Source: Ruminococcus sp. (GTDB lineage: Bacteria; Bacillota; Clostridia; Oscillospirales; Ruminococcaceae). Taken from it: a stretch of 64,000 nt of DNA. The stretch covers positions 141,685-205,684 of the forward strand of contig JAFTQW010000063.1 in assembly GCA_017462565.1 (NCBI GenBank), in the 5' to 3' direction. A model generated the notes under the pieces. It did not search any database, was not told the origin of the DNA, and was given only the letters and a program-made list of their open reading frames with translations. How positions within the stretch are numbered: the first letter of the stretch is position 1; the number at the start of each line of letters is the position of its first letter. The translations under genes were made by a program, and so were the position numbers. Shown here in pieces: positions 1 through 64,000 of the stretch.

Positions 1-156
1 AAGGGATTTGAATTTATTAGGACTGAACCCCCAGAAAGTATAAACACTTTTAGCAGAAATATAAAGGGAAACAAAATTCCGCTTTATATACAGATAAATA
101 AATACTGTCGCATTGAATCAATAGGTTACAAGAGAGGAAAATTTTATGAAGGTTAA
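1..156 (+). CDS. Possible C-terminal end of an upstream gene
   Basis: Reading frame 1 is open from the first base of the window to a TAA at 154-156. It encodes about 51 residues of ordinary composition ending in GKFYEG. It overlaps the birA start by 11 bases, as in a coupled operon. The family is not recognised because only the tail is present. A chance open frame of this length is possible, so confidence is low. Confidence 0.3.
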   Translation, partial: KGFEFIRTEPPESINTFSRNIKGNKIPLYIQINKYCRIESIGYKRGKFYEG

Positions 157-1129
157 AGAATCGCTTCTTAAATCGCTTGCTGAAGCAAACGGCGAATACA
201 TTTCCGGAACAGCTCTTGCGGAAAAGCTCGGAGTAAGCCGGAATGCAGTCTGGAAAGCTGTCAAAGCTCTTGAATCAGAAGGATATAAAATTATTTCATC
301 CCCCTCAAAGGGATATGCTTTCGGTTATGACAACAATCGTCTTTGCGAGGAAATTATCCTTTCAAAGCTTGAAACAAAAGAGCTTGGAAGAAATCTTAAA
401 ATATACAAAGAGGTTGAATCGACCAACATCACTGCAAAAGAACTCGCCGCTGCCGGAGCTGTTCACGGAACGGCTGTTATCACCGACACTCAGACTATGG
501 GCAAGGGCAGACTCGGCAGACAGTTCGTTTCCCCTGCCGGAACGGGAATGTATATGAGCGTTATCATCCGTCCGGAGCTTCCTATTGAATCGGTTTCTCT
601 TATAACTCCGGCAGTCGCTGTTGCGGCGGCAGAAGCAACGGAAAAGCTTTGCGGACATGAGGTTCAGATAAAGTGGGTGAACGATCTTTATATGAACGGC
701 AAAAAAATCTGCGGTATACTTACGGAAGCGTCTCTTGGTCTTGAGATGAAAGCTCTTGATTACGCCGTTATAGGCATCGGGATAAATGTCCTCAGCGTTG
801 CCGGCTTCTTTTCGGATGAGCTTCGTCAGACCGCTACGTCGGTCGAGGATGAAACAGGCGTTAAAATTGACCGCAACGCCATTTGTGCCGCTGTACTCAA
901 CAGCCTTGAACAGCGTCTCGAAGAAGTCGAAAGCCGCAGCTATCTTTCGGAATACCGCCGCAGAGAGTATCTCACGGGCAAACGTATCACCGCTGTTGTC
1001 GACGGAAAGACTATTACCGGAAGCGCAGTAGGCATCGACAACAATGCAAATCTTATGATAGAAATGCCGAACGGCGATATCAGATATCTGAATGCCGGAG
1101 AAGCTAATCTATGCCGCCTTAAACGATGA
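146..1129 (+). CDS. birA: Bifunctional biotin-protein ligase / biotin operon repressor
   Basis: The product (327 aa) should activate biotin as biotinyl-AMP and attach it to carrier-protein lysines, and also bind DNA as a biotin-responsive repressor. An N-terminal helix-turn-helix of the HTH_11 type spans about residues 1-60 (GVSRNAVWKAVKALE). The catalytic domain carries the biotin-loop motif GKGRLGR near residue 115 and KWVNDLY near residue 177. A short C-terminal SH3-like domain follows. The length is normal for the two-domain form. The start is supported by GAGAGGAAAA upstream of ATG. deoD follows 15 bases later, so the two are probably cotranscribed. No biotin operator was recognised in the short upstream stretch. 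Confidence 0.95.
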   Translation: MKVKESLLKSLAEANGEYISGTALAEKLGVSRNAVWKAVKALESEGYKIISSPSKGYAFGYDNNRLCEEIILSKLETKELGRNLKIYKEVESTNITAKELAAAGAVHGTAVITDTQTMGKGRLGRQFVSPAGTGMYMSVIIRPELPIESVSLITPAVAVAAAEATEKLCGHEVQIKWVNDLYMNGKKICGILTEASLGLEMKALDYAVIGIGINVLSVAGFFSDELRQTATSVEDETGVKIDRNAICAAVLNSLEQRLEEVESRSYLSEYRRREYLTGKRITAVVDGKTITGSAVGIDNNANLMIEMPNGDIRYLNAGEANLCRLKR

Positions 1130-1144
1130 AAGCGAGGGAAATTT

Positions 1145-1858
1145 ATGTCTACTCCGCATAATAATGCAGAAAAAAATGATATAGCAAAAACCGTCCTCAT
1201 GCCCGGCGATCCTTTAAGAGCCAGATTTATTGCAGAAAATTATCTTGAAAATCCTGTCTGCTATAATGAAGTGAGAGGAATGCTCGGCTACACCGGAACA
1301 TATAAGGGAGTTAAAGTCTCCGTTCAGGGAAGCGGCATGGGTATGCCGTCTATCGGGATATATTCACACGAACTTTTCAACGAATACGATGTTGAAAATA
1401 TCATAAGAGTCGGAACTGCGGGAGCAATTTCCGATAAGGCAAATCTTCGTGACCTGATTATCGGTATGAGCGCAAGCACTAATTCCTCTTATGCCTCGCA
1501 GTATCGTCTGCCCGGAACTTACGCTCCGACAGCTTCGTGGAAGCTCCTCTCAGCCGCAGTTTCTTCCGCAGAAGAAAAAGGATGCGTTTACCACGTCGGA
1601 AATATTTTTTCAAGCGATACTTTCTATGACGACGCAAACAGTCTTGCTGAGTGGCAGAAAATGGGCGTTATCGGAATTGAAATGGAAGCCGCCGCTCTTT
1701 ACATGAATGCGGCAAGAGCCGGTAAAAACGCTCTTTGCATTTTAACCGTTTCCGACTGTCCCCTGAGAGGACTTTCAACGACCGCTCAGGAACGTCAGAC
1801 GAGTTTCCGTGATATGATGGAAGTTGCCCTTGAAACAGCTCTTAAAGCTTCAGAATAA
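1145..1858 (+). CDS. deoD: Purine nucleoside phosphorylase, DeoD type
   Basis: The product (237 aa) should cleave purine (deoxy)nucleosides with phosphate to give free base and (deoxy)ribose-1-phosphate, in cytosolic purine salvage. The family is shown by the N-terminal MPGDPLRA phosphate-binding loop, GMGMPSIGIYSHEL, the RVGTAGAI strand and the GIEMEAAALY nucleoside-binding motif. The length matches the hexameric bacterial DeoD class rather than the trimeric class. A ribosome site (GAGGGAAA) precedes ATG. The gene follows birA closely and ends just before a strong hairpin terminator, so birA-deoD looks like a complete transcription unit. Confidence 0.95.
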   Translation: MSTPHNNAEKNDIAKTVLMPGDPLRARFIAENYLENPVCYNEVRGMLGYTGTYKGVKVSVQGSGMGMPSIGIYSHELFNEYDVENIIRVGTAGAISDKANLRDLIIGMSASTNSSYASQYRLPGTYAPTASWKLLSAAVSSAEEKGCVYHVGNIFSSDTFYDDANSLAEWQKMGVIGIEMEAAALYMNAARAGKNALCILTVSDCPLRGLSTTAQERQTSFRDMMEVALETALKASE

Positions 1859-1862
1859 AAAC

Positions 1863-1892
1863 AAAGAACGAACCAATAATGGTTCGTTCTTT
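1863..1892 (+). terminator. Intrinsic terminator after deoD
   Basis: A perfect 12-bp stem (AAAGAACGAACC paired with its complement) with a 6-base loop, followed by a short T run. It lies 4 bases after the deoD stop. Confidence 0.85.
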
Positions 1893-1895
1893 TAT

Positions 1896-2068
1896 TCTGT
1901 TGAAAAAGTTATTTTTTATTAATAATTGGATTTCAAAGGGACAATGTCCCTTTGGCAGAGTCCGGAGGCAGCGCCTCTTGTGGGGTGCGGTGGTAAAGCT
2001 CTGCATAGCACGCAGTGAGCCCTGTAAGAGGGGGCGTTCCCTTAGTTTTTCTATAAGTAAAAAAATTT
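1896..2068. repeat. Family A structured intergenic repeat, copy 1 (inverse orientation)
   Basis: This stretch between convergent deoD and tetR is made of modules that recur near 15.7 kb. It holds a CAAAGGGAC-AAT-GTCCCTTTG hairpin, then GGAGGC-AGC-GCCTC, then GTGAGCCCTGTAAGAG and a CGTTCCCTTAGTTTTTCTA end. Read on the minus strand, the end matches the TTTTTCTAAGGG start of the copies at 15.5, 19.6 and 23.6 kb. No coding capacity is seen. Confidence 0.75.
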
Positions 2069-2070
2069 GG

Positions 2071-2688
2071 CTAAATTGCTGAATCTTTCTTTTTCTGCTG
2101 GTTGATAATAAGTCTTACCGTTTCAAAAATATAGGGTTTAAGCTCGGAAATATTACAGGGTTCGCCGTAAAGGATAGCGGAGTAGCAGGTTGACGAAACA
2201 AGCTCGACTATCATAAACAGCATAATTTCCGGATTTTTGAATTCATACGGAGCTTCACTGAGCATGGAGTTATAAACATCCGAAAAATTAACGTCATCGT
2301 CCAGTGTTGGCGAAGTCAGAGCAGATTTAAAAATTCCCCAGCTAAGATTTTTTGAAATAAAAGTAAGAAGAGATTGATTTTCGTTAAGCTGATTGATTAT
2401 ATCATCAATTATAAAAATAATTTTCTCCTCAAAATCAAGAGATTTGTCGTTTTTTTCAAGTTTATCGGCAGCATTGCGGAAAAGCTGACTTGATTTATGT
2501 GAAATAAGCTTATTGCGGATATCATATTTATCCTTAAAATAGAGGTAAAACGTTCCTTTGGCGACTCCGGCTTTGTTTACGATATCAGAAATAGAGGTTT
2601 TGCTGAAGCCTTTTGTTGTAAACGATTCAAAGGCAGTTTTAAGAAGAGAATTTTCCTTTTGCTTTTTGTTGGAATCAACCTTTCCCAT
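2071..2688 (-). CDS. TetR-family transcriptional regulator
   Basis: The product (205 aa) has a TetR_N helix-turn-helix at about residues 10-55, with the typical sequence TKGFSKTSISDIVNKAGVAK followed by GTFYLYFKDK. A divergent helical ligand-binding domain fills the rest. It is transcribed away from an MMPL exporter and a YhgE-like gene. The shared intergenic region contains four TGAC-N5-GTCA palindromes, so the likely role is ligand-relieved repression of that export operon and of itself. The ligand cannot be told from sequence. ATG at 2688 is preceded by a purine-rich stretch (AAGGAGCG on the minus strand). Confidence 0.92.
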   Translation of the reverse strand: MGKVDSNKKQKENSLLKTAFESFTTKGFSKTSISDIVNKAGVAKGTFYLYFKDKYDIRNKLISHKSSQLFRNAADKLEKNDKSLDFEEKIIFIIDDIINQLNENQSLLTFISKNLSWGIFKSALTSPTLDDDVNFSDVYNSMLSEAPYEFKNPEIMLFMIVELVSSTCYSAILYGEPCNISELKPYIFETVRLIINQQKKKDSAI

Positions 2689-2735
2689 TTTTATACGCTC
2701 CTTAAAATTTAATTTGACAAATAACTGCTCATTCT

Positions 2736-2765
2736 ATTATAATCCAAATCGACAAGAATTGTCAA
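2736..2765 (-). promoter_or_regulatory. Promoter of the tetR gene
   Basis: On the minus strand TTGACA (2760-2765) is followed after 18 bases by TATAAT (2736-2741), about 50 bases ahead of the tetR start. The nearest TGAC-N5-GTCA palindrome (2777-2789) lies just upstream of its -35. Confidence 0.75.
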
Positions 2766-2776
2766 GACGGATAAAT

Positions 2777-2918
2777 TGACTAATAGTCATTAATTGGAAT
2801 GAGCAATTTTGTGCAGTCGGACGAAATTTATGACTTTAGGTCATTTTTTCTTCAAAGCATATTGACTAACGGTCATTTTTGTAATATACTATCAATAAAG
2901 ACAAATGACTTACGGTCA
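2777..2918. promoter_or_regulatory. Cluster of four TetR-type operator palindromes
   Basis: Four 13-bp sites share the pattern TGAC-N5-GTCA: 2777-2789 (centre TAATA), 2831-2843 (TTTAG), 2863-2875 (TAACG) and 2906-2918 (TTACG). The third overlaps the -35 box of the rightward promoter. The fourth lies just after the expected transcription start. This placement suits repression by the adjacent TetR protein; binding itself is inferred. Confidence 0.75.
2862..2890 (+). promoter_or_regulatory. Promoter of the MMPL / YhgE-like operon
   Basis: TTGACT (2862-2867), a 17-base spacer and TATACT (2885-2890). An operator palindrome overlaps the -35. The start codon is 270 bases downstream, so the transcript would have a long leader containing the family C repeat. 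Confidence 0.75.
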
Positions 2919-2932
2919 GTTGTTGATTCTTG

Positions 2933-3089
2933 GAGCCTGTTCAGTATCTTTTTATGTGCGGATTTTCGAGTCTTTTGGCGGTGACAAGGAAAAAATCCGC
3001 AGGAACACTGACGTATTGCAAGGATTTATGACGCAGTCAACAGCAAAATTTGCCGAAAAGACGTGCAAAAAAAGATAATGAACAGGCTC
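2933..3089 (+). repeat. Family C terminal-inverted-repeat element, copy 1
   Basis: A 157-bp element bounded by 21-base arms (GAGCCTGTTCA... at 2933 and its complement ending at 3089) with one mismatch. The inside has GTGCGGATTTTCGAG near the left arm and AAAATTTGCCGAAAAGA near the right arm. Both are shared with the copy at 22,342-22,505, whose arms are entirely different. It lies in the leader between the operon promoter and the MMPL start. Confidence 0.8.
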
Positions 3090-3161
3090 TTAATCTCCAT
3101 AAAAGGTACGCCGGTTCAGCGTTTTTCCGGCGTGCCAATTTCAAACGAAAGGAACGATATT

Positions 3162-5270
3162 ATGCTTAAATTCGGAGAATGGATCGCAAAGCACAGGATT
3201 CTGATTCTTATTATCAGCGTTCTTCTGATAATTCCGTGTGCAATAGGATTCATTAACACAAGAGTAAATTACGATATTCTTTCATATCTGCCCAAGGATA
3301 TCGCCACTATGGAAGGGCAGGATATTCTTATCGACAAATTCGGTCAGGGCGGATTTTCTTTCGTTATGGTCGAGGGAATGAGCGATAAAGATGTTGCGGA
3401 AACTGCCGATAAAATTGCGGAGGTAGATCATGTTTCAAATGTTGTATGCTATCAGTCGATGGTAGGTCTTGACATTCCGAAAGAGGTTCTTCCGGACAAC
3501 ATCTACGATTTCTTCAATAAAGACGATACGACCATGATGGCTGTTTTCTTCGATGATACGACCTCAGCCGACGGAACTATGGACGCTGTTGAAGAAATGA
3601 GAGATATAACCTCTGAACAATGCTTCATAAGCGGTATGTCGGCGATCACTCTCGATATGAAAAAGCTTTCGCAGAGCGAGACTATTATATACGCAATTAT
3701 AGCGGTTATTCTTACAAGCATCGTCCTTATGGTCGCTATGGATTCTTTCCTGATCCCTGTTTTCTTCATGCTCAGTATCGGAATCGCTATTGTATGGAAT
3801 CTGGGAACAAACTTCGTATTCGGCGAGATATCGTTTTTAACTCAGGCTCTTGCGCTTGTTTTGCAGCTTGGAGTTACAATGGACTACTCAATTTTCCTCT
3901 GGCACAGCTATAAGGAACAGCTCCAGCGCTATCCCGATAACAAGCAGGAGGCTATGGCTCACGCTATTGCAAATACGATAACATCCGTTGTCAGCAGCTC
4001 GTTTACTACGGTTGCCGGATTCCTTGCAATGTGCTTCATGAGCTTCACTCTCGGACTCGATCTCGGAATAGTTATGGCAAAGGGAGTTGTCTGCGGAGTA
4101 ATTGCCTGCGTAACGGTTCTTCCGTCATTGATACTTATTTTTGAAAAGGCTATCTCAAAAACTTCACACAGAGATTTTCTTCCTTCTTTCAAGAGAACGT
4201 CATCGTTTATTATAAAGCACTGCGGACTTTTCCTTACGGCAGCTATAGTTCTTCTTATCCCGGCAGTGTACGGCAATAATAATTACGATGTTTACTATAA
4301 GCTCGACAGTACTCTTCCAGCCGATCTCGACAGCATGATCGCAAATTCAAAGCTTGAAGAAGAGTTTGGCATGAACAGCACTCATATTCTGCTTGCCGAT
4401 TCCTCCCTTGACGCAAAACAGGCAGACCGTATGATCAGCGAAATTGAAAATACTGACGGAGTTCAGATGGCTCTTGGATTTAATTCGCTGGTAGGACCTG
4501 CGATCCCTGAAGAAATTATTCCCGATTCCGTCAAGGAAATTCTGAAAAATGACGAATGGCAGCTTATGCTTATCGGTTCGGAATATAAAGTCGCTTCCGA
4601 CGAGGTAAACGCTCAGATAAATCAGATAAACGATATCATCGGAAAATATGACAGCAAGGCAATGCTTATCGGAGAAGCTCCGGCAACAAAAGATCTTATT
4701 GAAATAACCGACAAGGATTTCAAGGTTGTAAGCATACTTTCAATAGCGGTAATTTTCCTTATCGTTGCAATAACTTTCAGATCGATAACTCTGCCGATAA
4801 TTCTTGTTTCGGTAATCGAGCTGGCTATCATGATAAATCTTGGAATAGCCTTTTTCACCGGAACGGAGCTTCCTTTTATCGCCTCCGTAGTTATCGGAAC
4901 GATACAGCTCGGAGCAACTGTCGATTACGCTATTCTTATGACGACAAGATACAAAACCGAACGAAGCAGCGGAAAGGATAAAAAAGAATCCGTTCATATC
5001 GCTTTAAGCACGTCTATCAAATCTATAATAACATCCGCTCTCGGATTTTTTGCAGCAACTATCGGCGTTGCAGTTTACTCGGATATCGGACTTATTTCGT
5101 CGCTGTGTATGCTTCTTGCAAGAGGAGCTATAATCTCGATGGTAATAGTTATCTGCGTTCTTCCGTCAATGTTTATGGTATTTGACAAGGTCATCTGCAA
5201 AACGAGCGCAGGATTTCTTCCAAAGAAAAATAAAGCTAACTTAAATAAACAAACCGTTGAAATCAATTAA
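3162..5270 (+). CDS. MMPL/RND-superfamily membrane transporter
   Basis: The product (702 aa) has the RND/MMPL layout twice over. A first membrane helix (about residues 12-30) precedes an extracytoplasmic domain to about 165 and a block of helices at about 170-330. A second extracytoplasmic domain and a second helix block (about 525-690) follow. GVTMDYSIFLWHSYKEQ and GATVDYAILMTTRYKTE, one per half, are the family's proton-relay helices. It probably exports lipids or amphiphilic compounds. An upstream in-frame ATG at 3063 lies inside a repeat element and lacks a good ribosome site; ATG at 3162 follows GAAAGGAA and is preferred. The YhgE-like gene follows after 15 bases, and a divergent TetR gene probably controls both. 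Confidence 0.9.
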   Translation: MLKFGEWIAKHRILILIISVLLIIPCAIGFINTRVNYDILSYLPKDIATMEGQDILIDKFGQGGFSFVMVEGMSDKDVAETADKIAEVDHVSNVVCYQSMVGLDIPKEVLPDNIYDFFNKDDTTMMAVFFDDTTSADGTMDAVEEMRDITSEQCFISGMSAITLDMKKLSQSETIIYAIIAVILTSIVLMVAMDSFLIPVFFMLSIGIAIVWNLGTNFVFGEISFLTQALALVLQLGVTMDYSIFLWHSYKEQLQRYPDNKQEAMAHAIANTITSVVSSSFTTVAGFLAMCFMSFTLGLDLGIVMAKGVVCGVIACVTVLPSLILIFEKAISKTSHRDFLPSFKRTSSFIIKHCGLFLTAAIVLLIPAVYGNNNYDVYYKLDSTLPADLDSMIANSKLEEEFGMNSTHILLADSSLDAKQADRMISEIENTDGVQMALGFNSLVGPAIPEEIIPDSVKEILKNDEWQLMLIGSEYKVASDEVNAQINQINDIIGKYDSKAMLIGEAPATKDLIEITDKDFKVVSILSIAVIFLIVAITFRSITLPIILVSVIELAIMINLGIAFFTGTELPFIASVVIGTIQLGATVDYAILMTTRYKTERSSGKDKKESVHIALSTSIKSIITSALGFFAATIGVAVYSDIGLISSLCMLLARGAIISMVIVICVLPSMFMVFDKVICKTSAGFLPKKNKANLNKQTVEIN

Positions 5271-5285
5271 AGGAGAGAGAATTTT

Positions 5286-7928
5286 ATGAATACGAATAAT
5301 TTCAGAAAAATAGCAGCCGGAGTGATCGCCGTTGCAATTTCTGCCGGAGCAACAGGTTCTATAGCATATGCAAAAAATAACGAGAAAACAGACTCCGCTC
5401 CTGAGAATTCAGAAAAGAAGAATACGGAAGCCTCTGAAACGGCAAGAAGTTCTTCCGGAAACTCCGCTTATAAGGACGAGACAGTTTATGTTCTCTGCAA
5501 CAATAATTCTTCTATCAAAAATATTTTGGTAAGCGACTGGCTTAAAAATACTCCGGCGCTTGATTCGATAAGCGATATTTCCTCTTTAAGCGATATTGTG
5601 AACGTTAAGGGCGATGAAAGCTTCACGGTGAACGGTGAGGAGCTTAACTGGTCTGCGGACGGAAGTGATATTTACTATAAGGGCAACTCCGACAAACAGC
5701 TTCCTGTTGATGTTACCATGACATATTTCCTTGACGGAAAAGAGGTTTCACCGGAGAGTATTGTCGGCAAGAGCGGTCATCTCGTTATCCGCTGGACATA
5801 TAAGAACAATCAGAAGTCGGTTCAGCTTGTAAACGGAAAGAAAAAGGAGATAAACGTTCCTTTTCTTGCGGCAAGCGCCGCCGTTTTCGATACTGATAAA
5901 TTTGTGAATGTTGAGGCAGAAAACGGAAAGGTCATCTCAGACGGCGAAAGACTTATCGTTGTCGGAATCGCTTTCCCGGGACTTACCGACAGCCTTGGTC
6001 TTGACGAGATAGAGGGACTTGATGTCAGTCTGCCAGAAACGTTTGAGATATCAGCCGATGTTACTGATTTTGAAATGAGTTCGTCCGTAACTGCTGTTTC
6101 TAATGAAGCTTTTGCAGCTCTCGATCTCGATGATACATCCGATCTGAATGAGCTTAAAGAAAAGCTTAACGAATTGAGCGAAGGAGCAGAACAGCTCTGC
6201 GACGGAACTGCGGCTCTCTATGACGGAATAAAACAGCTTTCCGACAAGTCCGGAGATCTCACGGACGGCATTGATAAGCTTGCCTCCGGTTCTCTTCAAT
6301 TGAAAAACGGAGCGGACGAACTCAATTCAGGCTCGAAGGCTCTTGCCGACGGAGCAAAAACGCTCTCCGATTCTACAGGAACTTTTTCTTCCGGACTTAA
6401 AACGGCAAAGGACGGTTCTTCCGCAATCGTCGGCGGTATCGAACAGGTAAGCTCCGGCTCGTCAGAGCTTAACGCAGGACTTCAGTCTGCAAGCGCCGGA
6501 GCAGAAGCTCTCAGCAGCGGACTCAGCGACGCTAAAACGGGTTCAGACGCTCTCGTTGCCGGATTTACACAGGTAGACGACGGAGCTTCTGCTCTTAAAA
6601 ACGGGGCTTCTCAGCTTACCGGAGGTATGGATTCCCTTACGGCAGGAAGTTCACAGGTGAAAAACGGTTCGTCCGAGCTTGCAAGCGGAGCAAAGGCTCT
6701 CAGCGACGGAGCATCTGCTCTCAGCAACTCCGCAAGTCAGGTTTCGGCAGGAATTTCAGAGGTTAAAACCGGAGCGGATTCCCTTTCAGCAGGTATCTCA
6801 ACAGCAAAAACCGGAGCAGATTCGCTTGCTGCCGGAGCATCCGATCTCTCAGAGGGCGCAGCAGCTCTGTCCGGCGGACTCAGCACGGCAGGAACTTCTC
6901 TTAATGCTACTATTTCAGCCAACGAACAGGCTCTTGCCGCTTTACAGGGATTATATGAGCAGAATCCGTCTGACGAGATAGCCGTAGCTATAGGAACTCT
7001 CCAGCAGACAATAGAAGCTCAGAAGCAGATTGCGGCTTCAATGAGCGAGGGAGGAGCTCTTTACAGCGGTGCGGCAACAATTCAGTCCGGTTCACAACAG
7101 TTAAACGGCGGACTTGAAGAGCTTTCAGCAGGTCTTGCAACGGCTCAGAACGGCTCTGCGGCGCTCAGTCAGGGACTTGAATCTCTCGATAACGGCGGAA
7201 AAGCTCTTGCAGCCGGAGCTTCACAGCTTTCAGGTTCGTCCGCACAGCTTTCACAGGGCGCAGGAACACTCTCTCAGGGTGCGGCATCGCTTGATTCCGG
7301 CATAGGAACTCTTGCAAACGGCAGCACGGGGCTTATCGGCGGACTTGATTCGCTCTCGGCAGGAATTGATAAGCTTTCAGGCGGAGCTTATGAGCTTAAC
7401 AGCGGAATTACTCGTCTTGCTGACGGAGCAGTTGACCTCAATAACGGTCTGTTCAGACTTTCAGACGGTGCGGCAGCTCTTGAAAGCGGTCTTAGAGAGC
7501 TTGACAATGGAGCATTGACGCTCGACGGCGGTCTTGCCCAGCTTTATAACGGCAGCTCGCAGCTGAACAGCGGTGCAAATACGCTCTATCAATCAATTCT
7601 CAAGCTTGGAAGCGGAACTTCTTCACTTTCTTCCGGAGCATCAGAGCTTAATTCGGGAATCCTTACGCTGCAAAGCGGCAGCAAGGCTCTTATCGACGGC
7701 GTATCACAGCTTAAAGACGGTGCAAAGGAGCTTAATGACGGCATGATAAAGTTCAATGATGAGGGAATTGCAGTTCTCACCGGAGCAATAAATGATAATC
7801 TTCCGAACATCATTGACAATTTCAAGGCTGTTCAGAATGCGGCAAAGGAATACAACAGCTATTCCGGAATTTCCGAGGATATGGACGGAAACGTTAAATT
7901 CATTTATATGTTTGACGGCACAAATTAA
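5286..7928 (+). CDS. YhgE/Pip-like protein with long SG-rich heptad repeats
   Basis: The product (880 aa) begins with a signal or anchor segment (about residues 8-28, ending AYAKN). A YhgE/Pip N-terminal-like domain runs to about residue 270. About 500 residues of repeats of the xxxLxxGxxxL type then follow, such as LSSGLSDAKTGSDALVAG. These match the known heptad-repeat class of YhgE/Pip-related proteins and should form a long extracytoplasmic helical rod. The usual C-terminal membrane helices of full YhgE are absent: the protein ends in a soluble sequence (FIYMFDGTN). It is cotranscribed with the MMPL exporter, so a periplasm-like adaptor or wall-spanning accessory role is inferred. GGAGAGAG lies before ATG. 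Confidence 0.85.
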   Translation: MNTNNFRKIAAGVIAVAISAGATGSIAYAKNNEKTDSAPENSEKKNTEASETARSSSGNSAYKDETVYVLCNNNSSIKNILVSDWLKNTPALDSISDISSLSDIVNVKGDESFTVNGEELNWSADGSDIYYKGNSDKQLPVDVTMTYFLDGKEVSPESIVGKSGHLVIRWTYKNNQKSVQLVNGKKKEINVPFLAASAAVFDTDKFVNVEAENGKVISDGERLIVVGIAFPGLTDSLGLDEIEGLDVSLPETFEISADVTDFEMSSSVTAVSNEAFAALDLDDTSDLNELKEKLNELSEGAEQLCDGTAALYDGIKQLSDKSGDLTDGIDKLASGSLQLKNGADELNSGSKALADGAKTLSDSTGTFSSGLKTAKDGSSAIVGGIEQVSSGSSELNAGLQSASAGAEALSSGLSDAKTGSDALVAGFTQVDDGASALKNGASQLTGGMDSLTAGSSQVKNGSSELASGAKALSDGASALSNSASQVSAGISEVKTGADSLSAGISTAKTGADSLAAGASDLSEGAAALSGGLSTAGTSLNATISANEQALAALQGLYEQNPSDEIAVAIGTLQQTIEAQKQIAASMSEGGALYSGAATIQSGSQQLNGGLEELSAGLATAQNGSAALSQGLESLDNGGKALAAGASQLSGSSAQLSQGAGTLSQGAASLDSGIGTLANGSTGLIGGLDSLSAGIDKLSGGAYELNSGITRLADGAVDLNNGLFRLSDGAAALESGLRELDNGALTLDGGLAQLYNGSSQLNSGANTLYQSILKLGSGTSSLSSGASELNSGILTLQSGSKALIDGVSQLKDGAKELNDGMIKFNDEGIAVLTGAINDNLPNIIDNFKAVQNAAKEYNSYSGISEDMDGNVKFIYMFDGTN

Positions 7929-7941
7929 AAATGTTGTTAAC

Positions 7942-8075
7942 TTAAGCGGGGGACGCTGTCGCCCGTCACCTTTGTCACTTCGTGACATTTTCCCACACTG
8001 TGGGGAATCACCCTTTGGAAACCCAGTATTAATTATTTCAAATACCGTTGGTATTTGAAATAATTATGGCTGCGC
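7942..8075 (+). repeat. Family A structured intergenic repeat, copy 2
   Basis: Follows the YhgE-like stop. Modules are GGGGGACGCTGTCGCCCG, GTCACTTCGTGAC, a CCCACA-CTG-TGGGG hairpin, CCCTTTGGAAACCCAGTATT, then a perfect arm pair ATTATTTCAAATACC / GGTATTTGAAATAAT, and GGCTGCGCC. The last part is shared with the copies at 15.5, 19.6 and 23.6 kb. Confidence 0.8.
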
Positions 8076-8160
8076 CAATGATAGAAATTCTTTTGAAAAG
8101 ATACAAGAATAACAAAGTCCTGCAAGAGAGAATGTTCTTTTTTCTTTTTTAATAGACCGA

Positions 8161-8190
8161 AAGATTCAGCAATTTAGCTGAATCTTTTTG
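8161..8190 (+). terminator. Intrinsic terminator
   Basis: A 10-bp stem (AAGATTCAGC / GCTGAATCTT) with a 6-base loop and a run of five Ts. It closes the leftward block before the cellulase gene. Confidence 0.8.
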
Positions 8191-8250
8191 CTTTGAAATG
8201 TGAGTTATTAACAAAATATTTTTTGAGAAGTATAAATTTTACGTTTATTA

Positions 8251-8279
8251 TTGACATTTCGGTTTTTTTATGATAAATT
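8251..8279 (+). promoter_or_regulatory. Probable promoter of the GH5 cellulase gene
   Basis: TTGACA (8251-8256), 17 bases, TAAATT (8274-8279). The -10 is weak, but the surrounding stretch is very AT-rich and the gene starts 35 bases later behind AAAGGAG. Confidence 0.5.
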
Positions 8280-8314
8280 TAAAGTAATAAATTTATAAAG
8301 GAGTTTGATTATCT

Positions 8315-10717
8315 ATGAAGATTCTCAAGAAAGCGCTGTCCGCTGTCTCTGCGGCTGCTGTAACATTTACGGTCGGCGCTTCAGGCATCGGTATCAGCGG
8401 CAGTTTAGGCTCTGCCGACGCTGCCGGAAGCACAACAGCTATCGACCTCGTAAACGATATGGGTCTTGGCTGGAACCTGGGCAACACATTCGACAGCTGG
8501 AATACTGCCAGCTATAAAACTCAGTCAGACGGCTATGTTGACAACGAAACCGGTTTCGGCAATGTTACAACAACCAAGGCTATGATCGACAAGATTCATG
8601 AATACGGCTTCAACAGCGTAAGAATCCCGATCACATGGTATGAAAATACCAATTCGTCTACATTCGATATCAACGACAAATACCTCGCCCGCATCAAAGA
8701 AGTTGTCGATTACTGCTATGCCAACGATATGTATGTAATCATCAATATGCACTGGGATTGGGAAAGCGGCGGCTCTCTTTGGCTCAACAAGGGCGAAGCT
8801 GCGCTCGATCAGTTCAACACAATGTGGAAAGAGATCGCTACATACTTCAAGGACTACGATAATCACCTTGTTTTCGAGGATATGAACGAGGTTACTTTCG
8901 ATTACAGCGTCCTTAACAAGTTCAATCAAAGCTTTGTTGACAATGTCCGTGCAACAGGCGGAAACAACAAGGATCGTCTGCTTCTTCTCGCAGGAGCTAA
9001 CGCCGATCTTACCAAAACCTGTAATTCAAGCTATATCGTTCCCGATGACGATATGCTCGCTGTAGATATTCATTATTATACCCCTCCCACATTCTGCGTT
9101 ATGAAGCAAAATGAGAACTGGGGCGGAACTCTTCCCGCAACTACATGGGGCACAAACGCCGAAAAAACAGATCTTGCAAATAACTTTGCAAAGCTTAAAA
9201 CAAATTTTGTCGATAAAGGCATTCCTGTAATTATCGGCGAATACGGCGTTCTCACTAACGAGGGCAAGGAACAGGAATCTATCAGAGATTTCGTTAAAAC
9301 TGTTGCCGGAACTGCTCTCAGCATGAACGGTGTTGCAGGTTATCTCTGGGACGACAGCGATTCCGGCGGACATAAGTATTTCAGCAGAAAGAACCTTTCT
9401 TTCTTTGATGAAGAAATCGGTAAATCGTTTATAGAGCTTTCCGGCAGCGGTTATAATCCCGGAACTATGGACTGGGTTTCAACCACTGTTGAACAGACAA
9501 AAGATAACTCGGGCAATCCTGTGGCAGGTTCGTATCAGATCACTGTAGGTTCTTCATCAAAGGTTAAAATCGACCTCAGCTCCGATAAAACAAGAGTAGG
9601 CGGAACAGCTACCCTCAGCTACTGGGATAAAAATGCAAATTCAGGCAAAGGCTCGTGGGTTCAGAATGGACTTTACTGCAATATTTCTATCAATGAAGAC
9701 GGTGTTGTTGAAGTAAACCAGACCGATTCAAATTATGAAGAGGTTCTTAACTACGGCTATATCGAAATTCCTCCGGAGGTAGACACAGATACCGTTCAAT
9801 TCCAGATCATGTATGCCGGATATGCAGACGCAGACGGAAACTGGTTCAATCTGGATTCAAGCGAATATCCTGCCGTTTCCAAGGCTTATATCGAAGGAAT
9901 TGTCGATCCGGGTCAGACAACAACAACTACTACCACCACCACAACAACCACTACTACAAAGGGCGGAGACACAACAACTACAACTACTTCGGCAGAAGGC
10001 GTTAACGGAAACGCTTATATCGCCGGTATGCTCGGAGCTGAATCATGCTGGAGCATTGACGATGTTAACGATGAGTCTACAACTGCTGCTATAACTAAGG
10101 ACGGTCAGTATACGGTTGAATGGGTTCTTACAGAGGGCGGTACTGATACTGTTCAGTTCCTCGCCGTTGTAATCAATCCTGCCGGAACCGTTGAAAACTT
10201 CACCACAGATACTCTTCCAAGCCTTGCAGTTACTCTTGACGAGGTCTGGGTAGACGGAGTTCAGCTTACTGATTACACCGCAAGCGAAAACGCCATAAAT
10301 ACACGTTACTACGAAGGCGCAAATAATCCCGGAGTTACGAGAATCTATCTCCGTGATGAATGGGGTTCAAAGATCGAAGACCTTCCGGGCGACACTGTAA
10401 TTACTCAGAGCGTTAAGGTAGTTTTCACTGTTAAAGGCGTTGACGCCGGATATACAGAGGATGAAACTCTCTACGGAGACGCTAACTGCGACAAAAAAAT
10501 AGATATGTCAGACGCTGTTCTTATTATGCAGTCACTTTCTAATCCTGATAAGTACGGTCTTAATGGTTCCGATGCAAGCCATATCACAGAACAAGGTATG
10601 CTTAATGCTGACGTTTATGAAAACGGCTCCAGCGGCGTAACAAACGAAGACGCACTTATGATACAAAAATATAAACTTGAACTTGTTGATTCTCTTGAGC
10701 CAGCCGATGCTGCCTGA
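8315..10717 (+). CDS. Secreted GH5 endoglucanase-type enzyme with C-terminal dockerin
   Basis: The product (800 aa) starts with a signal peptide (about residues 1-37, ending ADAAG). The GH5 domain (about 40-370) opens with MGLGWNLGNTFDSW. The likely acid/base is E192 in FEDMNEV and the nucleophile E309 in IIGEYG. The usual NEP motif is NEV here. A beta-rich module (about 385-530) resembles a carbohydrate-binding module. It is followed by a threonine linker (from about 535), a second beta-rich module, and a dockerin from about 719 with a DANCDKKIDMSD calcium loop and a more divergent second repeat. It should cut cellulose or another beta-glucan and dock to a scaffoldin at the cell surface. It is monocistronic, with its own terminator. 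The binding-module families are not assigned. Confidence 0.93.
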   Translation: MKILKKALSAVSAAAVTFTVGASGIGISGSLGSADAAGSTTAIDLVNDMGLGWNLGNTFDSWNTASYKTQSDGYVDNETGFGNVTTTKAMIDKIHEYGFNSVRIPITWYENTNSSTFDINDKYLARIKEVVDYCYANDMYVIINMHWDWESGGSLWLNKGEAALDQFNTMWKEIATYFKDYDNHLVFEDMNEVTFDYSVLNKFNQSFVDNVRATGGNNKDRLLLLAGANADLTKTCNSSYIVPDDDMLAVDIHYYTPPTFCVMKQNENWGGTLPATTWGTNAEKTDLANNFAKLKTNFVDKGIPVIIGEYGVLTNEGKEQESIRDFVKTVAGTALSMNGVAGYLWDDSDSGGHKYFSRKNLSFFDEEIGKSFIELSGSGYNPGTMDWVSTTVEQTKDNSGNPVAGSYQITVGSSSKVKIDLSSDKTRVGGTATLSYWDKNANSGKGSWVQNGLYCNISINEDGVVEVNQTDSNYEEVLNYGYIEIPPEVDTDTVQFQIMYAGYADADGNWFNLDSSEYPAVSKAYIEGIVDPGQTTTTTTTTTTTTTTKGGDTTTTTTSAEGVNGNAYIAGMLGAESCWSIDDVNDESTTAAITKDGQYTVEWVLTEGGTDTVQFLAVVINPAGTVENFTTDTLPSLAVTLDEVWVDGVQLTDYTASENAINTRYYEGANNPGVTRIYLRDEWGSKIEDLPGDTVITQSVKVVFTVKGVDAGYTEDETLYGDANCDKKIDMSDAVLIMQSLSNPDKYGLNGSDASHITEQGMLNADVYENGSSGVTNEDALMIQKYKLELVDSLEPADAA

Positions 10718-10730
10718 TCAAAAAATATCA

Positions 10731-10760
10731 CTGCCGGACTTTTCAGTCCGGCAGTTTTTT
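10731..10760 (+). terminator. Intrinsic terminator after the cellulase gene
   Basis: CTGCCGGACT / AGTCCGGCAG, a perfect 10-bp stem with a TTTC loop and six Ts, 14 bases after the stop codon. Confidence 0.92.
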
Positions 10761-10809
10761 CATAGTCTGAATTAAGTCATATTCACATAAAATCTGTTTC
10801 CGACATATC

Positions 10810-11014
10810 TTAAGGAAGCACTGATTAAATCCAGTGTGCAGATTGCGCAGTCAGATTTTTCATCAGATTGTATAGAAATTTTGCAGGCAGGCTGTCGCCT
10901 GTCAAAAAAATTCTGTGTACCCCAAGGGAATTTCCTTCGGGCGCAGATGACGAAAAATATGCAAGCAAGGTGCGCTCCGAGCCGTCAGGCGCAATTTAAT
11001 CAGTGATTCCTTAA
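10810..11014 (+). repeat. Family B terminal-inverted-repeat element, copy 1
   Basis: A 205-bp element with 21-base arms (TTAAGGAAGCAC... and its complement ...GTGATTCCTTAA), one mismatch. The inside carries GTCAGATTTTTCATCAGATT and AAAATATGCAAGCA, both nearly repeated in the copy at 17,467-17,646. It ends 28 bases before the feoB start codon. No coding sequence is seen. Confidence 0.8.
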
Positions 11015-11041
11015 TACAGAACAATTTCAGGAGGTCGGAAT

Positions 11042-12175
11042 ATGTCGGAAAATCATCATCTTGTCGCTCTTGCCGGAAACCCAAACGTCGGAAAATCTAC
11101 TGTTTTTAACGCTCTGACCGGAATGAAGCAGCATACCGGAAACTGGGCAGGAAAAACTGTTGCCGGAGCGGAAGGACACTTCCAATATAACGGACTAAGC
11201 TTCACTATTGAAGATATCGCCGGAACTTACTCGCTCAGAACAAATTCCGCCGAAGAGGAATCCGCCCGTGACTTTATCTGTTTTGGCGGAGCGGAGGCAG
11301 TTATCGTTATCTGCGACGCAACTTGTCTTGAAAGAAATCTTAATCTTGCACTGCAAATAATTGAAGCAGCTCCGAAAACAATGATATGCGTTAATCTTCT
11401 TGATGAAGCAAAAATAAAAGGAATAGAAATTGATCTTGCACTTCTGGAAGGACTTCTCGGAGTTCCTGTTGTCGGAATGACGGCAAGAAGCGGAAAAGGT
11501 CTTGACGAAATGAAAAAACGTCTTTGCAGTCTTATCAGCGAACCTGCGGCGAACTCAGCGTTTCACAGCGCACTTCCGGAAGAGCTTGAAAGCGCTCTGA
11601 CCAATGTTCAAAGGGAAATCAGCGGATGCGTGAAAAAAATGTCCCCAAGAACGATCGCACTGCGAATTCTTGAGGGCGATACCGAATTTCTTAAAAAGGC
11701 ATCCGAATTTGAAGGTACTGCTATTGAAATAAGTGAAAATGTCTCAGAAATTCTCTCGTCTCTTGCCGAAAGCGGCTATACTAAGGAAAAAATCTCTGAC
11801 AGCATCATTACCGCCGACGTTGAAAGAAGCCGTTCAATCACACGCAGGACTGTCAAAACAGGAAAGACCTCACCATATCTTCGTGACAGAAAGCTTGACA
11901 AAATTTTTCTCAGCCGCCGATTCGGAGTTCCGGCAATGCTCCTGCTTTTCGGACTGATTCTCTGGATCACAATTGCGGGAGCAAATTATCCGTCAGAGCT
12001 TCTCGGAAACGGTCTTTTCGCTCTTGGAGACAAAATTTCAGAAAGCATGATAAAATCAGGCACACCGGATTGGCTTGAGGGAGTACTTATCCAAGGCATC
12101 TACAAGGTTCTCGCATGGGTAGTGTCCGTTATGCTTCCGCCTATAGCCGGATTCAAAATAAACCATAAAAAATAA
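11042..12175 (+). CDS. feoB: FeoB ferrous iron transporter, C-terminally truncated
   Basis: The product (377 aa) has an intact FeoB G domain. G1 is GNPNVGKSTVFNALTG (about residues 12-27), the switch region is HTGNWAGKTV, and G3 is DIAGTYSL. A helical domain follows to about 275, then a first membrane helix (about 295-315) and the start of the next (VLAWVVSVMLPPIA). Full FeoB proteins run 600-800 residues with two Gate domains; nearly all of the permease is missing here. The frame stops at 12,175, right against a terminator hairpin. No feoA is visible. It is probably a decayed gene, although a retained G-domain protein cannot be excluded. The start follows CAGGAGG. Confidence 0.85.
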   Translation: MSENHHLVALAGNPNVGKSTVFNALTGMKQHTGNWAGKTVAGAEGHFQYNGLSFTIEDIAGTYSLRTNSAEEESARDFICFGGAEAVIVICDATCLERNLNLALQIIEAAPKTMICVNLLDEAKIKGIEIDLALLEGLLGVPVVGMTARSGKGLDEMKKRLCSLISEPAANSAFHSALPEELESALTNVQREISGCVKKMSPRTIALRILEGDTEFLKKASEFEGTAIEISENVSEILSSLAESGYTKEKISDSIITADVERSRSITRRTVKTGKTSPYLRDRKLDKIFLSRRFGVPAMLLLFGLILWITIAGANYPSELLGNGLFALGDKISESMIKSGTPDWLEGVLIQGIYKVLAWVVSVMLPPIAGFKINHKK

Positions 12176-12204
12176 CCTGTATCAACAAATCGCTGATACA
12201 GGTT
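12174..12204. terminator. Bidirectional terminator between feoB and the Wzz-like gene
   Basis: AACCTGTATCA / TGATACAGGTT, an 11-bp stem overlapping the feoB stop, with AT-rich flanks on both sides. It serves two convergent genes. Confidence 0.8.
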
Positions 12205-12209
12205 TATAT

Positions 12210-13781
12210 TTATTTATTTTTCTTTACAGAAGATTTTTTAGCGTTTGCTCCGGTTTCCGATTTATCGGTATCTCCTTCGCTTGTATCGTCATCCTCTTCA
12301 TTTTCGTCATCATATGAAACCGATTCAACGGCAAGCTTCTTAGAATTCTCATTCTTTATAGCCATAATAAATGCAACAGCAAGGTAAACGATAAGAACAA
12401 GAGCCTCAACAATGACCGCAGGCATCATTGAATTGTGTAAAACTGCCTTTATAGAAGCCTTATTAGGATTTGAAGCCGGTACAAGAATGTTATAAGCGTT
12501 TGCAAATTCTACAGCTTCAAAGTACTCTTCTGAAGTGATTCTTGTATCCTCGATCAGTTCATCAAGCTTCTGATTGAGCGCAGCGAGCTGCGCATCCGCA
12601 TATTCCGCCATTTCAGCAGTGCTTGTAGCGGATTTGTCAAGACTTTCTTTTCTCTGTGTGTAGAATTTGATTTCCTGCTTTGTTTCAGCAAGCTCAGATG
12701 CGATAGAATCTCTTCTTTCAATAAGCTTGTCGTATTCCTCAGAAGCCTGAGTAAGCTCAGTATTTCCGTTTTCTACGCCCGCAACAACAAGAATTGAATC
12801 TTTCTTGTAGGAATCAATAGTCTCTTTAAGGTTGTTAAGCTTTTCAGTAAGAGAATCCTTGTTTCTCGTGAGGGAATCTATTCTGTACTGATAGTATGCA
12901 ATAGTCGATTCCTTATTTTTAGTAACGTTATTAACGGTTACATAAGAAGAAATTCTGTCCAGATCTATCGTTTTTACAGAATTTATAGACTGATAAATAT
13001 CATTGAATGTATGACCGCTCTGGCTTGAACGGAAGTATGTTGAATCATTCTTAGCAAGATCGTTTACATATCTTGCAAGAGTATCGAGGGTTGTTCTGAA
13101 AAGATCGACAGCTTCAGAATAATCGTAATCAGCATAATTAACAGCGGCAACAGCAGAACCAAGAGCCTGATTATAACCATATCGATTGAAGAAATAGGTT
13201 CTGAAATTATTCAGGATACTGTTCAGAACAATAACTGCGTCCGATGAGCTGATGTCTGCTGCAGCATAGTTGAAGCTTATCGTATACTGAGTGGGATAAT
13301 AATCAACATCAAGCATAGCCTGTGCAGCAGCGAGATTACCGCTGTTTGCATTCTCATAAATACTCTTGTAAACGGTGATCCTGTCGATAGCGTCATCCGG
13401 CATAACGCCGCTGAATCGGAGATTATCTCTTATATCTGAAACCTTTTCTATATCCATGTTATTTTCAACAAGAGCGTTTGTAATAACCTGTGGATTCTTG
13501 ATCATGTTGATATCAAAAGTTTGTCCGGCAGGATCGAGTCCTTTTTCAATGCCGTCATAATTAAAGCTTACGAGCGCCGTAAGCGGAGTTTTGTTTTTTC
13601 TCACCTTTATTGCCGTAAAGCCCAACACTCCAACACCGGCAATTACAGCAATTATTATCCACGGCAAAAAATATTTTTTTAAGCATTTCCAAATTCCAGC
13701 CAGAGAAATAACAACAGAGTCTTTATCGTCCGGCTCATTTTTGATTGTAACATTAAGGTTACGTTCCTCAGATTTAGCCAT
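12210..13781 (-). CDS. Wzz-like membrane protein with coiled coil
   Basis: The product (523 aa) has the architecture of polysaccharide chain-length regulators. A short cytosolic head is followed by a membrane helix (about residues 37-57, WIIIAVIAGVGVLGF). A long extracytoplasmic part follows, with predicted coiled coil at about 285-420 (repeated ELAETKQEIKFY-type heptads). A second helix lies near 450-475, and the cytosolic tail is acidic and then lysine-rich. No kinase motif is seen. A role in controlling surface polysaccharide export is inferred from architecture only. TTGACA-18-TATAAT lies upstream and GGAGG precedes ATG. Confidence 0.7.
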   Translation of the reverse strand: MAKSEERNLNVTIKNEPDDKDSVVISLAGIWKCLKKYFLPWIIIAVIAGVGVLGFTAIKVRKNKTPLTALVSFNYDGIEKGLDPAGQTFDINMIKNPQVITNALVENNMDIEKVSDIRDNLRFSGVMPDDAIDRITVYKSIYENANSGNLAAAQAMLDVDYYPTQYTISFNYAAADISSSDAVIVLNSILNNFRTYFFNRYGYNQALGSAVAAVNYADYDYSEAVDLFRTTLDTLARYVNDLAKNDSTYFRSSQSGHTFNDIYQSINSVKTIDLDRISSYVTVNNVTKNKESTIAYYQYRIDSLTRNKDSLTEKLNNLKETIDSYKKDSILVVAGVENGNTELTQASEEYDKLIERRDSIASELAETKQEIKFYTQRKESLDKSATSTAEMAEYADAQLAALNQKLDELIEDTRITSEEYFEAVEFANAYNILVPASNPNKASIKAVLHNSMMPAVIVEALVLIVYLAVAFIMAIKNENSKKLAVESVSYDDENEEDDDTSEGDTDKSETGANAKKSSVKKNK

Positions 13782-13827
13782 TTTGTCCTCCAGATTTTAA
13801 AATTGCGGATACTTCCGCCACCGATAT

Positions 13828-13857
13828 ATTATACCACTTTATATTCCGGATTGTCAA
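13828..13857 (-). promoter_or_regulatory. Promoter of the Wzz-like gene
   Basis: On the minus strand TTGACA (13852-13857), 18 bases, TATAAT (13828-13833). The leader then contains a small GCGGAAGTATCCGC hairpin before GGAGG. Confidence 0.75.
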
Positions 13858-13964
13858 TGTTTTTCGCTGTTTTCTGATATTTTCCAGCATTTATCCAAAT
13901 GTTGCCGTAATATAAATGAGTGATTTGCTTAATTTGACAATAAATGTGAAAAAGCAGTGAAAGA

Positions 13965-15455
13965 TCATGCAAAAATAATTTCTTTAAGTCCGATACAGCC
14001 GCATCCGCTGTAAACGAGGTATAACGGACTTTTTCCCTCTGGAAACGGAATTTCCGCAAAAATCTCAGTCCATTCTGCGCAGCCGGATGGAAGCGTTATT
14101 TCTGCCGAAGGCTTATCTTTCGGCTCTGAGAAATAAACGAGCAGCTTTCCCATATCATCGCTGTTTTTTTCGCATCTGAAAACGATTCCGAGTTTTTCAG
14201 CTTTTCCGAACTCAAAATACTTGAATCCGATAAGAGTTCCGCCGCATATCTCGCCGATATAACGTTCCTCGCCTGAATTTGTGACGTTAGGGAAGCTTTC
14301 GGTAAAAATTTTATTAGAGCCGTGAGGCATTCTGCCGTTCGTAATATTGCAGGCAATTACCGCCGGATATGTTCCCAAACCGATAAGGGGCTTTCCATTA
14401 AGTCCGCATGAGGTTATTTCGACCTGCTTTATCGAACCGTCCTGTTCAATAGCGATTTTCTCTGCGCACGCCTGACGGCTGTAATCGGATTTATGAGTAA
14501 GTCTGTGGTAAAAAACGTACCACTCTCCGTTTATCTCAATAATGCTTCCGTGAGTCGTTCCTGTCATATTAAGGCGTTTTTCATCGGTAATACCGTTTAT
14601 TCCCACATCACCGTTGGAGACTATAGTTCCGCCGTAAACGAAATCACGATCCGGAAAATCGCTTACCGCATAGCAAAGCTCGTGATTTTTCTGTGAAGAG
14701 AACACAAAATAATACTTCCCGCCGACTTTTCTCATCGAGCTTGCTTCAAAAAATTCATGACCGCCGAAATCGGCTTCATACGGTATAATATGCTTCGGAT
14801 TCTCCTTAACTGTAAGCATATCGCCCTCCAGAACGACCATGCAGGCTCCGTTTACGTTATCAACAGTTCCGAGAACTTCCTCCGGCGATTTATTGAATCT
14901 CTTGCAGACTTCGGCAAGCTTATCCGGATCAGAAGCAAGTATTTCATTGCTTTCGTTCATAAACTGCGTACCGTAGTAAATTCTGATAATTCCGTTATCG
15001 TTAAAAGCGCAAGGATCGAAACAGACGTAATTGTTCATGGGAGATCCGTCCGGATAGCGCACAAAGCCAAGATATTCGTATTTTCCGGCAGGAGTATCGC
15101 AGACTGCAACGGATATCGGTCCGAAATAGCCTCCCACTCCGTACTCGCCTGACATACAATAATAAAGATAATATCTGCCGTCATTGCCCTGAACAACGTC
15201 GGGAGCGTACATATACGGTCTTTCAGCATAGTTCGGATCCTGCTGAGCACGATAGATAACGCCATCTTTTCTCCACTGTGAAAGATCGTTAATGGGAGCA
15301 GAGTAAACCGTATAATCGTCCATGCAGAAAGTGTGACCGCCCTCCTTATCATGAGAACCGTAAAGATAAACTCTGTCTCCGAAAACGTGCGGTTCGCCGT
15401 CGGGAATGTATTCGCCAAGCGGAAGATATGGATTGTAAACCTGATTTTTATTCAT
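13965..15455 (-). CDS. Glycoside hydrolase family 43-like enzyme, cytosolic
   Basis: The product (496 aa) has a five-bladed propeller-type GH43 domain in its first 320 residues. Candidate catalytic residues are an Asp in the opening YIPDGEPHVFGDR, an Asp in MYAPDVV and a Glu in GHEFFEASSM. The C-terminal part is a beta-sandwich-like region. The usual substrates are arabinosides, xylosides or galactans. There is no signal peptide, so it probably acts on imported oligosaccharides. The frame extends 7 codons upstream, but GGAGG lies inside that extension and is correctly spaced for ATG at 15,455, which is chosen. A family A repeat lies directly upstream. Confidence 0.88.
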   Translation of the reverse strand: MNKNQVYNPYLPLGEYIPDGEPHVFGDRVYLYGSHDKEGGHTFCMDDYTVYSAPINDLSQWRKDGVIYRAQQDPNYAERPYMYAPDVVQGNDGRYYLYYCMSGEYGVGGYFGPISVAVCDTPAGKYEYLGFVRYPDGSPMNNYVCFDPCAFNDNGIIRIYYGTQFMNESNEILASDPDKLAEVCKRFNKSPEEVLGTVDNVNGACMVVLEGDMLTVKENPKHIIPYEADFGGHEFFEASSMRKVGGKYYFVFSSQKNHELCYAVSDFPDRDFVYGGTIVSNGDVGINGITDEKRLNMTGTTHGSIIEINGEWYVFYHRLTHKSDYSRQACAEKIAIEQDGSIKQVEITSCGLNGKPLIGLGTYPAVIACNITNGRMPHGSNKIFTESFPNVTNSGEERYIGEICGGTLIGFKYFEFGKAEKLGIVFRCEKNSDDMGKLLVYFSEPKDKPSAEITLPSGCAEWTEIFAEIPFPEGKSPLYLVYSGCGCIGLKEIIFA

Positions 15456-15477
15456 TTTAAACCTCCGTATATTCATT

Positions 15478-15600
15478 TTTCTAAGGGGGACTCTGTCCCC
15501 CTAACCCCCTGCCAAAGGGGAGTACATCCCCTTTGGAAACCCAATATTAATTACTTCAAATCCCAACAAGGGATTTGAAGTAATTAGGCTGCGCCAAAGA
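15478..15600 (+). repeat. Family A structured intergenic repeat, copy 3
   Basis: TTTTTCTAAGGGGGAC-TCT-GTCCCCC, CCAAAGGGG-AGTACAT-CCCCTTTGG, AAACCCAATATT, then arms ATTACTTCAAATCCC / GGGATTTGAAGTAAT, and GGCTGCGCC. Conserved framing matches the other copies; the long arm differs. Confidence 0.8.
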
Positions 15601-15676
15601 GAACAAACCGTTAACAGAAGGTAAAAGTGAAAACAAAGTCTCTTCAAAATGAAGAAAAATGAACACCTTATAAACA

Positions 15677-16003
15677 CAGGGACGGAAAAGCCGTCCCTGA
15701 CAGTCTGTCGAAAAAGTGATTTTTTATTAATAATGGGATTCCAAAGGGACAATGTCCCTTTGGCAGAGTCCAGAGGCAACGCCTCTGGTAGGGTGTGGGG
15801 CAAAGCCCTGCATACAGCCTTCGGGCGCTCCGTAAAGAGTGAATTTCAAAACAGTCCAATGGACTGTTTTGAAAGAGGTGACTCCCCACAGTGTGGGGAG
15901 ATGTCACGAAGTGACAGAAGGGACGGCACGTAGTGAGCCCTGTAAGAGAGGGCGTTCCCTTAGTTTTTCTACAAGCTGACAGGGACGGAAAAGCCGTCCC
16001 TGA
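15677..16003. repeat. Composite family A repeat (copy 4) flanked by duplicated hairpins
   Basis: Two identical hairpins (CAGGGACGGAAAAGCCGTCCC plus two bases) lie at 15,677-15,699 and 15,980-16,002. They enclose about 280 bp made of hairpin modules: CCAAAGGGAC/GTCCCTTTGG, CCAGAGGC/GCCTCTGG, AAAACAGTCCA/TGGACTGTTTT, CTCCCCACA/TGTGGGGAG and TGTCAC/GTGACA. The outer framing matches the copy at 1.9 kb, read in the same direction. Together with copy 3 this fills the 555-base gap between the GH43 start and the glmM end; nothing coding is seen there. Confidence 0.75.
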
Positions 16004-16010
16004 TTTTAAT

Positions 16011-17396
16011 TTATAATGTATGGCCGTTAGCCTTGAGAACTTCCACAACCTCGCCGACATATCTGCGGCAGGTCTCTTCGTCCTCGGCTTCAACCATTAC
16101 ACGAACCAACGGCTCTGTTCCGCTTTCACGCACGAGGATTCTTCCCGATTCCCCAAGCTCGGCGGCAGCTTTTTCAACTGCGGCAATAACATCCTTATCA
16201 GACTGAGCGGCGGATTTATCCTTGACTTTTACATTTTCAAGCACCTGCGGATAAACCTTGAACGGAGCGGCAAGCTCGCTGAGATTTTTTCCTCTTGCCA
16301 TAATAACTTCCATAATTTTAAGACTTGTGAGGATACCGTCGCCCGTTGAAGCGTACTTCGAGAAGATGATATGTCCCGACTGCTCTCCGCCGAGACGGCA
16401 GCCGTTTTCCTTCATGTATTCGTAAACGTATTTGTCGCCGACGGATGTTTTAGCGTAGTTGATACCTATTTCATCGAAAGCCTTATAAAGACCGAAATTG
16501 GACATAATCGTCGTAACAACAGTATTATTGACCAGCTTTTCACGTTCTTTCATATATCGTCCGTAGATATAAAGAATGTGATCGCCCGAAATAACTCCGC
16601 CCTTTTCGTCCACGCAGAGACAGCGGTCGGCATCGCCGTCATAGGCAAAACCTGCGTCAAGCTTGTTTTCCACAACGAATTTCTGCAAACCTTCAATATG
16701 AGTCGAACCGGCATTATTGTTTATATTAGTGCCGTTCGGCTCGGCATTTATGACGTGGGTTTCAGCTCCGAGAGCGTCAAAAACAGCCTTTGCAACGTTC
16801 CACGCAGCTCCGTTAGCGCAGTCGAGACCGATCTTCTTTCCTCTGAACGAATATACCCCAAGCGAAATAAGATAACCGATATAGCGGTTTCTTCCGGAAA
16901 CGTAATCGACCGTGCGTCCGATTTTATCGTCAAGAGCAAACGGAAGCTCGCTCCAGCTCTGACCGAAAATCTCCAGTTCACCGTCAAGATAAGCCTCAAC
17001 GAGATTTATAACCTCGTCCTCCATTTTTTCGCCGTATCTGTTGATGAGCTTAAGACCGTTATCGTGATAGGGATTATGACTTGCCGAGATCATTATTGCG
17101 CAGTCGAAACCGTCTACACGGGAAATATACGCAACCGAGGGAGTTGTTGTAACGTGAAGCAGATAAGCGTCTGCGCCGGAAGCGGTAAGTCCGCCTACGA
17201 GCGAATACTCAAACATATAGCTTGAAAGTCTTGTATCTTTTCCGATAAGTACACGAGGAGCGGTATTATCGCCGTTTCTTCTCTTTATTTCTCCGTAATA
17301 CCAGCCGAGGAAGCGTCCAACCTTAAAGGCATGGTCGGCAGTTAAATTAACGTTGGCAGTTCCTCTGAAGCCGTCTGTTCCAAAATATTTTCCCAC
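16011..17396 (-). CDS. glmM: Phosphoglucosamine mutase
   Basis: The product (461 aa) should convert glucosamine-6-phosphate to glucosamine-1-phosphate on the way to UDP-GlcNAc and cell wall. The phosphoserine loop reads ISASHNPYHDNG (about residues 101-112), the metal-binding loop DGDADRCL, and the C-terminal phosphate site ESGTEPLVRV. It starts GTDGFRG, as the family does. The start is GTG at 17,396, with AAGGAG ten bases upstream; no better ATG exists. The upstream region is extremely AT-rich with a TATAAT-like box. The repeat B element lies behind it. Confidence 0.95.
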   Translation of the reverse strand: MGKYFGTDGFRGTANVNLTADHAFKVGRFLGWYYGEIKRRNGDNTAPRVLIGKDTRLSSYMFEYSLVGGLTASGADAYLLHVTTTPSVAYISRVDGFDCAIMISASHNPYHDNGLKLINRYGEKMEDEVINLVEAYLDGELEIFGQSWSELPFALDDKIGRTVDYVSGRNRYIGYLISLGVYSFRGKKIGLDCANGAAWNVAKAVFDALGAETHVINAEPNGTNINNNAGSTHIEGLQKFVVENKLDAGFAYDGDADRCLCVDEKGGVISGDHILYIYGRYMKEREKLVNNTVVTTIMSNFGLYKAFDEIGINYAKTSVGDKYVYEYMKENGCRLGGEQSGHIIFSKYASTGDGILTSLKIMEVIMARGKNLSELAAPFKVYPQVLENVKVKDKSAAQSDKDVIAAVEKAAAELGESGRILVRESGTEPLVRVMVEAEDEETCRRYVGEVVEVLKANGHTL

Positions 17397-17466
17397 TTGA
17401 ATGCTACTCCTTACATTATATAATATTAAAAATATATTGTATTATCTATATATTTTATACTTCATA

Positions 17467-17646
17467 TTAAGGCAACACCGCGCAATTATTGCCGTGCAGA
17501 TGCGCCGTCAGATTTTTTGTCAGATTGTACAGAAATTACGCAGAAATACTGTCGTATTTCAAGAAATTTCTGTGCAAGATGACGGAAAATATGCAAGCAG
17601 ATGTGCGGCAAAGGCGTTTGCCGTTAATTGCGCGGTGTTGTCTTAA
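17467..17646 (+). repeat. Family B terminal-inverted-repeat element, copy 2
   Basis: A 180-bp element with 22-base arms (TTAAGGCAACACCGCG... and its complement), one mismatch. Shared inside blocks with copy 1 include GTCAGATTTTTTGTCAGATT, AGAAATT, GATGACGGAAAATATGCAAG. An inner GAAATACTG-TCGTATTTC hairpin replaces GGCAGGCTGTCGCC of copy 1. It lies between glmM and the phosphonate genes. Confidence 0.8.
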
Positions 17647-17720
17647 GCAATCTGAACAAATAAATAATCAAACTGCTTAAAATTATTATAACACTTTGTC
17701 AGCAGATAGTCAATATTATT

Positions 17721-18842
17721 TTAAATTTCTTTCAGATAATCCATAAAATTCTGTTTATTTTCAAGAGCGGTAGTTGTTGGTCTGCCGAGATCGGCTCTTG
17801 CTCCGACGGCGCATTTCACCTCGATAAACGAGAGCTTTCCCCTTGATTTTGCTCTTTCAAGAGCCTCATCAAGCTCCTCGAAGCTTGAAGCGCACTCTGC
17901 GCTTTCATAACCGCAGGCTTCGGCAATACCGGTTAAATCTATCTCTGATGCAACGGTCGGCATACCTCCGACAGTTTCGTGAGAACCGTTGTTTATCACG
18001 ATATGGATAAGATTATCAGGGGAATTTGATCCGATAACAGCCATTGCTCCCATATGCATAAGAGCAGCTCCGTCGCCGTCTATGCACCAGATGCGGCTTT
18101 GCGGCTTATTTACAGCGATTCCGAGAGCGATCGAGGACGAATGTCCCATCGAGCCGACCGTAAGGAAATCATACTTGTGGCTCTGGGAATTGGCTTCACG
18201 GATCTCAAACAGCTCACGGCTTGCCTTTCCTGTTGTAGAAACGACTGGGTCTTCTCCTGCGGCAGCGACAATATGCCGGATTATTTCTTCACGGAGCATC
18301 GTATTTTCATTTTTGTATTCAACTTTTCCGTCATAGGATAACGCTCCCTTGCGAATCACGAATGCGACCTGTTTTCCCTTTGCAAGAACGCTGCGGAAAT
18401 CCTCCATAGCAGCGGAAAGCTCCTCTTCGCTTGTATCTTTACTGATGACGAAAGTTTTTATATCCATATCTTCAAGAAGCTTTAACGTTACCTCTCCCTG
18501 ATATATGTGCTGCGGTTCGTCGTGAATACCGGGTTCACCTCTCCAGCCAACAATAAAAACTGCCGGAATCGCATAAACCTTATCGTTAAGAAGCGATGCA
18601 ACCGGATTTATTATATTTCCCTCGCCGGAATTCTGCATATAAACGACCGGAACTTTTCCCGTTGCAAGATGATATCCGGCAGCAAGAGCAGTACAGCATC
18701 CCTCGTTTGCAGCGATTATGTGATGATTTTTGTCAATTCCGTATGTATTCATAAGATAGTCGCAGAGCGGTTTAAGCTGCGAATCCGGAACTCCGGTAAA
18801 AAAATCCGCTCCTATAATTTTAACAAGATTTTCGGCTTTCAT
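17721..18842 (-). CDS. aepY: Phosphonopyruvate decarboxylase
   Basis: The product (373 aa) is a short thiamine-diphosphate enzyme that should decarboxylate phosphonopyruvate to phosphonoacetaldehyde, the step that pulls the PEP mutase reaction forward. The Glu that activates the cofactor is in AANEGCCTALAAG. The diphosphate/Mg site is the GDGAALM ... INNG motif near residues 255-285. The N-terminal FTGVPDSQLK is typical of this family. It is the last gene of the minus-strand phosphonate set and starts 3 bases after the nucleotidyltransferase stop, so translational coupling is likely. Confidence 0.92.
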   Translation of the reverse strand: MKAENLVKIIGADFFTGVPDSQLKPLCDYLMNTYGIDKNHHIIAANEGCCTALAAGYHLATGKVPVVYMQNSGEGNIINPVASLLNDKVYAIPAVFIVGWRGEPGIHDEPQHIYQGEVTLKLLEDMDIKTFVISKDTSEEELSAAMEDFRSVLAKGKQVAFVIRKGALSYDGKVEYKNENTMLREEIIRHIVAAAGEDPVVSTTGKASRELFEIREANSQSHKYDFLTVGSMGHSSSIALGIAVNKPQSRIWCIDGDGAALMHMGAMAVIGSNSPDNLIHIVINNGSHETVGGMPTVASEIDLTGIAEACGYESAECASSFEELDEALERAKSRGKLSFIEVKCAVGARADLGRPTTTALENKQNFMDYLKEI

Positions 18843-18845
18843 AAA

Positions 18846-19535
18846 TTACCTCCCATTTATTTCTTCAAGCTCGGCAACTGTGTCTATTTCGGTTATCTGC
18901 TCATTTTTTATGGGATGAACTTTCAGTCGGAGCGAATCAAGGTTCATATTCACAACGTCGTCCCAGAAGAGCGTTTCATAGCCAGACTTTCCATATGCAT
19001 TTTCAATTGCTCCCGCAAGGAATTCAGCGTCGTTCTTTTTAAGAAAAGCGATTCCGGTCATGTTATACTGAGCCTTTCCGCCCTTGCCGACTCTGGTAAT
19101 ATAGCCGCTTTCATCCGTATCAAAAACCCAGTCGTCGGTTTTTTCCTCTTTATACTTGCCGAAATAGCACGAATTTTCAAGCCCGCAGCGAAACACTTCC
19201 GCATCCGGAATAAAAAGGTCGGCTTCGCAGATAAAGCAGTCGCCAAGACGAAGAACGTCCCTTGCATAGTAAACGGACGAAATATTGTTTATCGTTTCAT
19301 AATCGGGATTTTCAATTATTTCGGTCTGCGGATATTTTTCCGTAAGATAACAAAACTGTTCCCCCAGATAGCCTGTAACGATATAAATTTTATTGATATT
19401 GCGGCTGATAAGTCCTTCAATGACCGTTTCTATCATCGGTCTGCCTTTAACTTTTATAAGAGGCTTCGGAGTTGTTTCCGTAAGCGGGCGCATTCTCGTT
19501 CCCATTCCGGAAGCCATAATTACTGCATTTTCCAT
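18846..19535 (-). CDS. Nucleotidyltransferase, probable AEP cytidylyltransferase (PntC-like)
   Basis: The product (229 aa) has the NTP-transferase Rossmann-like fold. It opens MENAVIMASGMGTRMRPLT, with PKPLIKVKGRPMIE as the sugar-phosphate/choline-type loop. Such LicC/PntC proteins transfer CMP to phosphocholine or 2-aminoethylphosphonate. Between aepY and phnW the most likely substrate is AEP, giving CMP-AEP for transfer to glycans. This is context inference. An in-frame GTG seven codons upstream exists, but AAAGGAGA sits just ahead of ATG at 19,535. The 210-base gap to phnW holds a family A repeat. Confidence 0.82.
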   Translation of the reverse strand: MENAVIMASGMGTRMRPLTETTPKPLIKVKGRPMIETVIEGLISRNINKIYIVTGYLGEQFCYLTEKYPQTEIIENPDYETINNISSVYYARDVLRLGDCFICEADLFIPDAEVFRCGLENSCYFGKYKEEKTDDWVFDTDESGYITRVGKGGKAQYNMTGIAFLKKNDAEFLAGAIENAYGKSGYETLFWDDVVNMNLDSLRLKVHPIKNEQITEIDTVAELEEINGR

Positions 19536-19564
19536 GAATATCTCCTTTGATTTCACTGAACATT

Positions 19565-19690
19565 TTTAAGGGAGACTCTGTCTCCCTTATACCCTCTGCC
19601 AAAGGGGAGTACATCCCCTTTGGAAACCCGGTATTAAGCTTATATTATCTCCATTCGGAGATAATATAAGCTTAGGGCTTCGCCCAATGG
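19565..19690 (+). repeat. Family A structured intergenic repeat, copy 5, inside the phosphonate cluster
   Basis: TTTTTAAGGGAGAC-TCT-GTCTCCCTT, CCAAAGGGG-AGTACAT-CCCCTTTGG, AAACCCGGTATT, then a wholly different arm pair (AAGCTTATATTATCTCC / GGAGATAATATAAGCTT) and GGGCTTCGCCC. It separates phnW from the nucleotidyltransferase gene on the same strand. Confidence 0.8.
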
Positions 19691-19765
19691 ACAATCACTT
19701 CTTGTCAAAGAGTAAAAGAAAAACAAATTCCCCTTTAAAATATACAAAAAGCAAATGTGATATTA

Positions 19766-20896
19766 TCAGTCATTATATTTCACGGGTACTGATATATTAT
19801 TTGCTTTCAGAGCCTCTTCAAAAACCTTGAAGAAACCTGCTATATCCTCTTCGTCGATCGCACCGAGAGCGCAGAGACGGAATGTATTCGTTGTCGAAAT
19901 TTTTCCGGGATAAATAGTGTAGCCACGTTCATAGCAGTAATCATGAACAGCTTCAAAGCTCCAATTCGGATCGTCGGGATAAACTGCCGAAGAAACAAGA
20001 CCTGCCCTCAGCTCCGGCTTGATGACCTGACGGAAGCCGAGTCTGTCAAGACCTGCATTGATCGCATTGAAAACTCTCGTATGTCTTGCCCATTTATTCT
20101 GCTCGCCCTCTTCAAAATATTCTTTAAGAGCCTGCTTTGCCGCATAAACGGTCTGAACCGGCGGAGTGAAGTGCATTTCTCCCGTTTTCTCAAAGAAATC
20201 ATATTGCAGGAACAAATTGCAGTAATACGATCTTTTCGGGTACTCTGCCGACGCCTCGATAATGTTTTTATTGCCGATAATAAACGAAAGTCCTGTCATA
20301 GCCATAAGACCCTTCTGTGCAGAAGCCATGCAGAAATCAATATTATCCTTTTCAATGTCGATAGGACGCATGGCAAGAGTCGAGGTCGTATCAACCGTAA
20401 AAACGACGTTGTACTTATGAGCCAAAGCTCCTATTTCACGGATAGGATTAAGAATTCCTGTACCTGTTTCGTTGTGAGTCGTATGAACAAGAGCAATATC
20501 CGGATTATTTTTCAGAGTCTGCTCGACTTCATTCAAATCGGGAATTTCATCAACCGGATATTTCAGCTCGATAAACGGCAGACCGTAATATTGACAGATC
20601 TCAACCGCTCTTGTGCTGTAAGCTCCGTTATTGACAACGAGTATCTTTTTTTCCGCAGGAAGAAGCGAATTAAGGCATACGTCAATGTTTATCGTTCCCG
20701 AACCGCAGAAAAGTACGGACGTATATTTTTCGGGATCGCCGTGAACTATTTTAACGAGATCGGTTCTTAGCTCTCTCATCATCTCGGCAAATTCCTTTTC
20801 TCTCGGACAAATATCCGGTACGACCTGAGCCATTTTAACGGTATCGGTAGTAGTTGAAGGTCCGGGATTGAGAAGAATATTTCTTTTGATTTCCAT
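19766..20896 (-). CDS. phnW: 2-aminoethylphosphonate-pyruvate transaminase
   Basis: The product (376 aa) is a PLP-dependent fold-type I aminotransferase that should aminate phosphonoacetaldehyde to 2-aminoethylphosphonate here, although the family also works in the breakdown direction. It opens LLNPGPSTTTDTVK, as PhnW/AEPT proteins do. VDTTSTLAMRPID leads to SAQKGLMAM, where the lysine holds PLP. Neighbours (PEP mutase, phosphonopyruvate decarboxylase) indicate biosynthesis. The start is supported by AAGGAG ahead of ATG. It begins 14 bases after the PEP mutase stop. Confidence 0.93.
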   Translation of the reverse strand: MEIKRNILLNPGPSTTTDTVKMAQVVPDICPREKEFAEMMRELRTDLVKIVHGDPEKYTSVLFCGSGTINIDVCLNSLLPAEKKILVVNNGAYSTRAVEICQYYGLPFIELKYPVDEIPDLNEVEQTLKNNPDIALVHTTHNETGTGILNPIREIGALAHKYNVVFTVDTTSTLAMRPIDIEKDNIDFCMASAQKGLMAMTGLSFIIGNKNIIEASAEYPKRSYYCNLFLQYDFFEKTGEMHFTPPVQTVYAAKQALKEYFEEGEQNKWARHTRVFNAINAGLDRLGFRQVIKPELRAGLVSSAVYPDDPNWSFEAVHDYCYERGYTIYPGKISTTNTFRLCALGAIDEEDIAGFFKVFEEALKANNISVPVKYND

Positions 20897-20910
20897 AAAT
20901 TTAACACTCC

Positions 20911-22206
20911 TTAAAGTTCGTCAATAAGCGTTATGATATTTTTTATAGGCATAAGACGTTCGTCAACTTCCTTTGCACGATGATATCTGAGAATATCCTT
21001 AGCGGTCTGCTCCATAGCAGGAAAAGCGCTTCTGGTAAGCTGGTTTGCGTAGATAACTATATTTACCCCGTGTGCCGCAAGCTCGCTCTCGGTTATCTGA
21101 TTGAACGACGTCGGAACGACTACTATTGGAGTACGGCTGTTTTTCTCTCTGAATTTATCGCAGAATTCAAGTATTTCCGCCGGATCTTTTTTTCGGCTGT
21201 GGATCATAATGCCGTCCGCACCGGCTTCAACGTAAGCAAAGGCACGTTCAAGAGCGTCGTCCATGCCCTGTTCGAGGATAAGACTTTCGATTCTTGCAAT
21301 TATCATAAAGTCGTCTGTAAGCTGGATTTTCTTGCCCGACTTTATTTTCTCGCAGAAATGCTCAATGGAATCCTGAGTCTGCTCGACTTCCGTTCCAAAA
21401 AGCGAATTCTTTTTAAGACCTGTTTTATCCTCGATAATGATAGCTGAAACGCCCATTCTTTCAAGAGTTCTGACCGTATAGACGAAATGCTCGATAAGAC
21501 CTCCCGTATCGCCGTCAAAAATGATAGGCTTTGTTGTAACCTCCATAACGTCGTCAATTGTGCGGAAGCGTGAGGTCATGTCAACAAGCTCGATATCCGG
21601 CTTGCCCTTGGCAGTTGAATCGCAGAGCGAGCTTATCCACATAGCGTCGAACTGATCGAGTTCGCCGTCGGTTTCAACGATAGTTTTCTCCGCAATAAGT
21701 CCGGTAAGACCGCTGTGGACTTCGAGGGTTTTCACGATCGGACATATCTCGATAAGTTGTCTGAGCCGTTTTCTGCGGTATTCCGGCATCGCAAGCTTTT
21801 CCCGAATGCGGCGGTCGATTCTTTTCACGTTTTCGTTGTATGTATACGGAACGTCGATAATGCTTCCGCCGTAGGCTTCAAGGAGCTTCTCGGCGTTGTC
21901 CCTTATGGCTTTCTCCGGACCGTTTTTCCAGTTATCGCCGTGAATGACGTAATCGGGATGAATTTCAGCGACCACCTTATCGTACATTATATCGTCCTGA
22001 GTTATAATTTTATCGGCAATGCCCAGCTCTTCAACAATGCGGACTCTTTCGGCAAAATCGACAGTCGGGAAGCGATTATAGCGAATCATAGCGGAATCGC
22101 TTAAAATTCCGACAATAAGCTTTCCGTATTTTTTAGCTTCTGTAAGTATATTTATGTGACCTTCATGGATAACGTCCGTGCAGAAGCAGGTGTAAACGAT
22201 TTTCAT
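20911..22206 (-). CDS. aepX: Phosphoenolpyruvate mutase with N-terminal cytidylyltransferase-like domain
   Basis: The product (431 aa) has two parts. Residues 1-130 are a nucleotidyltransferase-like domain with the HxGH motif (HEGH) and YVIHGDNW. The rest is a PEP mutase/isocitrate lyase barrel with the family motif EDK-x5-NS (EDKTGLKKNS) and the metal site FDGDTGG. The mutase part rearranges PEP to phosphonopyruvate, forming the C-P bond. The front domain has no firm role; it may handle a CTP-dependent step. GGAGG lies inside a four-codon in-frame extension, so ATG at 22,206 is chosen. It is first in the minus-strand set and has a good promoter. Confidence 0.92.
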   Translation of the reverse strand: MKIVYTCFCTDVIHEGHINILTEAKKYGKLIVGILSDSAMIRYNRFPTVDFAERVRIVEELGIADKIITQDDIMYDKVVAEIHPDYVIHGDNWKNGPEKAIRDNAEKLLEAYGGSIIDVPYTYNENVKRIDRRIREKLAMPEYRRKRLRQLIEICPIVKTLEVHSGLTGLIAEKTIVETDGELDQFDAMWISSLCDSTAKGKPDIELVDMTSRFRTIDDVMEVTTKPIIFDGDTGGLIEHFVYTVRTLERMGVSAIIIEDKTGLKKNSLFGTEVEQTQDSIEHFCEKIKSGKKIQLTDDFMIIARIESLILEQGMDDALERAFAYVEAGADGIMIHSRKKDPAEILEFCDKFREKNSRTPIVVVPTSFNQITESELAAHGVNIVIYANQLTRSAFPAMEQTAKDILRYHRAKEVDERLMPIKNIITLIDEL

Positions 22207-22242
22207 TTTATCCTCCATTTAATTGTAATAGGTATTTTATTT

Positions 22243-22271
22243 ATTATAGCACGCTTTCGGTAATTATTCAA
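22243..22271 (-). promoter_or_regulatory. Promoter of the phosphonate gene cluster
   Basis: On the minus strand TTGAAT (22266-22271), 17 bases, TATAAT (22243-22248), 37 bases ahead of the aepX start. Confidence 0.75.
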
Positions 22272-22299
22272 TATAAATTTCGGTTTTGTAATTTTTTAG

Positions 22300-22328
22300 T
22301 TGATTTTTTATTGACTATGTGCTATAAT
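22300..22328 (+). promoter_or_regulatory. Promoter of the YeiH-family gene
   Basis: TTGATT (22300-22305), 17 bases, TATAAT (22323-22328). The start codon is 200 bases downstream; the leader is filled by the family C element. Confidence 0.7.
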
Positions 22329-22341
22329 TTTATCCGGATTT

Positions 22342-22505
22342 AGAACTTGTTCTCATAGGATTTGTGCGTAGATTTTCGAGCATAATTTTACTGAGTGCAA
22401 GACAAAAAAGTGAAAGCATACTATTTGTATGGTAAGCTTTTTTAACGCAGCAATCGGTAAAATTTGCCGAAAAGATGCGTGCAATATCCTATGAGAACAA
22501 GTTCT
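22342..22505 (+). repeat. Family C terminal-inverted-repeat element, copy 2
   Basis: A 164-bp element with perfect 20-base arms (AGAACTTGTTCTC... at 22,342-22,361 and its complement at 22,486-22,505). It shares GATTTTCGAG near the left arm and AAAATTTGCCGAAAAGATG near the right arm with copy 1 at 2.9 kb. As there, it lies between a promoter and the gene it drives, in the same orientation. Confidence 0.82.
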
Positions 22506-22530
22506 TTTTATAGTAAAGGAGAAATACACA

Positions 22531-23616
22531 ATGGAATGGACAAAGAAAAACGGTCTTGGAATTATTCTATGCATCGTCATATCGGCGGCTGCGACCTTTT
22601 TAGCCTCGCTCAGCATAGGAAGCTTTTCGCTTGAAATTATCGGCGCCCCTGTGTTTGCGATAATTTTCGGAATGCTTATAAGCCTTGCTGTTCCGTCGCT
22701 TGCAGGAAAAGATTCCTTAAAGCACGGAATCAAATTCACTTCAAAGAAAATTCTTCAATGGGCAGTAATTATCCTCGGATTTTCGCTCGACCTCAATACG
22801 ATACTTAAAGTCGGCGGAAAAAGCCTGCCTGTTATAATTTCAACTATTTCGATATCTCTTATAACTGCTCTGGTTCTTATGCGTGTTATGAAGATAAACA
22901 AAAAGGTCGCCTGTCTTATCGGAGTCGGCTCGTCAATCTGCGGAGGCTCGGCTATCGCCGCAACTGCTCCGGTAATCGACGCTGACGATGACGAGGTTGC
23001 TCAGTCGATATCGGTAATATTTCTGTTCAACGTCATTGCTGCGCTGATCTTCCCTGCGTTCGGACACGCTATTGGCTTAGGTTCAGAGGGATTTGCAGTT
23101 TTCGCCGGAACAGCGGTAAACGATACTTCTTCAGTTACGGCCGCCGCTTCTACTGCGGAGGGAATTTACGGCGTTGACGGTATTCTTTCATCGGCAATAA
23201 CAGTCAAGCTTACAAGAACTCTTGCAATAATTCCTATAACGCTTATCCTTGCGGTTTACAGAACAAGAAAGGCAAAAAAATCCGGCACAGAAACGAATAA
23301 TTTCTCGCTGAAAAAAATTTTCCCGTTCTTCATTCTCTTTTTCATAGCCGCTTCCGTTATAACGACTGTGGTCGGACTTCTTCCGTCAAACGGATTCACA
23401 GCCTTTTATGACGAACACTTTGTTCCGGCAGCAAAATGGACAGCTAAATTCTTTATCGCAATGGCAATGTGCGCTATCGGACTTAACACCGATATAGTCG
23501 GACTTATCAAAAACGGCAAAAAACCGATCATCCTCGGACTCTGCTGCTGGGCGGCGATAACGGCAGTTTCTATCGGAGTTCAGATGCTCACGGGAATTTA
23601 TTACACTAATCTGTAA
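22531..23616 (+). CDS. YeiH/UPF0324-family putative sulfate/anion exporter
   Basis: The product (361 aa) is an integral membrane protein with about ten hydrophobic helices. The family signature GVGSSICGGSAIAATAPVI is near residues 130-150 and GTAVNDTSSVTAA near 195. Both match YeiH/UPF0324 proteins, annotated as putative sulfate exporters without strong biochemical proof. AAAGGAG precedes ATG at 22,531. It is monocistronic, divergent from the phosphonate genes and reads out of a leader that contains the family C element. Confidence 0.88.
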   Translation: MEWTKKNGLGIILCIVISAAATFLASLSIGSFSLEIIGAPVFAIIFGMLISLAVPSLAGKDSLKHGIKFTSKKILQWAVIILGFSLDLNTILKVGGKSLPVIISTISISLITALVLMRVMKINKKVACLIGVGSSICGGSAIAATAPVIDADDDEVAQSISVIFLFNVIAALIFPAFGHAIGLGSEGFAVFAGTAVNDTSSVTAAASTAEGIYGVDGILSSAITVKLTRTLAIIPITLILAVYRTRKAKKSGTETNNFSLKKIFPFFILFFIAASVITTVVGLLPSNGFTAFYDEHFVPAAKWTAKFFIAMAMCAIGLNTDIVGLIKNGKKPIILGLCCWAAITAVSIGVQMLTGIYYTNL

Positions 23617-23624
23617 GGGTGACT

Positions 23625-23755
23625 AAGGGGGACGCTGTCCCCCTTTTCCCCCCTGCCAAAGGGTTATTCAACCCTTTGGAATCCCGGTATTAATTATTTC
23701 AAATACCGATGGTATTTGAAATAATTATGGCAGACGCCATAGCACAAATACCCTT
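23625..23755 (+). repeat. Family A structured intergenic repeat, copy 6
   Basis: CTAAGGGGGAC-GCT-GTCCCCC, CCAAAGGGTT-ATTC-AACCCTTTGG, AATCCCGGTATT, arms ATTATTTCAAATACC / GGTATTTGAAATAAT (the same arm as copy 2), then GGCAGACGCC. It begins right after the YeiH-family stop. Confidence 0.8.
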
Positions 23756-23803
23756 TGGCAAAGAAATAAGAGCACATATTCCCACATAACCAATTAAAAA
23801 TAC

Positions 23804-23853
23804 AAAATCCGCATACCTTATCTTGAGCTATCACAAGTAGGTATGCGGATTTT
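23804..23853. terminator. Bidirectional terminator
   Basis: AAAATCCGCATACCT / AGGTATGCGGATTTT, a 15-bp stem. It serves the YeiH-family gene on the plus strand and the aldo/keto reductase on the minus strand. Confidence 0.85.
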
Positions 23854-23854
23854 A

Positions 23855-24850
23855 TTATCCTTTAAGAATTGATTCGATTGATTCTGTTTCCGATTCATTG
23901 AAACCGAGATTTTCTATACATTTTGTATTTTCGATTATCTGCTCCGGACTGCTTGCCCCGATAAGAACCGTTGTTACCGCCTTATTATTCAGAACCCATG
24001 AAAGAGCCATCTGAGAAAGAGTCTGACCTCTTGAAACGGCAATATCATTAAGCCGGTTAAGCCTTTTCAGCATAGCATCGTCCAGCTGCTCCGAAAGCGA
24101 TGAATTTCCTTTGCCGGCTCTGGAATCGGCAGGAATCCCTTTAAGGTATCTGCACGTTAAAAATCCCTGATAAAGCGGCGAAAAAACTGCAAGACCGATG
24201 CCGTTTTCGCTTGCATATTCATCAAGACCGTCATCTTCTATCCAGCGGTTCAGCATGGAATATGAAGGCTGATTCACGATAAACGGAGTTCTTAATTCCT
24301 TGAAGATCTTTGTTATCTCCTCTGTCTGAGCCGTGTTGTAATTGGATATTCCGACATAAAGAGCTTTTCCCTGTTTAACGGCATTATCGAGTGCAAGAGC
24401 CGTTTCCTCCGGCGGAGTTTCAGGATCGAACACATGATGATAAAATATATCGACATAATCAAGCTTCATGCGTTTAAGACTCTGGTCAAGCGAAGCCGTA
24501 AGGTATTTGCGTGAACCGTTTTTATCGCCGTAAGGACCGTCCCACATTTCGTAGCCTGCTTTTGTGGAAATACAAAGTTCATCACGAAAAGCCCTCATTC
24601 CGTTATCAAGAATCCTGCCGAAGTTCTCCTCAGCGCTTCCGTTATAGGGATTTCCGTAATTATTCGCAAGGTCGAAATGAGTAATTCCAAGGTCAAAAGC
24701 CGTGTGGATCATTTTCTCCATGTTTTCAAATTTTCCGGTATAGCCGAAATTCTGCCACAATCCAAGCGATACTGCCGGAAGCTTCAGTCCGCTTTTTCCG
24801 CAGCGGTTGTATTTCATTTTTTCGTATCTGCATTCATTTGGCGTATACAT
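23855..24850 (-). CDS. Aldo/keto reductase
   Basis: The product (331 aa) is a cytosolic NADPH-dependent aldehyde or ketone reductase of the AKR superfamily, closest in look to the YghZ/Kv-beta-like branch. It starts with MKYNRCGKSGLKLPAVSLGL. HFDLANNYGNPYNGSAE carries the catalytic Asp and Tyr, followed by the lysine strand and the YVDIFYHH strand. The coenzyme-binding VLIGASSPEQI lies near the C-terminus. The natural substrate is unknown. An in-frame extension of 33 codons runs upstream, but AAAGGAGATGATTTT sits just before ATG at 24,850. Confidence 0.92.
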   Translation of the reverse strand: MYTPNECRYEKMKYNRCGKSGLKLPAVSLGLWQNFGYTGKFENMEKMIHTAFDLGITHFDLANNYGNPYNGSAEENFGRILDNGMRAFRDELCISTKAGYEMWDGPYGDKNGSRKYLTASLDQSLKRMKLDYVDIFYHHVFDPETPPEETALALDNAVKQGKALYVGISNYNTAQTEEITKIFKELRTPFIVNQPSYSMLNRWIEDDGLDEYASENGIGLAVFSPLYQGFLTCRYLKGIPADSRAGKGNSSLSEQLDDAMLKRLNRLNDIAVSRGQTLSQMALSWVLNNKAVTTVLIGASSPEQIIENTKCIENLGFNESETESIESILKG

Positions 24851-24871
24851 AAAATCATCTCCTTTTAAATC

Positions 24872-24916
24872 ATTATAACAAAAAATCGTAAATTTCATAT
24901 CAAGAAATTTACGATT
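24872..24916 (-). promoter_or_regulatory. Probable promoter and operator palindrome of the aldo/keto reductase
   Basis: A TATAAT box on the minus strand lies at 24,872-24,877. A perfect 13-bp palindrome arm pair (AATCGTAAATTTC / GAAATTTACGATT, 24,884-24,916) covers the region expected for the -35. That placement suits a regulator site, although it could also be a hairpin. Confidence 0.5.
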
Positions 24917-24994
24917 GAGGTGCGAAAGCTGTAATCTGAATGCGCACAATATTACTGAAACAGACGACTAAAGCCTAATATCTGCCATTTCATA

Positions 24995-25213
24995 TTACTC
25001 GTCATCTTCTTTTTCAAGTAAAACGAACGCAACAAAAGATTCTTTTTGTGCAGGGTTCTGGCTGGAATCAATTTCCAAAACATCATGGGTCAAATGTGAA
25101 ACTTTCCAACCTTCTGCCAAAAGTTTGTTAACGTTAGTAAAATATTTATTTTCATTAATATTGCCCTGTTCCGTATAATCACGGCTGTTACTTAAATAAA
25201 CTAACTTCTGCAT
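24995..25213 (-). CDS. Small hypothetical protein
   Basis: The product (72 aa) is soluble, with no signal or membrane segment and an acidic end (LLEKEDDE). The family is not recognised. LLAEGWKVSHLTHDVLE has the look of small proteins that carry a 'GW' turn between a helix and a strand, but no function follows from that. A weak GGGAAAAAG stretch precedes ATG. It sits at the chromosomal edge next to the integrated element. Confidence 0.55.
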   Translation of the reverse strand: MQKLVYLSNSRDYTEQGNINENKYFTNVNKLLAEGWKVSHLTHDVLEIDSSQNPAQKESFVAFVLLEKEDDE

Positions 25214-25237
25214 TTTCTTTTTCCCACTTTATTTTTT

Positions 25238-25291
25238 TGGTGCCGCTGACCGGACTTGAACCGGTACGGATGTTACTCCGAGGGATTTTAA
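25238..25291 (-). other. 3' fragment of a tRNA-Leu(UAA) gene: element attachment site
   Basis: On the minus strand the sequence reads as the 3' part of a class II tRNA: CTTAAAA anticodon loop (UAA), TCCCT stem half, CGGAGTAACATCCG variable arm, ACCGG-TTCAAGT-CCGGT T-arm, CAGCGGC acceptor half, A and CCA. The matching 5' acceptor (GCCGCTG), D-arm and 5' anticodon stem are missing; homology stops in the anticodon loop. This is what integration into a tRNA gene leaves at the far end of an element. Confidence 0.8.
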
Positions 25292-25320
25292 GATTTTAAA
25301 TCGGTGAAGTGTTTTAATTC

Positions 25321-25549
25321 CTTTTGTGGTCTTTTGTTCCCTTTTGTGCCCGATTTTCCGAGCTTTTTGAGTATCAAAAATTGAAAAACACCGAATTACC
25401 GAAGCTGTCAAGAATCATAAAAAACCATGTTTTTTGGTAGATTTTTGGTAGATTTGTGGTAGACGAAAGCCGATAACTTGACTTGGTAGACCTATGGTAG
25501 ACACACGAAATAAATTTAGTCCCCTGCGAAAAATGCCAATTTTGGTAGA
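25321..25549. repeat. Two phased direct-repeat arrays at the element end
   Basis: CTTTTGT occurs three times at exact 10-bp steps (25,321; 25,331; 25,341). TGGTAGA occurs six times (25,435; 25,446; 25,457; 25,484; 25,495; 25,543), with three of the five steps being 11 bp. One-turn spacing next to an attachment site suggests arm-type binding sites for a tyrosine recombinase or excisionase. The 25,292-25,921 gap holds these arrays and the hairpins below; no gene is convincing in it. Confidence 0.65.
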
Positions 25550-25677
25550 AGAAATTGGCACAAGGAATAGGAAATGTCTCGTGTATTTGCCACACAAGAA
25601 AATGATAATCTATTGTTACAGATAAAGCGGATTTGTGCTTTTGACCTCTAAAATCAAATCAAAAAATCAATCATTTG

Positions 25678-25753
25678 GCGGACGATGTTCCATATAATTG
25701 GAGCGTTGTCCGCTATTTTTATGCCTGAAAACCGAATACAGAGATAACGCTCC
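25678..25753 (+). promoter_or_regulatory. Competing hairpins upstream of the first element gene
   Basis: GCGGAC (25,678) pairs with GTCCGC (25,708-25,713), with an inner TCCA/TGGA, and is followed by TATTTTTAT as in a terminator. GGAGCGTT (25,700-25,707) lies within that hairpin and pairs equally well with AACGCTCC (25,746-25,753). The two folds exclude each other, as in an attenuator. A role in controlling the element operon is inferred. Confidence 0.45.
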
Positions 25754-25921
25754 TCAGCAATGGGGGGCATTTTTTATTGTCAAAACTTATGAATCCCAGA
25801 ATCACCATAAATATCAGGCTTGATAATCATAGCTACGCATTATTTTGCTGATGTATCACTTTATTACATTATATCATGTCTGCTGTTTTAATTAAGCAAA
25901 ATGAAAAATAGGAGGTTTTTT

Positions 25922-26176
25922 ATGTCTGAACGCCAGATCATCACGATCAGCGATGATAAGCTGTCCTGCGAAGCAACAGCTATACTGCTGAGAATGCTCA
26001 ATTTTCCCGATACGGACTATCATACCGCAGAGGAGCTTTGTCCTTTCTTTGAAAATGATTCTCTGAAAACTATCAGGAACGCTCTGAACGAACTTTACAA
26101 TGCAGGCTACCTCCGACGCAGCGGTAAGACCTATATGGTCAATAAGGTCAGGATCACACAAATGAAGCTCGCTTGA
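25922..26176 (+). CDS. Small winged-helix-like protein of the element
   Basis: The product (84 aa) has a helical N-terminus followed by LKTIRNALNELYNAGYLRRSGKTYMVNK. This is the recognition helix and wing of a winged helix-turn-helix. It probably binds DNA and regulates the element or helps its replication. No close family is recognised. A seven-codon upstream extension contains AGGAGG, so ATG at 25,922 is chosen. It is the first gene of the long plus-strand run, 24 bases before the next start. Confidence 0.7.
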   Translation: MSERQIITISDDKLSCEATAILLRMLNFPDTDYHTAEELCPFFENDSLKTIRNALNELYNAGYLRRSGKTYMVNKVRITQMKLA

Positions 26177-26200
26177 GCTGAAAACAGGAGGAAAATGGAT

Positions 26201-27235
26201 ATGTCTGCTAAAAAAATAAAAAAGGTCAAAACAACGCCATCATCGGTGTGCCGTGTCAATAAAAATGCAAACTATACAGTAATGAGCAACTATCATCTGC
26301 GGTCAACTAACCTCAGTCTGAAAGCAATCGGGCTTCTGAGTAAGGTTCTTTCTTTGCCGGAGAATTGGGATTACTCTATCTCAGGTCTGACAGCTATCTG
26401 CAAAGAGAAAGAAACAGCGATCAAGGCAGCATTGGACGAACTGAAGCATTGGGGTTACCTCACTGTGACTAAGCTGATGCCGAATGAAACGAAGAGCGGT
26501 CGTATAGAGTATGTCTATGACTTCTATGAGTATTCAGAAAAGGATTCGCCTGATGCAGACCGGGACGATGATGATACATACGATGAGGACGAAGAAACAT
26601 CCACTGCCGAAGTAAGCTCCATAAAAAAAGCTCCGCAAGGAGCAGAAAAACAAGGCATAGAAAATCTACCTCTTGAAATTCTACCCGTAGAAATTCAAGA
26701 GGTAGAAAATCAGGGACAAATAAATACTAAGAAGATAATAAAGAAAAATCAAATACTGAGTGATCAAGTATCTATCAATCAGTCCCACTCCGTCAGCGGA
26801 AAAGCTGTTGAAAATGATGAAAAACAGACAGACGGACGGATTGACGGATATATCTGCGAAAAAGAGATTTATACCGAAGTAGTGAAAAACAACATCGACT
26901 TTTCCTACTTTGCAGAATGGCTCGGTGATGAGGAAGAAGCTGAGGAGATCGTTCAGATGATCGTTCGGCGGATATGTTCCCGAAAGAAAACGGAGCGTAT
27001 CTGCGGACAGGACTTCCCCAGGGAAGTTGTCAAGTCCGCTATGCTAAAAGTTGATATAAACGTTCTTGAAAATGCTATTGAGCAGATGAAGCGTACAGAC
27101 AATGTGCGGAACTATGAGAGTTATCTTATCAGCACTCTGTTCAACGAAGCCAACGGCAAGCGTTTCAAGGAAAATGCTGAGGGTCGATGGGCTGAGTATG
27201 CTGTCAAGAGAGATTTTGGCGGTTATGATGACTGA
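26201..27235 (+). CDS. Replication-initiator-like winged-helix protein (DUF6017 type)
   Basis: The product (344 aa) has an N-terminal winged helix (about residues 20-100: LRSTNLSLKAIGLLSKVLSL ... AALDELKHWGYL) like RepA/DnaD-type initiators. An acidic linker rich in Asp/Glu follows. The C-terminal helical domain (about 230-335: IDFSYFAEWLGDEEEAEE ... YESYLISTLFNEANG) resembles DUF6017 of Firmicutes conjugative elements. A role in element replication or its control is inferred from family. AGGAGG is too close to ATG at 26,195 (3 bases) but well spaced for ATG at 26,201. Confidence 0.8.
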   Translation: MSAKKIKKVKTTPSSVCRVNKNANYTVMSNYHLRSTNLSLKAIGLLSKVLSLPENWDYSISGLTAICKEKETAIKAALDELKHWGYLTVTKLMPNETKSGRIEYVYDFYEYSEKDSPDADRDDDDTYDEDEETSTAEVSSIKKAPQGAEKQGIENLPLEILPVEIQEVENQGQINTKKIIKKNQILSDQVSINQSHSVSGKAVENDEKQTDGRIDGYICEKEIYTEVVKNNIDFSYFAEWLGDEEEAEEIVQMIVRRICSRKKTERICGQDFPREVVKSAMLKVDINVLENAIEQMKRTDNVRNYESYLISTLFNEANGKRFKENAEGRWAEYAVKRDFGGYDD

Positions 27236-27260
27236 ACGTTCCTGAGAGGAGGTGGTGGCT

Positions 27261-27296
27261 ATGGGAGCGGAGAAGAAACCGGACGTAGCTGCTTGA
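27261..27296 (+). CDS. Possible leader peptide, 11 codons
   Basis: AGGAGG at 27,248-27,253 is well spaced for ATG at 27,261, which opens only MGAEKKPDVAA before TGA. A strong ribosome site in front of so short a frame may mark a leader peptide or the remains of a lost gene. Confidence 0.3.
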   Translation: MGAEKKPDVAA

Positions 27297-27336
27297 AAGA
27301 CGGCAAATGAGCTTTTTTGAAAGGAAGGTGAAGATC

Positions 27337-27615
27337 ATGGCTAAGTCTATTCTGACACCGGAGGGCGATCTCGTCAACTACGATAACCTGATTGCGGTCA
27401 GCGTCGAAGTGCGTCCTGTCGGTGTCGATGAGGAGCATTCGGAAGATGAATACTGTATCGTTGGCACAGATGTGACCAACAAGGAAAATCTGCTGTATCA
27501 CTCGCCCGACTATGACAAGGTGATGAGTGTCCAGCGTGACATTACCCGTTGGCTCCAGAGTGAAGCGTTTTCCACTTTTGAGATGCCGACCGCAGACGAA
27601 GGCGGTGATGCGTAA
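27337..27615 (+). CDS. Hypothetical element protein
   Basis: The product (92 aa) is small, acidic and soluble, starting MAKSILTPEGDLVNYDNL. The family is not recognised beyond its recurrence-like place between the initiator and pcfB. GGAAGGTG precedes ATG at 27,337; an in-frame ATG ten codons earlier has no ribosome site. The last base of its stop codon overlaps the next start (ATG at 27,615), so translation is probably coupled with pcfB. Confidence 0.7.
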   Translation: MAKSILTPEGDLVNYDNLIAVSVEVRPVGVDEEHSEDEYCIVGTDVTNKENLLYHSPDYDKVMSVQRDITRWLQSEAFSTFEMPTADEGGDA

Positions 27616-28091
27616 TGCCGTCCGACTATGAGAACGGTGCGAAGAAAACCATTGACATTTCGATCAAGGCGGAGAAAATGACCGCTGATGTGCTGAAATC
27701 GGCATTGCAGGAGTTTATGTCGGGCAAGGCAGAGAAAAAAGGGCGAATGACCTATAAGCAGTTGCAGGCTAAGTCGCCGTCAAAGCTCGACAGCATTGAG
27801 GTTTCAGACCGAAATATCGGGGATTTCCTGAAAACCGCACGAAAATACGATGTGGATTTTGCTCTGAAAAGAGATAAAAGCACCTCGCCGCCTACCTATC
27901 ATGTTTTCTTTTCCGCTGCTAAGACAGAGGATTTCAAGAGGGCATTTTCGGAGTATGTCGGCAAGGACCAGTGCAAGACACCGAAGCGTGGTGAGTTCAC
28001 CCGTGAGAAGATGCAGCAGCAGGCTCAGAAACTCAGGAGCAAACCTCGAAAACAGAAACAGAGAGAAAAAACAAGGGAGAACAGACGATGA
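27615..28091 (+). CDS. pcfB: PcfB-family conjugation protein (DUF3801)
   Basis: The product (158 aa) has the PcfB/DUF3801 domain in its first 120 residues: TIDISIKAEKMTADVLKSAL, then MTYKQL, then FLKTARKYDVDFALKRDKST. The basic tail ends KQREKTRENRR. In characterised plasmids PcfB proteins work with the coupling protein as part of the relaxosome-secretion link. It lies just before the VirD4 gene, as usual. Its start overlaps the previous stop and its end overlaps the next small frame by four bases. Confidence 0.85.
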   Translation: MPSDYENGAKKTIDISIKAEKMTADVLKSALQEFMSGKAEKKGRMTYKQLQAKSPSKLDSIEVSDRNIGDFLKTARKYDVDFALKRDKSTSPPTYHVFFSAAKTEDFKRAFSEYVGKDQCKTPKRGEFTREKMQQQAQKLRSKPRKQKQREKTRENRR

Positions 28092-28228
28092 TCTACGGCT
28101 ATTTCATGCCTGTGCCCGTTCCACGGGCAAGGGACGATGATGATTTTACGGCGGTTTTTGATGCCGATACCAACAGAAAGGAAAGGTCTGCGAATTGCAG
28201 ATCGACACGAGAAAACTCAAAAAGCTGA
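28088..28228 (+). CDS. Small protein (46 aa) between pcfB and virD4
   Basis: ATG at 28,088 overlaps the pcfB stop in ATGA fashion and has AAGGGAGA upstream. The 46-residue frame starts MIYGYFMPVPVPRARDDDD and runs into the virD4 start region in another frame. No family is recognised and it has no membrane segment. Coupled start and ribosome site favour a real gene, but length alone proves nothing. Confidence 0.45.
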   Translation: MIYGYFMPVPVPRARDDDDFTAVFDADTNRKERSANCRSTRENSKS

Positions 28229-30264
28229 TCATCAAGGCTATCCCCTATGTAGCTTTCTCTTATGTGGGTAACCTGATTGGCTTTGCGTACCGAACCGCTG
28301 AGGGCGACGGCTTTCAGGAAAAGCTCCTGCCCTTCATTAGCAATCTCGGTGTGGCATTTGCAAGAATCATTCCCAGTTTACACCCGTTTGATATTCTTTT
28401 CGGCTTGGTTCTTGCGGGTGTAATGAGGCTCGTCCTCTATGTCAAGTCGAAAAACAGGAAGAAATTTCGCCAGGGTGAGGAGTACGGCTCTGCCGTATGG
28501 GGCGGTGAAAAGGATATTGAGCCGTATATGGACTTATCCTGCCCCGAAAACAATGTAATTCTCACAAAGACGGAATCTCTCACAATGGGCAAGCCCTCTG
28601 CACCGAAGTTTGCGAGAAATAAAAATATCCTCGTTATCGGTGGCTCAGGCTCAGGTAAGACACGATTTTTCGTAAAGCCGAACCTGATGCAGATGCACAG
28701 CAGCTACGTTGTTACCGATCCGAAAGGCACGGTGCTTGTGGAGTGCGGAAAGATGCTTGAACGGGGCCGCCCGAAACGTGTGAACGGAAAAATCGTGTAT
28801 CAGAAAACACATGATGGCAAGTACAAAAAGGACGATAAGGGAAAATATATCCCTGTTTATGAGCCGTACAAGATCAAGGTATTCAATACCATTGATTTTG
28901 CGAAGTCGATGCACTACAATCCGTTTGCATATATCAGCAGGAAGAACCGTGAGAAGGACATTCTGAAATTCGTGGAAGTGCTTATCAAAAACACTTCTTC
29001 CTCTCAGCAGCCGTCCGGCGATGATTTTTGGGTGAAAGCGGAGAAACTGCTCTATACTGCGTATATTTCCCTTATCTTTGCTATGTACCCCGAAGACGAA
29101 TGGAACTTTGAAACGTTGATCGACATGATCAACAATTCGGAGTGCCGTGAGGACGATGAGGAGTTCAAAAACAGCATTGACCTTGAATTTGAGATCGTGG
29201 AGTGCTGGCTAAACCATACAAACCACGATGATCCTGATGTAATGGCTGATTACGGTGATGTTTTTGAAGCTGAACCCGATGCCGAACAACGACGCTTGGG
29301 TGCATTTGCACTCAAACAATACAAGGCATATAAGCTCGCTGCTGGAAAAACGGCTAAGTCTATTTTAATTAGCTGTTCGACACGACTTGCGCCTTTTGCA
29401 ATAGATGAGGTTTTGGAGATCACCTCCTACGATGAGCTGCACCTTGACAAGCTCGGTGACGAGCTGAGTGCACTTTTTATAATCATCTCCGATACTGATG
29501 CCACTTTTAACTTCCTTGTGGCTATCATGTATTCCCAGCTATTCAACCTTTTGTGTACCAAAGCGGACAATTCAAAGGGCGGAAAGCTGACCTATCATGT
29601 ACGCTGTTTGTTAGATGAGTTTGCGAATATTGGCGAAATTCCGCAGTTTGAGAAGCTCATTGCGACGATCCGAAGCCGTGAAATCAGTGCGTCGATCATC
29701 TTGCAAGCTAAGAGCCAGCTAAAGGCTATTTATAAAGATAATGCAGATACGATTGAGGGCAACTGTGATACGATGCTGTTTTTGGGCGGTAAGGAGAAGT
29801 CCACGCTGAAAGAAATATCCGAAAGTCTCGGTAAGGAAACTATCGACAGTTTCAATACCTCTACCAACCGTGGACAATCGGAAAGCTACGGAATGAACTA
29901 TCAGAAGCTCGGAAAAGAGCTGAAATCTCAGGATGAACTGGCGGTCATGGACGGCGGTAAATGTATCTTGCAGGTGCGAGGAGTGCGTCCGTTCTTCTCG
30001 GACAAGTTTGATATTACCCGTCATAAGCAATACCATATGCTGTTAGATGATAATCCTGCGCAGGAGTTCAACATCGAAAACTATGTGAGTGACCGAAGAG
30101 AGATGCATTTGAAACTGCGCAGAGAAGAAAGTTTTATGGGATATGGTGTTGATATGACCAACGCCGGACAGGAAGTTACAACGGCATCAGCAACAGAAAC
30201 AGATACCGCTGATACTGCAATATCTGAGGAAACCGAAGAAAAAGAGATATATGTCGGCTTTTAA
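28195..30264 (+). CDS. virD4: Type IV coupling protein, VirD4/TraG family
   Basis: The product (689 aa) is the inner-membrane ATPase that feeds the relaxase-DNA complex to the secretion channel. Two membrane segments lie in the first 90 residues. Walker A is GGSGSGKTRFFVKPN (about residues 149-163), followed by VVTDPKGT. Walker B is LLDEFANIGEIP near 470, with IILQAKSQLKAIY as the TraD/VirD4 motif after it. The start is TTG at 28,195 behind AAAGGAAAGG; the next in-frame ATG would lose the first membrane helix. The C-terminus is acidic. Confidence 0.95.
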   Translation: MQIDTRKLKKLIIKAIPYVAFSYVGNLIGFAYRTAEGDGFQEKLLPFISNLGVAFARIIPSLHPFDILFGLVLAGVMRLVLYVKSKNRKKFRQGEEYGSAVWGGEKDIEPYMDLSCPENNVILTKTESLTMGKPSAPKFARNKNILVIGGSGSGKTRFFVKPNLMQMHSSYVVTDPKGTVLVECGKMLERGRPKRVNGKIVYQKTHDGKYKKDDKGKYIPVYEPYKIKVFNTIDFAKSMHYNPFAYISRKNREKDILKFVEVLIKNTSSSQQPSGDDFWVKAEKLLYTAYISLIFAMYPEDEWNFETLIDMINNSECREDDEEFKNSIDLEFEIVECWLNHTNHDDPDVMADYGDVFEAEPDAEQRRLGAFALKQYKAYKLAAGKTAKSILISCSTRLAPFAIDEVLEITSYDELHLDKLGDELSALFIIISDTDATFNFLVAIMYSQLFNLLCTKADNSKGGKLTYHVRCLLDEFANIGEIPQFEKLIATIRSREISASIILQAKSQLKAIYKDNADTIEGNCDTMLFLGGKEKSTLKEISESLGKETIDSFNTSTNRGQSESYGMNYQKLGKELKSQDELAVMDGGKCILQVRGVRPFFSDKFDITRHKQYHMLLDDNPAQEFNIENYVSDRREMHLKLRREESFMGYGVDMTNAGQEVTTASATETDTADTAISEETEEKEIYVGF

Positions 30265-30352
30265 CTCAGACAGTGAAGAAACCGAATAAAAAGAGAATCG
30301 GTTGAAGCTGCGGACAATTTTTACTTTATTTTTTGAGGGAGACTTTTTACCT

Positions 30353-30775
30353 ATGAACGAACTGAATATTTCTGCGGTCGATGCAACCGCAATGGAGACA
30401 GCAGCCACTACCTCTGCACCGAAGCACAAGTGGCTCTCTAAGCTCACCCGTGGTGCAAAGAAGGCAACCATGTTCTGCACAATCGCAGGCGTTATGGCAT
30501 CTGCCTGTGCAACTCAGGCATTCGCAGCAGGCACGGGTGCTGTTGATACTTCTTCTTTCATTTCTACTGCGTGTACCGTTCTCAAGAGCGTTATCTGCCT
30601 GATCGGTGCAGGCGTTGGTGTATGGGGCGTTGTAAACCTTCTTGAAGGTTACGGTAATGATAACCCCGGTGCTAAATCCCAGGGCATGAAGCAGCTCATG
30701 TCAGGTCTTGGTCTGATTCTCCTTGCAATCGTCCTTGTTCCTGTTCTTGAAACAATGATGACGGGCGCAATTTAA
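30353..30775 (+). CDS. Maff2-family pilin-like membrane protein, long N-terminus
   Basis: The product (140 aa) ends in the Maff2 core: two hydrophobic helices around VVNLLEGYGNDNPGAKSQGM (about residues 92-111). This is the small VirB2-like subunit of Firmicutes conjugation systems. The N-terminal 60 residues are unusual for Maff2: a basic stretch, then a signal-like helix ending CATQAFAAG, which suggests cleavage as in VirB2 propilins. ATG at 30,353 follows GAGGGAG; an in-frame ATG further upstream lacks a site. It lies between virD4 and the VirB6-like gene. Confidence 0.82.
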   Translation: MNELNISAVDATAMETAATTSAPKHKWLSKLTRGAKKATMFCTIAGVMASACATQAFAAGTGAVDTSSFISTACTVLKSVICLIGAGVGVWGVVNLLEGYGNDNPGAKSQGMKQLMSGLGLILLAIVLVPVLETMMTGAI

Positions 30776-30893
30776 GTGACGTTCTGACCTGAATATAAGC
30801 AGATTAGCTACATAGCGGTGGGTTTTGCATTGCAATAATGGGTTTTGGGTAAGCAATCTGCACTCTCAGATATGAAAGGGAGTGAAAATATAA

Positions 30894-31463
30894 ATGGCAA
30901 TAAATATCGGATATTTAACTGCCAATAAAACAAGTGCAGGAGATGAAGTGTACACTCCATTCTATGCGGTAGAGCCGTTAATGGAATTTCTGCCGAAAGA
31001 CAAGAAAATATGGTGCCCGTTCGATGAAGAATGGAGTGCGTTTTATCAGTATCTTACCGAACAGGGGTTTTATGTGGAACGAAGCAGCTTGAAAGATGAC
31101 AAGGATTTTTTTCACTTTGAGCCTGACGAATGGGATATTCTCGTAAGCAATCCCCCATTTTCTAAGAAGAATGAAGTCCTGAAACGAGCTTTTGCTTTTC
31201 AGAAGCCTTTTGCTCTGCTCTTGCCCGTGAACAGTATTCAGGGTAAGGCACGATACAAGATATTCAACAATGAGATTCAGATGCTTTGCTTTGATAGTCG
31301 GGTTGACTATCACACACAGCAGAATATGCTCTTTACAACAAAGGGCAATCATTTCGGATCTGCGTATTTTTGCAGAAACCTTCTCCCCACAAAACTGGAA
31401 TTACGTCAGCTTGTGAAATATGACAGACCATTGATGAATTCCTCGGAGAGGGGTGATGAATAA
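30894..31463 (+). CDS. Small N6-methyltransferase-like protein with NPPF motif
   Basis: The product (189 aa) carries the catalytic motif IV of N6-adenine methyltransferases as VSNPPFSKKNEVLKRAF (about residues 83-99). It is preceded by IWCPFDEEWSAFYQYL, which takes the place of motif I but lacks the usual FxGxG SAM loop. The shape resembles small phage-type adenine methyltransferases. It may modify element DNA during transfer, or it may only bind DNA. The stop abuts the VirB6-like start, so the genes are coupled. GAAAGGGAG precedes ATG. Confidence 0.65.
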   Translation: MAINIGYLTANKTSAGDEVYTPFYAVEPLMEFLPKDKKIWCPFDEEWSAFYQYLTEQGFYVERSSLKDDKDFFHFEPDEWDILVSNPPFSKKNEVLKRAFAFQKPFALLLPVNSIQGKARYKIFNNEIQMLCFDSRVDYHTQQNMLFTTKGNHFGSAYFCRNLLPTKLELRQLVKYDRPLMNSSERGDE

Positions 31464-32414
31464 ATGGGAGTAATCAGCGATGCGATTGATGCTTTGGAGG
31501 ATTGGTGCTGTGACTTATTCAAGGACGGCATAAAATCTCAGTTTGACGGAATTTCCGATCTTCTGACTGATACATTTGCTCAGACAACAGGTTCGGGAGC
31601 AAAGGGAAACCTTGTATCAAACTTTCTAACAAAGCACCCTGCTCAGTTTACGGGTACTGCCGGAAGTGCGCCGACAGGCTACGGAATTTGGGCAACTATC
31701 GAAACGCTCTGTAACAATGTTGTAGTCCCTATTGGAGGTTTCATTCTTACAGTCATCCTCTTGAATGAGCTTTGTCAAATGGTCATTCGGGGAAACAATT
31801 TCAAGGACTTCGACGATTCGATCTTTATAAAATGGATCATCAAAGCCTTATGCGGTGTAATACTTGTAGCCAACACATATTACATCGCTTCCGCACTATT
31901 TTCGTTTGGCACAAATGTATGCTCTAACGGACTTGCCACGCTGTTCGGCAGCGGTGACTATCTATCTAAAAGTCTTGCGATAAAGAAATCAGCTCTCAAT
32001 AGCTTAGGCTTGGGAGAACTGATGACGGTGTGGTTCATATCCCTTATTGTTCATCTGGGAGTGATGATACTTATTGTTGCAATCGTAATTACACTTGCAA
32101 GCCGTATCATCGAGGTGTTTATGTATCTCAGCATTGCACCTATTCCTATGGCAACAATGATGGACAGCGGAGAATGGGCGAGCATCGGTAAAAACTGGAT
32201 AAAGCAACTTTTAGCTCTTTCTTTCCAGGGTTTCTTTATCGTAGTCGCACTCGGTATCTTCAAAACGCTGTTTAGCAATATGATCGCTACGCTCAATTCA
32301 AGCAAGGACGGTGTGATAATGCAAATGGCAATGCTAATGGGATACACGGCAGCACTTATCTTTACCATTCTGCGTACAGGAGCTATCAGCAAAAGTGTGT
32401 TTAACGCACATTGA
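31464..32414 (+). CDS. VirB6/TrbL-like conjugation membrane protein
   Basis: The product (316 aa) is polytopic. A soluble start is followed by five or six membrane helices from about residue 85 to the end, such as WFISLIVHLGVMILIVAIVI and a last helix ending near FTILRTG. The motif APIPMATM between helices is typical of VirB6/TrbL channel proteins of Firmicutes elements. It should form part of the inner-membrane pore. It sits between the NPPF protein and PrgI, the standard order, and its last base pairs overlap a short in-frame extension of PrgI. Confidence 0.87.
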   Translation: MGVISDAIDALEDWCCDLFKDGIKSQFDGISDLLTDTFAQTTGSGAKGNLVSNFLTKHPAQFTGTAGSAPTGYGIWATIETLCNNVVVPIGGFILTVILLNELCQMVIRGNNFKDFDDSIFIKWIIKALCGVILVANTYYIASALFSFGTNVCSNGLATLFGSGDYLSKSLAIKKSALNSLGLGELMTVWFISLIVHLGVMILIVAIVITLASRIIEVFMYLSIAPIPMATMMDSGEWASIGKNWIKQLLALSFQGFFIVVALGIFKTLFSNMIATLNSSKDGVIMQMAMLMGYTAALIFTILRTGAISKSVFNAH

Positions 32415-32437
32415 CCTTGAACAAGATTGGAGGATTT

Positions 32438-32815
32438 ATGGCACATTATGTACAAATCCCTAAAGACCTGAACGACATCAAAGAGAAGTTCATTATGGGA
32501 TTTACCAAAAGACAGGTAATATGCTTTGGTATCGGTCTTGTTCTCGGAGCGCCTGTTTTCTTTCTGACGAAAACAGCTATAGGAATGTCCGGGGCGATAT
32601 TCGCTATGGGTGCAGTCGCTGCTCCTGCGATACTCTGTGGACTTTATAAGAAAAATGGTGTTTTCTTGGAAAAACAGGCAAAATATATGCGTGAATACTT
32701 TACAAGACCTCGAAAGCGGTATTACCGCACAACAAACATATTTGAGTGCTTTGAAAGGCATATCGAATACACAAGAATCAAGAAAAAGCTGAGAGATGCC
32801 GAAAGAAAAGGCTGA
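32438..32815 (+). CDS. prgI: PrgI-family conjugation protein (VirB3-like)
   Basis: The product (125 aa) starts MAHYVQIPKDLNDIKEKF, with two membrane helices at about residues 28-66 (QVICFGIGLVLGAPVFF and the next) and a basic C-terminus. PrgI proteins are the VirB3 equivalent that tethers VirB4. TTGGAGGATTT lies just before ATG at 32,438; a nine-codon upstream extension has no site of its own. virB4 follows 62 bases later. Confidence 0.9.
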   Translation: MAHYVQIPKDLNDIKEKFIMGFTKRQVICFGIGLVLGAPVFFLTKTAIGMSGAIFAMGAVAAPAILCGLYKKNGVFLEKQAKYMREYFTRPRKRYYRTTNIFECFERHIEYTRIKKKLRDAERKG

Positions 32816-32877
32816 TACGGCTTACTATATAGTACACTTTCGGTGTCTCCGCTTTTGAATACAAACGGAGGTTACCA

Positions 32878-35322
32878 ATGGGCTTTAGAAAGAGAAATGC
32901 CAATAAAAGTGATAACCGCAGCAAAGCAAAGGTTGTCATGGGCAAGCCAGCCTCTCAGCTTACAAAAGAGGACAAAAAAATACTTTCCGCACGAATAGCG
33001 GAAATCAAGAGTGCTAATGGCGGTAAGACTACGGTGCAGAACACGATTCCATATATGTGTATGTATAAGGACGGTGTTTGCCAGGTATCGGAGAACTTCT
33101 TCTCTATGACGGTACAGTTTTATGATGCCAATTACTCTATTTCGGAGTTTGAGGAACAGAACAATATTTTCAGTAAATACTGTGATGTTATCAATCTCTT
33201 TGACAATACGATCAAATTCCAGCTTACCTTTGAAAATCAAAACAGATCAAAGGAAAAGCTCGTAAAAACGGTGCAGATACCCGAACAGGACGATGATTTC
33301 AATGCGATCCGCAAGGAGTACAGCGAAATGCTGACCGATAAGCTGATGAAAGGCTCTAACGGTCAGTCGGCAAGAAAGTTCCTGACATTCGGTATCGAGT
33401 CCACATCATACAAGGCAGCAAGGGCAAAGCTGATGAGCATAAAGAATGATATTATCAAAGGATTTAAGGCTTTTGGTGTTGAAGCTGAATTACTTGACGG
33501 CAAGCAAAGGCTCGAAGCCCTGTACTATGCTCTCAATCCCTACAGAAACTCCCCCTTCATTTTCAATTGGGACTCTATGCTTAAAGCTGGAATGGACACG
33601 AAGGACTTTATCAGTCCTCCATCACTAAAATTCAACAAGGCAGATTTTGAGATCGGCAATGCCTACGGTGCTGTATGGGGTATGAATATCCTTGCCGGAG
33701 AGCTGTCGGACGAGATATTAAAGGACTTCCTTGAAATGCAGAACCTTTTCTGCGTGAATATTCATGTTGATCCGCTGGACCAGATAGATGCCCTGAAATT
33801 CGTCAAAAAGAAGCTCACCAATGTGGAGCAGATGAAAATCGACGAACAGAAAAAGGCTTCGCAATCGGGTTATGATCCCGATATTCTTCCTCCTGCGATC
33901 AAGATGTATATCGAGGACATTGAAAAGCTCCTCGCTGATCTGAACAGCAAGAATGAGCGTCTTTTTCATATCAGTATTTCACTGAGAGCTTATGCAAAAA
34001 GTAAAAAGGAGCTGAAACTTCTTTCTGAAATGCTGAAGCGTGTCTGCCAGAAGAATAACTGCACGATGTTTCCCTATGATTATCGACAGGAACAGACACT
34101 CGTTTCCACACTTCCGCTGTGCTATAACGAGATTCCTGTCCGCCGTGAGATGCACACAAGCGGTATCGCTATCTTCGTGCCGTTTACCACTAAAGAGCTG
34201 TTTCAGGACGGACAGGCTACCTATTACGGAATCAATACGCTGTCGGGAAATATGATCCGTGCCAACAGGTCAAGGCTCAAAAATCCGAATGGACTTATCC
34301 TCGGTACGCCGGGTGCAGGCAAGAGTTTCAGCGTAAAGCGTGAAATACTCGACTGCTTTCTTACAACAGTTGATGACATAATCATCTGCGACCCCGAAGG
34401 AGAGTATTTTCCGCTTGTTTCGGCTCTGCACGGACAGCTTATCAGAATTGCAAGCAATTCCGAACAGCATATCAACCCTATGGACATTACCATTGACGAT
34501 TATCTGTTCAGCAATCCTATGGAAGTGATCGCAAATAAGTCCGACTTCCTGATTTCGCTTTGTGAGATCATTGTCGGAGGTCGCTACGGTCTTTCCGCTG
34601 AGGAACGCTCTGTTATCGACAAATGTGTTCAGAGCATCTACAAGCATTTTATCGAAAATGAGCCGACGCCTGAAAAGATGCCGCTTCTCTCCGATTTGCA
34701 GCAGGAGCTTAATAATGAAGGCGAAGTCGCTCTGCGTGTAGCAAATTCTCTTGAAATGTTCGTAAACGGCAGCCAGAATCTCTTTAATCACTGCACCAAC
34801 ATTGATATGAGTAATCGTATCATCTGCTTTGATATTAAGGAGCTTGGCAATCAGCTAAAAAAAGTAGGTATGCTGATCGTTCAGGATACGGTATGGAACA
34901 GAGTATCAGCTAACCGTGAAAAGAAAAAAATCACTCGCTACTACATTGATGAGTTCCACCTCCTTCTGAAAGAGGAACAGACAGCGAAGTACAGCGCAGA
35001 AATATGGAAGCGTTTCCGTAAGTGGGGCGGTGTGCCGACAGGCATCACGCAAAATGTCAAGGACTTGCTTTCTTCTCAGGAGGTTGAGAACATCTTTGAT
35101 AACTCGGATTTTGTATATATGCTGAACCAGGCAGCCGGAGACAGAGACATTCTCGCTGAAAAGCTCCATATTTCAAAGGAGCAGATGAAGTTTGTAACAA
35201 ACAGCGGTCCGGGCGAGGGACTTATCCGCTATGATAAAGTGCTTTTGCCGTTTACAGACCATTTTCCGATGGATACAGAGATGTATAAACTTATGACCAC
35301 GAAACCTACTGAGGGTGCGTAA
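32878..35322 (+). CDS. virB4: VirB4/TraE-type conjugation ATPase
   Basis: The product (814 aa) should energise assembly of the conjugation channel on the cytosolic face of the membrane. The N-terminal half holds the CagE/TrbE/VirB4-like region. Walker A is LGTPGAGKSFSVKRE (about residues 474-488), then DDIIICDPEGEY. Walker B is RYYIDEFHLLLKEE near 690, with GVPTGITQNVKDLL after it. Length is normal. CGGAGG precedes ATG at 32,878 and the next gene starts 21 bases after the stop. Confidence 0.95.
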   Translation: MGFRKRNANKSDNRSKAKVVMGKPASQLTKEDKKILSARIAEIKSANGGKTTVQNTIPYMCMYKDGVCQVSENFFSMTVQFYDANYSISEFEEQNNIFSKYCDVINLFDNTIKFQLTFENQNRSKEKLVKTVQIPEQDDDFNAIRKEYSEMLTDKLMKGSNGQSARKFLTFGIESTSYKAARAKLMSIKNDIIKGFKAFGVEAELLDGKQRLEALYYALNPYRNSPFIFNWDSMLKAGMDTKDFISPPSLKFNKADFEIGNAYGAVWGMNILAGELSDEILKDFLEMQNLFCVNIHVDPLDQIDALKFVKKKLTNVEQMKIDEQKKASQSGYDPDILPPAIKMYIEDIEKLLADLNSKNERLFHISISLRAYAKSKKELKLLSEMLKRVCQKNNCTMFPYDYRQEQTLVSTLPLCYNEIPVRREMHTSGIAIFVPFTTKELFQDGQATYYGINTLSGNMIRANRSRLKNPNGLILGTPGAGKSFSVKREILDCFLTTVDDIIICDPEGEYFPLVSALHGQLIRIASNSEQHINPMDITIDDYLFSNPMEVIANKSDFLISLCEIIVGGRYGLSAEERSVIDKCVQSIYKHFIENEPTPEKMPLLSDLQQELNNEGEVALRVANSLEMFVNGSQNLFNHCTNIDMSNRIICFDIKELGNQLKKVGMLIVQDTVWNRVSANREKKKITRYYIDEFHLLLKEEQTAKYSAEIWKRFRKWGGVPTGITQNVKDLLSSQEVENIFDNSDFVYMLNQAAGDRDILAEKLHISKEQMKFVTNSGPGEGLIRYDKVLLPFTDHFPMDTEMYKLMTTKPTEGA

Positions 35323-35343
35323 ACTGCGCAGATTGGAGGATTT

Positions 35344-38127
35344 ATGAGCTTACAGAGAGAAGAGAATAACCTCCGTAGAGCGCAGGCTCGTTTCGACAAA
35401 GTCAGCAGACGGTCGAAGCAGTTTCAGATAGACTTCCGCCGTGAAGCAAACAGCAGAGGTCGCTTTCATACCCGTGCATATATCGTCCGTGGTGAGAAAA
35501 CGCATCACGGCGGTCGGGGTATCGTCCATAAGTTTGCAAATGCAAAATACCGCATACAGGGCGATAAACCGTCAGTCACACGGACGATCAAATCATGGCA
35601 GCCAAAGACATTCAAGGGAAAGCTGTTCAAGGCAAACGTCCGTGCTGTGAATTTCGCAGTACATGATGTTGCTCAGACGGCGGTCGATACCGGTCTCGCA
35701 GCGGAAACTGGCGGTATCAAAACCGCCGACACCGCCCAGCGTGAAGTCCGCAACAAGCTCAAACAGAAATACACCCGTGAAGCGGTGGACGATTATCATC
35801 GTGGCGTATTTCTTGTGGGTCGCACGGCGGTCGATGCTGTCAAGGGTACGCACAATCACCTGAAAACAAAGAAGCAGTATAAGCTCGAAAAAGCGAAGTT
35901 ACAGCTAAAGAAAGCTGATAACAAGCTCTATAAGGCGAAAACTCAGAAGCCGAAAATGGCTGCGACAAAAGCCGATTTGAAGAAAGCAAAGGCGGAGTAT
36001 AAAGCCCGAATTGTAAAAGATAAGGGCAATACGCTCCGCAAGGCGATGAACAAGCGCCGATTGCAGGCATATAAGCAGACAAAGCGTGAGCTGAATTTTG
36101 AGCGTAAACAGCTAAAAACAGAACAGCAGTTCCGTGTTAAGGAACTGCGTAATCAGAAAAAAATCACCAGAAACTCCCGTCCCGGCTTGCTTGCATTAAA
36201 GCCTGCCTCATATTCGGTAAAGCGAATGAAGGCTTCTGCGTGGCAGAAAGCTGTCAATGAAGATCAGGATAACGATATGCTTCACGCCATTGACTCTGCA
36301 AAACGCAGAATAGCTGAACCTGTCAAAGATAAGATAAGTAAGCCTCAGTGGTTACAGCGAGAAGAAAAAAAGCGTGATCGCCTGTCCGATGAAAAGTCGA
36401 AATCCAATAAAAAACTCAATCGGCAGGAAAACAAGCTGAATGAAAATCACGATAAATACAAGCAGAGAAAGAAGCGTAAACCCAAAAATAAGAAAACTAA
36501 AAAAACGGTGGCTGAGAGATTCAAGTCGGCTTTCAAATTCGTGAAAAATGTCTATGAAAAGGAAGTCAAAAAGTTCTTTGCAGCAATAGCTGTTCCGATA
36601 CTTATTATCTTTCTTGTGTTTGCTTTTATCATCATGATTTTCAGCTCCATAGTTTCAGGCGGTGGTTTTACTCTCGGCACTTATGCGGCGCAGGACTATG
36701 ACCTTTCCGAAGCTGAAAAGTATTACACGGAGCTTGTTTATAACTTCAATCAGAAAATACTTAAAGTCAGCGATACTTCTGATTGGAAAAAAGGTCTGAC
36801 TGCTTTTGGTGCTAATAAAAAAGACCTTAAAGATAAACCCGACAACTGGTACTGGGGCAAATCTTCGATCTACGATTGGAAACCGCAATATGATTTCGAT
36901 TGCTACAAACTGTGGGCTTTTCTGAGTGCGTATTACTATGATTTTGATGCCGATGATAACGGCGATATTAAGTATTGGAAATTCAAAAGCGATACAGAGG
37001 ATTTGCTTGAGTACATTTTCAATGCGGAGTATGAGTTCGTATATTGGTATGACAATAAATCCCGTTGGGAGGAGCTTGACACCTATGTATATTTCGGCGG
37101 TGGAAGCAGTACCGACGGCAGTTACTATTATTGCGAGCAATCAGCAAGTAAAAGCAACGGAGCTTGGACTTACAAATTCAAGCCGACTTCTTATACCTCA
37201 GAGCTTGGTCAGTATCTTGACGGTGACGGCTATTGTTATATGAACAGCAATTATCGTGTACTGAACCCAAACGAAGATTATGCTCTCACGGGCTATTATG
37301 TTCTTGATAACCGCTATTATGCAGACAGCGCACATACAAAGCCACCGTTCTATTGGATAGATGATAACGGCAAATTTTTCTTCCAAAATCATGACGGAGA
37401 TAATCAGTACCGTTCGTTCTACGGTTGGGAGAACGATGATGCTTGGTTCATGATTACAGAATCCGATGCGAGATCGTGGACAGGCGACAGCAATTGTTCA
37501 GCTCTGTATGGTTATGTGCAGAAACAGTATTGGAAAACGGAGTGCAATCTCTACTACAACGTCAAGCAGAAAAAGACTTTTGATGAGGTCATAGAGGACA
37601 AGCTAAAATCAATGTCCCACAAGACAGAACGCTGGCAGTATTACAATCTGCTTGTCGGCAACGAGGACGGAAATACACTCTATGGCAATCATCAGACCTT
37701 GCATAATCTTCTGCCCGAGCCGTCTATCCGTGACTATTCCCTCAAAAGAGAGTTCGGATATGAAATGACAGGCTGGAATGAAGAAAGTGACGGTCTGTAC
37801 CAGGGTATCAAGGTGTATGCTGACAGCGGTACAAAGCTCAAAATGCCTTTCAGCGGTAAGATAACCGATGTTGATACCGATGACAACAAAATCACTATCC
37901 GCAAGGACGATGTACAGTATTGGTATGACGGCACGGGCGGTACTAAGCGTGATACGGAAGTCACCATTGCAAATGCGGTGCTTATAAATGACTACGAGGA
38001 GGGCGACAGTATCAAGGAAGGCAAGGAATTTGCCAAAACAACAGCCGGAAATGTTAATTTCCATATTTATATAGACACCGACGGCTACGGCTGGGACTAT
38101 ATTGATCCTCGGCTCGTGCTGTATTAA
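35344..38127 (+). CDS. CD1108-family element protein with degenerate peptidase end
   Basis: The product (927 aa) has a very basic N-terminal half rich in lysine and predicted helix/coiled coil (about residues 150-400). One membrane helix follows (about 415-440, AVPILIIFLVFAFIIMIF). The long extracytoplasmic half is rich in Tyr/Trp/Asp. It ends in an M23-like beta domain (SGTKLKMPFSGKITDVD ... NFHIYIDTDG). The histidine/aspartate metal ligands of active M23 enzymes are mostly missing. In related elements this position holds a wall hydrolase that opens peptidoglycan for the channel; here a structural role is more likely. TTGGAGGATTT precedes ATG. Confidence 0.8.
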   Translation: MSLQREENNLRRAQARFDKVSRRSKQFQIDFRREANSRGRFHTRAYIVRGEKTHHGGRGIVHKFANAKYRIQGDKPSVTRTIKSWQPKTFKGKLFKANVRAVNFAVHDVAQTAVDTGLAAETGGIKTADTAQREVRNKLKQKYTREAVDDYHRGVFLVGRTAVDAVKGTHNHLKTKKQYKLEKAKLQLKKADNKLYKAKTQKPKMAATKADLKKAKAEYKARIVKDKGNTLRKAMNKRRLQAYKQTKRELNFERKQLKTEQQFRVKELRNQKKITRNSRPGLLALKPASYSVKRMKASAWQKAVNEDQDNDMLHAIDSAKRRIAEPVKDKISKPQWLQREEKKRDRLSDEKSKSNKKLNRQENKLNENHDKYKQRKKRKPKNKKTKKTVAERFKSAFKFVKNVYEKEVKKFFAAIAVPILIIFLVFAFIIMIFSSIVSGGGFTLGTYAAQDYDLSEAEKYYTELVYNFNQKILKVSDTSDWKKGLTAFGANKKDLKDKPDNWYWGKSSIYDWKPQYDFDCYKLWAFLSAYYYDFDADDNGDIKYWKFKSDTEDLLEYIFNAEYEFVYWYDNKSRWEELDTYVYFGGGSSTDGSYYYCEQSASKSNGAWTYKFKPTSYTSELGQYLDGDGYCYMNSNYRVLNPNEDYALTGYYVLDNRYYADSAHTKPPFYWIDDNGKFFFQNHDGDNQYRSFYGWENDDAWFMITESDARSWTGDSNCSALYGYVQKQYWKTECNLYYNVKQKKTFDEVIEDKLKSMSHKTERWQYYNLLVGNEDGNTLYGNHQTLHNLLPEPSIRDYSLKREFGYEMTGWNEESDGLYQGIKVYADSGTKLKMPFSGKITDVDTDDNKITIRKDDVQYWYDGTGGTKRDTEVTIANAVLINDYEEGDSIKEGKEFAKTTAGNVNFHIYIDTDGYGWDYIDPRLVLY

Positions 38128-38139
38128 CGGAGGTACATA

Positions 38140-38460
38140 ATGGCTTTATATGATGCAAAAATAGAGAAATTCAGCAAAAAGGCAGAGCAGCTTGAAAGAA
38201 ATATCAAGCGGGATACAGAGGAACGCAGACGGCTTCTCTCCGAAATCACAAGGCTGCGTTACCTCTCACTCTGCGAAAAGCTGAATTGTGATGGAGAGGA
38301 ATTAGAAACCGTGCTTGCCAGAGAACATGAGCAGATTCAGAATATGAAGGCTCGTGGTCTGACCGATGATGAGATAGACGATCTCGGCAAAGGCGGCAAA
38401 TATGAAGAACAAATGAGATTTTACTCTGAGGAGGACGATGATGAAAACAAGAATGATTAG
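38140..38460 (+). CDS. DUF4315-family small element protein
   Basis: The product (106 aa) is a helical, charged protein with a coiled coil over most of its first 50 residues (DAKIEKFSKKAEQLERNI). The middle reads ARGLTDDEIDDLG and the tail is acidic. It matches DUF4315, found next to the CD1108 and DUF4366 genes in Firmicutes conjugative elements. Function is unknown. ACGGAGG precedes ATG, and the end overlaps the next gene by 20 bases. Confidence 0.82.
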   Translation: MALYDAKIEKFSKKAEQLERNIKRDTEERRRLLSEITRLRYLSLCEKLNCDGEELETVLAREHEQIQNMKARGLTDDEIDDLGKGGKYEEQMRFYSEEDDDENKND

Positions 38461-39253
38461 TGCTGTGATGGCTGCTTTCATGCTTGCAGCAGCAAGTGTT
38501 GGCGGTATTACCGCTTCTGCCGAAGAAGGAACAGCAGAGACTACGGAAACAACCGCTTCTGAGCCTGCGGACGAAAGCTCCGATGATATGGAAAAGTTCC
38601 GTGAGGTCATGAGTGAGCTTGCCGAGGCAGAGACAAACGATGTTGCCCCCGACTATGACGGTGATCCCTACTATGATACAGACGGCAACGCTACTCTTAT
38701 CAAGTCAGAACAAATCATTTACAACACAGAGGAAATGCAGTTCATCGCTGTGACCACAAAGGACGGTCACGTTTTCTATGTGCTTATAAATTACACGGCA
38801 GGCAATGGCGAGGACAACGTGTATTTCCTGAACAAAGTTGACGATTATGACCTGTATGCTCTGCTTTACGCAGGAGATGAGGACGATGATGAAAAGGACA
38901 AGATCACTCCCGAACAGGCAGCTCAGGAAGCGGAAAAGGCTAACGGCAGAGTGCAGTCCGGCGACAGTAACGATGTTGACTATGCCGAAGATACCGCAGA
39001 GGACGGCGAGGAATCATCTGAGTCAGCAGCTCAGGCAAAGTCTGTTCCTATGAACAAGAATAGTATGATTCTTGTTTTCGGTGTGGTTGCTCTGATCGGT
39101 GTCGGTGTCGCAGGCTTCTTCCTGATGAAGAAAAAGAAAGGCGGCAATAAGACAGCGGTTCAGTTTGAGCCTGAGTATGACGATGATACAGAGATCACCG
39201 AAGAATCTGAGGACGATATGAGGTTCTACGATAATCAGGACGATGAAGAATAA
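38441..39253 (+). CDS. DUF4366-family surface protein
   Basis: The product (270 aa) has a signal peptide (about residues 1-28, ending GITASAEE). An acidic, threonine/serine-rich extracellular part follows, then a membrane helix near 205-228 (SMILVFGVVALIGVGVAGFF) and a basic stop followed by an acidic cytosolic tail. It matches DUF4366 of conjugative elements and is probably a wall-spanning accessory of the channel. GAGGAGG is only 3 bases from ATG at 38,438 but 6 from ATG at 38,441, which is preferred. The gene overlaps the DUF4315 gene. Confidence 0.8.
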   Translation: MKTRMISAVMAAFMLAAASVGGITASAEEGTAETTETTASEPADESSDDMEKFREVMSELAEAETNDVAPDYDGDPYYDTDGNATLIKSEQIIYNTEEMQFIAVTTKDGHVFYVLINYTAGNGEDNVYFLNKVDDYDLYALLYAGDEDDDEKDKITPEQAAQEAEKANGRVQSGDSNDVDYAEDTAEDGEESSESAAQAKSVPMNKNSMILVFGVVALIGVGVAGFFLMKKKKGGNKTAVQFEPEYDDDTEITEESEDDMRFYDNQDDEE

Positions 39254-39271
39254 GAAAGAGAGGGCAAAAGA

Positions 39272-39553
39272 ATGGAAAAGATGAAGAAGATCTGTTTATG
39301 TGCGGCAGCGGTGGCAGGGACCGCCGGAATTGCAGGCATTTCTGCTAAGGCAGTTGAGGGCGTGAGAAAGAAGTGGTTTCTCCGTGGCTTTGAAGCAGGA
39401 CAGTTCATCGGCAATCTGACCGCTGCGGAGAACTTCGCTCAGGAAAAGACCGTAATCCAGCAGAAGTATGACAAGCTCTGCGAGGAGTTTGAGGAGCTTC
39501 AGGAGAACTACAACGATCTTTTGAGGACTACTACGAAGAATAATCAACTTTGA
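39272..39553 (+). CDS. Small membrane-anchored coiled-coil protein
   Basis: The product (93 aa) has a short hydrophobic N-terminal segment (LCAAAVAGTAGIAGISA, about residues 8-24), a basic turn (VRKKWFLRG) and a coiled coil at the end (EEFEELQENYNDLL). No family is recognised. It lies 18 bases after the DUF4366 gene and probably shares its transcript. A hairpin (AACTTTGAA / TTCAAAGTT) directly follows its stop, without a T run. Confidence 0.7.
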   Translation: MEKMKKICLCAAAVAGTAGIAGISAKAVEGVRKKWFLRGFEAGQFIGNLTAAENFAQEKTVIQQKYDKLCEEFEELQENYNDLLRTTTKNNQL

Positions 39554-39627
39554 ACCCAGTGGATTCAAAGTTCCCGACAACAAAACAAACAACATAAGAC
39601 AATGAGAAAAGAGAGAGAATTTGTCTA

Positions 39628-40812
39628 ATGAAGGTACTCAGCTTATTTGACGGTATCTCCTGCGGTATGCTGGCTCTGCAAAGGGCTGGCATTCCCGTGG
39701 AATGCTATGATGCGTTTGAGATCGACAAGTATGCCGTCACGGTCTCAAAGCGTAATTTCCCCGTAATCGTTCATCACGGGAATGTATATGACGGTGATTT
39801 CACGCAGTTCAAAGGATATGACCTTTTGCTCGGCGGTTCGCCCTGCACCTATTGGTCTATCGCCAAAAAGGACAGAGAGGTAGACTGCAACGGTGAGGGA
39901 TTCAGGCTCTTTAAGGAGTATGTGAGAGCCTTAGAGGAATCGGGCTGTAAGTATTTCCTCTACGAAAACAACTATTCCGTACATCAGAACATCAAGGACG
40001 AGATCACAAGGGTTCTCGGTGTAGAACCTATCATGATAAACTCTGCACTTGTATCGGCACAAAATAGAAAGCGCTGTTACTGGACGAATATACCTTTTAC
40101 TTCTTTCCCGGAAGATAAGGGCATTTTACTGAAAGATGTACTTGAAAGCGGTGTTGCGTGGCAGGACAAGTCCTACTGTATGACCGCTTCTTATGACGGT
40201 GCTGTGCTGTATAACACCCTTGAACGTAAGCAGCGGACTATGGTCGCAGAACCTATACCGAACAATACATATCAGGGTACGGACAAGTCCCGTACCGTCA
40301 TGGCAGGCTATCATAAGTACGGTGAAGCAACGATCATCAAAAATTCAGGCTTCAACGGCAGTACTACTTCGGTTGCTATGCCTATGGGAGCCGCCCAGCG
40401 TGGACGATATGTTGACGGCGAAAAGACAGAACAGCATATCGAAGTGCGTGAGGACGGCAAGTCCAACTGCCTGACCACTGTTCAGAAAGATTCGCTTGTA
40501 TGCTCTCCCGTTCGTATCGGACAGTATGGCAAGGGCGGACAGGGACAACGTATTTACTCCGTTGTCGGCAAGTCTGTTACGCTCTCAGCCAATGGCGGCG
40601 GTCAGGGTGCAAAAACAGGTCTGTATAAGATTGATCTCCCTGACGGTGACTACGTTATCCGCAAGCTCACCCCCATTGAAGCGGAGCGTTTGCAGACTCT
40701 TCCCGACAACTATACCGCAGGCATTTCCAATACCCAGCGGTACAAGTGTATTGGCAACGGGTGGACGGTCGATGTGATCACACACATCTTGGGAGGGCTT
40801 CACGATGCTTGA
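39628..40812 (+). CDS. C5-cytosine DNA methyltransferase
   Basis: The product (394 aa) should transfer methyl from SAM to cytosine C5 in a specific DNA site. Motif I is LSLFDGISCGMLAL. The catalytic cysteine is C73 in GGSPCTYWS. Motif VI is YENN with E113 (usually ENV). Motif VIII is NRKRCYWT, and motif X near the end is CIGNGWTVDVI. A target-recognition region fills about residues 180-330. No restriction enzyme lies nearby, so it is probably a solitary enzyme that protects the element from host restriction. The PAPS-reductase-like gene overlaps its last 8 bases. Confidence 0.93.
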   Translation: MKVLSLFDGISCGMLALQRAGIPVECYDAFEIDKYAVTVSKRNFPVIVHHGNVYDGDFTQFKGYDLLLGGSPCTYWSIAKKDREVDCNGEGFRLFKEYVRALEESGCKYFLYENNYSVHQNIKDEITRVLGVEPIMINSALVSAQNRKRCYWTNIPFTSFPEDKGILLKDVLESGVAWQDKSYCMTASYDGAVLYNTLERKQRTMVAEPIPNNTYQGTDKSRTVMAGYHKYGEATIIKNSGFNGSTTSVAMPMGAAQRGRYVDGEKTEQHIEVREDGKSNCLTTVQKDSLVCSPVRIGQYGKGGQGQRIYSVVGKSVTLSANGGGQGAKTGLYKIDLPDGDYVIRKLTPIEAERLQTLPDNYTAGISNTQRYKCIGNGWTVDVITHILGGLHDA

Positions 40813-41944
40813 TGAAGCCCTGACCAAGTGCGCCGATAACAATAACTACACCATTTACACAAGTATGTGCAAGGCACAACGCATACTGATGCGGTCTTAT
40901 TATCCTGTGTGCAGTATAAGCGGCGGTTCTGACAGCGATATTGTCCTTGACCTGATTCATAAGGTCGATGAGGACGGCAAGGTCAAGTATTTCTGGATAG
41001 ATACGGGGCTTGAATACTCCGCTACAAAGGAGCATTTAGACTATCTTGAACAGAAATACGGCATTACCATTGAGCGTGTCAAACCCGATAAGCCTATCCC
41101 TACCTGTGTGAAGCAGTATGGTGTTCCTTTTCTGTCGAAATATGTTTCCGAACAGATGATGCGTTTGCAGGCTCACGGATTTCAGTGGGAGGACGAACCG
41201 CTTGAAGTGCTGTTGCAAAGATACCCTCGGTGTAAGACGGCTCTGCAATGGTGGTGCGGAGAGCGATACTCTGACGAGGACGGTGTTCAGAAAATCAGCA
41301 GATTTTCAATTTACCGCAACCGTTTCCTAAAAGAGTTTATCATGCAGAATCCGCCGGATTTCCCCATATCCAACAAGTGCTGTGAATATGCGAAAAAGAA
41401 GCCTGCAAAGCGTATCGTCAAGGAACATGATGCAGACTTGGATATAACAGGTATCCGACAGGCTGAGGGCGGTATCCGTTCGGCAGCTTTCAAGACTTGT
41501 TTTTCTGAGTGCAAGTCTAAGGGGTGCAACACCTTCCGTCCGGTATTTTGGTACACGGACGGCGATAAAAAAGACTATGAGCAGATGTTCGATGTTCAGC
41601 ACTCCCGATGCTATACGGAATACGGGTTACGGCGAACCGGCTGTGTAGGCTGTCCATTCAGCAAACATATCAATGAGGAGCTTGCAATCATCGAGGAACA
41701 TGAGCCGAATCTTTACAAGGCAGCGGTAAATATCTTTGGCAAGTCCTATGAATATACAGCAAAATACCGTGCTTTCGTAAAAGAAATGAAGGCAAAGGAA
41801 AAGGAGCAAAAGAAGCGTGATAGACTACTTGGCATTAGCGGAATATCTGCCTGTGATACTGGCAGTAACGGCGGTACTGGCTCTGTTGATCGGTGTGCCG
41901 TATCTGCTGACACAAACGCTCCTGAAATGCGAGAAGGAGCGTGA
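40805..41944 (+). CDS. PAPS-reductase / ATP-pyrophosphatase-like protein
   Basis: The product (379 aa) has the adenine-nucleotide alpha-hydrolase fold. The PP-loop is SISGGSDSDIVLDL (about residues 36-49), and FWIDTGLEYSATKEHLDYL follows as in PAPS reductases. Several Cys residues (NKCCEYAKK; FSECKSKGC; RRTGCVGCPFS) may hold an iron-sulfur cluster. DndC-type phosphorothioation proteins share this fold. Its coupling to a DNA methyltransferase by an 8-base overlap suggests DNA modification rather than sulfate assimilation; that is inference. The last 40 residues are low in complexity and overlap another small gene in a different frame. Confidence 0.8.
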   Translation: MLDEALTKCADNNNYTIYTSMCKAQRILMRSYYPVCSISGGSDSDIVLDLIHKVDEDGKVKYFWIDTGLEYSATKEHLDYLEQKYGITIERVKPDKPIPTCVKQYGVPFLSKYVSEQMMRLQAHGFQWEDEPLEVLLQRYPRCKTALQWWCGERYSDEDGVQKISRFSIYRNRFLKEFIMQNPPDFPISNKCCEYAKKKPAKRIVKEHDADLDITGIRQAEGGIRSAAFKTCFSECKSKGCNTFRPVFWYTDGDKKDYEQMFDVQHSRCYTEYGLRRTGCVGCPFSKHINEELAIIEEHEPNLYKAAVNIFGKSYEYTAKYRAFVKEMKAKEKEQKKRDRLLGISGISACDTGSNGGTGSVDRCAVSADTNAPEMREGA

Positions 41945-41957
41945 TGACGATGTTTGA
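41817..41957 (+). CDS. Small membrane peptide (46 aa) overlapping the PAPS-reductase-like gene
   Basis: GTG at 41,817 has AAAGGAG ten bases upstream. The 46-residue frame consists of a short head, one clear membrane helix (LPVILAVTAVLALLIGVPYL) and a charged tail (KCEKERDDDV). It overlaps the end of the PAPS-reductase-like frame and the start of the next gene. A coherent helix with a charged tail is unlikely by chance in an overlap. Function is unknown. Confidence 0.6.
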   Translation: MIDYLALAEYLPVILAVTAVLALLIGVPYLLTQTLLKCEKERDDDV

Positions 41958-42801
41958 TCCTGACATACAGAGGAAAGCTCTAAGCCTGATTATGGGCTTT
42001 ATTATTGAGTTTTCAGGAACACCAGCAGAACCAGAAGTGCAGGAGCTTTCGGTCAATGACCTGAATGTATCGACTATTTCTGTTTCCTGTCTGAAAGTAT
42101 CATGGGATTCTGAGCCTGACCGTGACTATTCTGTGAGCTGCACGGCTCACGATGATAACTATGCTTTCAGCGATAATATGTACTTTGAGTTCAAAGGCAA
42201 TGACCTCTGCTACATAACAGGTCTGCGTGAGAATACTGAGTACACGGTGACGGTCGAACCTATACTTTCTAAGGAAGAAAAAGACGGATATTCCGTAAAA
42301 TCTTCATCTGCTGACGGCAAGACCGAAACGGTTGAGGTCATATATGATTTTCCGTATGAGGACGGCTGGACAAACTGCTTTGCAGGCGAAAGAGCTTCGG
42401 GACTGACGGCTATGCCCAGCTCAGGAGCGATATACGGCTCTAAGGTCGATACCATAACAGGTACCGGAATACGCCGTGATGAGTACGGCGATTTCTGCTG
42501 TGCTATGGGCGTATGGTACGGATACTGCGGAGATCGTTTCCTGATTGAGCTTGAAAACGGTACGCAGTTTACTACAAAGATATGCGACAGCAAGGGTTAT
42601 GCCGATGATGGTGAGGGTAAATATCACAACTTCGGCGGCAGCGGAAAGTGTATCGTTGAGTTTATCTATGACGATTATAACTTACCGTCCTGCGTGGCAT
42701 TCTCAGGCTCTTGGGGCTATTACAACTGGAACGGTCTTGACCTCGGAGCGAATATCAAATCAATCAAGAAAATCAACTACGGTGAACCCGTAGAATACTG
42801 A
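41944..42801 (+). CDS. Fibronectin type III domain protein
   Basis: The product (285 aa) starts with a weakly hydrophobic segment (ALSLIMGFIIEFSG). A fibronectin III-like domain follows (about residues 35-130: VSCLKVSWDSEPDRDYSVS ... LRENTEYTVTVEP). The C-terminal beta-barrel-like domain contains CCAMGVWYGYCGDRFLIEL and resembles small 3D/RlpA-like folds, though no catalytic residue is evident. It may act in the wall or in contact with other cells. ATG at 41,944 overlaps the previous stop; ATG at 41,950 is better spaced from AAGGAG and is an alternative. Confidence 0.65.
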   Translation: MTMFDPDIQRKALSLIMGFIIEFSGTPAEPEVQELSVNDLNVSTISVSCLKVSWDSEPDRDYSVSCTAHDDNYAFSDNMYFEFKGNDLCYITGLRENTEYTVTVEPILSKEEKDGYSVKSSSADGKTETVEVIYDFPYEDGWTNCFAGERASGLTAMPSSGAIYGSKVDTITGTGIRRDEYGDFCCAMGVWYGYCGDRFLIELENGTQFTTKICDSKGYADDGEGKYHNFGGSGKCIVEFIYDDYNLPSCVAFSGSWGYYNWNGLDLGANIKSIKKINYGEPVEY

Positions 42802-42821
42802 AAAATGTGGAGGTTTCTATT

Positions 42822-43349
42822 ATGAACGTAAAGAAGATCATCAAGGGAATTGTCGGACTCGGTGCTATGGCAGGTGTTGCCTACGCTGCATATAAACTCG
42901 GTGAAAGCAAAGGCAAGATCAACGAGCGTTTCCGTGAGAAGTACGGCGATGACGGGGACGATATTGAGCTTGACGATGATGAGGACGAGTTCAGGTTCTA
43001 TGATAATATGATCGAGCCTGACGATGAGTGCCTTGCGCCTAAGAAGGATAATAAGCCTTCTTTCTCTGTAAGCATACATAACTTTGCTCCGCTTGATTCC
43101 GTTAAGGTTGACGGCATTTCGGAGAAAGATATGGATATACTTATCTATCATATCTCGCATGACAAATATACCTCGAACAAGCAGATTCGTGAGTGGCTTG
43201 AGGTAGACAAGGATACCGCAGCAAAGGTTATCTCTGCTCTCAGAAAGGCAGGATATATCGGTGAGGAGTATTCCAACTATATAATTCCGGTCAACATCAC
43301 AACTGAGGTGTATTTTCGACTCAGGTCGTACAACAATTCTAAAAAGTAA
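42822..43349 (+). CDS. Membrane-anchored protein with C-terminal winged helix
   Basis: The product (175 aa) has a short hydrophobic N-terminus (IIKGIVGLGAMAGVAYAAY, about residues 6-24). An acidic linker follows, then a C-terminal helix-turn-helix (about 110-165: SNKQIREWLEVDKDTAAKVI). The end of its linker (EDEFRFYDNM) resembles the end of the DUF4366 protein (DDMRFYDNQDDEE), so both may use the same contact. The function is not known. GGAGG precedes ATG at 42,822. It closes the first plus-strand block; a hairpin follows. Confidence 0.65.
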   Translation: MNVKKIIKGIVGLGAMAGVAYAAYKLGESKGKINERFREKYGDDGDDIELDDDEDEFRFYDNMIEPDDECLAPKKDNKPSFSVSIHNFAPLDSVKVDGISEKDMDILIYHISHDKYTSNKQIREWLEVDKDTAAKVISALRKAGYIGEEYSNYIIPVNITTEVYFRLRSYNNSKK

Positions 43350-43383
43350 AAGCACACTCCCACATATCAGGAAATGTGCTTTG
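43350..43383 (+). terminator. Hairpin at the end of the first element operon
   Basis: AAAGCACA / TGTGCTTT, an 8-bp stem right after the stop codon. There is no T run, so it may act as a stabiliser rather than a terminator. Confidence 0.5.
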
Positions 43384-43397
43384 ATAATCAGATGCTT

Positions 43398-43459
43398 TTC
43401 TCCTATTTTTTCTCCTACAAAAAAGGTTTCTCCTATTATGATATGAAATGTAGGAGAAA
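43398..43459. repeat. TCTCCTA repeat cluster
   Basis: Three direct copies of TCTCCTA (43,399; 43,411; 43,429) and one inverted copy (TAGGAGA, 43,451). The last two form a 9-bp stem, TTTCTCCTA / TAGGAGAAA. The meaning is unknown; protein binding or a small RNA hairpin are possible. Confidence 0.5.
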
Positions 43460-43471
43460 GGTGTTTGCTGT

Positions 43472-43512
43472 CTGTTTCCCGAACTTGTAAATTTATTGAT
43501 TTTGGGAAACAG
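43472..43512. repeat. Palindromic flank of the ATPase cassette, left copy
   Basis: CTGTTTCCC (43,472-43,480) and GGGAAACAG (43,504-43,512). The interior GAA...GATTTTG recurs in the copy at 44,877-44,915 on the other side of the ATPase gene. Confidence 0.55.
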
Positions 43513-43518
43513 AACGTG

Positions 43519-44712
43519 TTATGTGTTTGTGAGCCAGTCCGAAAAGTCGATGATCTTTATGCCTTCATACTGATAGGCATCGTGGCGTGTCCTTGCGATC
43601 AGCATCTTGGGATAAGCATCCTTAATGGACAGCAGCGGTGATACCTCACGCTGAAAAGTTTTTTCATCGGTGATACTATCCGAAACCTGAATATACAGCT
43701 TCTCATCACGCTTGATCGCTACAAAGTCAACCTCTTTCTTGTAAAGGACACCGACATAAACCTCATAGCCACGGCGAAGCAGTTCAATAGCTACAATATT
43801 TTCAAGCACTCTGCCGTAGTCCATATTCTTCGTTCCGAGCTTTGCATAGCGGAAGGAATGATCGCTGAGGTAGTATTTCTCATTTGTCGAGAGATATTTC
43901 TTTCCCTTGATGTCATATCGGCGTACTTTATAAAATGCAAAGGCATTGCAGAGATACTGCATATATGAGCTGACAGTCTTATGGTTGATCTTGTCCTTAT
44001 GGCTGTTAAAAGTATCAGCAATGGATCTGGCAGATGTGAGGTTCGAGATATTATCCATGAGAAAGTCAGCAAGTCTGTCCATAAGAATCGTATTGCGAAT
44101 TTTATACTTTTTGCGAATATCCCTGATGATCAGAGTATTAAAGACTTCTGCAATATAGTCATATTTCGCTTGGGCGTCCTTATACACATAAGAGCCAGCC
44201 ATACCGCCTTCGCAGACATATTTATCAAAGGCAGTGTAGAGGTCAGTATATGCAAAGTATTTTACATATTCAGCAAAGGAAAACGGATAGACCTTGATCT
44301 CGAAAGTTCTTCCTGTGAACAGTGTTGCAAGATCGGAGCTTAACAGAAACGCATTAGAGCCTGTGATATAAATATCGAATTTTTCTGATGCGTGTAAGCC
44401 ATTTATTGCCTTTTCAAAATTATTGCACATCTGTATTTCATCTATCAGAACGAAATTATCAGCGCCTTCCTTGTAGGCTGCGTTGATATAGTCATACAAC
44501 GGTCTATATTCTGTCAGATCATCAAAATCGGGCAAATTGAAGTTGATGTGTATGATATTGGCAGTCTCGATGTTAGCACTCACATGGCTTTTGAATGCTT
44601 CCAGCAGTTTGGACTTACCGCTTCGGCGGACACCTGTTATGACCTTTATATCAGGAGTACCGATCACATTTATCACTTTTTCGAGATAGTCTTTTCGTTC
44701 AATCAGTTTCAT
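43519..44712 (-). CDS. AAA-family ATPase with DUF4143 domain
   Basis: The product (397 aa) starts with an ATPase domain: Walker A TGVRRSGKSKLLEAF (about residues 25-40), Walker B NFVLIDEIQ (about 91-99), then YITGSNAFLLS as sensor I. A DUF4143 region with winged-helix features follows, and a restriction-endonuclease-like tail (KEVDFVAIKRDEKLYIQVS) near residues 330-350. Proteins of this type are widespread as solitary genes with unclear roles; some relate to defence or toxin modules. It is the only minus-strand gene inside the element and is flanked by two matching palindromes, so it looks like inserted cargo. AAAGGAG precedes ATG. Confidence 0.9.
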   Translation of the reverse strand: MKLIERKDYLEKVINVIGTPDIKVITGVRRSGKSKLLEAFKSHVSANIETANIIHINFNLPDFDDLTEYRPLYDYINAAYKEGADNFVLIDEIQMCNNFEKAINGLHASEKFDIYITGSNAFLLSSDLATLFTGRTFEIKVYPFSFAEYVKYFAYTDLYTAFDKYVCEGGMAGSYVYKDAQAKYDYIAEVFNTLIIRDIRKKYKIRNTILMDRLADFLMDNISNLTSARSIADTFNSHKDKINHKTVSSYMQYLCNAFAFYKVRRYDIKGKKYLSTNEKYYLSDHSFRYAKLGTKNMDYGRVLENIVAIELLRRGYEVYVGVLYKKEVDFVAIKRDEKLYIQVSDSITDEKTFQREVSPLLSIKDAYPKMLIARTRHDAYQYEGIKIIDFSDWLTNT

Positions 44713-44750
44713 AAGAACTCACGCTCCTTTAACCTTATTATACCATGAAG

Positions 44751-44852
44751 CAAAAATGCTTGCTTGCAAGGGCATTTTTGCGAAGCCGTCAATAAGCACA
44801 GCGGACGAAAGTCCGCAAAGGGGCGCAAGCCCCTCGCCTTGCGTCAGCAAGG
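44751..44852 (+). ncRNA. Four stacked hairpins between the ATPase and topB genes
   Basis: Stem pairs in order: CAAAAATGC/GCATTTTTG (44,751-44,780); GCGGAC-GAAA-GTCCGC (44,801-44,816); AGGGGC-GCAA-GCCCCT (44,819-44,834); CCTTGC-GTCA-GCAAGG (44,837-44,852). The last three are 6-bp stems with 4-base loops, two of them GNRA on the plus strand, spaced by two bases. TTATTATACCA occurs on both sides. A structured RNA is a reasonable inference; no known family is recognised. Confidence 0.4.
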
Positions 44853-44876
44853 TGTATGTGTTTATTATACCACATC

Positions 44877-44915
44877 TATTTCCCGAAATCAAGTGATTTT
44901 CGATTTTGGGAAATA
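44877..44915. repeat. Palindromic flank of the ATPase cassette, right copy
   Basis: TATTTCCC (44,877-44,884) and GGGAAATA (44,908-44,915) around an AT-rich centre. It matches the left copy in arms and interior. It lies just ahead of the topB ribosome site, so it may also be a regulator site. Confidence 0.55.
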
Positions 44916-44936
44916 AAAATGAAAGGAAGTCGATAT

Positions 44937-46985
44937 ATGGCAATTCTAATCGTGGGCGAAAAGCCCAGTGTAAGCCGTGCAATCAGTTCCGTAGTAGGTG
45001 CGGACGCTACAAAGAAAGGTTACACCGAAGGCAACGGATATATTGTATCGTGGTGTGTCGGTCATTTGGTAGGCTTGAAGTTTCCGAATGACTACGGCAA
45101 CGGCTGGAATCAGAAATGGAGCTTTTCTCAGCTTCCTATGATTCCCGACAACTGGCTGTTTCAGATTACGGACAGCACAAAGGCTCAGTACAATCTTCTG
45201 AAAAACCTTATGAATAAGGACGAGGTAACAGAGATCATCTGTGCGACCGATGCGGACAGAGAGGGAGAATGTATCTTCCGCTATGTGTATAACATGGCTC
45301 GGTGCCGCAAGCCTGTGAAGCGTTTATGGGTTTCTTCTCTTGAGGAATCCGCTATCCGCAAGGCACTTTCTAATATGAAGCCTATGTCCGCATACGATAA
45401 CCTGTTCAATGCAGGCTATGCCCGTGCAAGAGCAGACTGGCTTGTGGGTATGAACGGCTCTCGGCTGTTTTCCGTTCGATATGGCGGTAAGCTCAATATC
45501 GGCAGAGTGCAGACACCTACTCTTGCAATGATCGTTCAGCGTGATGCGGAGGTAAACGGCTTTGTAAAGCAGAAGTATTTTACAGCTGACCTCAACTGCG
45601 GTGCTTTTACGTTATCATCTGCAAGGATTGATGATGAGAAGTCTGCCGATGCGCTTGTATCTGCCTGTGACGGCAGTACGGTCACTATCAGCTCTGTCAA
45701 GCGTGAGGTCAAGACCGATAAAGCACCAAAGCTCTACGATCTGACAACCTTACAGCGTGAAGCAAACAAGGCTTTTGGCTACACGGCGCAGCAGACACTT
45801 GACTATACTCAGTCACTTTATGAGGGTAAGCTCGTCACTTATCCCCGCACCGACAGCCAGTATCTCAGCGATGATATGGCTCAGACAGCTCTTGAAGTGA
45901 CGAAGCTCTGTGACAGCTATTTCGGGTTTGGTATTGCCCATACGCCTGACATACAGAAGGTTATCAATAACAGCAAAGTATCAGGGCATCATGCAATTAT
46001 CCCCACAAGCGGTATCGCCACGGCTGATCTTTCTTCTCTGCCGACAGGTGAAAAGAATATCCTTACCCTGATCGCCACTAAGCTGATCTGTGCAACGGCT
46101 CCGGCTCATAAGTACGATGCTGTCAAGTTGACGGGTATCTGCAACGGCACGGAGTTTACGGCAACAGGCAGAACCGTCCTTGATATGGGGTGGAAAGCCT
46201 TTGTAAAGCAGTCTGACAAGAAAAATGAGGATAAGGCTCTGCCTGCGGTTTCTGAGGGGCAGACCTTTACGGCGCAGGCAAGTAAGGGCGAACACTTCAC
46301 AAGTCCTCCGAAGCCCTACACTGAAGATACTCTCCTATCCGCTATGGAACGTGCAGGCAACGAGGACTATGACGAGTACCGTCTTAGTGCTGACGCACAC
46401 GACATAGAGAAAAAGGGACTCGGTACTCCTGCGACACGGGCCGCAACCATTGAATCACTTGTGAAAAACGGCTATGTTGAGCGTGACGGCAAACAACTCA
46501 GGGCAACAGACAAGGGAAAGGAGCTTGTGGCGGTCGTTCCAGATGAAGTGAAATCAGCAAAGCTGACGGCTGAATGGGAATCAAAGCTACAGCAGATCGA
46601 ACACGGCGAGCTGCCCGAAGCTGTGTTTATGTCCGGTATTCAGCAGTTTATCGCTGATATGTGCAGAAAATACGGCTCTGTCGATAAGTCCGTTTCTCTT
46701 TCAGATGATTCTCATGAACCTGTGGGCAAATGCCCGAAGTGCGGTGCAGATGTGGTCAAGGGCAAATACGGCTGGTACTGCAAGGGTAAGTGCGGTATGA
46801 ATATCGCAAAGGTGTACGGCGTGGAGCTATCCGATGCCCAGGTCAAGGGACTGCTTGACGGCAAGTCCACAAGCTACACATCTAAGGGCAAAAAGACGAT
46901 CGTCCGCCCTGAGATCGTGGAGAATCCGTACAATGGCAAGATGTACTATCAGTGGAAAACAGAAAGGGGTAGCAAGAATGGATAA
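44937..46985 (+). CDS. topB: DNA topoisomerase III
   Basis: The product (682 aa) is a type IA topoisomerase that decatenates single-stranded DNA, probably during element transfer or replication. The Toprim domain opens LIVGEKPSVSRAI (E7) and has ATDADREGE at about 103-111. The catalytic tyrosine is near residue 302 in TYPRTDSQYLS. A zinc-ribbon end (CPKCGADVVKGKYGWYCKGK, about 598-617) completes it. The frame is open 27 codons upstream, but GAAAGGAAG is placed for ATG at 44,937. The next gene overlaps its end by 8 bases. Confidence 0.93.
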   Translation: MAILIVGEKPSVSRAISSVVGADATKKGYTEGNGYIVSWCVGHLVGLKFPNDYGNGWNQKWSFSQLPMIPDNWLFQITDSTKAQYNLLKNLMNKDEVTEIICATDADREGECIFRYVYNMARCRKPVKRLWVSSLEESAIRKALSNMKPMSAYDNLFNAGYARARADWLVGMNGSRLFSVRYGGKLNIGRVQTPTLAMIVQRDAEVNGFVKQKYFTADLNCGAFTLSSARIDDEKSADALVSACDGSTVTISSVKREVKTDKAPKLYDLTTLQREANKAFGYTAQQTLDYTQSLYEGKLVTYPRTDSQYLSDDMAQTALEVTKLCDSYFGFGIAHTPDIQKVINNSKVSGHHAIIPTSGIATADLSSLPTGEKNILTLIATKLICATAPAHKYDAVKLTGICNGTEFTATGRTVLDMGWKAFVKQSDKKNEDKALPAVSEGQTFTAQASKGEHFTSPPKPYTEDTLLSAMERAGNEDYDEYRLSADAHDIEKKGLGTPATRAATIESLVKNGYVERDGKQLRATDKGKELVAVVPDEVKSAKLTAEWESKLQQIEHGELPEAVFMSGIQQFIADMCRKYGSVDKSVSLSDDSHEPVGKCPKCGADVVKGKYGWYCKGKCGMNIAKVYGVELSDAQVKGLLDGKSTSYTSKGKKTIVRPEIVENPYNGKMYYQWKTERGSKNG

Positions 46986-47490
46986 CAAACTGCTTGCGGA
47001 AGCTGCAAAGATCCTCGGTGTTTCCGAGGACAGCATTTCCGCTATGGACGATGAGATCAAAAACAGCATGACAGCGGTTTTTGAACAGGTCACCGTCAAG
47101 AACGATGAGGACAAAAAGGCTGTCTTTGAAGCCCTCGATAACCTGTGGCAGAAAGGCTCTATCTACATTGAGCTTGCAGAAGTCGCAAAGTCCACGGGTA
47201 TCACCACCGAAACGCTCCGCAGCCTTGACTATGAGACTCAGCAGACTATCGTCTATGAGTTCATGATGGACAGCTCGCAGACCGCACGATTCTATGACCT
47301 TGTGAACAAGGCACTTGCGGTCGCAGACCTCCCGAATGTGTCGAAGCTCATCGGCACTCCCGTTCGTGAGCTGAGGTCGCTCCCTCGCCGCATTCAGGAG
47401 AATGTATGCGGTGCGTATGCAATGGAGTACGATGCCGACAGCACCAACACCGACCTTATCGATACGATCAGGGAGATGATCGCTCCGTGA
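46978..47490 (+). CDS. Hypothetical helical element protein
   Basis: The product (170 aa) is soluble and predicted mostly helical, starting MDNKLLAEAAKILGVSEDSI. It has two similar-looking segments around 'S-x-D-x-E-T/I-x-x' turns (ISAMDDEIKNSM and LRSLDYETQQTI), perhaps an internal duplication. The family is not recognised. GAAAGGGG lies ahead of ATG at 46,978, within the end of topB, and its TGA overlaps the GTG start of the next gene, so the three are translationally linked. Confidence 0.7.
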   Translation: MDNKLLAEAAKILGVSEDSISAMDDEIKNSMTAVFEQVTVKNDEDKKAVFEALDNLWQKGSIYIELAEVAKSTGITTETLRSLDYETQQTIVYEFMMDSSQTARFYDLVNKALAVADLPNVSKLIGTPVRELRSLPRRIQENVCGAYAMEYDADSTNTDLIDTIREMIAP

Positions 47491-48182
47491 CAGATTTCCC
47501 GTATATCGGCGGTATCGAAGTCTCCGCTATCCAGAACCGTGAGTTTATCCGCATTGAAACGGACATGGCTCAGGAGATCGTTATTGCTCTCGATAAAAGC
47601 GGTATTCCTTTTTCAGCCCGATACGGTGAAACCGAAATGGTGCTGACCTATGACGGCAGTTTCCAGGAACAAGTTGAGGATATTATCGCAAAAGCTACGT
47701 CCGGCGAATACGAGGCATTGCTCCGTGAACTGCAAGTTTACGGAGAGCCTGACGGTTATTTTCGGCTATTGGGCGAAGTTGCTGAATTACTGAATACAAC
47801 GGTCGGTGCATTGCAGAACCGTCCCGATGAGATTCAGGTTGCACTCTGCAAGACCTATGTGGATTTTTGGCTTTGCGATACTCCCACGCTTCAGCGTGAG
47901 CTTGACCGTGTGATCTCCGTGAACGGCAGAACGGTGTCGGATATTCAGGAGTATGAGAAAATCAAGGAAAAAGCGAAAGCTCCTGCCGTCTCTGAACAGA
48001 GTGCAGCGGATACAGTTCCGACTTTGAATGAGCTGTTTGACGATTATTTTCGCCGTAACAGTCATTCGCATTTTTCAAGAGAAAAACATCAACACTTGGC
48101 TGAGATCGCCCGTCGCAGACAGCAGAGCGAACAGGAGCGTATCATTCAGACCGAAGAAAGAGAAAGGAAGTTCAGACCATGA
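47487..48182 (+). CDS. Hypothetical element protein with a repeated small domain
   Basis: The product (231 aa) begins with a 60-residue unit (FIRIETDMAQEIVIALDKSG, then IPFSARYGETEMVLTYDG). The same pattern of helix, 'G-(I/V)-x-(F/Y)-S-A' and strand recurs in the next two large proteins. A helical middle and a basic, glutamine-rich C-terminus follow. The start is GTG at 47,487, which overlaps the previous TGA; no ATG is better. Function is unknown, but sharing a domain with its neighbours suggests a joint complex or binding partner. Confidence 0.65.
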   Translation: MTDFPYIGGIEVSAIQNREFIRIETDMAQEIVIALDKSGIPFSARYGETEMVLTYDGSFQEQVEDIIAKATSGEYEALLRELQVYGEPDGYFRLLGEVAELLNTTVGALQNRPDEIQVALCKTYVDFWLCDTPTLQRELDRVISVNGRTVSDIQEYEKIKEKAKAPAVSEQSAADTVPTLNELFDDYFRRNSHSHFSREKHQHLAEIARRRQQSEQERIIQTEERERKFRP

Positions 48183-48262
48183 AGAAGATTATCATAATCG
48201 GAAGTGCCGTTGTTACAGCTGTGACCGCAGCGGTTATCATCATCGTGAAGCGCAGAAAGTGA
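48179..48262 (+). CDS. Very small membrane peptide (27 aa)
   Basis: ATG at 48,179 overlaps the previous TGA (ATGA) and follows AAAGGAAG. The 27 residues are MKK, one uninterrupted membrane helix (IIIIGSAVVTAVTAAVIIIV) and KRRK. The stop is 8 bases before the next start. Ribosome site, coupling and perfect membrane-peptide layout support a real gene; function is unknown. Confidence 0.65.
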   Translation: MKKIIIIGSAVVTAVTAAVIIIVKRRK

Positions 48263-48270
48263 GGTAGCCT

Positions 48271-50319
48271 ATGCCCGTACAGGATAATGACGATAAGAGA
48301 ACCGCCGACCAGCCTGCGGTCGATGCGGAAGGACTGAGGAAAAAGCAGGCTCAGTCTCAGGAACATCAGCAGGACGAGACCAGCGTTCAGAAGTCGGGAA
48401 AACTTCTTCCTCTCCTGAATGCTAAGGCGGAACATCATCAGAGCCGTATCGACTCTCTTGATGAAAAAATCGCCAATCAGACGGACAAGATCGACCGTAA
48501 CAAGGCAAATATCGAAGCCCTCAGTGCAAAGGCTGATAAGCTTGAAGATACCAACCGTATGCTGAAAGCCACTATCGGCAATCTGCCGGGTATCGGTGCA
48601 GTTATCGCCAATAACGAGAAGCGTATTCAGGCTATCCGTGAGGAAAAGATTCCTGAGCGACAGCAGAAGATCGACCAGGGGTGGAAAAAGATCGACAAAT
48701 TTACCGCAAAGCGTGACCGTATCGAACACAAGCTGAACCGTGTAGTTGCTCTCAATGACACGATCAAGAGCTTTTCTATCAGCTTTAACAAGGAACGCCG
48801 TGAAGCATTTGCAGATGCAATGACACAGCTGAACGGTGCAACAGTCGATTGCCTGAGCGATAAGAAAGCAACACTTGAAGCCAAAAAGCAGAAAATCCTT
48901 GATACCTACAACGATCCTGCCACAAGTGTTGTTGACAAGTATAAGCTCTCCGAACAGCTCAAAGATGTGAATGAGCGTATTTCAGAACTTGATGATAAGA
49001 TCATGAAGCTCGCCCGTCCTGAAACGCACTATGAGGAGCAGACCAACGATCAGCTCGATGCTTCTATGAAGCTGACCGGAGATAAGCTCGGTGAAATGGT
49101 GCAGAAAAGCACTGTGGATATGCCGACACTTGCTGAGACTGCTGTTCAGGCGGCTCAGGAGGTCGAAACGCTTGACCGTTCTAAGGTCGCTGAACTTGCA
49201 GATCAGCTTGGCATTCAGCCCCTTGCTAATGCGGAGATGCAGCTTGAAGATGATTACAACATGATATACGGTATCATCAACAACGGCTCTAAGGAGGACA
49301 TTGACAAGGCAAAGGCAGAGCTTGCCGAGGGTATCAAAAATATGGAGAGCCTTGCGGAGAATCCCTTTGTTCCGCAGGAAATGAGGGATAATGCCACAAC
49401 AGAGCTTGAAAAGATGCGGAAACAGCTTGAACTGCTTGACAGTGCCGATGAAGTCCTTGTAGAAAGCTGGCTCGATACAATGGTCGATAGAGGGGCTGCG
49501 GAGTACACGCAGGACGGCGGTTTCAAGGTGAACCCCGGTTATTACAAGGAATTGCCCCGAAATGACCGTCATGTGGAGACCATGACAGAGGTTCAGGCGG
49601 CAGAGGTCATGTCGGCTCTAATGTCGGCAGGAGTAAAGTTCTCCGCTGCTACTAAGTGCGAGGATAAGGTCGGCATTACCGTTTCCAAGCAGGACGTTCC
49701 TGTGCTGAATGATGTGATGTATGCTTCTATCAGAAAGATCGCACATACCGAAGCTGCAAAGGAGAACGCCGGTAAGGGTGAGAAAGGCAGGTATGAGACT
49801 GTCAATCCCGAATACTATGCTTCTCTTTCCAAAGAGCAGAGACACACCCGTGTTGAGCCGATTGATACCGCAAGGAAAATTGCAGGAGAACTGCAAAAAC
49901 AGAATACCCCTTATTCTGCGGTAGTACGCAAGAATGATACGGTAGCAATTACCGTTTCTAAGGAAAACGCTCAGGCATATAAGCAGATCGAGAGTGATGT
50001 CAAGGGTGAAAGAGCCGTTGAGCTTGTAAATTCTGAGCTTTTCAAGGCACTCCCGAAACAGGAGCGTTTCACTCGTCGTATGGACGAGGGGCAGGCTCGT
50101 AAGAAGTCGGCAGAGCTGACAGCTAAGGGCGTGGAGCATTCCGCTGTGTTCGGAGGTGAGAAATCTGCGGTCACGGTCGCAAAGAAGGATTCCCAAAGAG
50201 CTTTCTTTTCCCGTGGCAAAATGCATAGAGATGCCCAGCGTATCAGCGGTCGAGGTCAGCAGAACCCTCAGCAGAGACAGCAGACACCCAAAAAGAGAAA
50301 TAATCAGGGGTTGGAATAA
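48271..50319 (+). CDS. Large coiled-coil element protein with three repeated domains
   Basis: The product (682 aa) has a charged N-terminus, coiled coil at about residues 40-170 (DSLDEKIANQTDKIDRNKAN), a helical middle, and three C-terminal copies of a 60-residue unit. Their cores read AGVKFSAATKCEDKVGITVS, NTPYSAVVRKNDTVAITVS and GVEHSAVFGGEKSAVTVA. The tail is basic and glutamine-rich. The same unit occurs in the preceding protein and in the giant protein. A scaffold or substrate-presenting role is guessed only. GAGGTAG precedes ATG; the giant gene starts 3 bases after the stop. Confidence 0.75.
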   Translation: MPVQDNDDKRTADQPAVDAEGLRKKQAQSQEHQQDETSVQKSGKLLPLLNAKAEHHQSRIDSLDEKIANQTDKIDRNKANIEALSAKADKLEDTNRMLKATIGNLPGIGAVIANNEKRIQAIREEKIPERQQKIDQGWKKIDKFTAKRDRIEHKLNRVVALNDTIKSFSISFNKERREAFADAMTQLNGATVDCLSDKKATLEAKKQKILDTYNDPATSVVDKYKLSEQLKDVNERISELDDKIMKLARPETHYEEQTNDQLDASMKLTGDKLGEMVQKSTVDMPTLAETAVQAAQEVETLDRSKVAELADQLGIQPLANAEMQLEDDYNMIYGIINNGSKEDIDKAKAELAEGIKNMESLAENPFVPQEMRDNATTELEKMRKQLELLDSADEVLVESWLDTMVDRGAAEYTQDGGFKVNPGYYKELPRNDRHVETMTEVQAAEVMSALMSAGVKFSAATKCEDKVGITVSKQDVPVLNDVMYASIRKIAHTEAAKENAGKGEKGRYETVNPEYYASLSKEQRHTRVEPIDTARKIAGELQKQNTPYSAVVRKNDTVAITVSKENAQAYKQIESDVKGERAVELVNSELFKALPKQERFTRRMDEGQARKKSAELTAKGVEHSAVFGGEKSAVTVAKKDSQRAFFSRGKMHRDAQRISGRGQQNPQQRQQTPKKRNNQGLE

Positions 50320-50322
50320 CAG

Positions 50323-53300
50323 ATGAGAATTACTGATGAACAGAAAGAAAGGGCGAACCTCGTCAATCTTCCTCAGTTTCTCATGTCTCACGGCTTTGAC
50401 CTGAAAAAGGTCGGCAAAGAGTATGTGTGGAAGGAACATGACAGCCTGCATATCAAGGACAACGGTCCGGGCGAACGTGGTCAATGGTTCAGGTTCAGCG
50501 AAAACAAGGGCGGCGATAATATCGGCTTACTCCGTGAATATATGGATATGTCCTTTATTGATGCTGTTGAAGCCCTCACGGGTGAGCATATTGACCGCAC
50601 CTATACTCCGTCCCACACATACGAACCCAAACCTGTTCAGCAAACGGCAAGGGAGCTTTCCCTTGCCGAAGCTGATAATTGCAGGCGTGTGTTTGCGTAT
50701 CTGTGCAAGACCAGAGGACTTGACTATGATATGCTTTCCGCACTTGTAAAGAAAGGCGTTATTTCTCAGGAAGAAAAGACAGGCAATGTGCTTTTCAAAT
50801 ATTTCGATACAGACGGAAAAGTTATCGGTGCTGAAAAGGTCGGCACTTCCACGGAGCATAAATTCAAAGGCATTGCAACAGGCTCGGTTGGCGGTCACGG
50901 CTTTGAGGTAGTACGCGGCACCGGAGAAAAGGCTTTTTTCTTTGAGTCGGCAATAGATATGCTTTCATATCTGCAAATGCACAGCAAAGAGCTTGATAAT
51001 TGCAGGCTTGTTTCCATGATGGGCGTGAAGCCAAGTATCGTCCTTGATACGATGCTCCGTCATAATATCGCTGCTGAGAACGTATTTTTATGCTCCGATA
51101 ACGATACGGCAGGCAATGAATTTGCCCAGCGTTTGCAGGAGCAGTATCCCGATATGAAGCGTATCATCACTCCAGATACATATAAAGACTGGAATGATAT
51201 GCTCAGGGGTATTCCAAAAGTTGTAGAACAAGAGACTGAAAAGAAGGAGGTTGACAGCATGGCTGACCTTATTACATACGGCAACCAAATGTGGCACAAG
51301 GCAACAGATAACAGAGATAAGAGCCTTGTGACGATTCAGGCTTCGGATTTTGCAAGATTGCAGGAACAGCTTGATAATTCGGGCATTAACTACTATGCCT
51401 ATGCCCGTGATAATTCCGTCATTATGGCGATCAATGATAAAGATGTGGAGTGGTTCAGGCAGATTGCAGGCACTCCCGATCTTGTACCGAACAAATCAAA
51501 CAGACCATATTCTCCGCCCGAAAAAAACATCTTCGGTTCAACAGAGTATCGCTATATTCCGCAGAAAGAGTATCTTTCGGCTGACCGTGATTTAGTCCTG
51601 AAAATGGCTGAGATCATGTCAAAGCGCAGTATGCAGTTTTCGGGCAGAGTCTATCCGTCCGGCAAGGGTACGCTGACGGTATCTCACGCTGACCTCTTTG
51701 CTGTCCGCAACATCAGGGACGAAGTTGTGAATATGCGTAATCAGTTTGCAAGTACCGATAAGGCGCAGGAAGTCGGCAACCGTGACTATCGTGCGAACCG
51801 TGATACCCATTATTATATGAGCAAGCTCACACCCGAACAGTTCGGAAAGGTCAAGCCTTTCCTCGAAACAAGTGTGAGCTATCATGCTGTTGTCCGTGAC
51901 GGCAAGGTCGCTTTTGCGGTGGATAAAGAGAACGCTCCTGCATTTCACAGGGCTTTGGAAAACGCTGTCCGTGAGGTAGATATGCTCAGGAGTATGGCTG
52001 ACCTCGGTTTGCCTATGGAGCAGAATGTGGCACTCTCTCCCGTGGTTCATCGCCTTGCGGTGGAAGATGTAAAGCTCGATCTTGCTGACTTTTTCGATAA
52101 TCGTTATGATGATGCACAGTTCGGTGAAATGCTCTCTCTTGTTAATGCGTATCTGTCACAAGCTCTTTCGGAGCGTTACGGCGAACACTCCAAGCTCCAT
52201 GATATGCTTGAAGCAAAGTCGAGTTTTGACCGCAGTATTGAGCTTTCTGACTTCTTTTCTCAGCACGATTTCTCCGATGGACAAAGGGCGGCTATTACCG
52301 CTATGTTTGTCGGTGATGTGACGAGAGGTCAGATCGACAGCATTGACGAGACTTTCACGGCTGAGGATATTCAGGCGTATGACGAGATTCTGCATAACGC
52401 TTTGCAGGAATCCGATGTAGCTGACTTTCTGACTGCCCATAAGCAGGCAGTTATTGACCGTGAGAATGCAAGCAGAGTTCCGACTGAGGAAGAAGTGCTG
52501 TTCCCGAAGGCTGACCTTGCGAAATTCCTTGCGGAGCGCACTCTTTCTTCTGATGAGTGGGAGGATATGGCGTATCCGCTGTTTGACAGCGGTTATCTTG
52601 ATAAGCATAAGCCCAGCGACAAGGCTGCTTTCGGCTATCATCTTTCTGAGCCTGCGCTTTATGACCTCGCCCAGCGTTATCATGACGGAGAGGATATTCG
52701 CCGTGAGCTTGCTCTCGGACTTTTAGAGGGCAGTGGGGCCGCAGATATTGAGTTTATCTTTGAACAGGGTGAGATCTCAGACCGTACCTATTATTATGCT
52801 GAAAACCTCCGCCACTCCCTGCATACGGAGAGGACTGAGGACGGTTTCAAGTGCAGTTTCGGCGGTATGGAACGTTTTGTTTCCTTTGAGGAAATCGGAC
52901 AGGCTTTCATTGACCGTATCCATGAGGAATTTGACGATCTCGCTTTCTGGTGGGTTCGTGACGATTTGCAGGAGGCTGTTCCTGACATTTCCGATGAAAG
53001 GATCAGTGATCTTCTCACTGCATTTGACGGTGCTGCTATGGCTGATTGGGAAAAGGGAGATAACCGTTCGAAGCTCAACCGTATCAAAAAGGCTCTCTAT
53101 GATATTCTCGGTGATGAAGTGCAGACCGAAAACGCTTTTGCTATCATCGCAAAGAAAAAGTATAATGTTACTTTTGAGCCTGAAAGAAAGCCCGACAGCC
53201 TTGAATTTCAATTCGGCTATTCTAAGGACGGCAATGACCGCTGGTTTACCGAAAGCGGTCTGCTGAGTGACTTTGCGGAAGAACACGGCGAGATCAGCTT

Positions 53301-56300
53301 TGCGCTTGCAAATGCTCTTATGGAGTATCTTGACGATAAACAGCATAAGGAGCGTATGATCCCCGACCTTAATGCAGGCTACTACAAGAAAACAAACTTT
53401 GAGATCAGGGCTGTTGTGGACGGACAGGAGTTCAATTTCTCCAATAGGTTTGATATCGGTGACGGCAAGGGTTCGGGCGGTGGAAGTCTCATTGACCATA
53501 TCCGCACTATCTGTGAAAATGCCGTAGCTTCGACGAATTATCCCTACAATACACCCGAAAGCAAGGAAACTCCCCGAAATATGCTGAATGTCCTTGTTCC
53601 TTATCTGGAATTCCATTCTGCGCTTACCGCTGAGGAACAGAAGATACTTGACGATTTCAAAGAGAAAAATCCTATCCGCACCATTGATGATGTGGAAAAG
53701 GCACAGGGTAAGTTTCAGATCTATCAGCTTCCCAGCGGTGACGAATATCACGGTGTCCGCTTTGAGAGTATGGACAGGCTGAAAGCTGACGGCGTACAGC
53801 TCAACAAGGACGATTATGCGCTTGTCTATGAGGGAGAAGTCGGAGAGTTCAGGGGCAATGCTACGCTTGAAGCCCTCTATATGCAGTTCAATATTGATCA
53901 CCCCGAAGATTTCCGTGGTCATTCGCTTTCTGTAAGCGATGTGATCGTCATTTCCGTCGACGGCAAGGATACAGCGTATTTCTGTGACAGCTTCGGCTTT
54001 ACCGAAATGCCTGAGTTCTTCCGTGAAAAGGAGCTTGTGCAGGAGAAGCCCGAAACTGCAAAGGTGTCCGATCTTGCTGTCGGTGATATTATAATGTATG
54101 ACGGCGCTCGTCGTGAGGTCGAGAAGATCAGCGACAAGAGCATTTCCCTGAAAGACCTTGATGCACCCAATTACGGCGGTATTCTGCTCGGCACTTCCGA
54201 TGTGCTTGCCTATGACGGCTGGCAGCAGGATATGGAGGAAAAGGGCTTTGAAATTCTGTCTAAGGCTGAAAAACCTGCGGTCGAAGCTCCTGAAAAGGCA
54301 GAGCCGGAGGACAAAGGTTCGGTATCACTCTGCAAGGTCGGTGACTTTTACGAGATGTACGGCAAAAATGCAGAGATCGGTGCAGAAGTCCTCGGACTGC
54401 GTATGCTGTCAAAGAACGGTTCTCCTATGGTTGGTTTTCCCGATCATGTTAAGGACGAATACTCTGCGAAGCTCCGTGAAGCAGGATATACCGTCCTGAT
54501 TGAACAGGCATTTGAGCTGAACCCTCCGAAGCGTGAGGCTGAGAAGCTCCAGACATTACAGCAGGTCGTTGACAAGTTCTTCGGCACTGACTGCGAGTCT
54601 GCGGAAACTGAGGGCGGCACATGGAAACTGGCTATCGCTGACGGTGATAAGGTCGGTGAACTGTTTTACGGCGGCGAACCTGTCTGCGGTATCTATAACC
54701 GTGGCGATAAAATGGAGATCGAGCCGTACCGTGAGCTGTCCACATTCCTGAAGCTCCTGCAAACTGCAATGCTTGAGCATAATCCCGATAAGCCTGTGGA
54801 GATCATGGATTTTCAGCGTACCTTTGAAACTCCGCTTGACAAGGCAAAGTCGCTTATCAACGACTTCTGTGAAGCGGAATACCGTCAGGGTGCTGATTTT
54901 GATGATCTGCACAATGTCGGTCTTGCGTTTACCACGCTGACCGATGATGAGCTGCCGATTCAGGTAACGGCTGACCTTGTGGACTTCAAAATCACCTATG
55001 AATTTGACGGCGAGGTTTATAATACGGAGCAGTATGATAATATCGAGGATATGATCGAGAACGGTCTGACGGGGCTTGATTTCTCTGACCTTGTTTCCGT
55101 TCCCGATGATGTTATCGACAGGCATAAAAGCAAGGACGAACAGACGGTAGAGCTTATGAGCGATGCTTCTGAGGTTCAGGATATTTCTTCTGTGGAAGAT
55201 GTGCCTGCGGTCACGCTGAAATATAAGGGTGATGCTGAAAGCCTTGACGAGATCAAAGACAAGGCACTTTCCCTCGGTGCTACGGTTATTATCGACAATG
55301 CCGATGGTGTTATCTCTATCGACACCTATGAAAACCACAATGCAGAGCTTGACGGTCTTGCTTATGAGCTGGGCGTTATGGCGGTCGATGATGCTCCTGC
55401 GGTGGAGACTCCAACTGCGGAGACTGAGGCCATTGACCGTCCTCTCTTTACGGACGCAGCGGTCATTGACGAAATTCAGCGTAATGAAAATGCTGATGTT
55501 CCGTTTTGGGAAATGCCCGAAGCACAGGGTGAACAGCTCTCTCTTTTCGGTGATCCCGAACCGCTGACCACTTCTAAGCCTGCGCCCGAAAAGCCGAAGT
55601 CTGAATTTGCCAAAGGTCCGGTGGTTGACGGTGTTCAGGTCTATGAAGCACTTGCCGCCGAGATTGACCGTGGTACTGGCTTTGTTCACGGAAAACTCCG
55701 TGTGCAGGACTTTTACGAGGAAAAGCACTCGACTATCCAGCAGTTAGCCGATTTTCTGAAAAAGGAATACGGCACGGGCGGTCACAGCGGTGAGGGCAAG
55801 ATCTCACTCGTTGACTATAATTCTCAGGGTATTACTTTCAGCTTTGAGAATGGTGAGAAGTTCCGTCATTCGTGGTACAATGTCGCAACAATGACAGAAT
55901 CACGGCTCAGGGACGATACATACCTTTCTGCCGAACAGAAAGCAGAGAGGGCGGCGCTCAAAGCAGAGCAGTCCGCTGAGAAACAGTCTCCCCATACCGT
56001 CGAGGTTGGAGACCGATTTCGTCACAAGATTACTGGCGAAGTTTCTGAGGTTATTTCGCTGACAGGCGCACTTCCGTTCTATTCGGACGATTGCACCATT
56101 CAGCGTGAAAGCAGCGGTTTTGCTGTGACGGAGAATATCTCATACGATAAGCTCCTGAACAGCGGTATGTATGAGTATATCGGCAAGGCTGAACCAGAAA
56201 AGGAGCAGTCTGCACCCGTGAAGCCCGAAAAGGCAGAGGTCACACCCGATAAACCTGAAATTCCAACGGTCAAGAACCTGTCTCAGCTCAAAAAGGCTAT

Positions 56301-59300
56301 TCAGCCGGGTATGATGTTTGAAATCAGCGATCATCTCCGTCCTGAATGTATCGGAGAGTGCAGAATCGTCACGGGTGTAAGCACCGTTGATTTTACTTCC
56401 CGAAAGCTCGATGAAAACGGCAAACCTACGGGCAAAGACCTCCACATGGAGTTTGACCGTGCGAAGAACTGGACTTTTGACGGCGGTGAGCTGACTTCTC
56501 GGCTTGACAACGGCGATATGCTCATGAGCTTTCATTTCATTGACAGCTTGGAGCGTGAGCAGACTGTTCAGGCTGAGAAAGAGCCTGAGCTTGCGCCTGT
56601 GGTCGATGAGATTGGTAGCGATAACGCCGAGGTCGATGCTCCTGCACCGGAAGCAACTGCACCCGATAAGGGCGAAAACTTCACGATCACTGACGATGCT
56701 CTCGGTGAGGGTGGTGCAAAGGCGAAATTCCGTGCAAATGTCGATGCGATCAAAACGCTGAAAACACTTGAACGGGAGAAGCGTTCTGCGACTGCTGAGG
56801 AAAAGGAAACCCTGTCGAAATATGTCGGCTGGGGAGCTTTGGCAAAGGCTTTTGATAAGAATGATGAGAAGTGGGCCGCAGAGTATAAGGAGCTTTCCGA
56901 GCTGCTGACTCCGCAGGAATACGCTCAGGCACGTTCAACGGTAAATGATGCGTTTTATACAAGCCCCACGGTTATAGACGGCATCTACGAAGCTCTCGCC
57001 AATTTCGGCTTTGAGGGCGGCAACGTATTAGAGCCTGCAATGGGTATCGGAAACTTTTTTGGCAGAATGCCAGAAGATATGCAGTCGCACTCTCAGCTCT
57101 ACGGCGTGGAGATCGACTCGTTATCCGGCAGAATTGCTCAGGCACTCTATCCTGATGCGGATATTGCTATTCAGGGCTTTGAGCAGAACCGTTTTCAGAA
57201 CGGCTGCTTTGATGTGGCTGTGGGCAATGTTCCGTTCGGTGAGCTTGGTTTCCGTGATACTGTCCACGATACAACGAAACTGCACGATTTCTTCTTTGCA
57301 GAAGCTCTCGACAAGCTGAAAAACGGCGGAATCATGGCATTTGTTACCTCGGCAGGAACACTTGATAAGCGTGATGAATCTACAAGACAAATGCTTGCGG
57401 ATAAAGCCGACTTTATCGGTGCTATCCGTCTGCCAGGCGGCAAGAACGGTGCATTTAAGGATAACGCAGGAACAGCGGTCACAACTGACATCATCTTCCT
57501 GCAAAAGCGTGAAGGCAAGTCTGTTGCTGAAATGTCCGATATTCCCGATTGGGTACACATCGGTGAAATTGCTGACGGTCTGCCAATAAACAAGTATTTT
57601 GAACAGCACCCCGATATGGTGCTTGGCACTGTGGTCGAGGGCAACAAGCTCTACGGCAGCGGTACAATGGTTGTCGCCGAGGACGGCTTTGACCTGAAAT
57701 CGGCACTTCATGAAGCTGTCGGAAAGCTCTCGGCGGAGATCAGTCATGAGCGTGGCAGAGATGTGTATGCTAAGACCGCTGACGGCGTTCAGGTTCAGAT
57801 TCCGTCTAATCTGCGTAATTACAGCTTTTTTATGTCTGACGATCAAGTTTTCTTCAAGAAAAATAACGCCGCCTGCGAGTTCCGTTTCGATAAGGGAACA
57901 GCGCAGCACAAGCGTTTTAAGGCGTTTATTGAGCTTCGTGATCTCACCCGTGAGCTGATCGAAGCAATGGAACTTGACAAGCCTGACAGCGTTATTAAGG
58001 ATTTGCAGGCAAAGCTGAATGTGGTGTATGATGATTTCTACAAGAAGTACGGTATTATTCATTCTCAGACGAATAAGCGGTATTTCAGCGAAGATGTGTC
58101 ATACAACCTTGTGGCAGGGCTTGAAAAGAGCTATGATAAGACAAAGCTCCTTGCAAAGTCCGATATTTTCACAAAGCGAACTATCGTGCCGCCGAAGGCT
58201 GTGGAACACGTTGACACGGCACTTGAAGCTCTGACACTCTCCATTGCTGAGAAAGCACGGGTTGACTTTGAGTACATGAGCAGTCTGACAGGTATGACCG
58301 AGGACGAGCTGAAGCACGACCTGACGGGTGAGATCTTCAAGATTCCCCATACGGAGAATGATTATCAGACGGCAAGTGAATACTTGTCGGGCGATATTCG
58401 CAAGAAACTCCGTGAAGCCGAGGAGATCGCTGAGTACGATCCTGACTTCAATATCAATGTATCAGCTCTGAAACAGGCTATGCCTGAACCGCTGAAAGCC
58501 GGAGATATTGACATTAAGCTCGGTGCCGCTTGGCTTGATCCAAAGTATTACGAACAGTTCATGTATGAGCTGTTGCAGACACCAGCGTATCAGCGGAGTG
58601 ACAGTCCGTCTGCCCGTTGGAACAAGTCTGCTATCGTCGGTGTGGAGTATTCCGTTCACGCTAACTCTTTCCATGTAAGCAACAAATCTTCCGACAGGTC
58701 GGTGCTTGCGACTCAAAAGTACGGCACACACACGATGAACGCTTATGACATCTTTGAGCATTTGCTGAATCTGCAAGAGCCGAAGGTCTACAAGACGATC
58801 GAAGTGCCGGATGGCTTGGGCGATACTAAGGAAAAGCGTGTGGTGGATATTGATGCTACCCGTGTGGTACAGCGCAAGGCTGACGATATTCGCAAGGCTT
58901 TCAAGGCGTGGATCTTCAAAGATTCTGTCCGCCGTGAAGCTATTGTGGAGCGTTACAACGAACTTTTCAACTCCATTCGTCCCCGTGAGTTTGACGGCTC
59001 GGCTCTTTCTTTCCCGATGATGACGGCTGACATTCATCTGCACGATCATCAGAAAAATGCGATCGCTCACGCTATGTTCGGCGGTAATACGCTGTTTGCT
59101 CACTGCGTTGGTGCCGGAAAAACCTTTGAAATGATCGCTACTGCAATGGAAAGCAAGCGTTTAGGGCTTTGCACTAAGAGCCTGTTTGCTGTCCCGAATC
59201 ATCTGACGGAGCAAATCGGTGACGATTTTCAGAAGCTCTATCCGGGTGCAAACATTCTTGTTGCAACAAAGAAGGACTTTCAGAAAGCGAACCGACAGCA

Positions 59301-61674
59301 GTTATTTGCTAAGATAGCTACCGGAAACTACGATGCAGTTATTATCGGTCATTCTCAGCTCGGTAAAATCCCTGTTTCTAAGGAAAGACAGGTCATGACG
59401 ATCCAGAGCCAGATCGATGATATTCTCCGTGGTATCGAGGAGCTTAAAAAGAGCGAAGGCTCTAAGTTTCAGATCAAGGCTATGGAGCGTACCCGTAAAA
59501 GTCTGCAAAAACAGCTTGATAAGCTCGAAAAGGCAAATCAGGACGATACGCTGACCTTTGAACAGCTGGGAATCGACCGTCTGTTCATTGACGAAGCCCA
59601 CGAGTTCAAAAATCTGTTCGTCGCCACAAAATTGCAGAATGTAGCCGGAATTTCCAATTCGGCTTCACAGAAAGCACTCGATCTTTTCCTCAAATGCAGA
59701 TACCTCGATGAAAAGACTGGCGGCAAGGGCGTTATTTTTGCAACTGGCACACCTCTGAGCAATTCTATCACAGAGCTGCACACCATGATGCGTTACTTGG
59801 AGTATGACTTCCTGCGTGACCACGGCTTACAGCACTTCGACAACTGGGTTGCGGTCTTTGGCGACCAGAAAACCGATTGGGAGCTAAAGCCTGCGGGCAA
59901 TGGCTTCAAGGAGCGCACCCGTATCGCCAACTATACAGGTCTACCCGAATTGATGAGTATGTTCAAACAGGTTGCTGATATTCGTACCGCTGATACGCTG
60001 AAACTTGATGTGCCTGACTGTGAATATCAGGTGGTTCAAGTCGAAGCCACTTCGTTCCAGCAGGAGCTTGTTCAGGAGCTTGCCGACAGAGCTGATGCTA
60101 TCAATGCAGGCAATGTTGATCCCACGATTGACAATATGCTCAAGATAACGTCGGATGGAAGAAAGCTTGGTCTTGATCCTCGTCTGATTGATCCGTCATT
60201 TGAAGATAACCCCGATACGAAGCTCAACCGCTGTGTAGAGAATGTTGCCCGTATCCACGTTGAAACGGCTGAGGACAGGCTCACGCAGATCATCTTCTGT
60301 GATTTGGGCGTTCCGCACAAGGCAACAGGAGAATCAGAGGTCGAGGGCGAAGATGCCGACGATGCTAAAGATAAGAAATCTATTGCTGAGGTTGAATCAT
60401 TGGAGGAAGAATGCGATTTTTGTGTTTATGACGATATTCGTGACAAGCTGATCGCAAGGGGTATCCCTGCGGAGGAAATTGCATACATTCACGATGCGAA
60501 AACTGAACAGCAGAAATCCGATCTTTTTGATAAAGTCCGTAATGGTGAGATTCGTGTTCTGCTCGGTTCTACGGCAAAAATGGGTACTGGCACAAACGTC
60601 CAGAAACGGCTTATTGCCGTCCATGACCTCGATATTCCGTGGCGACCAGCAGATCTGGAGCAGCGCGCCGGAAGAATTATCAGACAGGGTAACGAGAACA
60701 AGACTGTTCAGATTTTCCGCTATGTCACTAAGGGTACGTTCGATGCGTACAGCTATCAGACTTTGGAGAATAAGCAGAAGTTTATCTCTCAGATCATGAC
60801 GAGCAAAACTCCGGCAAGAAAATGTGAAGATGTGGACCAGCAAGCTCTTACATACTCTGAGATCAAGGCACTCTGTACGGGTGACGAGCGCATCAAGGAA
60901 AAGCTGATGCTTGAAAATGAAGTGAAGGAACTGAGGGTACTCGCTGCGGAACACCGCAACACGGTGTTTGAAATGGAGGACAAGATCGCTCGTTTCCCTG
61001 AACAGGAACAGAAACTTACGGCTATTCTTGCTGATCTCCATACAGACCGTGAAACACTCCGCAAGCTCCCGATTGATCCTGAGCGAAAACTGCCCGTATT
61101 CAAGATCACCATTGGTGAGACAGAATACACTGACAGAAAAGAAGCAGCTAAGGCTTTGGAAGATGCGGTGCTGGCTATCAAGTATGCGGATACTCCCGTA
61201 AAGGTCGGCTCGTTCCAGGGCTTTGACCTTAGCGTGACGGTAAACAGTAACATGATGGGCGGCGGAATGTCGGCTTGTCTGCAAGGTGCCGCTTCACATA
61301 CCACGAAGCTGATTGAGAGTTTTGCCCATAACCTGAACCGTCTTGAAGCTGCCCTCTACAACATCGACGGCAGAATTGAGAGAACGCAGGATAACCTTGC
61401 AAAGCTCAGGCTCGATCACGCAGAAGCACAGAAGATAGTAGCAGAGCCTTTCCCTCAGCAGGAGGAGCTTGATGCTAAGGAGCAAAGGCTTAAAGTCGTG
61501 ACTGATGAGCTGAATCAGGCAGCGATCGAAGCAAAGAAGAATGCCCCAAAGCGTGAAAAGACTTGCTACTTTGAGAGGGCGAAGATGAAGCGTGATGCCG
61601 CAAGGCTCGCCAAGAAGCCGAGAACGCCGAAGGACCAGACAAAGGGCAGGAGCAAGAAGCAAGGAATTGAATAA
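50323..61674 (+). CDS. Giant Toprim / MutS-I-like / N6-methylase / helicase protein
   Basis: The product (3,783 aa) is one unbroken frame. The order is a primase-like start (about 1-90); Toprim with LCSDNDTAGNEF near 256-267; copies of the small repeated domain (near 345-400 and 490-560); an acidic middle; a MutS domain I-like segment (CKVGDFYEMYGKNAEIGAE near 1335-1353); an N6-adenine methylase with LEPAMGIGNFF near 2237 and GNVPFG near 2302; and an SNF2-type helicase with VGAGKTFEM near 2930, DEAHEF near 3090 and QRAGRIIRQG near 3447. The tail is coiled and basic. Methylase-helicase fusions such as phage P1 DarB protect incoming DNA from restriction; a similar role is inferred. At 3.8 kaa it is longer than usual. 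Confidence 0.88.
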   Translation: MRITDEQKERANLVNLPQFLMSHGFDLKKVGKEYVWKEHDSLHIKDNGPGERGQWFRFSENKGGDNIGLLREYMDMSFIDAVEALTGEHIDRTYTPSHTYEPKPVQQTARELSLAEADNCRRVFAYLCKTRGLDYDMLSALVKKGVISQEEKTGNVLFKYFDTDGKVIGAEKVGTSTEHKFKGIATGSVGGHGFEVVRGTGEKAFFFESAIDMLSYLQMHSKELDNCRLVSMMGVKPSIVLDTMLRHNIAAENVFLCSDNDTAGNEFAQRLQEQYPDMKRIITPDTYKDWNDMLRGIPKVVEQETEKKEVDSMADLITYGNQMWHKATDNRDKSLVTIQASDFARLQEQLDNSGINYYAYARDNSVIMAINDKDVEWFRQIAGTPDLVPNKSNRPYSPPEKNIFGSTEYRYIPQKEYLSADRDLVLKMAEIMSKRSMQFSGRVYPSGKGTLTVSHADLFAVRNIRDEVVNMRNQFASTDKAQEVGNRDYRANRDTHYYMSKLTPEQFGKVKPFLETSVSYHAVVRDGKVAFAVDKENAPAFHRALENAVREVDMLRSMADLGLPMEQNVALSPVVHRLAVEDVKLDLADFFDNRYDDAQFGEMLSLVNAYLSQALSERYGEHSKLHDMLEAKSSFDRSIELSDFFSQHDFSDGQRAAITAMFVGDVTRGQIDSIDETFTAEDIQAYDEILHNALQESDVADFLTAHKQAVIDRENASRVPTEEEVLFPKADLAKFLAERTLSSDEWEDMAYPLFDSGYLDKHKPSDKAAFGYHLSEPALYDLAQRYHDGEDIRRELALGLLEGSGAADIEFIFEQGEISDRTYYYAENLRHSLHTERTEDGFKCSFGGMERFVSFEEIGQAFIDRIHEEFDDLAFWWVRDDLQEAVPDISDERISDLLTAFDGAAMADWEKGDNRSKLNRIKKALYDILGDEVQTENAFAIIAKKKYNVTFEPERKPDSLEFQFGYSKDGNDRWFTESGLLSDFAEEHGEISFALANALMEYLDDKQHKERMIPDLNAGYYKKTNFEIRAVVDGQEFNFSNRFDIGDGKGSGGGSLIDHIRTICENAVASTNYPYNTPESKETPRNMLNVLVPYLEFHSALTAEEQKILDDFKEKNPIRTIDDVEKAQGKFQIYQLPSGDEYHGVRFESMDRLKADGVQLNKDDYALVYEGEVGEFRGNATLEALYMQFNIDHPEDFRGHSLSVSDVIVISVDGKDTAYFCDSFGFTEMPEFFREKELVQEKPETAKVSDLAVGDIIMYDGARREVEKISDKSISLKDLDAPNYGGILLGTSDVLAYDGWQQDMEEKGFEILSKAEKPAVEAPEKAEPEDKGSVSLCKVGDFYEMYGKNAEIGAEVLGLRMLSKNGSPMVGFPDHVKDEYSAKLREAGYTVLIEQAFELNPPKREAEKLQTLQQVVDKFFGTDCESAETEGGTWKLAIADGDKVGELFYGGEPVCGIYNRGDKMEIEPYRELSTFLKLLQTAMLEHNPDKPVEIMDFQRTFETPLDKAKSLINDFCEAEYRQGADFDDLHNVGLAFTTLTDDELPIQVTADLVDFKITYEFDGEVYNTEQYDNIEDMIENGLTGLDFSDLVSVPDDVIDRHKSKDEQTVELMSDASEVQDISSVEDVPAVTLKYKGDAESLDEIKDKALSLGATVIIDNADGVISIDTYENHNAELDGLAYELGVMAVDDAPAVETPTAETEAIDRPLFTDAAVIDEIQRNENADVPFWEMPEAQGEQLSLFGDPEPLTTSKPAPEKPKSEFAKGPVVDGVQVYEALAAEIDRGTGFVHGKLRVQDFYEEKHSTIQQLADFLKKEYGTGGHSGEGKISLVDYNSQGITFSFENGEKFRHSWYNVATMTESRLRDDTYLSAEQKAERAALKAEQSAEKQSPHTVEVGDRFRHKITGEVSEVISLTGALPFYSDDCTIQRESSGFAVTENISYDKLLNSGMYEYIGKAEPEKEQSAPVKPEKAEVTPDKPEIPTVKNLSQLKKAIQPGMMFEISDHLRPECIGECRIVTGVSTVDFTSRKLDENGKPTGKDLHMEFDRAKNWTFDGGELTSRLDNGDMLMSFHFIDSLEREQTVQAEKEPELAPVVDEIGSDNAEVDAPAPEATAPDKGENFTITDDALGEGGAKAKFRANVDAIKTLKTLEREKRSATAEEKETLSKYVGWGALAKAFDKNDEKWAAEYKELSELLTPQEYAQARSTVNDAFYTSPTVIDGIYEALANFGFEGGNVLEPAMGIGNFFGRMPEDMQSHSQLYGVEIDSLSGRIAQALYPDADIAIQGFEQNRFQNGCFDVAVGNVPFGELGFRDTVHDTTKLHDFFFAEALDKLKNGGIMAFVTSAGTLDKRDESTRQMLADKADFIGAIRLPGGKNGAFKDNAGTAVTTDIIFLQKREGKSVAEMSDIPDWVHIGEIADGLPINKYFEQHPDMVLGTVVEGNKLYGSGTMVVAEDGFDLKSALHEAVGKLSAEISHERGRDVYAKTADGVQVQIPSNLRNYSFFMSDDQVFFKKNNAACEFRFDKGTAQHKRFKAFIELRDLTRELIEAMELDKPDSVIKDLQAKLNVVYDDFYKKYGIIHSQTNKRYFSEDVSYNLVAGLEKSYDKTKLLAKSDIFTKRTIVPPKAVEHVDTALEALTLSIAEKARVDFEYMSSLTGMTEDELKHDLTGEIFKIPHTENDYQTASEYLSGDIRKKLREAEEIAEYDPDFNINVSALKQAMPEPLKAGDIDIKLGAAWLDPKYYEQFMYELLQTPAYQRSDSPSARWNKSAIVGVEYSVHANSFHVSNKSSDRSVLATQKYGTHTMNAYDIFEHLLNLQEPKVYKTIEVPDGLGDTKEKRVVDIDATRVVQRKADDIRKAFKAWIFKDSVRREAIVERYNELFNSIRPREFDGSALSFPMMTADIHLHDHQKNAIAHAMFGGNTLFAHCVGAGKTFEMIATAMESKRLGLCTKSLFAVPNHLTEQIGDDFQKLYPGANILVATKKDFQKANRQQLFAKIATGNYDAVIIGHSQLGKIPVSKERQVMTIQSQIDDILRGIEELKKSEGSKFQIKAMERTRKSLQKQLDKLEKANQDDTLTFEQLGIDRLFIDEAHEFKNLFVATKLQNVAGISNSASQKALDLFLKCRYLDEKTGGKGVIFATGTPLSNSITELHTMMRYLEYDFLRDHGLQHFDNWVAVFGDQKTDWELKPAGNGFKERTRIANYTGLPELMSMFKQVADIRTADTLKLDVPDCEYQVVQVEATSFQQELVQELADRADAINAGNVDPTIDNMLKITSDGRKLGLDPRLIDPSFEDNPDTKLNRCVENVARIHVETAEDRLTQIIFCDLGVPHKATGESEVEGEDADDAKDKKSIAEVESLEEECDFCVYDDIRDKLIARGIPAEEIAYIHDAKTEQQKSDLFDKVRNGEIRVLLGSTAKMGTGTNVQKRLIAVHDLDIPWRPADLEQRAGRIIRQGNENKTVQIFRYVTKGTFDAYSYQTLENKQKFISQIMTSKTPARKCEDVDQQALTYSEIKALCTGDERIKEKLMLENEVKELRVLAAEHRNTVFEMEDKIARFPEQEQKLTAILADLHTDRETLRKLPIDPERKLPVFKITIGETEYTDRKEAAKALEDAVLAIKYADTPVKVGSFQGFDLSVTVNSNMMGGGMSACLQGAASHTTKLIESFAHNLNRLEAALYNIDGRIERTQDNLAKLRLDHAEAQKIVAEPFPQQEELDAKEQRLKVVTDELNQAAIEAKKNAPKREKTCYFERAKMKRDAARLAKKPRTPKDQTKGRSKKQGIE

Positions 61675-61702
61675 GCAACTATGAGATTATTCTAAGTAAG
61701 TA

Positions 61703-61750
61703 TGCATCCCAATAAGTGAAAAATGATATAATTCACATTATTGGGATGCA
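61703..61750. terminator. Terminator after the giant gene
   Basis: TGCATCCCAATAA / TTATTGGGATGCA, a 13-bp stem with an inner GTGAA/TTCAC pair, followed by ATTTCTATCTT. It separates the conjugation operon from the AT-rich cargo. Confidence 0.75.
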
Positions 61751-61759
61751 ATTTCTATC

Positions 61760-61788
61760 TTGACAGAAAGAAAAAAAAGATGTATAAT
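61760..61788 (+). promoter_or_regulatory. Strong promoter of the radical SAM methyltransferase gene
   Basis: TTGACA (61,760-61,765), 17 bases, TATAAT (61,783-61,788), both consensus. The leader of about 100 bases contains a small hairpin (ACACAA-GTTGG-TTTGTGT) before GAGGAAAGG. Confidence 0.85.
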
Positions 61789-61894
61789 ATATAGAATGGG
61801 GGTTGTTTACCCTTTTGATACTTTCAAGTTATAATCCACACAAGTTGGTTTGTGTAAAATATTACTTAAATACAATGCGAGGAAAGGAATTATC

Positions 61895-63028
61895 ATGGCA
61901 AATAAAGAGAAAATGGTCCCTCCTACATTAGAAATGATTCAGGGCAATCCGTACAATTATACTTTTGATGAAGTAGCCAAATGTATGGGAGAAGAACGAG
62001 CTAAGTCTTTATTCAAAACCTTGTATAAAAGTGGCGTAAGTCCTAAAAATCAAACTATGACTATAAAAGACATATATGTAGGGGGAGATACTACAAAGTA
62101 TGCTTTTGAATTACAAGATGGCTACTGCATTGAAACAGTATGCATTAAAAGAAGGACTGGCAATACGGTATGCGTTAGCACTATGGTCGGTTGTCCGGTG
62201 GGGTGTATTTTCTGTGCATCAGGAAAAAATGGATTTATTCGCAATCTTTCACCAGCTGAAATAGTTCAGCAAATCGTTCTTTTGAAAGAACGTGTCAACA
62301 GAATCGTTTTTATGGGGATGGGAGAACCTCTCTTTAATTATGATAATCTGATTAAAAGTATTCATATACTTCGTGATCGCAATGGACTTAATTTTCCTAC
62401 AGATGGCATAAATGTATCGACTGTTGGACCAGTTGAACAGTTGAAGCGACTGAGAGAGGAGCATTTAAAGATTCAGTTTACACTCTCTCTTCACGCAACG
62501 GATCAAGCAACTAGAAACATGATTATGCCGCACATGAAATCCAATAGCATTCATAGTGTTGTCGAAGCTGCGCTTTCCTATTCTGAACGACATAACAGAA
62601 AGATTACCATTGCATATCTGCTCGCTCCTGGAATTAATGATAGGGCTTCAGACGTAAGACAACTTGGTAAATGGTTTAGAGGAAAAAATGTACTGATTAA
62701 TCTTTTACAATATAATGAAACTGCCTGTAAGAGAATCAAACGTCCTAACAAGCAACAATTGGTTGCATTTAAGATTAGACTAGAGGAGGCTGGCTTGGAA
62801 GTAAAACTTCGGGAATCAAGAGGTAATAGAATAAAAGCTGCCTGTGGTCAATTAGTAAGTGATTATAATAAAGGGAACGACGCCCCTACGTCTGATTCAC
62901 CTGAAAAGATGTCGCCTGTGATACACAAGCTTTCTGACAATAAAGCTGATACAACAAGAGGGATAAGAAAAGAAAAACGTCACCCTTTTGCAAAACATAA
63001 AGCCAAAAGGAAACGTAAGAAAAACTAA
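61895..63028 (+). CDS. RlmN/Cfr-type radical SAM rRNA methyltransferase
   Basis: The product (377 aa) belongs to the radical SAM family that methylates adenine 2503 of 23S rRNA. RlmN acts at C2; Cfr acts at C8 and gives resistance to several ribosome-targeting drugs. The cluster motif is C100-PVG-C104-IF-C107 and the methyl-carrying cysteine C317 in AACGQL. FMGMGEPLFNYDN and FTLSLHATDQATRN are family motifs. The N-terminal domain is short and the last 55 residues are a lysine/arginine-rich tail (KHKAKRKRKKN) not normal for RlmN. Whether it is RlmN-like or Cfr-like cannot be decided here. A 15-codon upstream extension is rejected because GAGGAAAGG fits ATG at 61,895. Confidence 0.87.
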   Translation: MANKEKMVPPTLEMIQGNPYNYTFDEVAKCMGEERAKSLFKTLYKSGVSPKNQTMTIKDIYVGGDTTKYAFELQDGYCIETVCIKRRTGNTVCVSTMVGCPVGCIFCASGKNGFIRNLSPAEIVQQIVLLKERVNRIVFMGMGEPLFNYDNLIKSIHILRDRNGLNFPTDGINVSTVGPVEQLKRLREEHLKIQFTLSLHATDQATRNMIMPHMKSNSIHSVVEAALSYSERHNRKITIAYLLAPGINDRASDVRQLGKWFRGKNVLINLLQYNETACKRIKRPNKQQLVAFKIRLEEAGLEVKLRESRGNRIKAACGQLVSDYNKGNDAPTSDSPEKMSPVIHKLSDNKADTTRGIRKEKRHPFAKHKAKRKRKKN

Positions 63029-63068
63029 TGATGAATTATCCCTCTAACCATTGTTGACTATTCTTTTA

Positions 63069-63140
63069 ATGGTTATCGTTTGCGCTCACCATAATACTAT
63101 GACGCACGGACGCACCTATGTATGCGCCCGTGCTAACCAT
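63069..63140. other. Nested inverted repeat in the AT-rich cargo gap
   Basis: Outer arms ATGGTTA (63,069-63,075) and TAACCAT (63,134-63,140) enclose a stem CACGGACGCA / TGCGCCCGTG (63,105-63,114 and 63,123-63,132; one mismatch). It lies between the methyltransferase and PHP genes. It may be a terminator-like or leader structure; a recombination site is another option. Confidence 0.4.
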
Positions 63141-63266
63141 AACATGAAAGGTGGGTGTACTGTCTTTCCTTTGCACGGCAGTAGGTGTGTCTCTACAATG
63201 ACAATATAATGCAATTATTTTTGTGTATAAAAGGAATAACCATATTATTTTATGTGGAGGGATAAT

Positions 63267-63872
63267 ATGAGGCTGGCAGATATGCATATTCATACTACTT
63301 TTTCGCCCGACGGAAAGTCATCAATGGAAGAGCAGTGTATAAAAGCCATAGAGATTGGGATTCCAATTATTTGTTTTACGGATCATGTAGATTTCAATTC
63401 TTCTGAAATAAATGTGGGAAGAATAATTAATAAAGCTTCTACAAATTTTGATGTGTCAGAATATTTCTATGAAGTGAATAGGCTAAGACGTATTTATAAC
63501 TCCATTCAGATTTTGATTGGGATTGAATTCTCCGAGCCACATCTATTCCCTACTGAATTCGAGGATTACAGTTCTATGCCTTTTGATTATATTCTAGGAA
63601 GCATTCATCATTGCTATGGCTCTGTTTTTCCAGGTGCAAAAAACATAGAGGAATCAAAAGCGATTGATGAATACTATAATCTTATGTTAAAATCAATTCA
63701 GACCTGCGAGTTCCAGGCGATGGCACATATAGATTTTCCCAGACGTTATTTTGATAATTGGAACGTCAGTGATACTATCATGGATGAAATATTAAATGCT
63801 ATGATTAAAAAAGACATTATTCTTGAAGTTAATACGTCTTCCATCATGAATGCTTCTGATGATGTAGTATAA
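63267..63872 (+). pseudogene. PHP-family histidinol-phosphatase-like gene, 3' end lost
   Basis: The frame (201 aa) has PHP metal motifs: ADMHIHTTFSPDG, CFTDHVDF, IGIEFSEP, LGSIHH and MAHIDFPRRYF. HisJ-type proteins run about 260-280 residues and end with a GSDAH motif, which is missing here. The match stops after LEVNTSSIMNASDDVV, directly before an IS-like promoter and transposase start. Insertion most likely removed the last quarter. GGAGGGATAAT precedes ATG at 63,267. Original role: phosphoester hydrolysis, perhaps histidinol phosphate. Confidence 0.75.
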
Positions 63873-63878
63873 TAAAAC

Positions 63879-63907
63879 TTGACACAATCCCGCCACCAAA
63901 ATATAAT
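63879..63907 (+). promoter_or_regulatory. Promoter of the IS transposase
   Basis: TTGACA (63,879-63,884), 17 bases, TATAAT (63,902-63,907), 25 bases ahead of the transposase start behind AAAAAGGAGAG. Confidence 0.75.
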
Positions 63908-63931
63908 AGAAGAAAAAGGAGAGTGTCAATA

Positions 63932-64000
63932 ATGGGACAGGCAAAGCAATATGACCGAGAATACAAAGAGGAAGCTTTAAAACTCGTAGAGGAAAAAGGC
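63932..64000 (+). CDS. IS3-family transposase OrfA, N-terminal fragment
   Basis: Only 23 codons are in the window. They read MGQAKQYDREYKEEALKL and on to the edge, typical of the helix-turn-helix start of IS3-group OrfA (transposase_8). The left end of the insertion sequence probably lies near 63,862-63,880, within the PHP gene; the exact end and target duplication need the right side. Confidence 0.7.
   Translation, partial: MGQAKQYDREYKEEALKLVEEKG

Follow-up and report, generated by a model that had tools for sequence, protein, structure and literature searches.

Bacterial MITEs measure 50-500 bases, carry IS-like terminal inverted repeats and short target duplications, lie mostly between genes and give a strong hairpin in transcripts (PMC10969869). 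The repeats considered here, family C, resemble MITEs as there described in size, IS-like terminal inverted repeats, short target duplications and hairpin (PMC10969869). Unlike the usual MITE, family C combines one conserved core with many different matched ends, and it is the core, not the ends, that is conserved. MITEs are as a rule linked to a single IS, and each is usually viewed as the relic of that IS. No such derivation from, or tie to, a single IS was found for family C: the ISs searched lacked the core, and many arm types share it.

The pneumococcal BOX, RUP and SPRITE repeats are multi-copy intergenic hairpins with predicted RNA structures, some of them thought to be mobilised in trans; they have few clear links to gene function and are described within one species (PMC3049150). 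Family C is likewise a multi-copy intergenic hairpin, but its core spans many families of its class, and a preference for G.U pairs divides the core from the arms. From REPINs it is set apart by target duplications and DDE-type ends. REP/REPIN-RAYT systems comprise non-autonomous palindromes that are mobilised in trans and have a conserved folded strand; REPINs depend on a Y1 transposase and are not known to make target duplications. Clostridiales-1 and similar motifs are covarying structured sequences of gut Clostridia with unknown function (PMC2864571); family C is similarly a covarying structured sequence, and no Rfam family reached its cut-off here. The likely source of transposase is the IS5 family of insertion sequences (NCBIfam NF033580), which have matching terminal inverted repeats and TNA-type target duplications. 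The IS5-family elements met here are ~740-885 bases long and encode a transposase, whereas family C is gene-less and its core was not found in them.

The window, that is, the whole stretch of 64,000 nucleotides that was analysed, contains two copies of family C, each upstream of a gene:

2862..2890, + strand: promoter-like site TTGACT-17-TATACT upstream of copy 1 (consensus scan only)
2930..2932, no strand: left target duplication of copy 1, TTG (empty site in sister genome G031: CTA)
2933..2953, + strand: left arm (terminal inverted repeat) of copy 1, GAGCCTGTTCAGTATCTTTTT
2954..3068, + strand: core of copy 1, a long imperfect hairpin plus an apical hairpin, of the core family shared with copy 2
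3069..3089, + strand: right arm (terminal inverted repeat) of copy 1, one mismatch against the left arm
3090..3092, no strand: right target duplication of copy 1, TTA
3162..5270, + strand: MMPL-family membrane protein gene (PF03176), downstream of copy 1
22300..22328, + strand: promoter-like site TTGATT-17-TATAAT upstream of copy 2 (consensus scan only)
22340..22342, no strand: left target copy of copy 2, TTA (right flank TTT, one base lost)
22343..22361, + strand: left arm (terminal inverted repeat) of copy 2, GAACTTGTTCTCATAGGAT
22362..22485, + strand: core of copy 2
22486..22504, + strand: right arm (terminal inverted repeat) of copy 2, zero mismatches against the left arm
22531..23616, + strand: Cons_hypoth698 gene (PF03601), downstream of copy 2

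Both copies, with their common interior blocks and paired arms, can be read in the sequence as the earlier note had reported them. Its extent for copy 1 stands (2933-3089, 157 bases), while copy 2 runs over 22343-22504 (162 bases) instead of 22,342-22,505, the outermost A/T being flank and thus outside the element. The arms, described there as unrelated, do differ in their inner half; their outer 10 bases agree at 8/10 positions (GAGCCTGTTC and GAACTTGTTC). The full elements fold much more stably than shuffled sequences, at z -7.3 (copy 1) and z -14.1 (copy 2). At 157 and 162 bases the copies have no coding capacity, could not accommodate a transposase and fall inside the 50-500-base range of MITEs.

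Family C matches 56 places in this genome. For the wider collection each palindrome was counted once on its better strand, so that 99 reverse-strand repeats were dropped and 290 places remained, 191 of them full length; a further 11 were removed because they lay at the edge of a locus and 10 because their loci were duplicates, which left 170 distinct copies. Identical 3-base flanks were present in 110 of the 170 (mean of 5000 shuffles 44, maximum 60), the element ends having been set without use of the flanks, and 107 of these 110 are of the TNA type. The flanks of the other 60 copies are not identical, and those of only 6 of the 170 are reverse-complementary. A smaller aligned set, in which 65 of 84 copies were kept after partial or decayed ones had been removed by hand, gave identical 3-base flanks in 42/65. 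All 12 copies read in one genome (G126) share one core and have matching duplications (TTA, TAA, TCA, TGA). In 147/170 copies, 10 or more of the 12 bases at the ends are paired, as judged with an end-caller that itself seeks pairing. In the sister genome G031 the flanks of both window copies occur at 91-95% identity with nothing between them, the empty site of copy 2 reading GGATTTA/TTTATATT. Because of the duplications, the empty sites in G031 and an orientation that is random relative to genes, family C is, to judge from its sequence, a non-autonomous MITE-type transposon of ~160 bases, and the window copies appear to be recent insertions into pre-existing gene leaders. The "unusual mobile palindrome" that the earlier note had offered as one of two readings is borne out by the duplications and empty sites. 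A search of viral contigs gave 0 exact pattern matches.

The account we favour, to which we give a probability of roughly 0.8, is that of a MITE in two modules, with IS5-family ends served in trans, a passenger core that swaps transposase, selection on the fold of one strand, and fold-back copying. The first module would be the arms of ~16-21 bases, acting as recognition ends for IS5-family transposases presumably supplied in trans; in the home genus, most copies have gone into TNA targets, duplicating 3 bases. The second would be the ~120-base core, predicted to fold as one long interrupted hairpin. Comparison among copies makes the core a passenger that moves from one transposase to another, although roughly half of the distant genomes that were read have no matched arms. 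Selection on the folding of one strand, most probably in the form of RNA, would maintain it in lineages that are still spreading, and individual copies would decay neutrally. Both arms most likely change together by fold-back copying: a new IS end would come to adjoin the strong core hairpin, and a template switch across the hairpin base would copy that end to the other side, yielding a matched pair in one step.

Evidence for selection comes from the core. Changes on both sides were found in 42/55 pairs, and in 36/42 and 35/42 pairs of further sets; 42 of 43 non-redundant copies were used (L063 was left out) and 39 of 42 in another set, and the alignments A3 and A4, having been fitted to the model, lean towards its structure. 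With a pair list derived from the plus-strand RNA fold, G.U:A.C over 165 sequences is 608:107 in the core and 132:99 in the arms, and 188:36 and 37:34, respectively, in a smaller count. The core ratio is 97:13 among 25 other-genus loci and 66:6 among 19 class-level matches, the loci read at both levels being the best-scoring ones. When the pairs were chosen from the folds of both strands the bias was weaker (core 44:19, arms 24:28), and the apical part of the core alone gives 31:18. Sorted by age of change, G.U:A.C is 33:26 for singletons, 20:9 for shared changes and 22:0 for cluster consensus, the last from only 7 G.U columns, five of them in one helix, and with cell counts that are not independent, the copies being related. 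The core, unlike the arms, carries a strand-specific folding signal: covariation together with a preference for G.U over A.C, as expected of structured RNA, was found in the core and not in the arms. The rise of the preference with age argues for selection, not mutation. Since the bias is almost missing among singleton changes, selection seems to act on spreading lineages, not on individual copies. The folded strand is most likely RNA rather than single-stranded DNA, the present data fitting both alike.

Covariation of the core could also have arisen solely from template switching on DNA, as in quasipalindrome correction, and a folded strand would then be under no selection. Template switching is able to fix stems and to produce double changes (PMC8794818), and the arms do covary without G.U preference (37:34), as this mechanism predicts. 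It equally predicts G.U and A.C in similar numbers within the core, contrary to the core ratios of 188:36, 608:107, 97:13 and 66:6, and it does not account for a preference that rises with the age of the change or for unpaired core bases (A58, A59, A107 and A111) that are at least 96% conserved. As a sole explanation we regard it as unlikely.

Selection of another kind, for a closing stem, had been proposed in the earlier note for the arms, with a copying process that rewrites both ends as the alternative. The first is needless, as the arm sequences equal transposase recognition ends. The left arm of copy 1 is identical over 21 bases to the left end of an IS5-family element in the same genome (G000:C23, L081:1472), which has the terminal inverted repeat GAGCCTGTTCAGTATCTTTT, the flanks TAA/TAA and an IS5-family protein above the NCBIfam cut-off. 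The first 16 bases of the copy 2 arm equal both ends of an IS5-family element of 742 bases in a congener (G087, L100:1464-2205), whose flanks differ (TTA/TAA) and whose protein scores 51 bits against a 110-bit cut-off; an IS with these ends was not found in the draft genome of the two window copies, G087 giving the sole match. The window arms differ from each other, yet match themselves, because each of the two copies has its ends from a different IS lineage. Among ten IS ends picked by hand, three of them identical, 7 (5/8 distinct) lie within 1 mismatch of an element arm, compared with a mean of 0.06 and a maximum of 2 when bases 9-16 are shuffled; at most of the remaining transposase loci a clear pair of ends could not be made out, and for most arm types no matching IS was found. 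A search for the core within nine IS loci returned one partial match (E 0.016), outside the IS. A composite-transposon reading of two loci (L280 and L288) was rejected, as the DNA shows ISs beside core copies.

A process that keeps both ends matched around a stable interior can indeed be seen. Cores 93-99% identical bear different matched arm pairs, with six distinct combinations among the matches listed (13 of the 15 pairs that passed), where comparisons such as L227/L133 and both L125/L180 reflect only or mainly a 2-base offset of the end-caller; one genome has five different arm pairs on the core. Different matched arms within one genome (G591, G451) would also be explained directly if the core were itself a mobile unit that inserts centrally in short MITEs or hairpins already present, and core loci without matched arms do occur. 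Against such invasion, the duplications lie at the outer ends of the arms, and 2 of the 3 short same-arm elements of the home genome are internally deleted copies of the core instead of core-free precursors, the third being 51 bases long. An own-genome pattern scan for arm-like sites, too loose for pairing ends, pointed to 85-base derivatives. We consider core invasion rather unlikely.

The core extends well beyond the home genus, and Ruminococcus flavefaciens FD-1 is one of its carriers. With only 12 (family) and 9 (class) candidates scored per genome, so that the figures are lower bounds, and with E-values that are rough (short calibration), the core was found in at least 87/297 genomes and at least 47/126 genera of the home family, and in at least 53 of the 391 genomes sampled and at least 37/223 genera of the class, which named relatives indicate to be Clostridia. 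Outside the home family, arms pair at 13/16 or better in 32 of 51 loci (4 contig-end loci, 1 duplicate and 2 home-family loci having been left out), compared with 127 of 2386 cross-genome pairings. Well-matched arms were present in 11/21 distant genomes; 19/51 loci and 10/21 genomes outside the home family have none, and matched ends are thus not universal for the core. Class-level arms include many that are unrelated in sequence, for example GTAAACRCTGATTAAAT, GGGTTATTGGCACTAA and GGGTAACACCGCACAA.

A single ordinary MITE lineage, whose ends drift with one co-evolving IS5 transposase lineage, would suit the home genus, where nearly all arms are GARCYTGT variants and targets are mostly TNA. 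This is difficult to reconcile with different matched arms on nearly identical cores, and at class level with arms that are often unrelated and flank repeats that look different by eye (TCAA/TAAA for one family, TA for a second); we hold it to be improbable. The bolder form of the two-module account, in which a core selected on one strand would be a class-wide, transposase-agnostic module, re-dressed by fold-back copying with the ends of unrelated transposons and outliving each transposase, is put forward tentatively, at somewhat less than an even chance; it is kept down because well-matched arms were seen in 11 of the 21 distant genomes, not in all.

In the two-module account, the lasting part would be the passenger core and the transposase-specific ends would be exchangeable, which raises the question of how both ends are rewritten together while the middle persists. 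If fold-back copying holds, a strong hairpin would suffice for a new mobile element to arise from an IS end beside it, and this might be a general route to new transposons. The RNA-like (or single-strand) signal of the core, set against the plain DNA-palindrome signal of the arms, could also provide an easy way of testing further families of repeats for selected structure.

The earlier note had also placed both copies between a promoter and the start of a membrane-protein gene, in the same orientation. With promoter-like sites, and in gene direction, this arrangement holds for the two window copies and is lost over 141 copies with called neighbours, where tandem settings comprise 40 copies with and 44 against the gene direction, and the downstream gene has the same orientation in 73 cases and the opposite in 68 (counts based on a crude, greedy ORF caller of at least 90 aa). 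The promoter-like site of copy 1 belongs to a flank that is present in G031 without the element, where the second hexamer was read, and at the site of copy 2 G031 keeps both hexamers, the element being absent. Rfam 15 gave zero matches in the window at the gathering threshold; at E up to 1, eight loci gave three matches only (E 0.42-0.93), none near its cut-off, and the only one to overlap an element belongs to a model of plant microRNA precursors, with 20 bits where the cut-off is 160. A leader RNA that acts in cis on the downstream membrane-protein genes, be it a riboswitch, an attenuator or a processing element, with a closing stem free to vary, would fit the position of the window copies and the folding and covariation of the core, but is highly improbable given the random orientation, the element-free leaders in G031, the flanking target duplications and the lack of an Rfam match in the window at the gathering threshold. 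A general leader-RNA role for family C, dropped for the first two of these reasons, is refuted by the very finding, random orientation relative to genes, that the earlier note had named as speaking against it, and it is difficult to picture the fold as a cis RNA when the copies have no preferred orientation to genes.

DNA searches with both window copies of Family C and a hand count placed the element at 56 distinct sites in its own genome (G000), a few of which are truncated at the end of a contig; copy 1 gave 46 matches and copy 2 gave 49, in overlapping sets that include reverse-strand hits. Matches to copy 2 occur in 16 of 60 genomes of the genus. The two window copies are as follows:

2933-3089: copy 1, 157 bases, upstream of an MMPL gene
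22343-22504: copy 2, 162 bases, upstream of a PF03601 (Cons_hypoth698) gene

The shared interior blocks and matched arms (terminal inverted repeats) described in the earlier note are present, and its limits hold for copy 1; for copy 2 they took in one flanking base too many on each side. The arms that it called unrelated are dissimilar in their inner half but alike at 8 of the outer ten bases.

Identical 3-base flanks were found in 42 of 65 aligned copies (shuffles: mean 21, maximum 32) and, after extension and removal of duplicates, in 110 of 170 (mean 44, maximum 60). Only six of the 170 have reverse-complementary flanks, and the identical flanks are therefore a direct duplication and not part of a longer palindrome. 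The duplicated flank is TTA, TAA, TCA or TGA in 107 of the 110 copies, and all 12 copies read in genome G126, which share the same core, carry matching duplications. In the sister genome G031, the flanks of both window copies adjoin with the element absent (GATTC-CTA-ATCTCC for copy 1, GGATTTA-TTTATATT for copy 2), so that the leaders, the promoter-like sites and the MMPL and PF03601 genes exist without it. Family C thus inserts with duplication, is absent at orthologous sites and has ends equal to insertion sequence (IS) ends, transposing in the manner of an IS5-type element. Loci L046 (G000:C32:93.9 kb) and L080 (G031:C11:346 kb) have the same flanks in both genomes: the insertion is an older one common to the two, with the element complete in G031 and carrying an internal deletion in G000.

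One IS was found in the own genome (L081:1472-2355, 884 bases, flanks TAA/TAA); it is assigned to the IS5 family (NF033580, 117 bits, cut-off 110), and its ends, GAGCCTGTTCAGTATCTTTT, are the same as the copy 1 arms. For the IS5-family elements of congeners listed here, the protein pieces of L100, L092 and L091 score 51, 89 and 99 bits, all under that cut-off, and in most of them the transposase matches are divided over two stretches or frames.

Ends and flanks of IS5-family elements in congeners
L100 (genome G087): ends GAACTTGTTCTCATAG, as in copy 2
L092: ends GAACCTGTCCACATAG, flanks TTA/TTA
L091: ends GAACCTGTCTTCACAAG, flanks TAA/TCA
L108: ends GAACTTGTACCAATAG, flanks TAA/TCA

Seven of ten hand-picked IS ends (5 distinct of 8) match an element arm with at most one mismatch, against a mean of 0.06 and a maximum of 2 when bases 9-16 were shuffled. 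On sequence grounds, the arms are transposase ends, and mobilisation would take place in trans. Across nine IS loci the core model gave nothing convincing, its one partial hit (E 0.016) lying outside the IS. An IS in G126, about 1.25 kb long (L288:1369-2616, ends CACGGTATTTCAACGAG), adjoins the end of a core copy, whose duplication it seems to have removed.

In a set of 142 copies whose arms are well paired, 15 pairs of copies combine a core identity of 93% or higher with differences at 4 or more of 16 bases in both arms; some of these reflect an offset of the end caller, and six different combinations remain. For example, L217 (GAACTTGTTCCAATAGG) and L203 (GAGCTTGTGTTCATAGG) are 99% identical in the core, and L152 (GAACCTGTCCGCATAG) and L174 (GAGCCTGTTCAGTATC) 93%, with a matching duplication at each of the four. 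Five of six copies read in G591 have well-matched arms, all five pairs being different (three mutually similar around TGTCTT, two unrelated), and all three copies read in G451 carry different matched arms. Arms have been exchanged, and the core is common to many ends. Fold-back copying would change both arms in a single step; in E. coli, a switch of template from one inverted repeat to the other is described, which can mend or create stems (PMC8794818, PMC7202029). In the open-access papers searched, neither a bacterial MITE whose core is combined with exchangeable ends nor a description of Family C in Ruminococcus was found.

The + strand RNA of both window copies folds far below shuffles (z -7.3 for copy 1, -14.1 for copy 2), and the copy 2 fold is weaker on the other strand (-61.8 against -80.4 kcal/mol). 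RNAalifold on 42 non-redundant copies yielded 55 pairs, 42 of them with changes on both sides. In this set, pairing cells amount to 92.3% (shuffled 78.0, slid structures 37-46), covariation scores 0.490, compared with 0.231 after shuffling and no more than 0.117 for slid structures, and the consensus energy is -49.4 on the + strand and -23.1 on the other. A G.U pair turns into an A.C mismatch when the opposite strand is read, so that equal numbers of the two are expected in a palindrome that matters purely as double-stranded DNA. The G.U:A.C counts in the 42 copies are 37:34 for the arms and 188:36 for the core (apical part alone 31:18), with a G.U excess in the core of 38 copies, an A.C excess in one and equality in three; over 165 distinct sequences they are 132:99 and 608:107 (odds ratio 4.3). 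Restriction to pairs predicted alike on both strands, which removes the bias from choosing the structure on the + strand, leaves 44:19 in the core and 24:28 in the arms (Fisher p 0.013). The same signal is seen in 25 loci of other genera (covariation in 36 of 42 pairs, G.U:A.C 97:13) and in 19 class-level matches (35 of 42, 66:6). The strand-specific folding signal is restricted to the core and absent from the arms. Its strength rises with the age of the change, from 33:26 for changes in a single cluster member to 20:9 for two or more members and 22:0 in the consensuses (7 columns; 9 clusters, 115 members); inserted copies thus seem to decay neutrally, and lineages still spreading seem to be selected for one-strand folding.

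Two 85-base derivatives, L402 (G000:C3:153584-153668) and L403 (G000:C31:5450-5534, TGA flanks matching), retain both arms and lack the apical part of the core; the apical hairpin may be dispensable for movement or may have been lost after insertion. Another palindrome, around GTGTCCTGTGGACACC, appears to have inserted into decayed core copies at L043 (near 2000) and L050 (near 1900-1960), on G000:C6 and G000:C32, respectively.

Gene context was assessed for 141 of the 170 copies, after exclusion of 19 near a locus end, two without a called gene and eight within an ORF. In tandem settings, 40 copies lie with the genes and 44 against, 33 are in divergent and 24 in convergent settings, and relative to the downstream gene 73 lie with and 68 against. 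This random orientation contradicts the leader element, one of two readings offered in the earlier note, and argues against use in host mRNAs. Genes of Clostridia are mostly co-oriented with replication, and random orientation therefore counts likewise against a preference for one replication strand at insertion. The folded strand would be RNA rather than single-stranded DNA. According to PMC10969869, MITE transcripts fold and ISs are thought to be the main source of MITEs; the pneumococcal repeats described in PMC3049150 form hairpins similar to Family C. The element edge lies within 4 bases of a gene end in 27 of 132 cases (e.g., L005, L008, L019) and of a gene start in one of 150; the TNA targets include the stop codons TAA and TGA, and these are rebuilt by the duplication. 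At 2770-2925 of the window, where a TetR-type gene (PF00440) and the MMPL gene diverge, repeated TGACTAACGGTCA-like motifs resemble operators of that regulator.

Among the genomes sampled, the model of the core alone (R1) has matches in 87 of 297 from the family (47 of 126 genera; E up to 1e-5) and 53 of 391 from the class (37 of 223 genera; E up to 1e-6). An exact-pattern scan of named records gave at least 115 stretches; among the 80 listed, most are from Ruminococcus (including R. flavefaciens FD-1), Oscillospiraceae and unclassified Clostridia assemblies, and a few are MAGs labelled Bacteroides or Alistipes, which were taken for misnamed bins. Arms at the best-scoring loci in other genera of the family include GAACCTGTCTTCACAAG, GAGCCTGTTTAGGATCTC, GGGTGTGCTGACACTATC, GGGACCTCTGACTTAAATC and GGGGTTCTCTAAAAACC. 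Other families have, among others, GTAAACRCTGATTAAAT, flanked by TCAA/TAAA repeats, GAGCTTTTTTAGTGTCT and GGGCACTTTTAAAAGCC, and G746 has GGGCGTTTCTGAAAAC, flanked by TA; these flanks were judged by eye. At 32 of 51 loci outside the home family, in 11 of 21 genomes, no fewer than 13 of 16 arm bases are paired, against 127 of 2386 in a cross-genome control in which some share an arm type; the other 19 loci, in 10 genomes, have no such pairing. At L347 and L348 (G445, G478), a pair of oppositely directed core matches stands head to head with unusual ends, possibly a different architecture. The class-level loci L389-L392 and L357-L360 (families f9, f34, f55, f22) have shorter cores, outer arms that are not well matched and conservation in the adjoining sequence (around AAAACTGC and TTATCCCTA), and may belong to a related repeat that has different ends.
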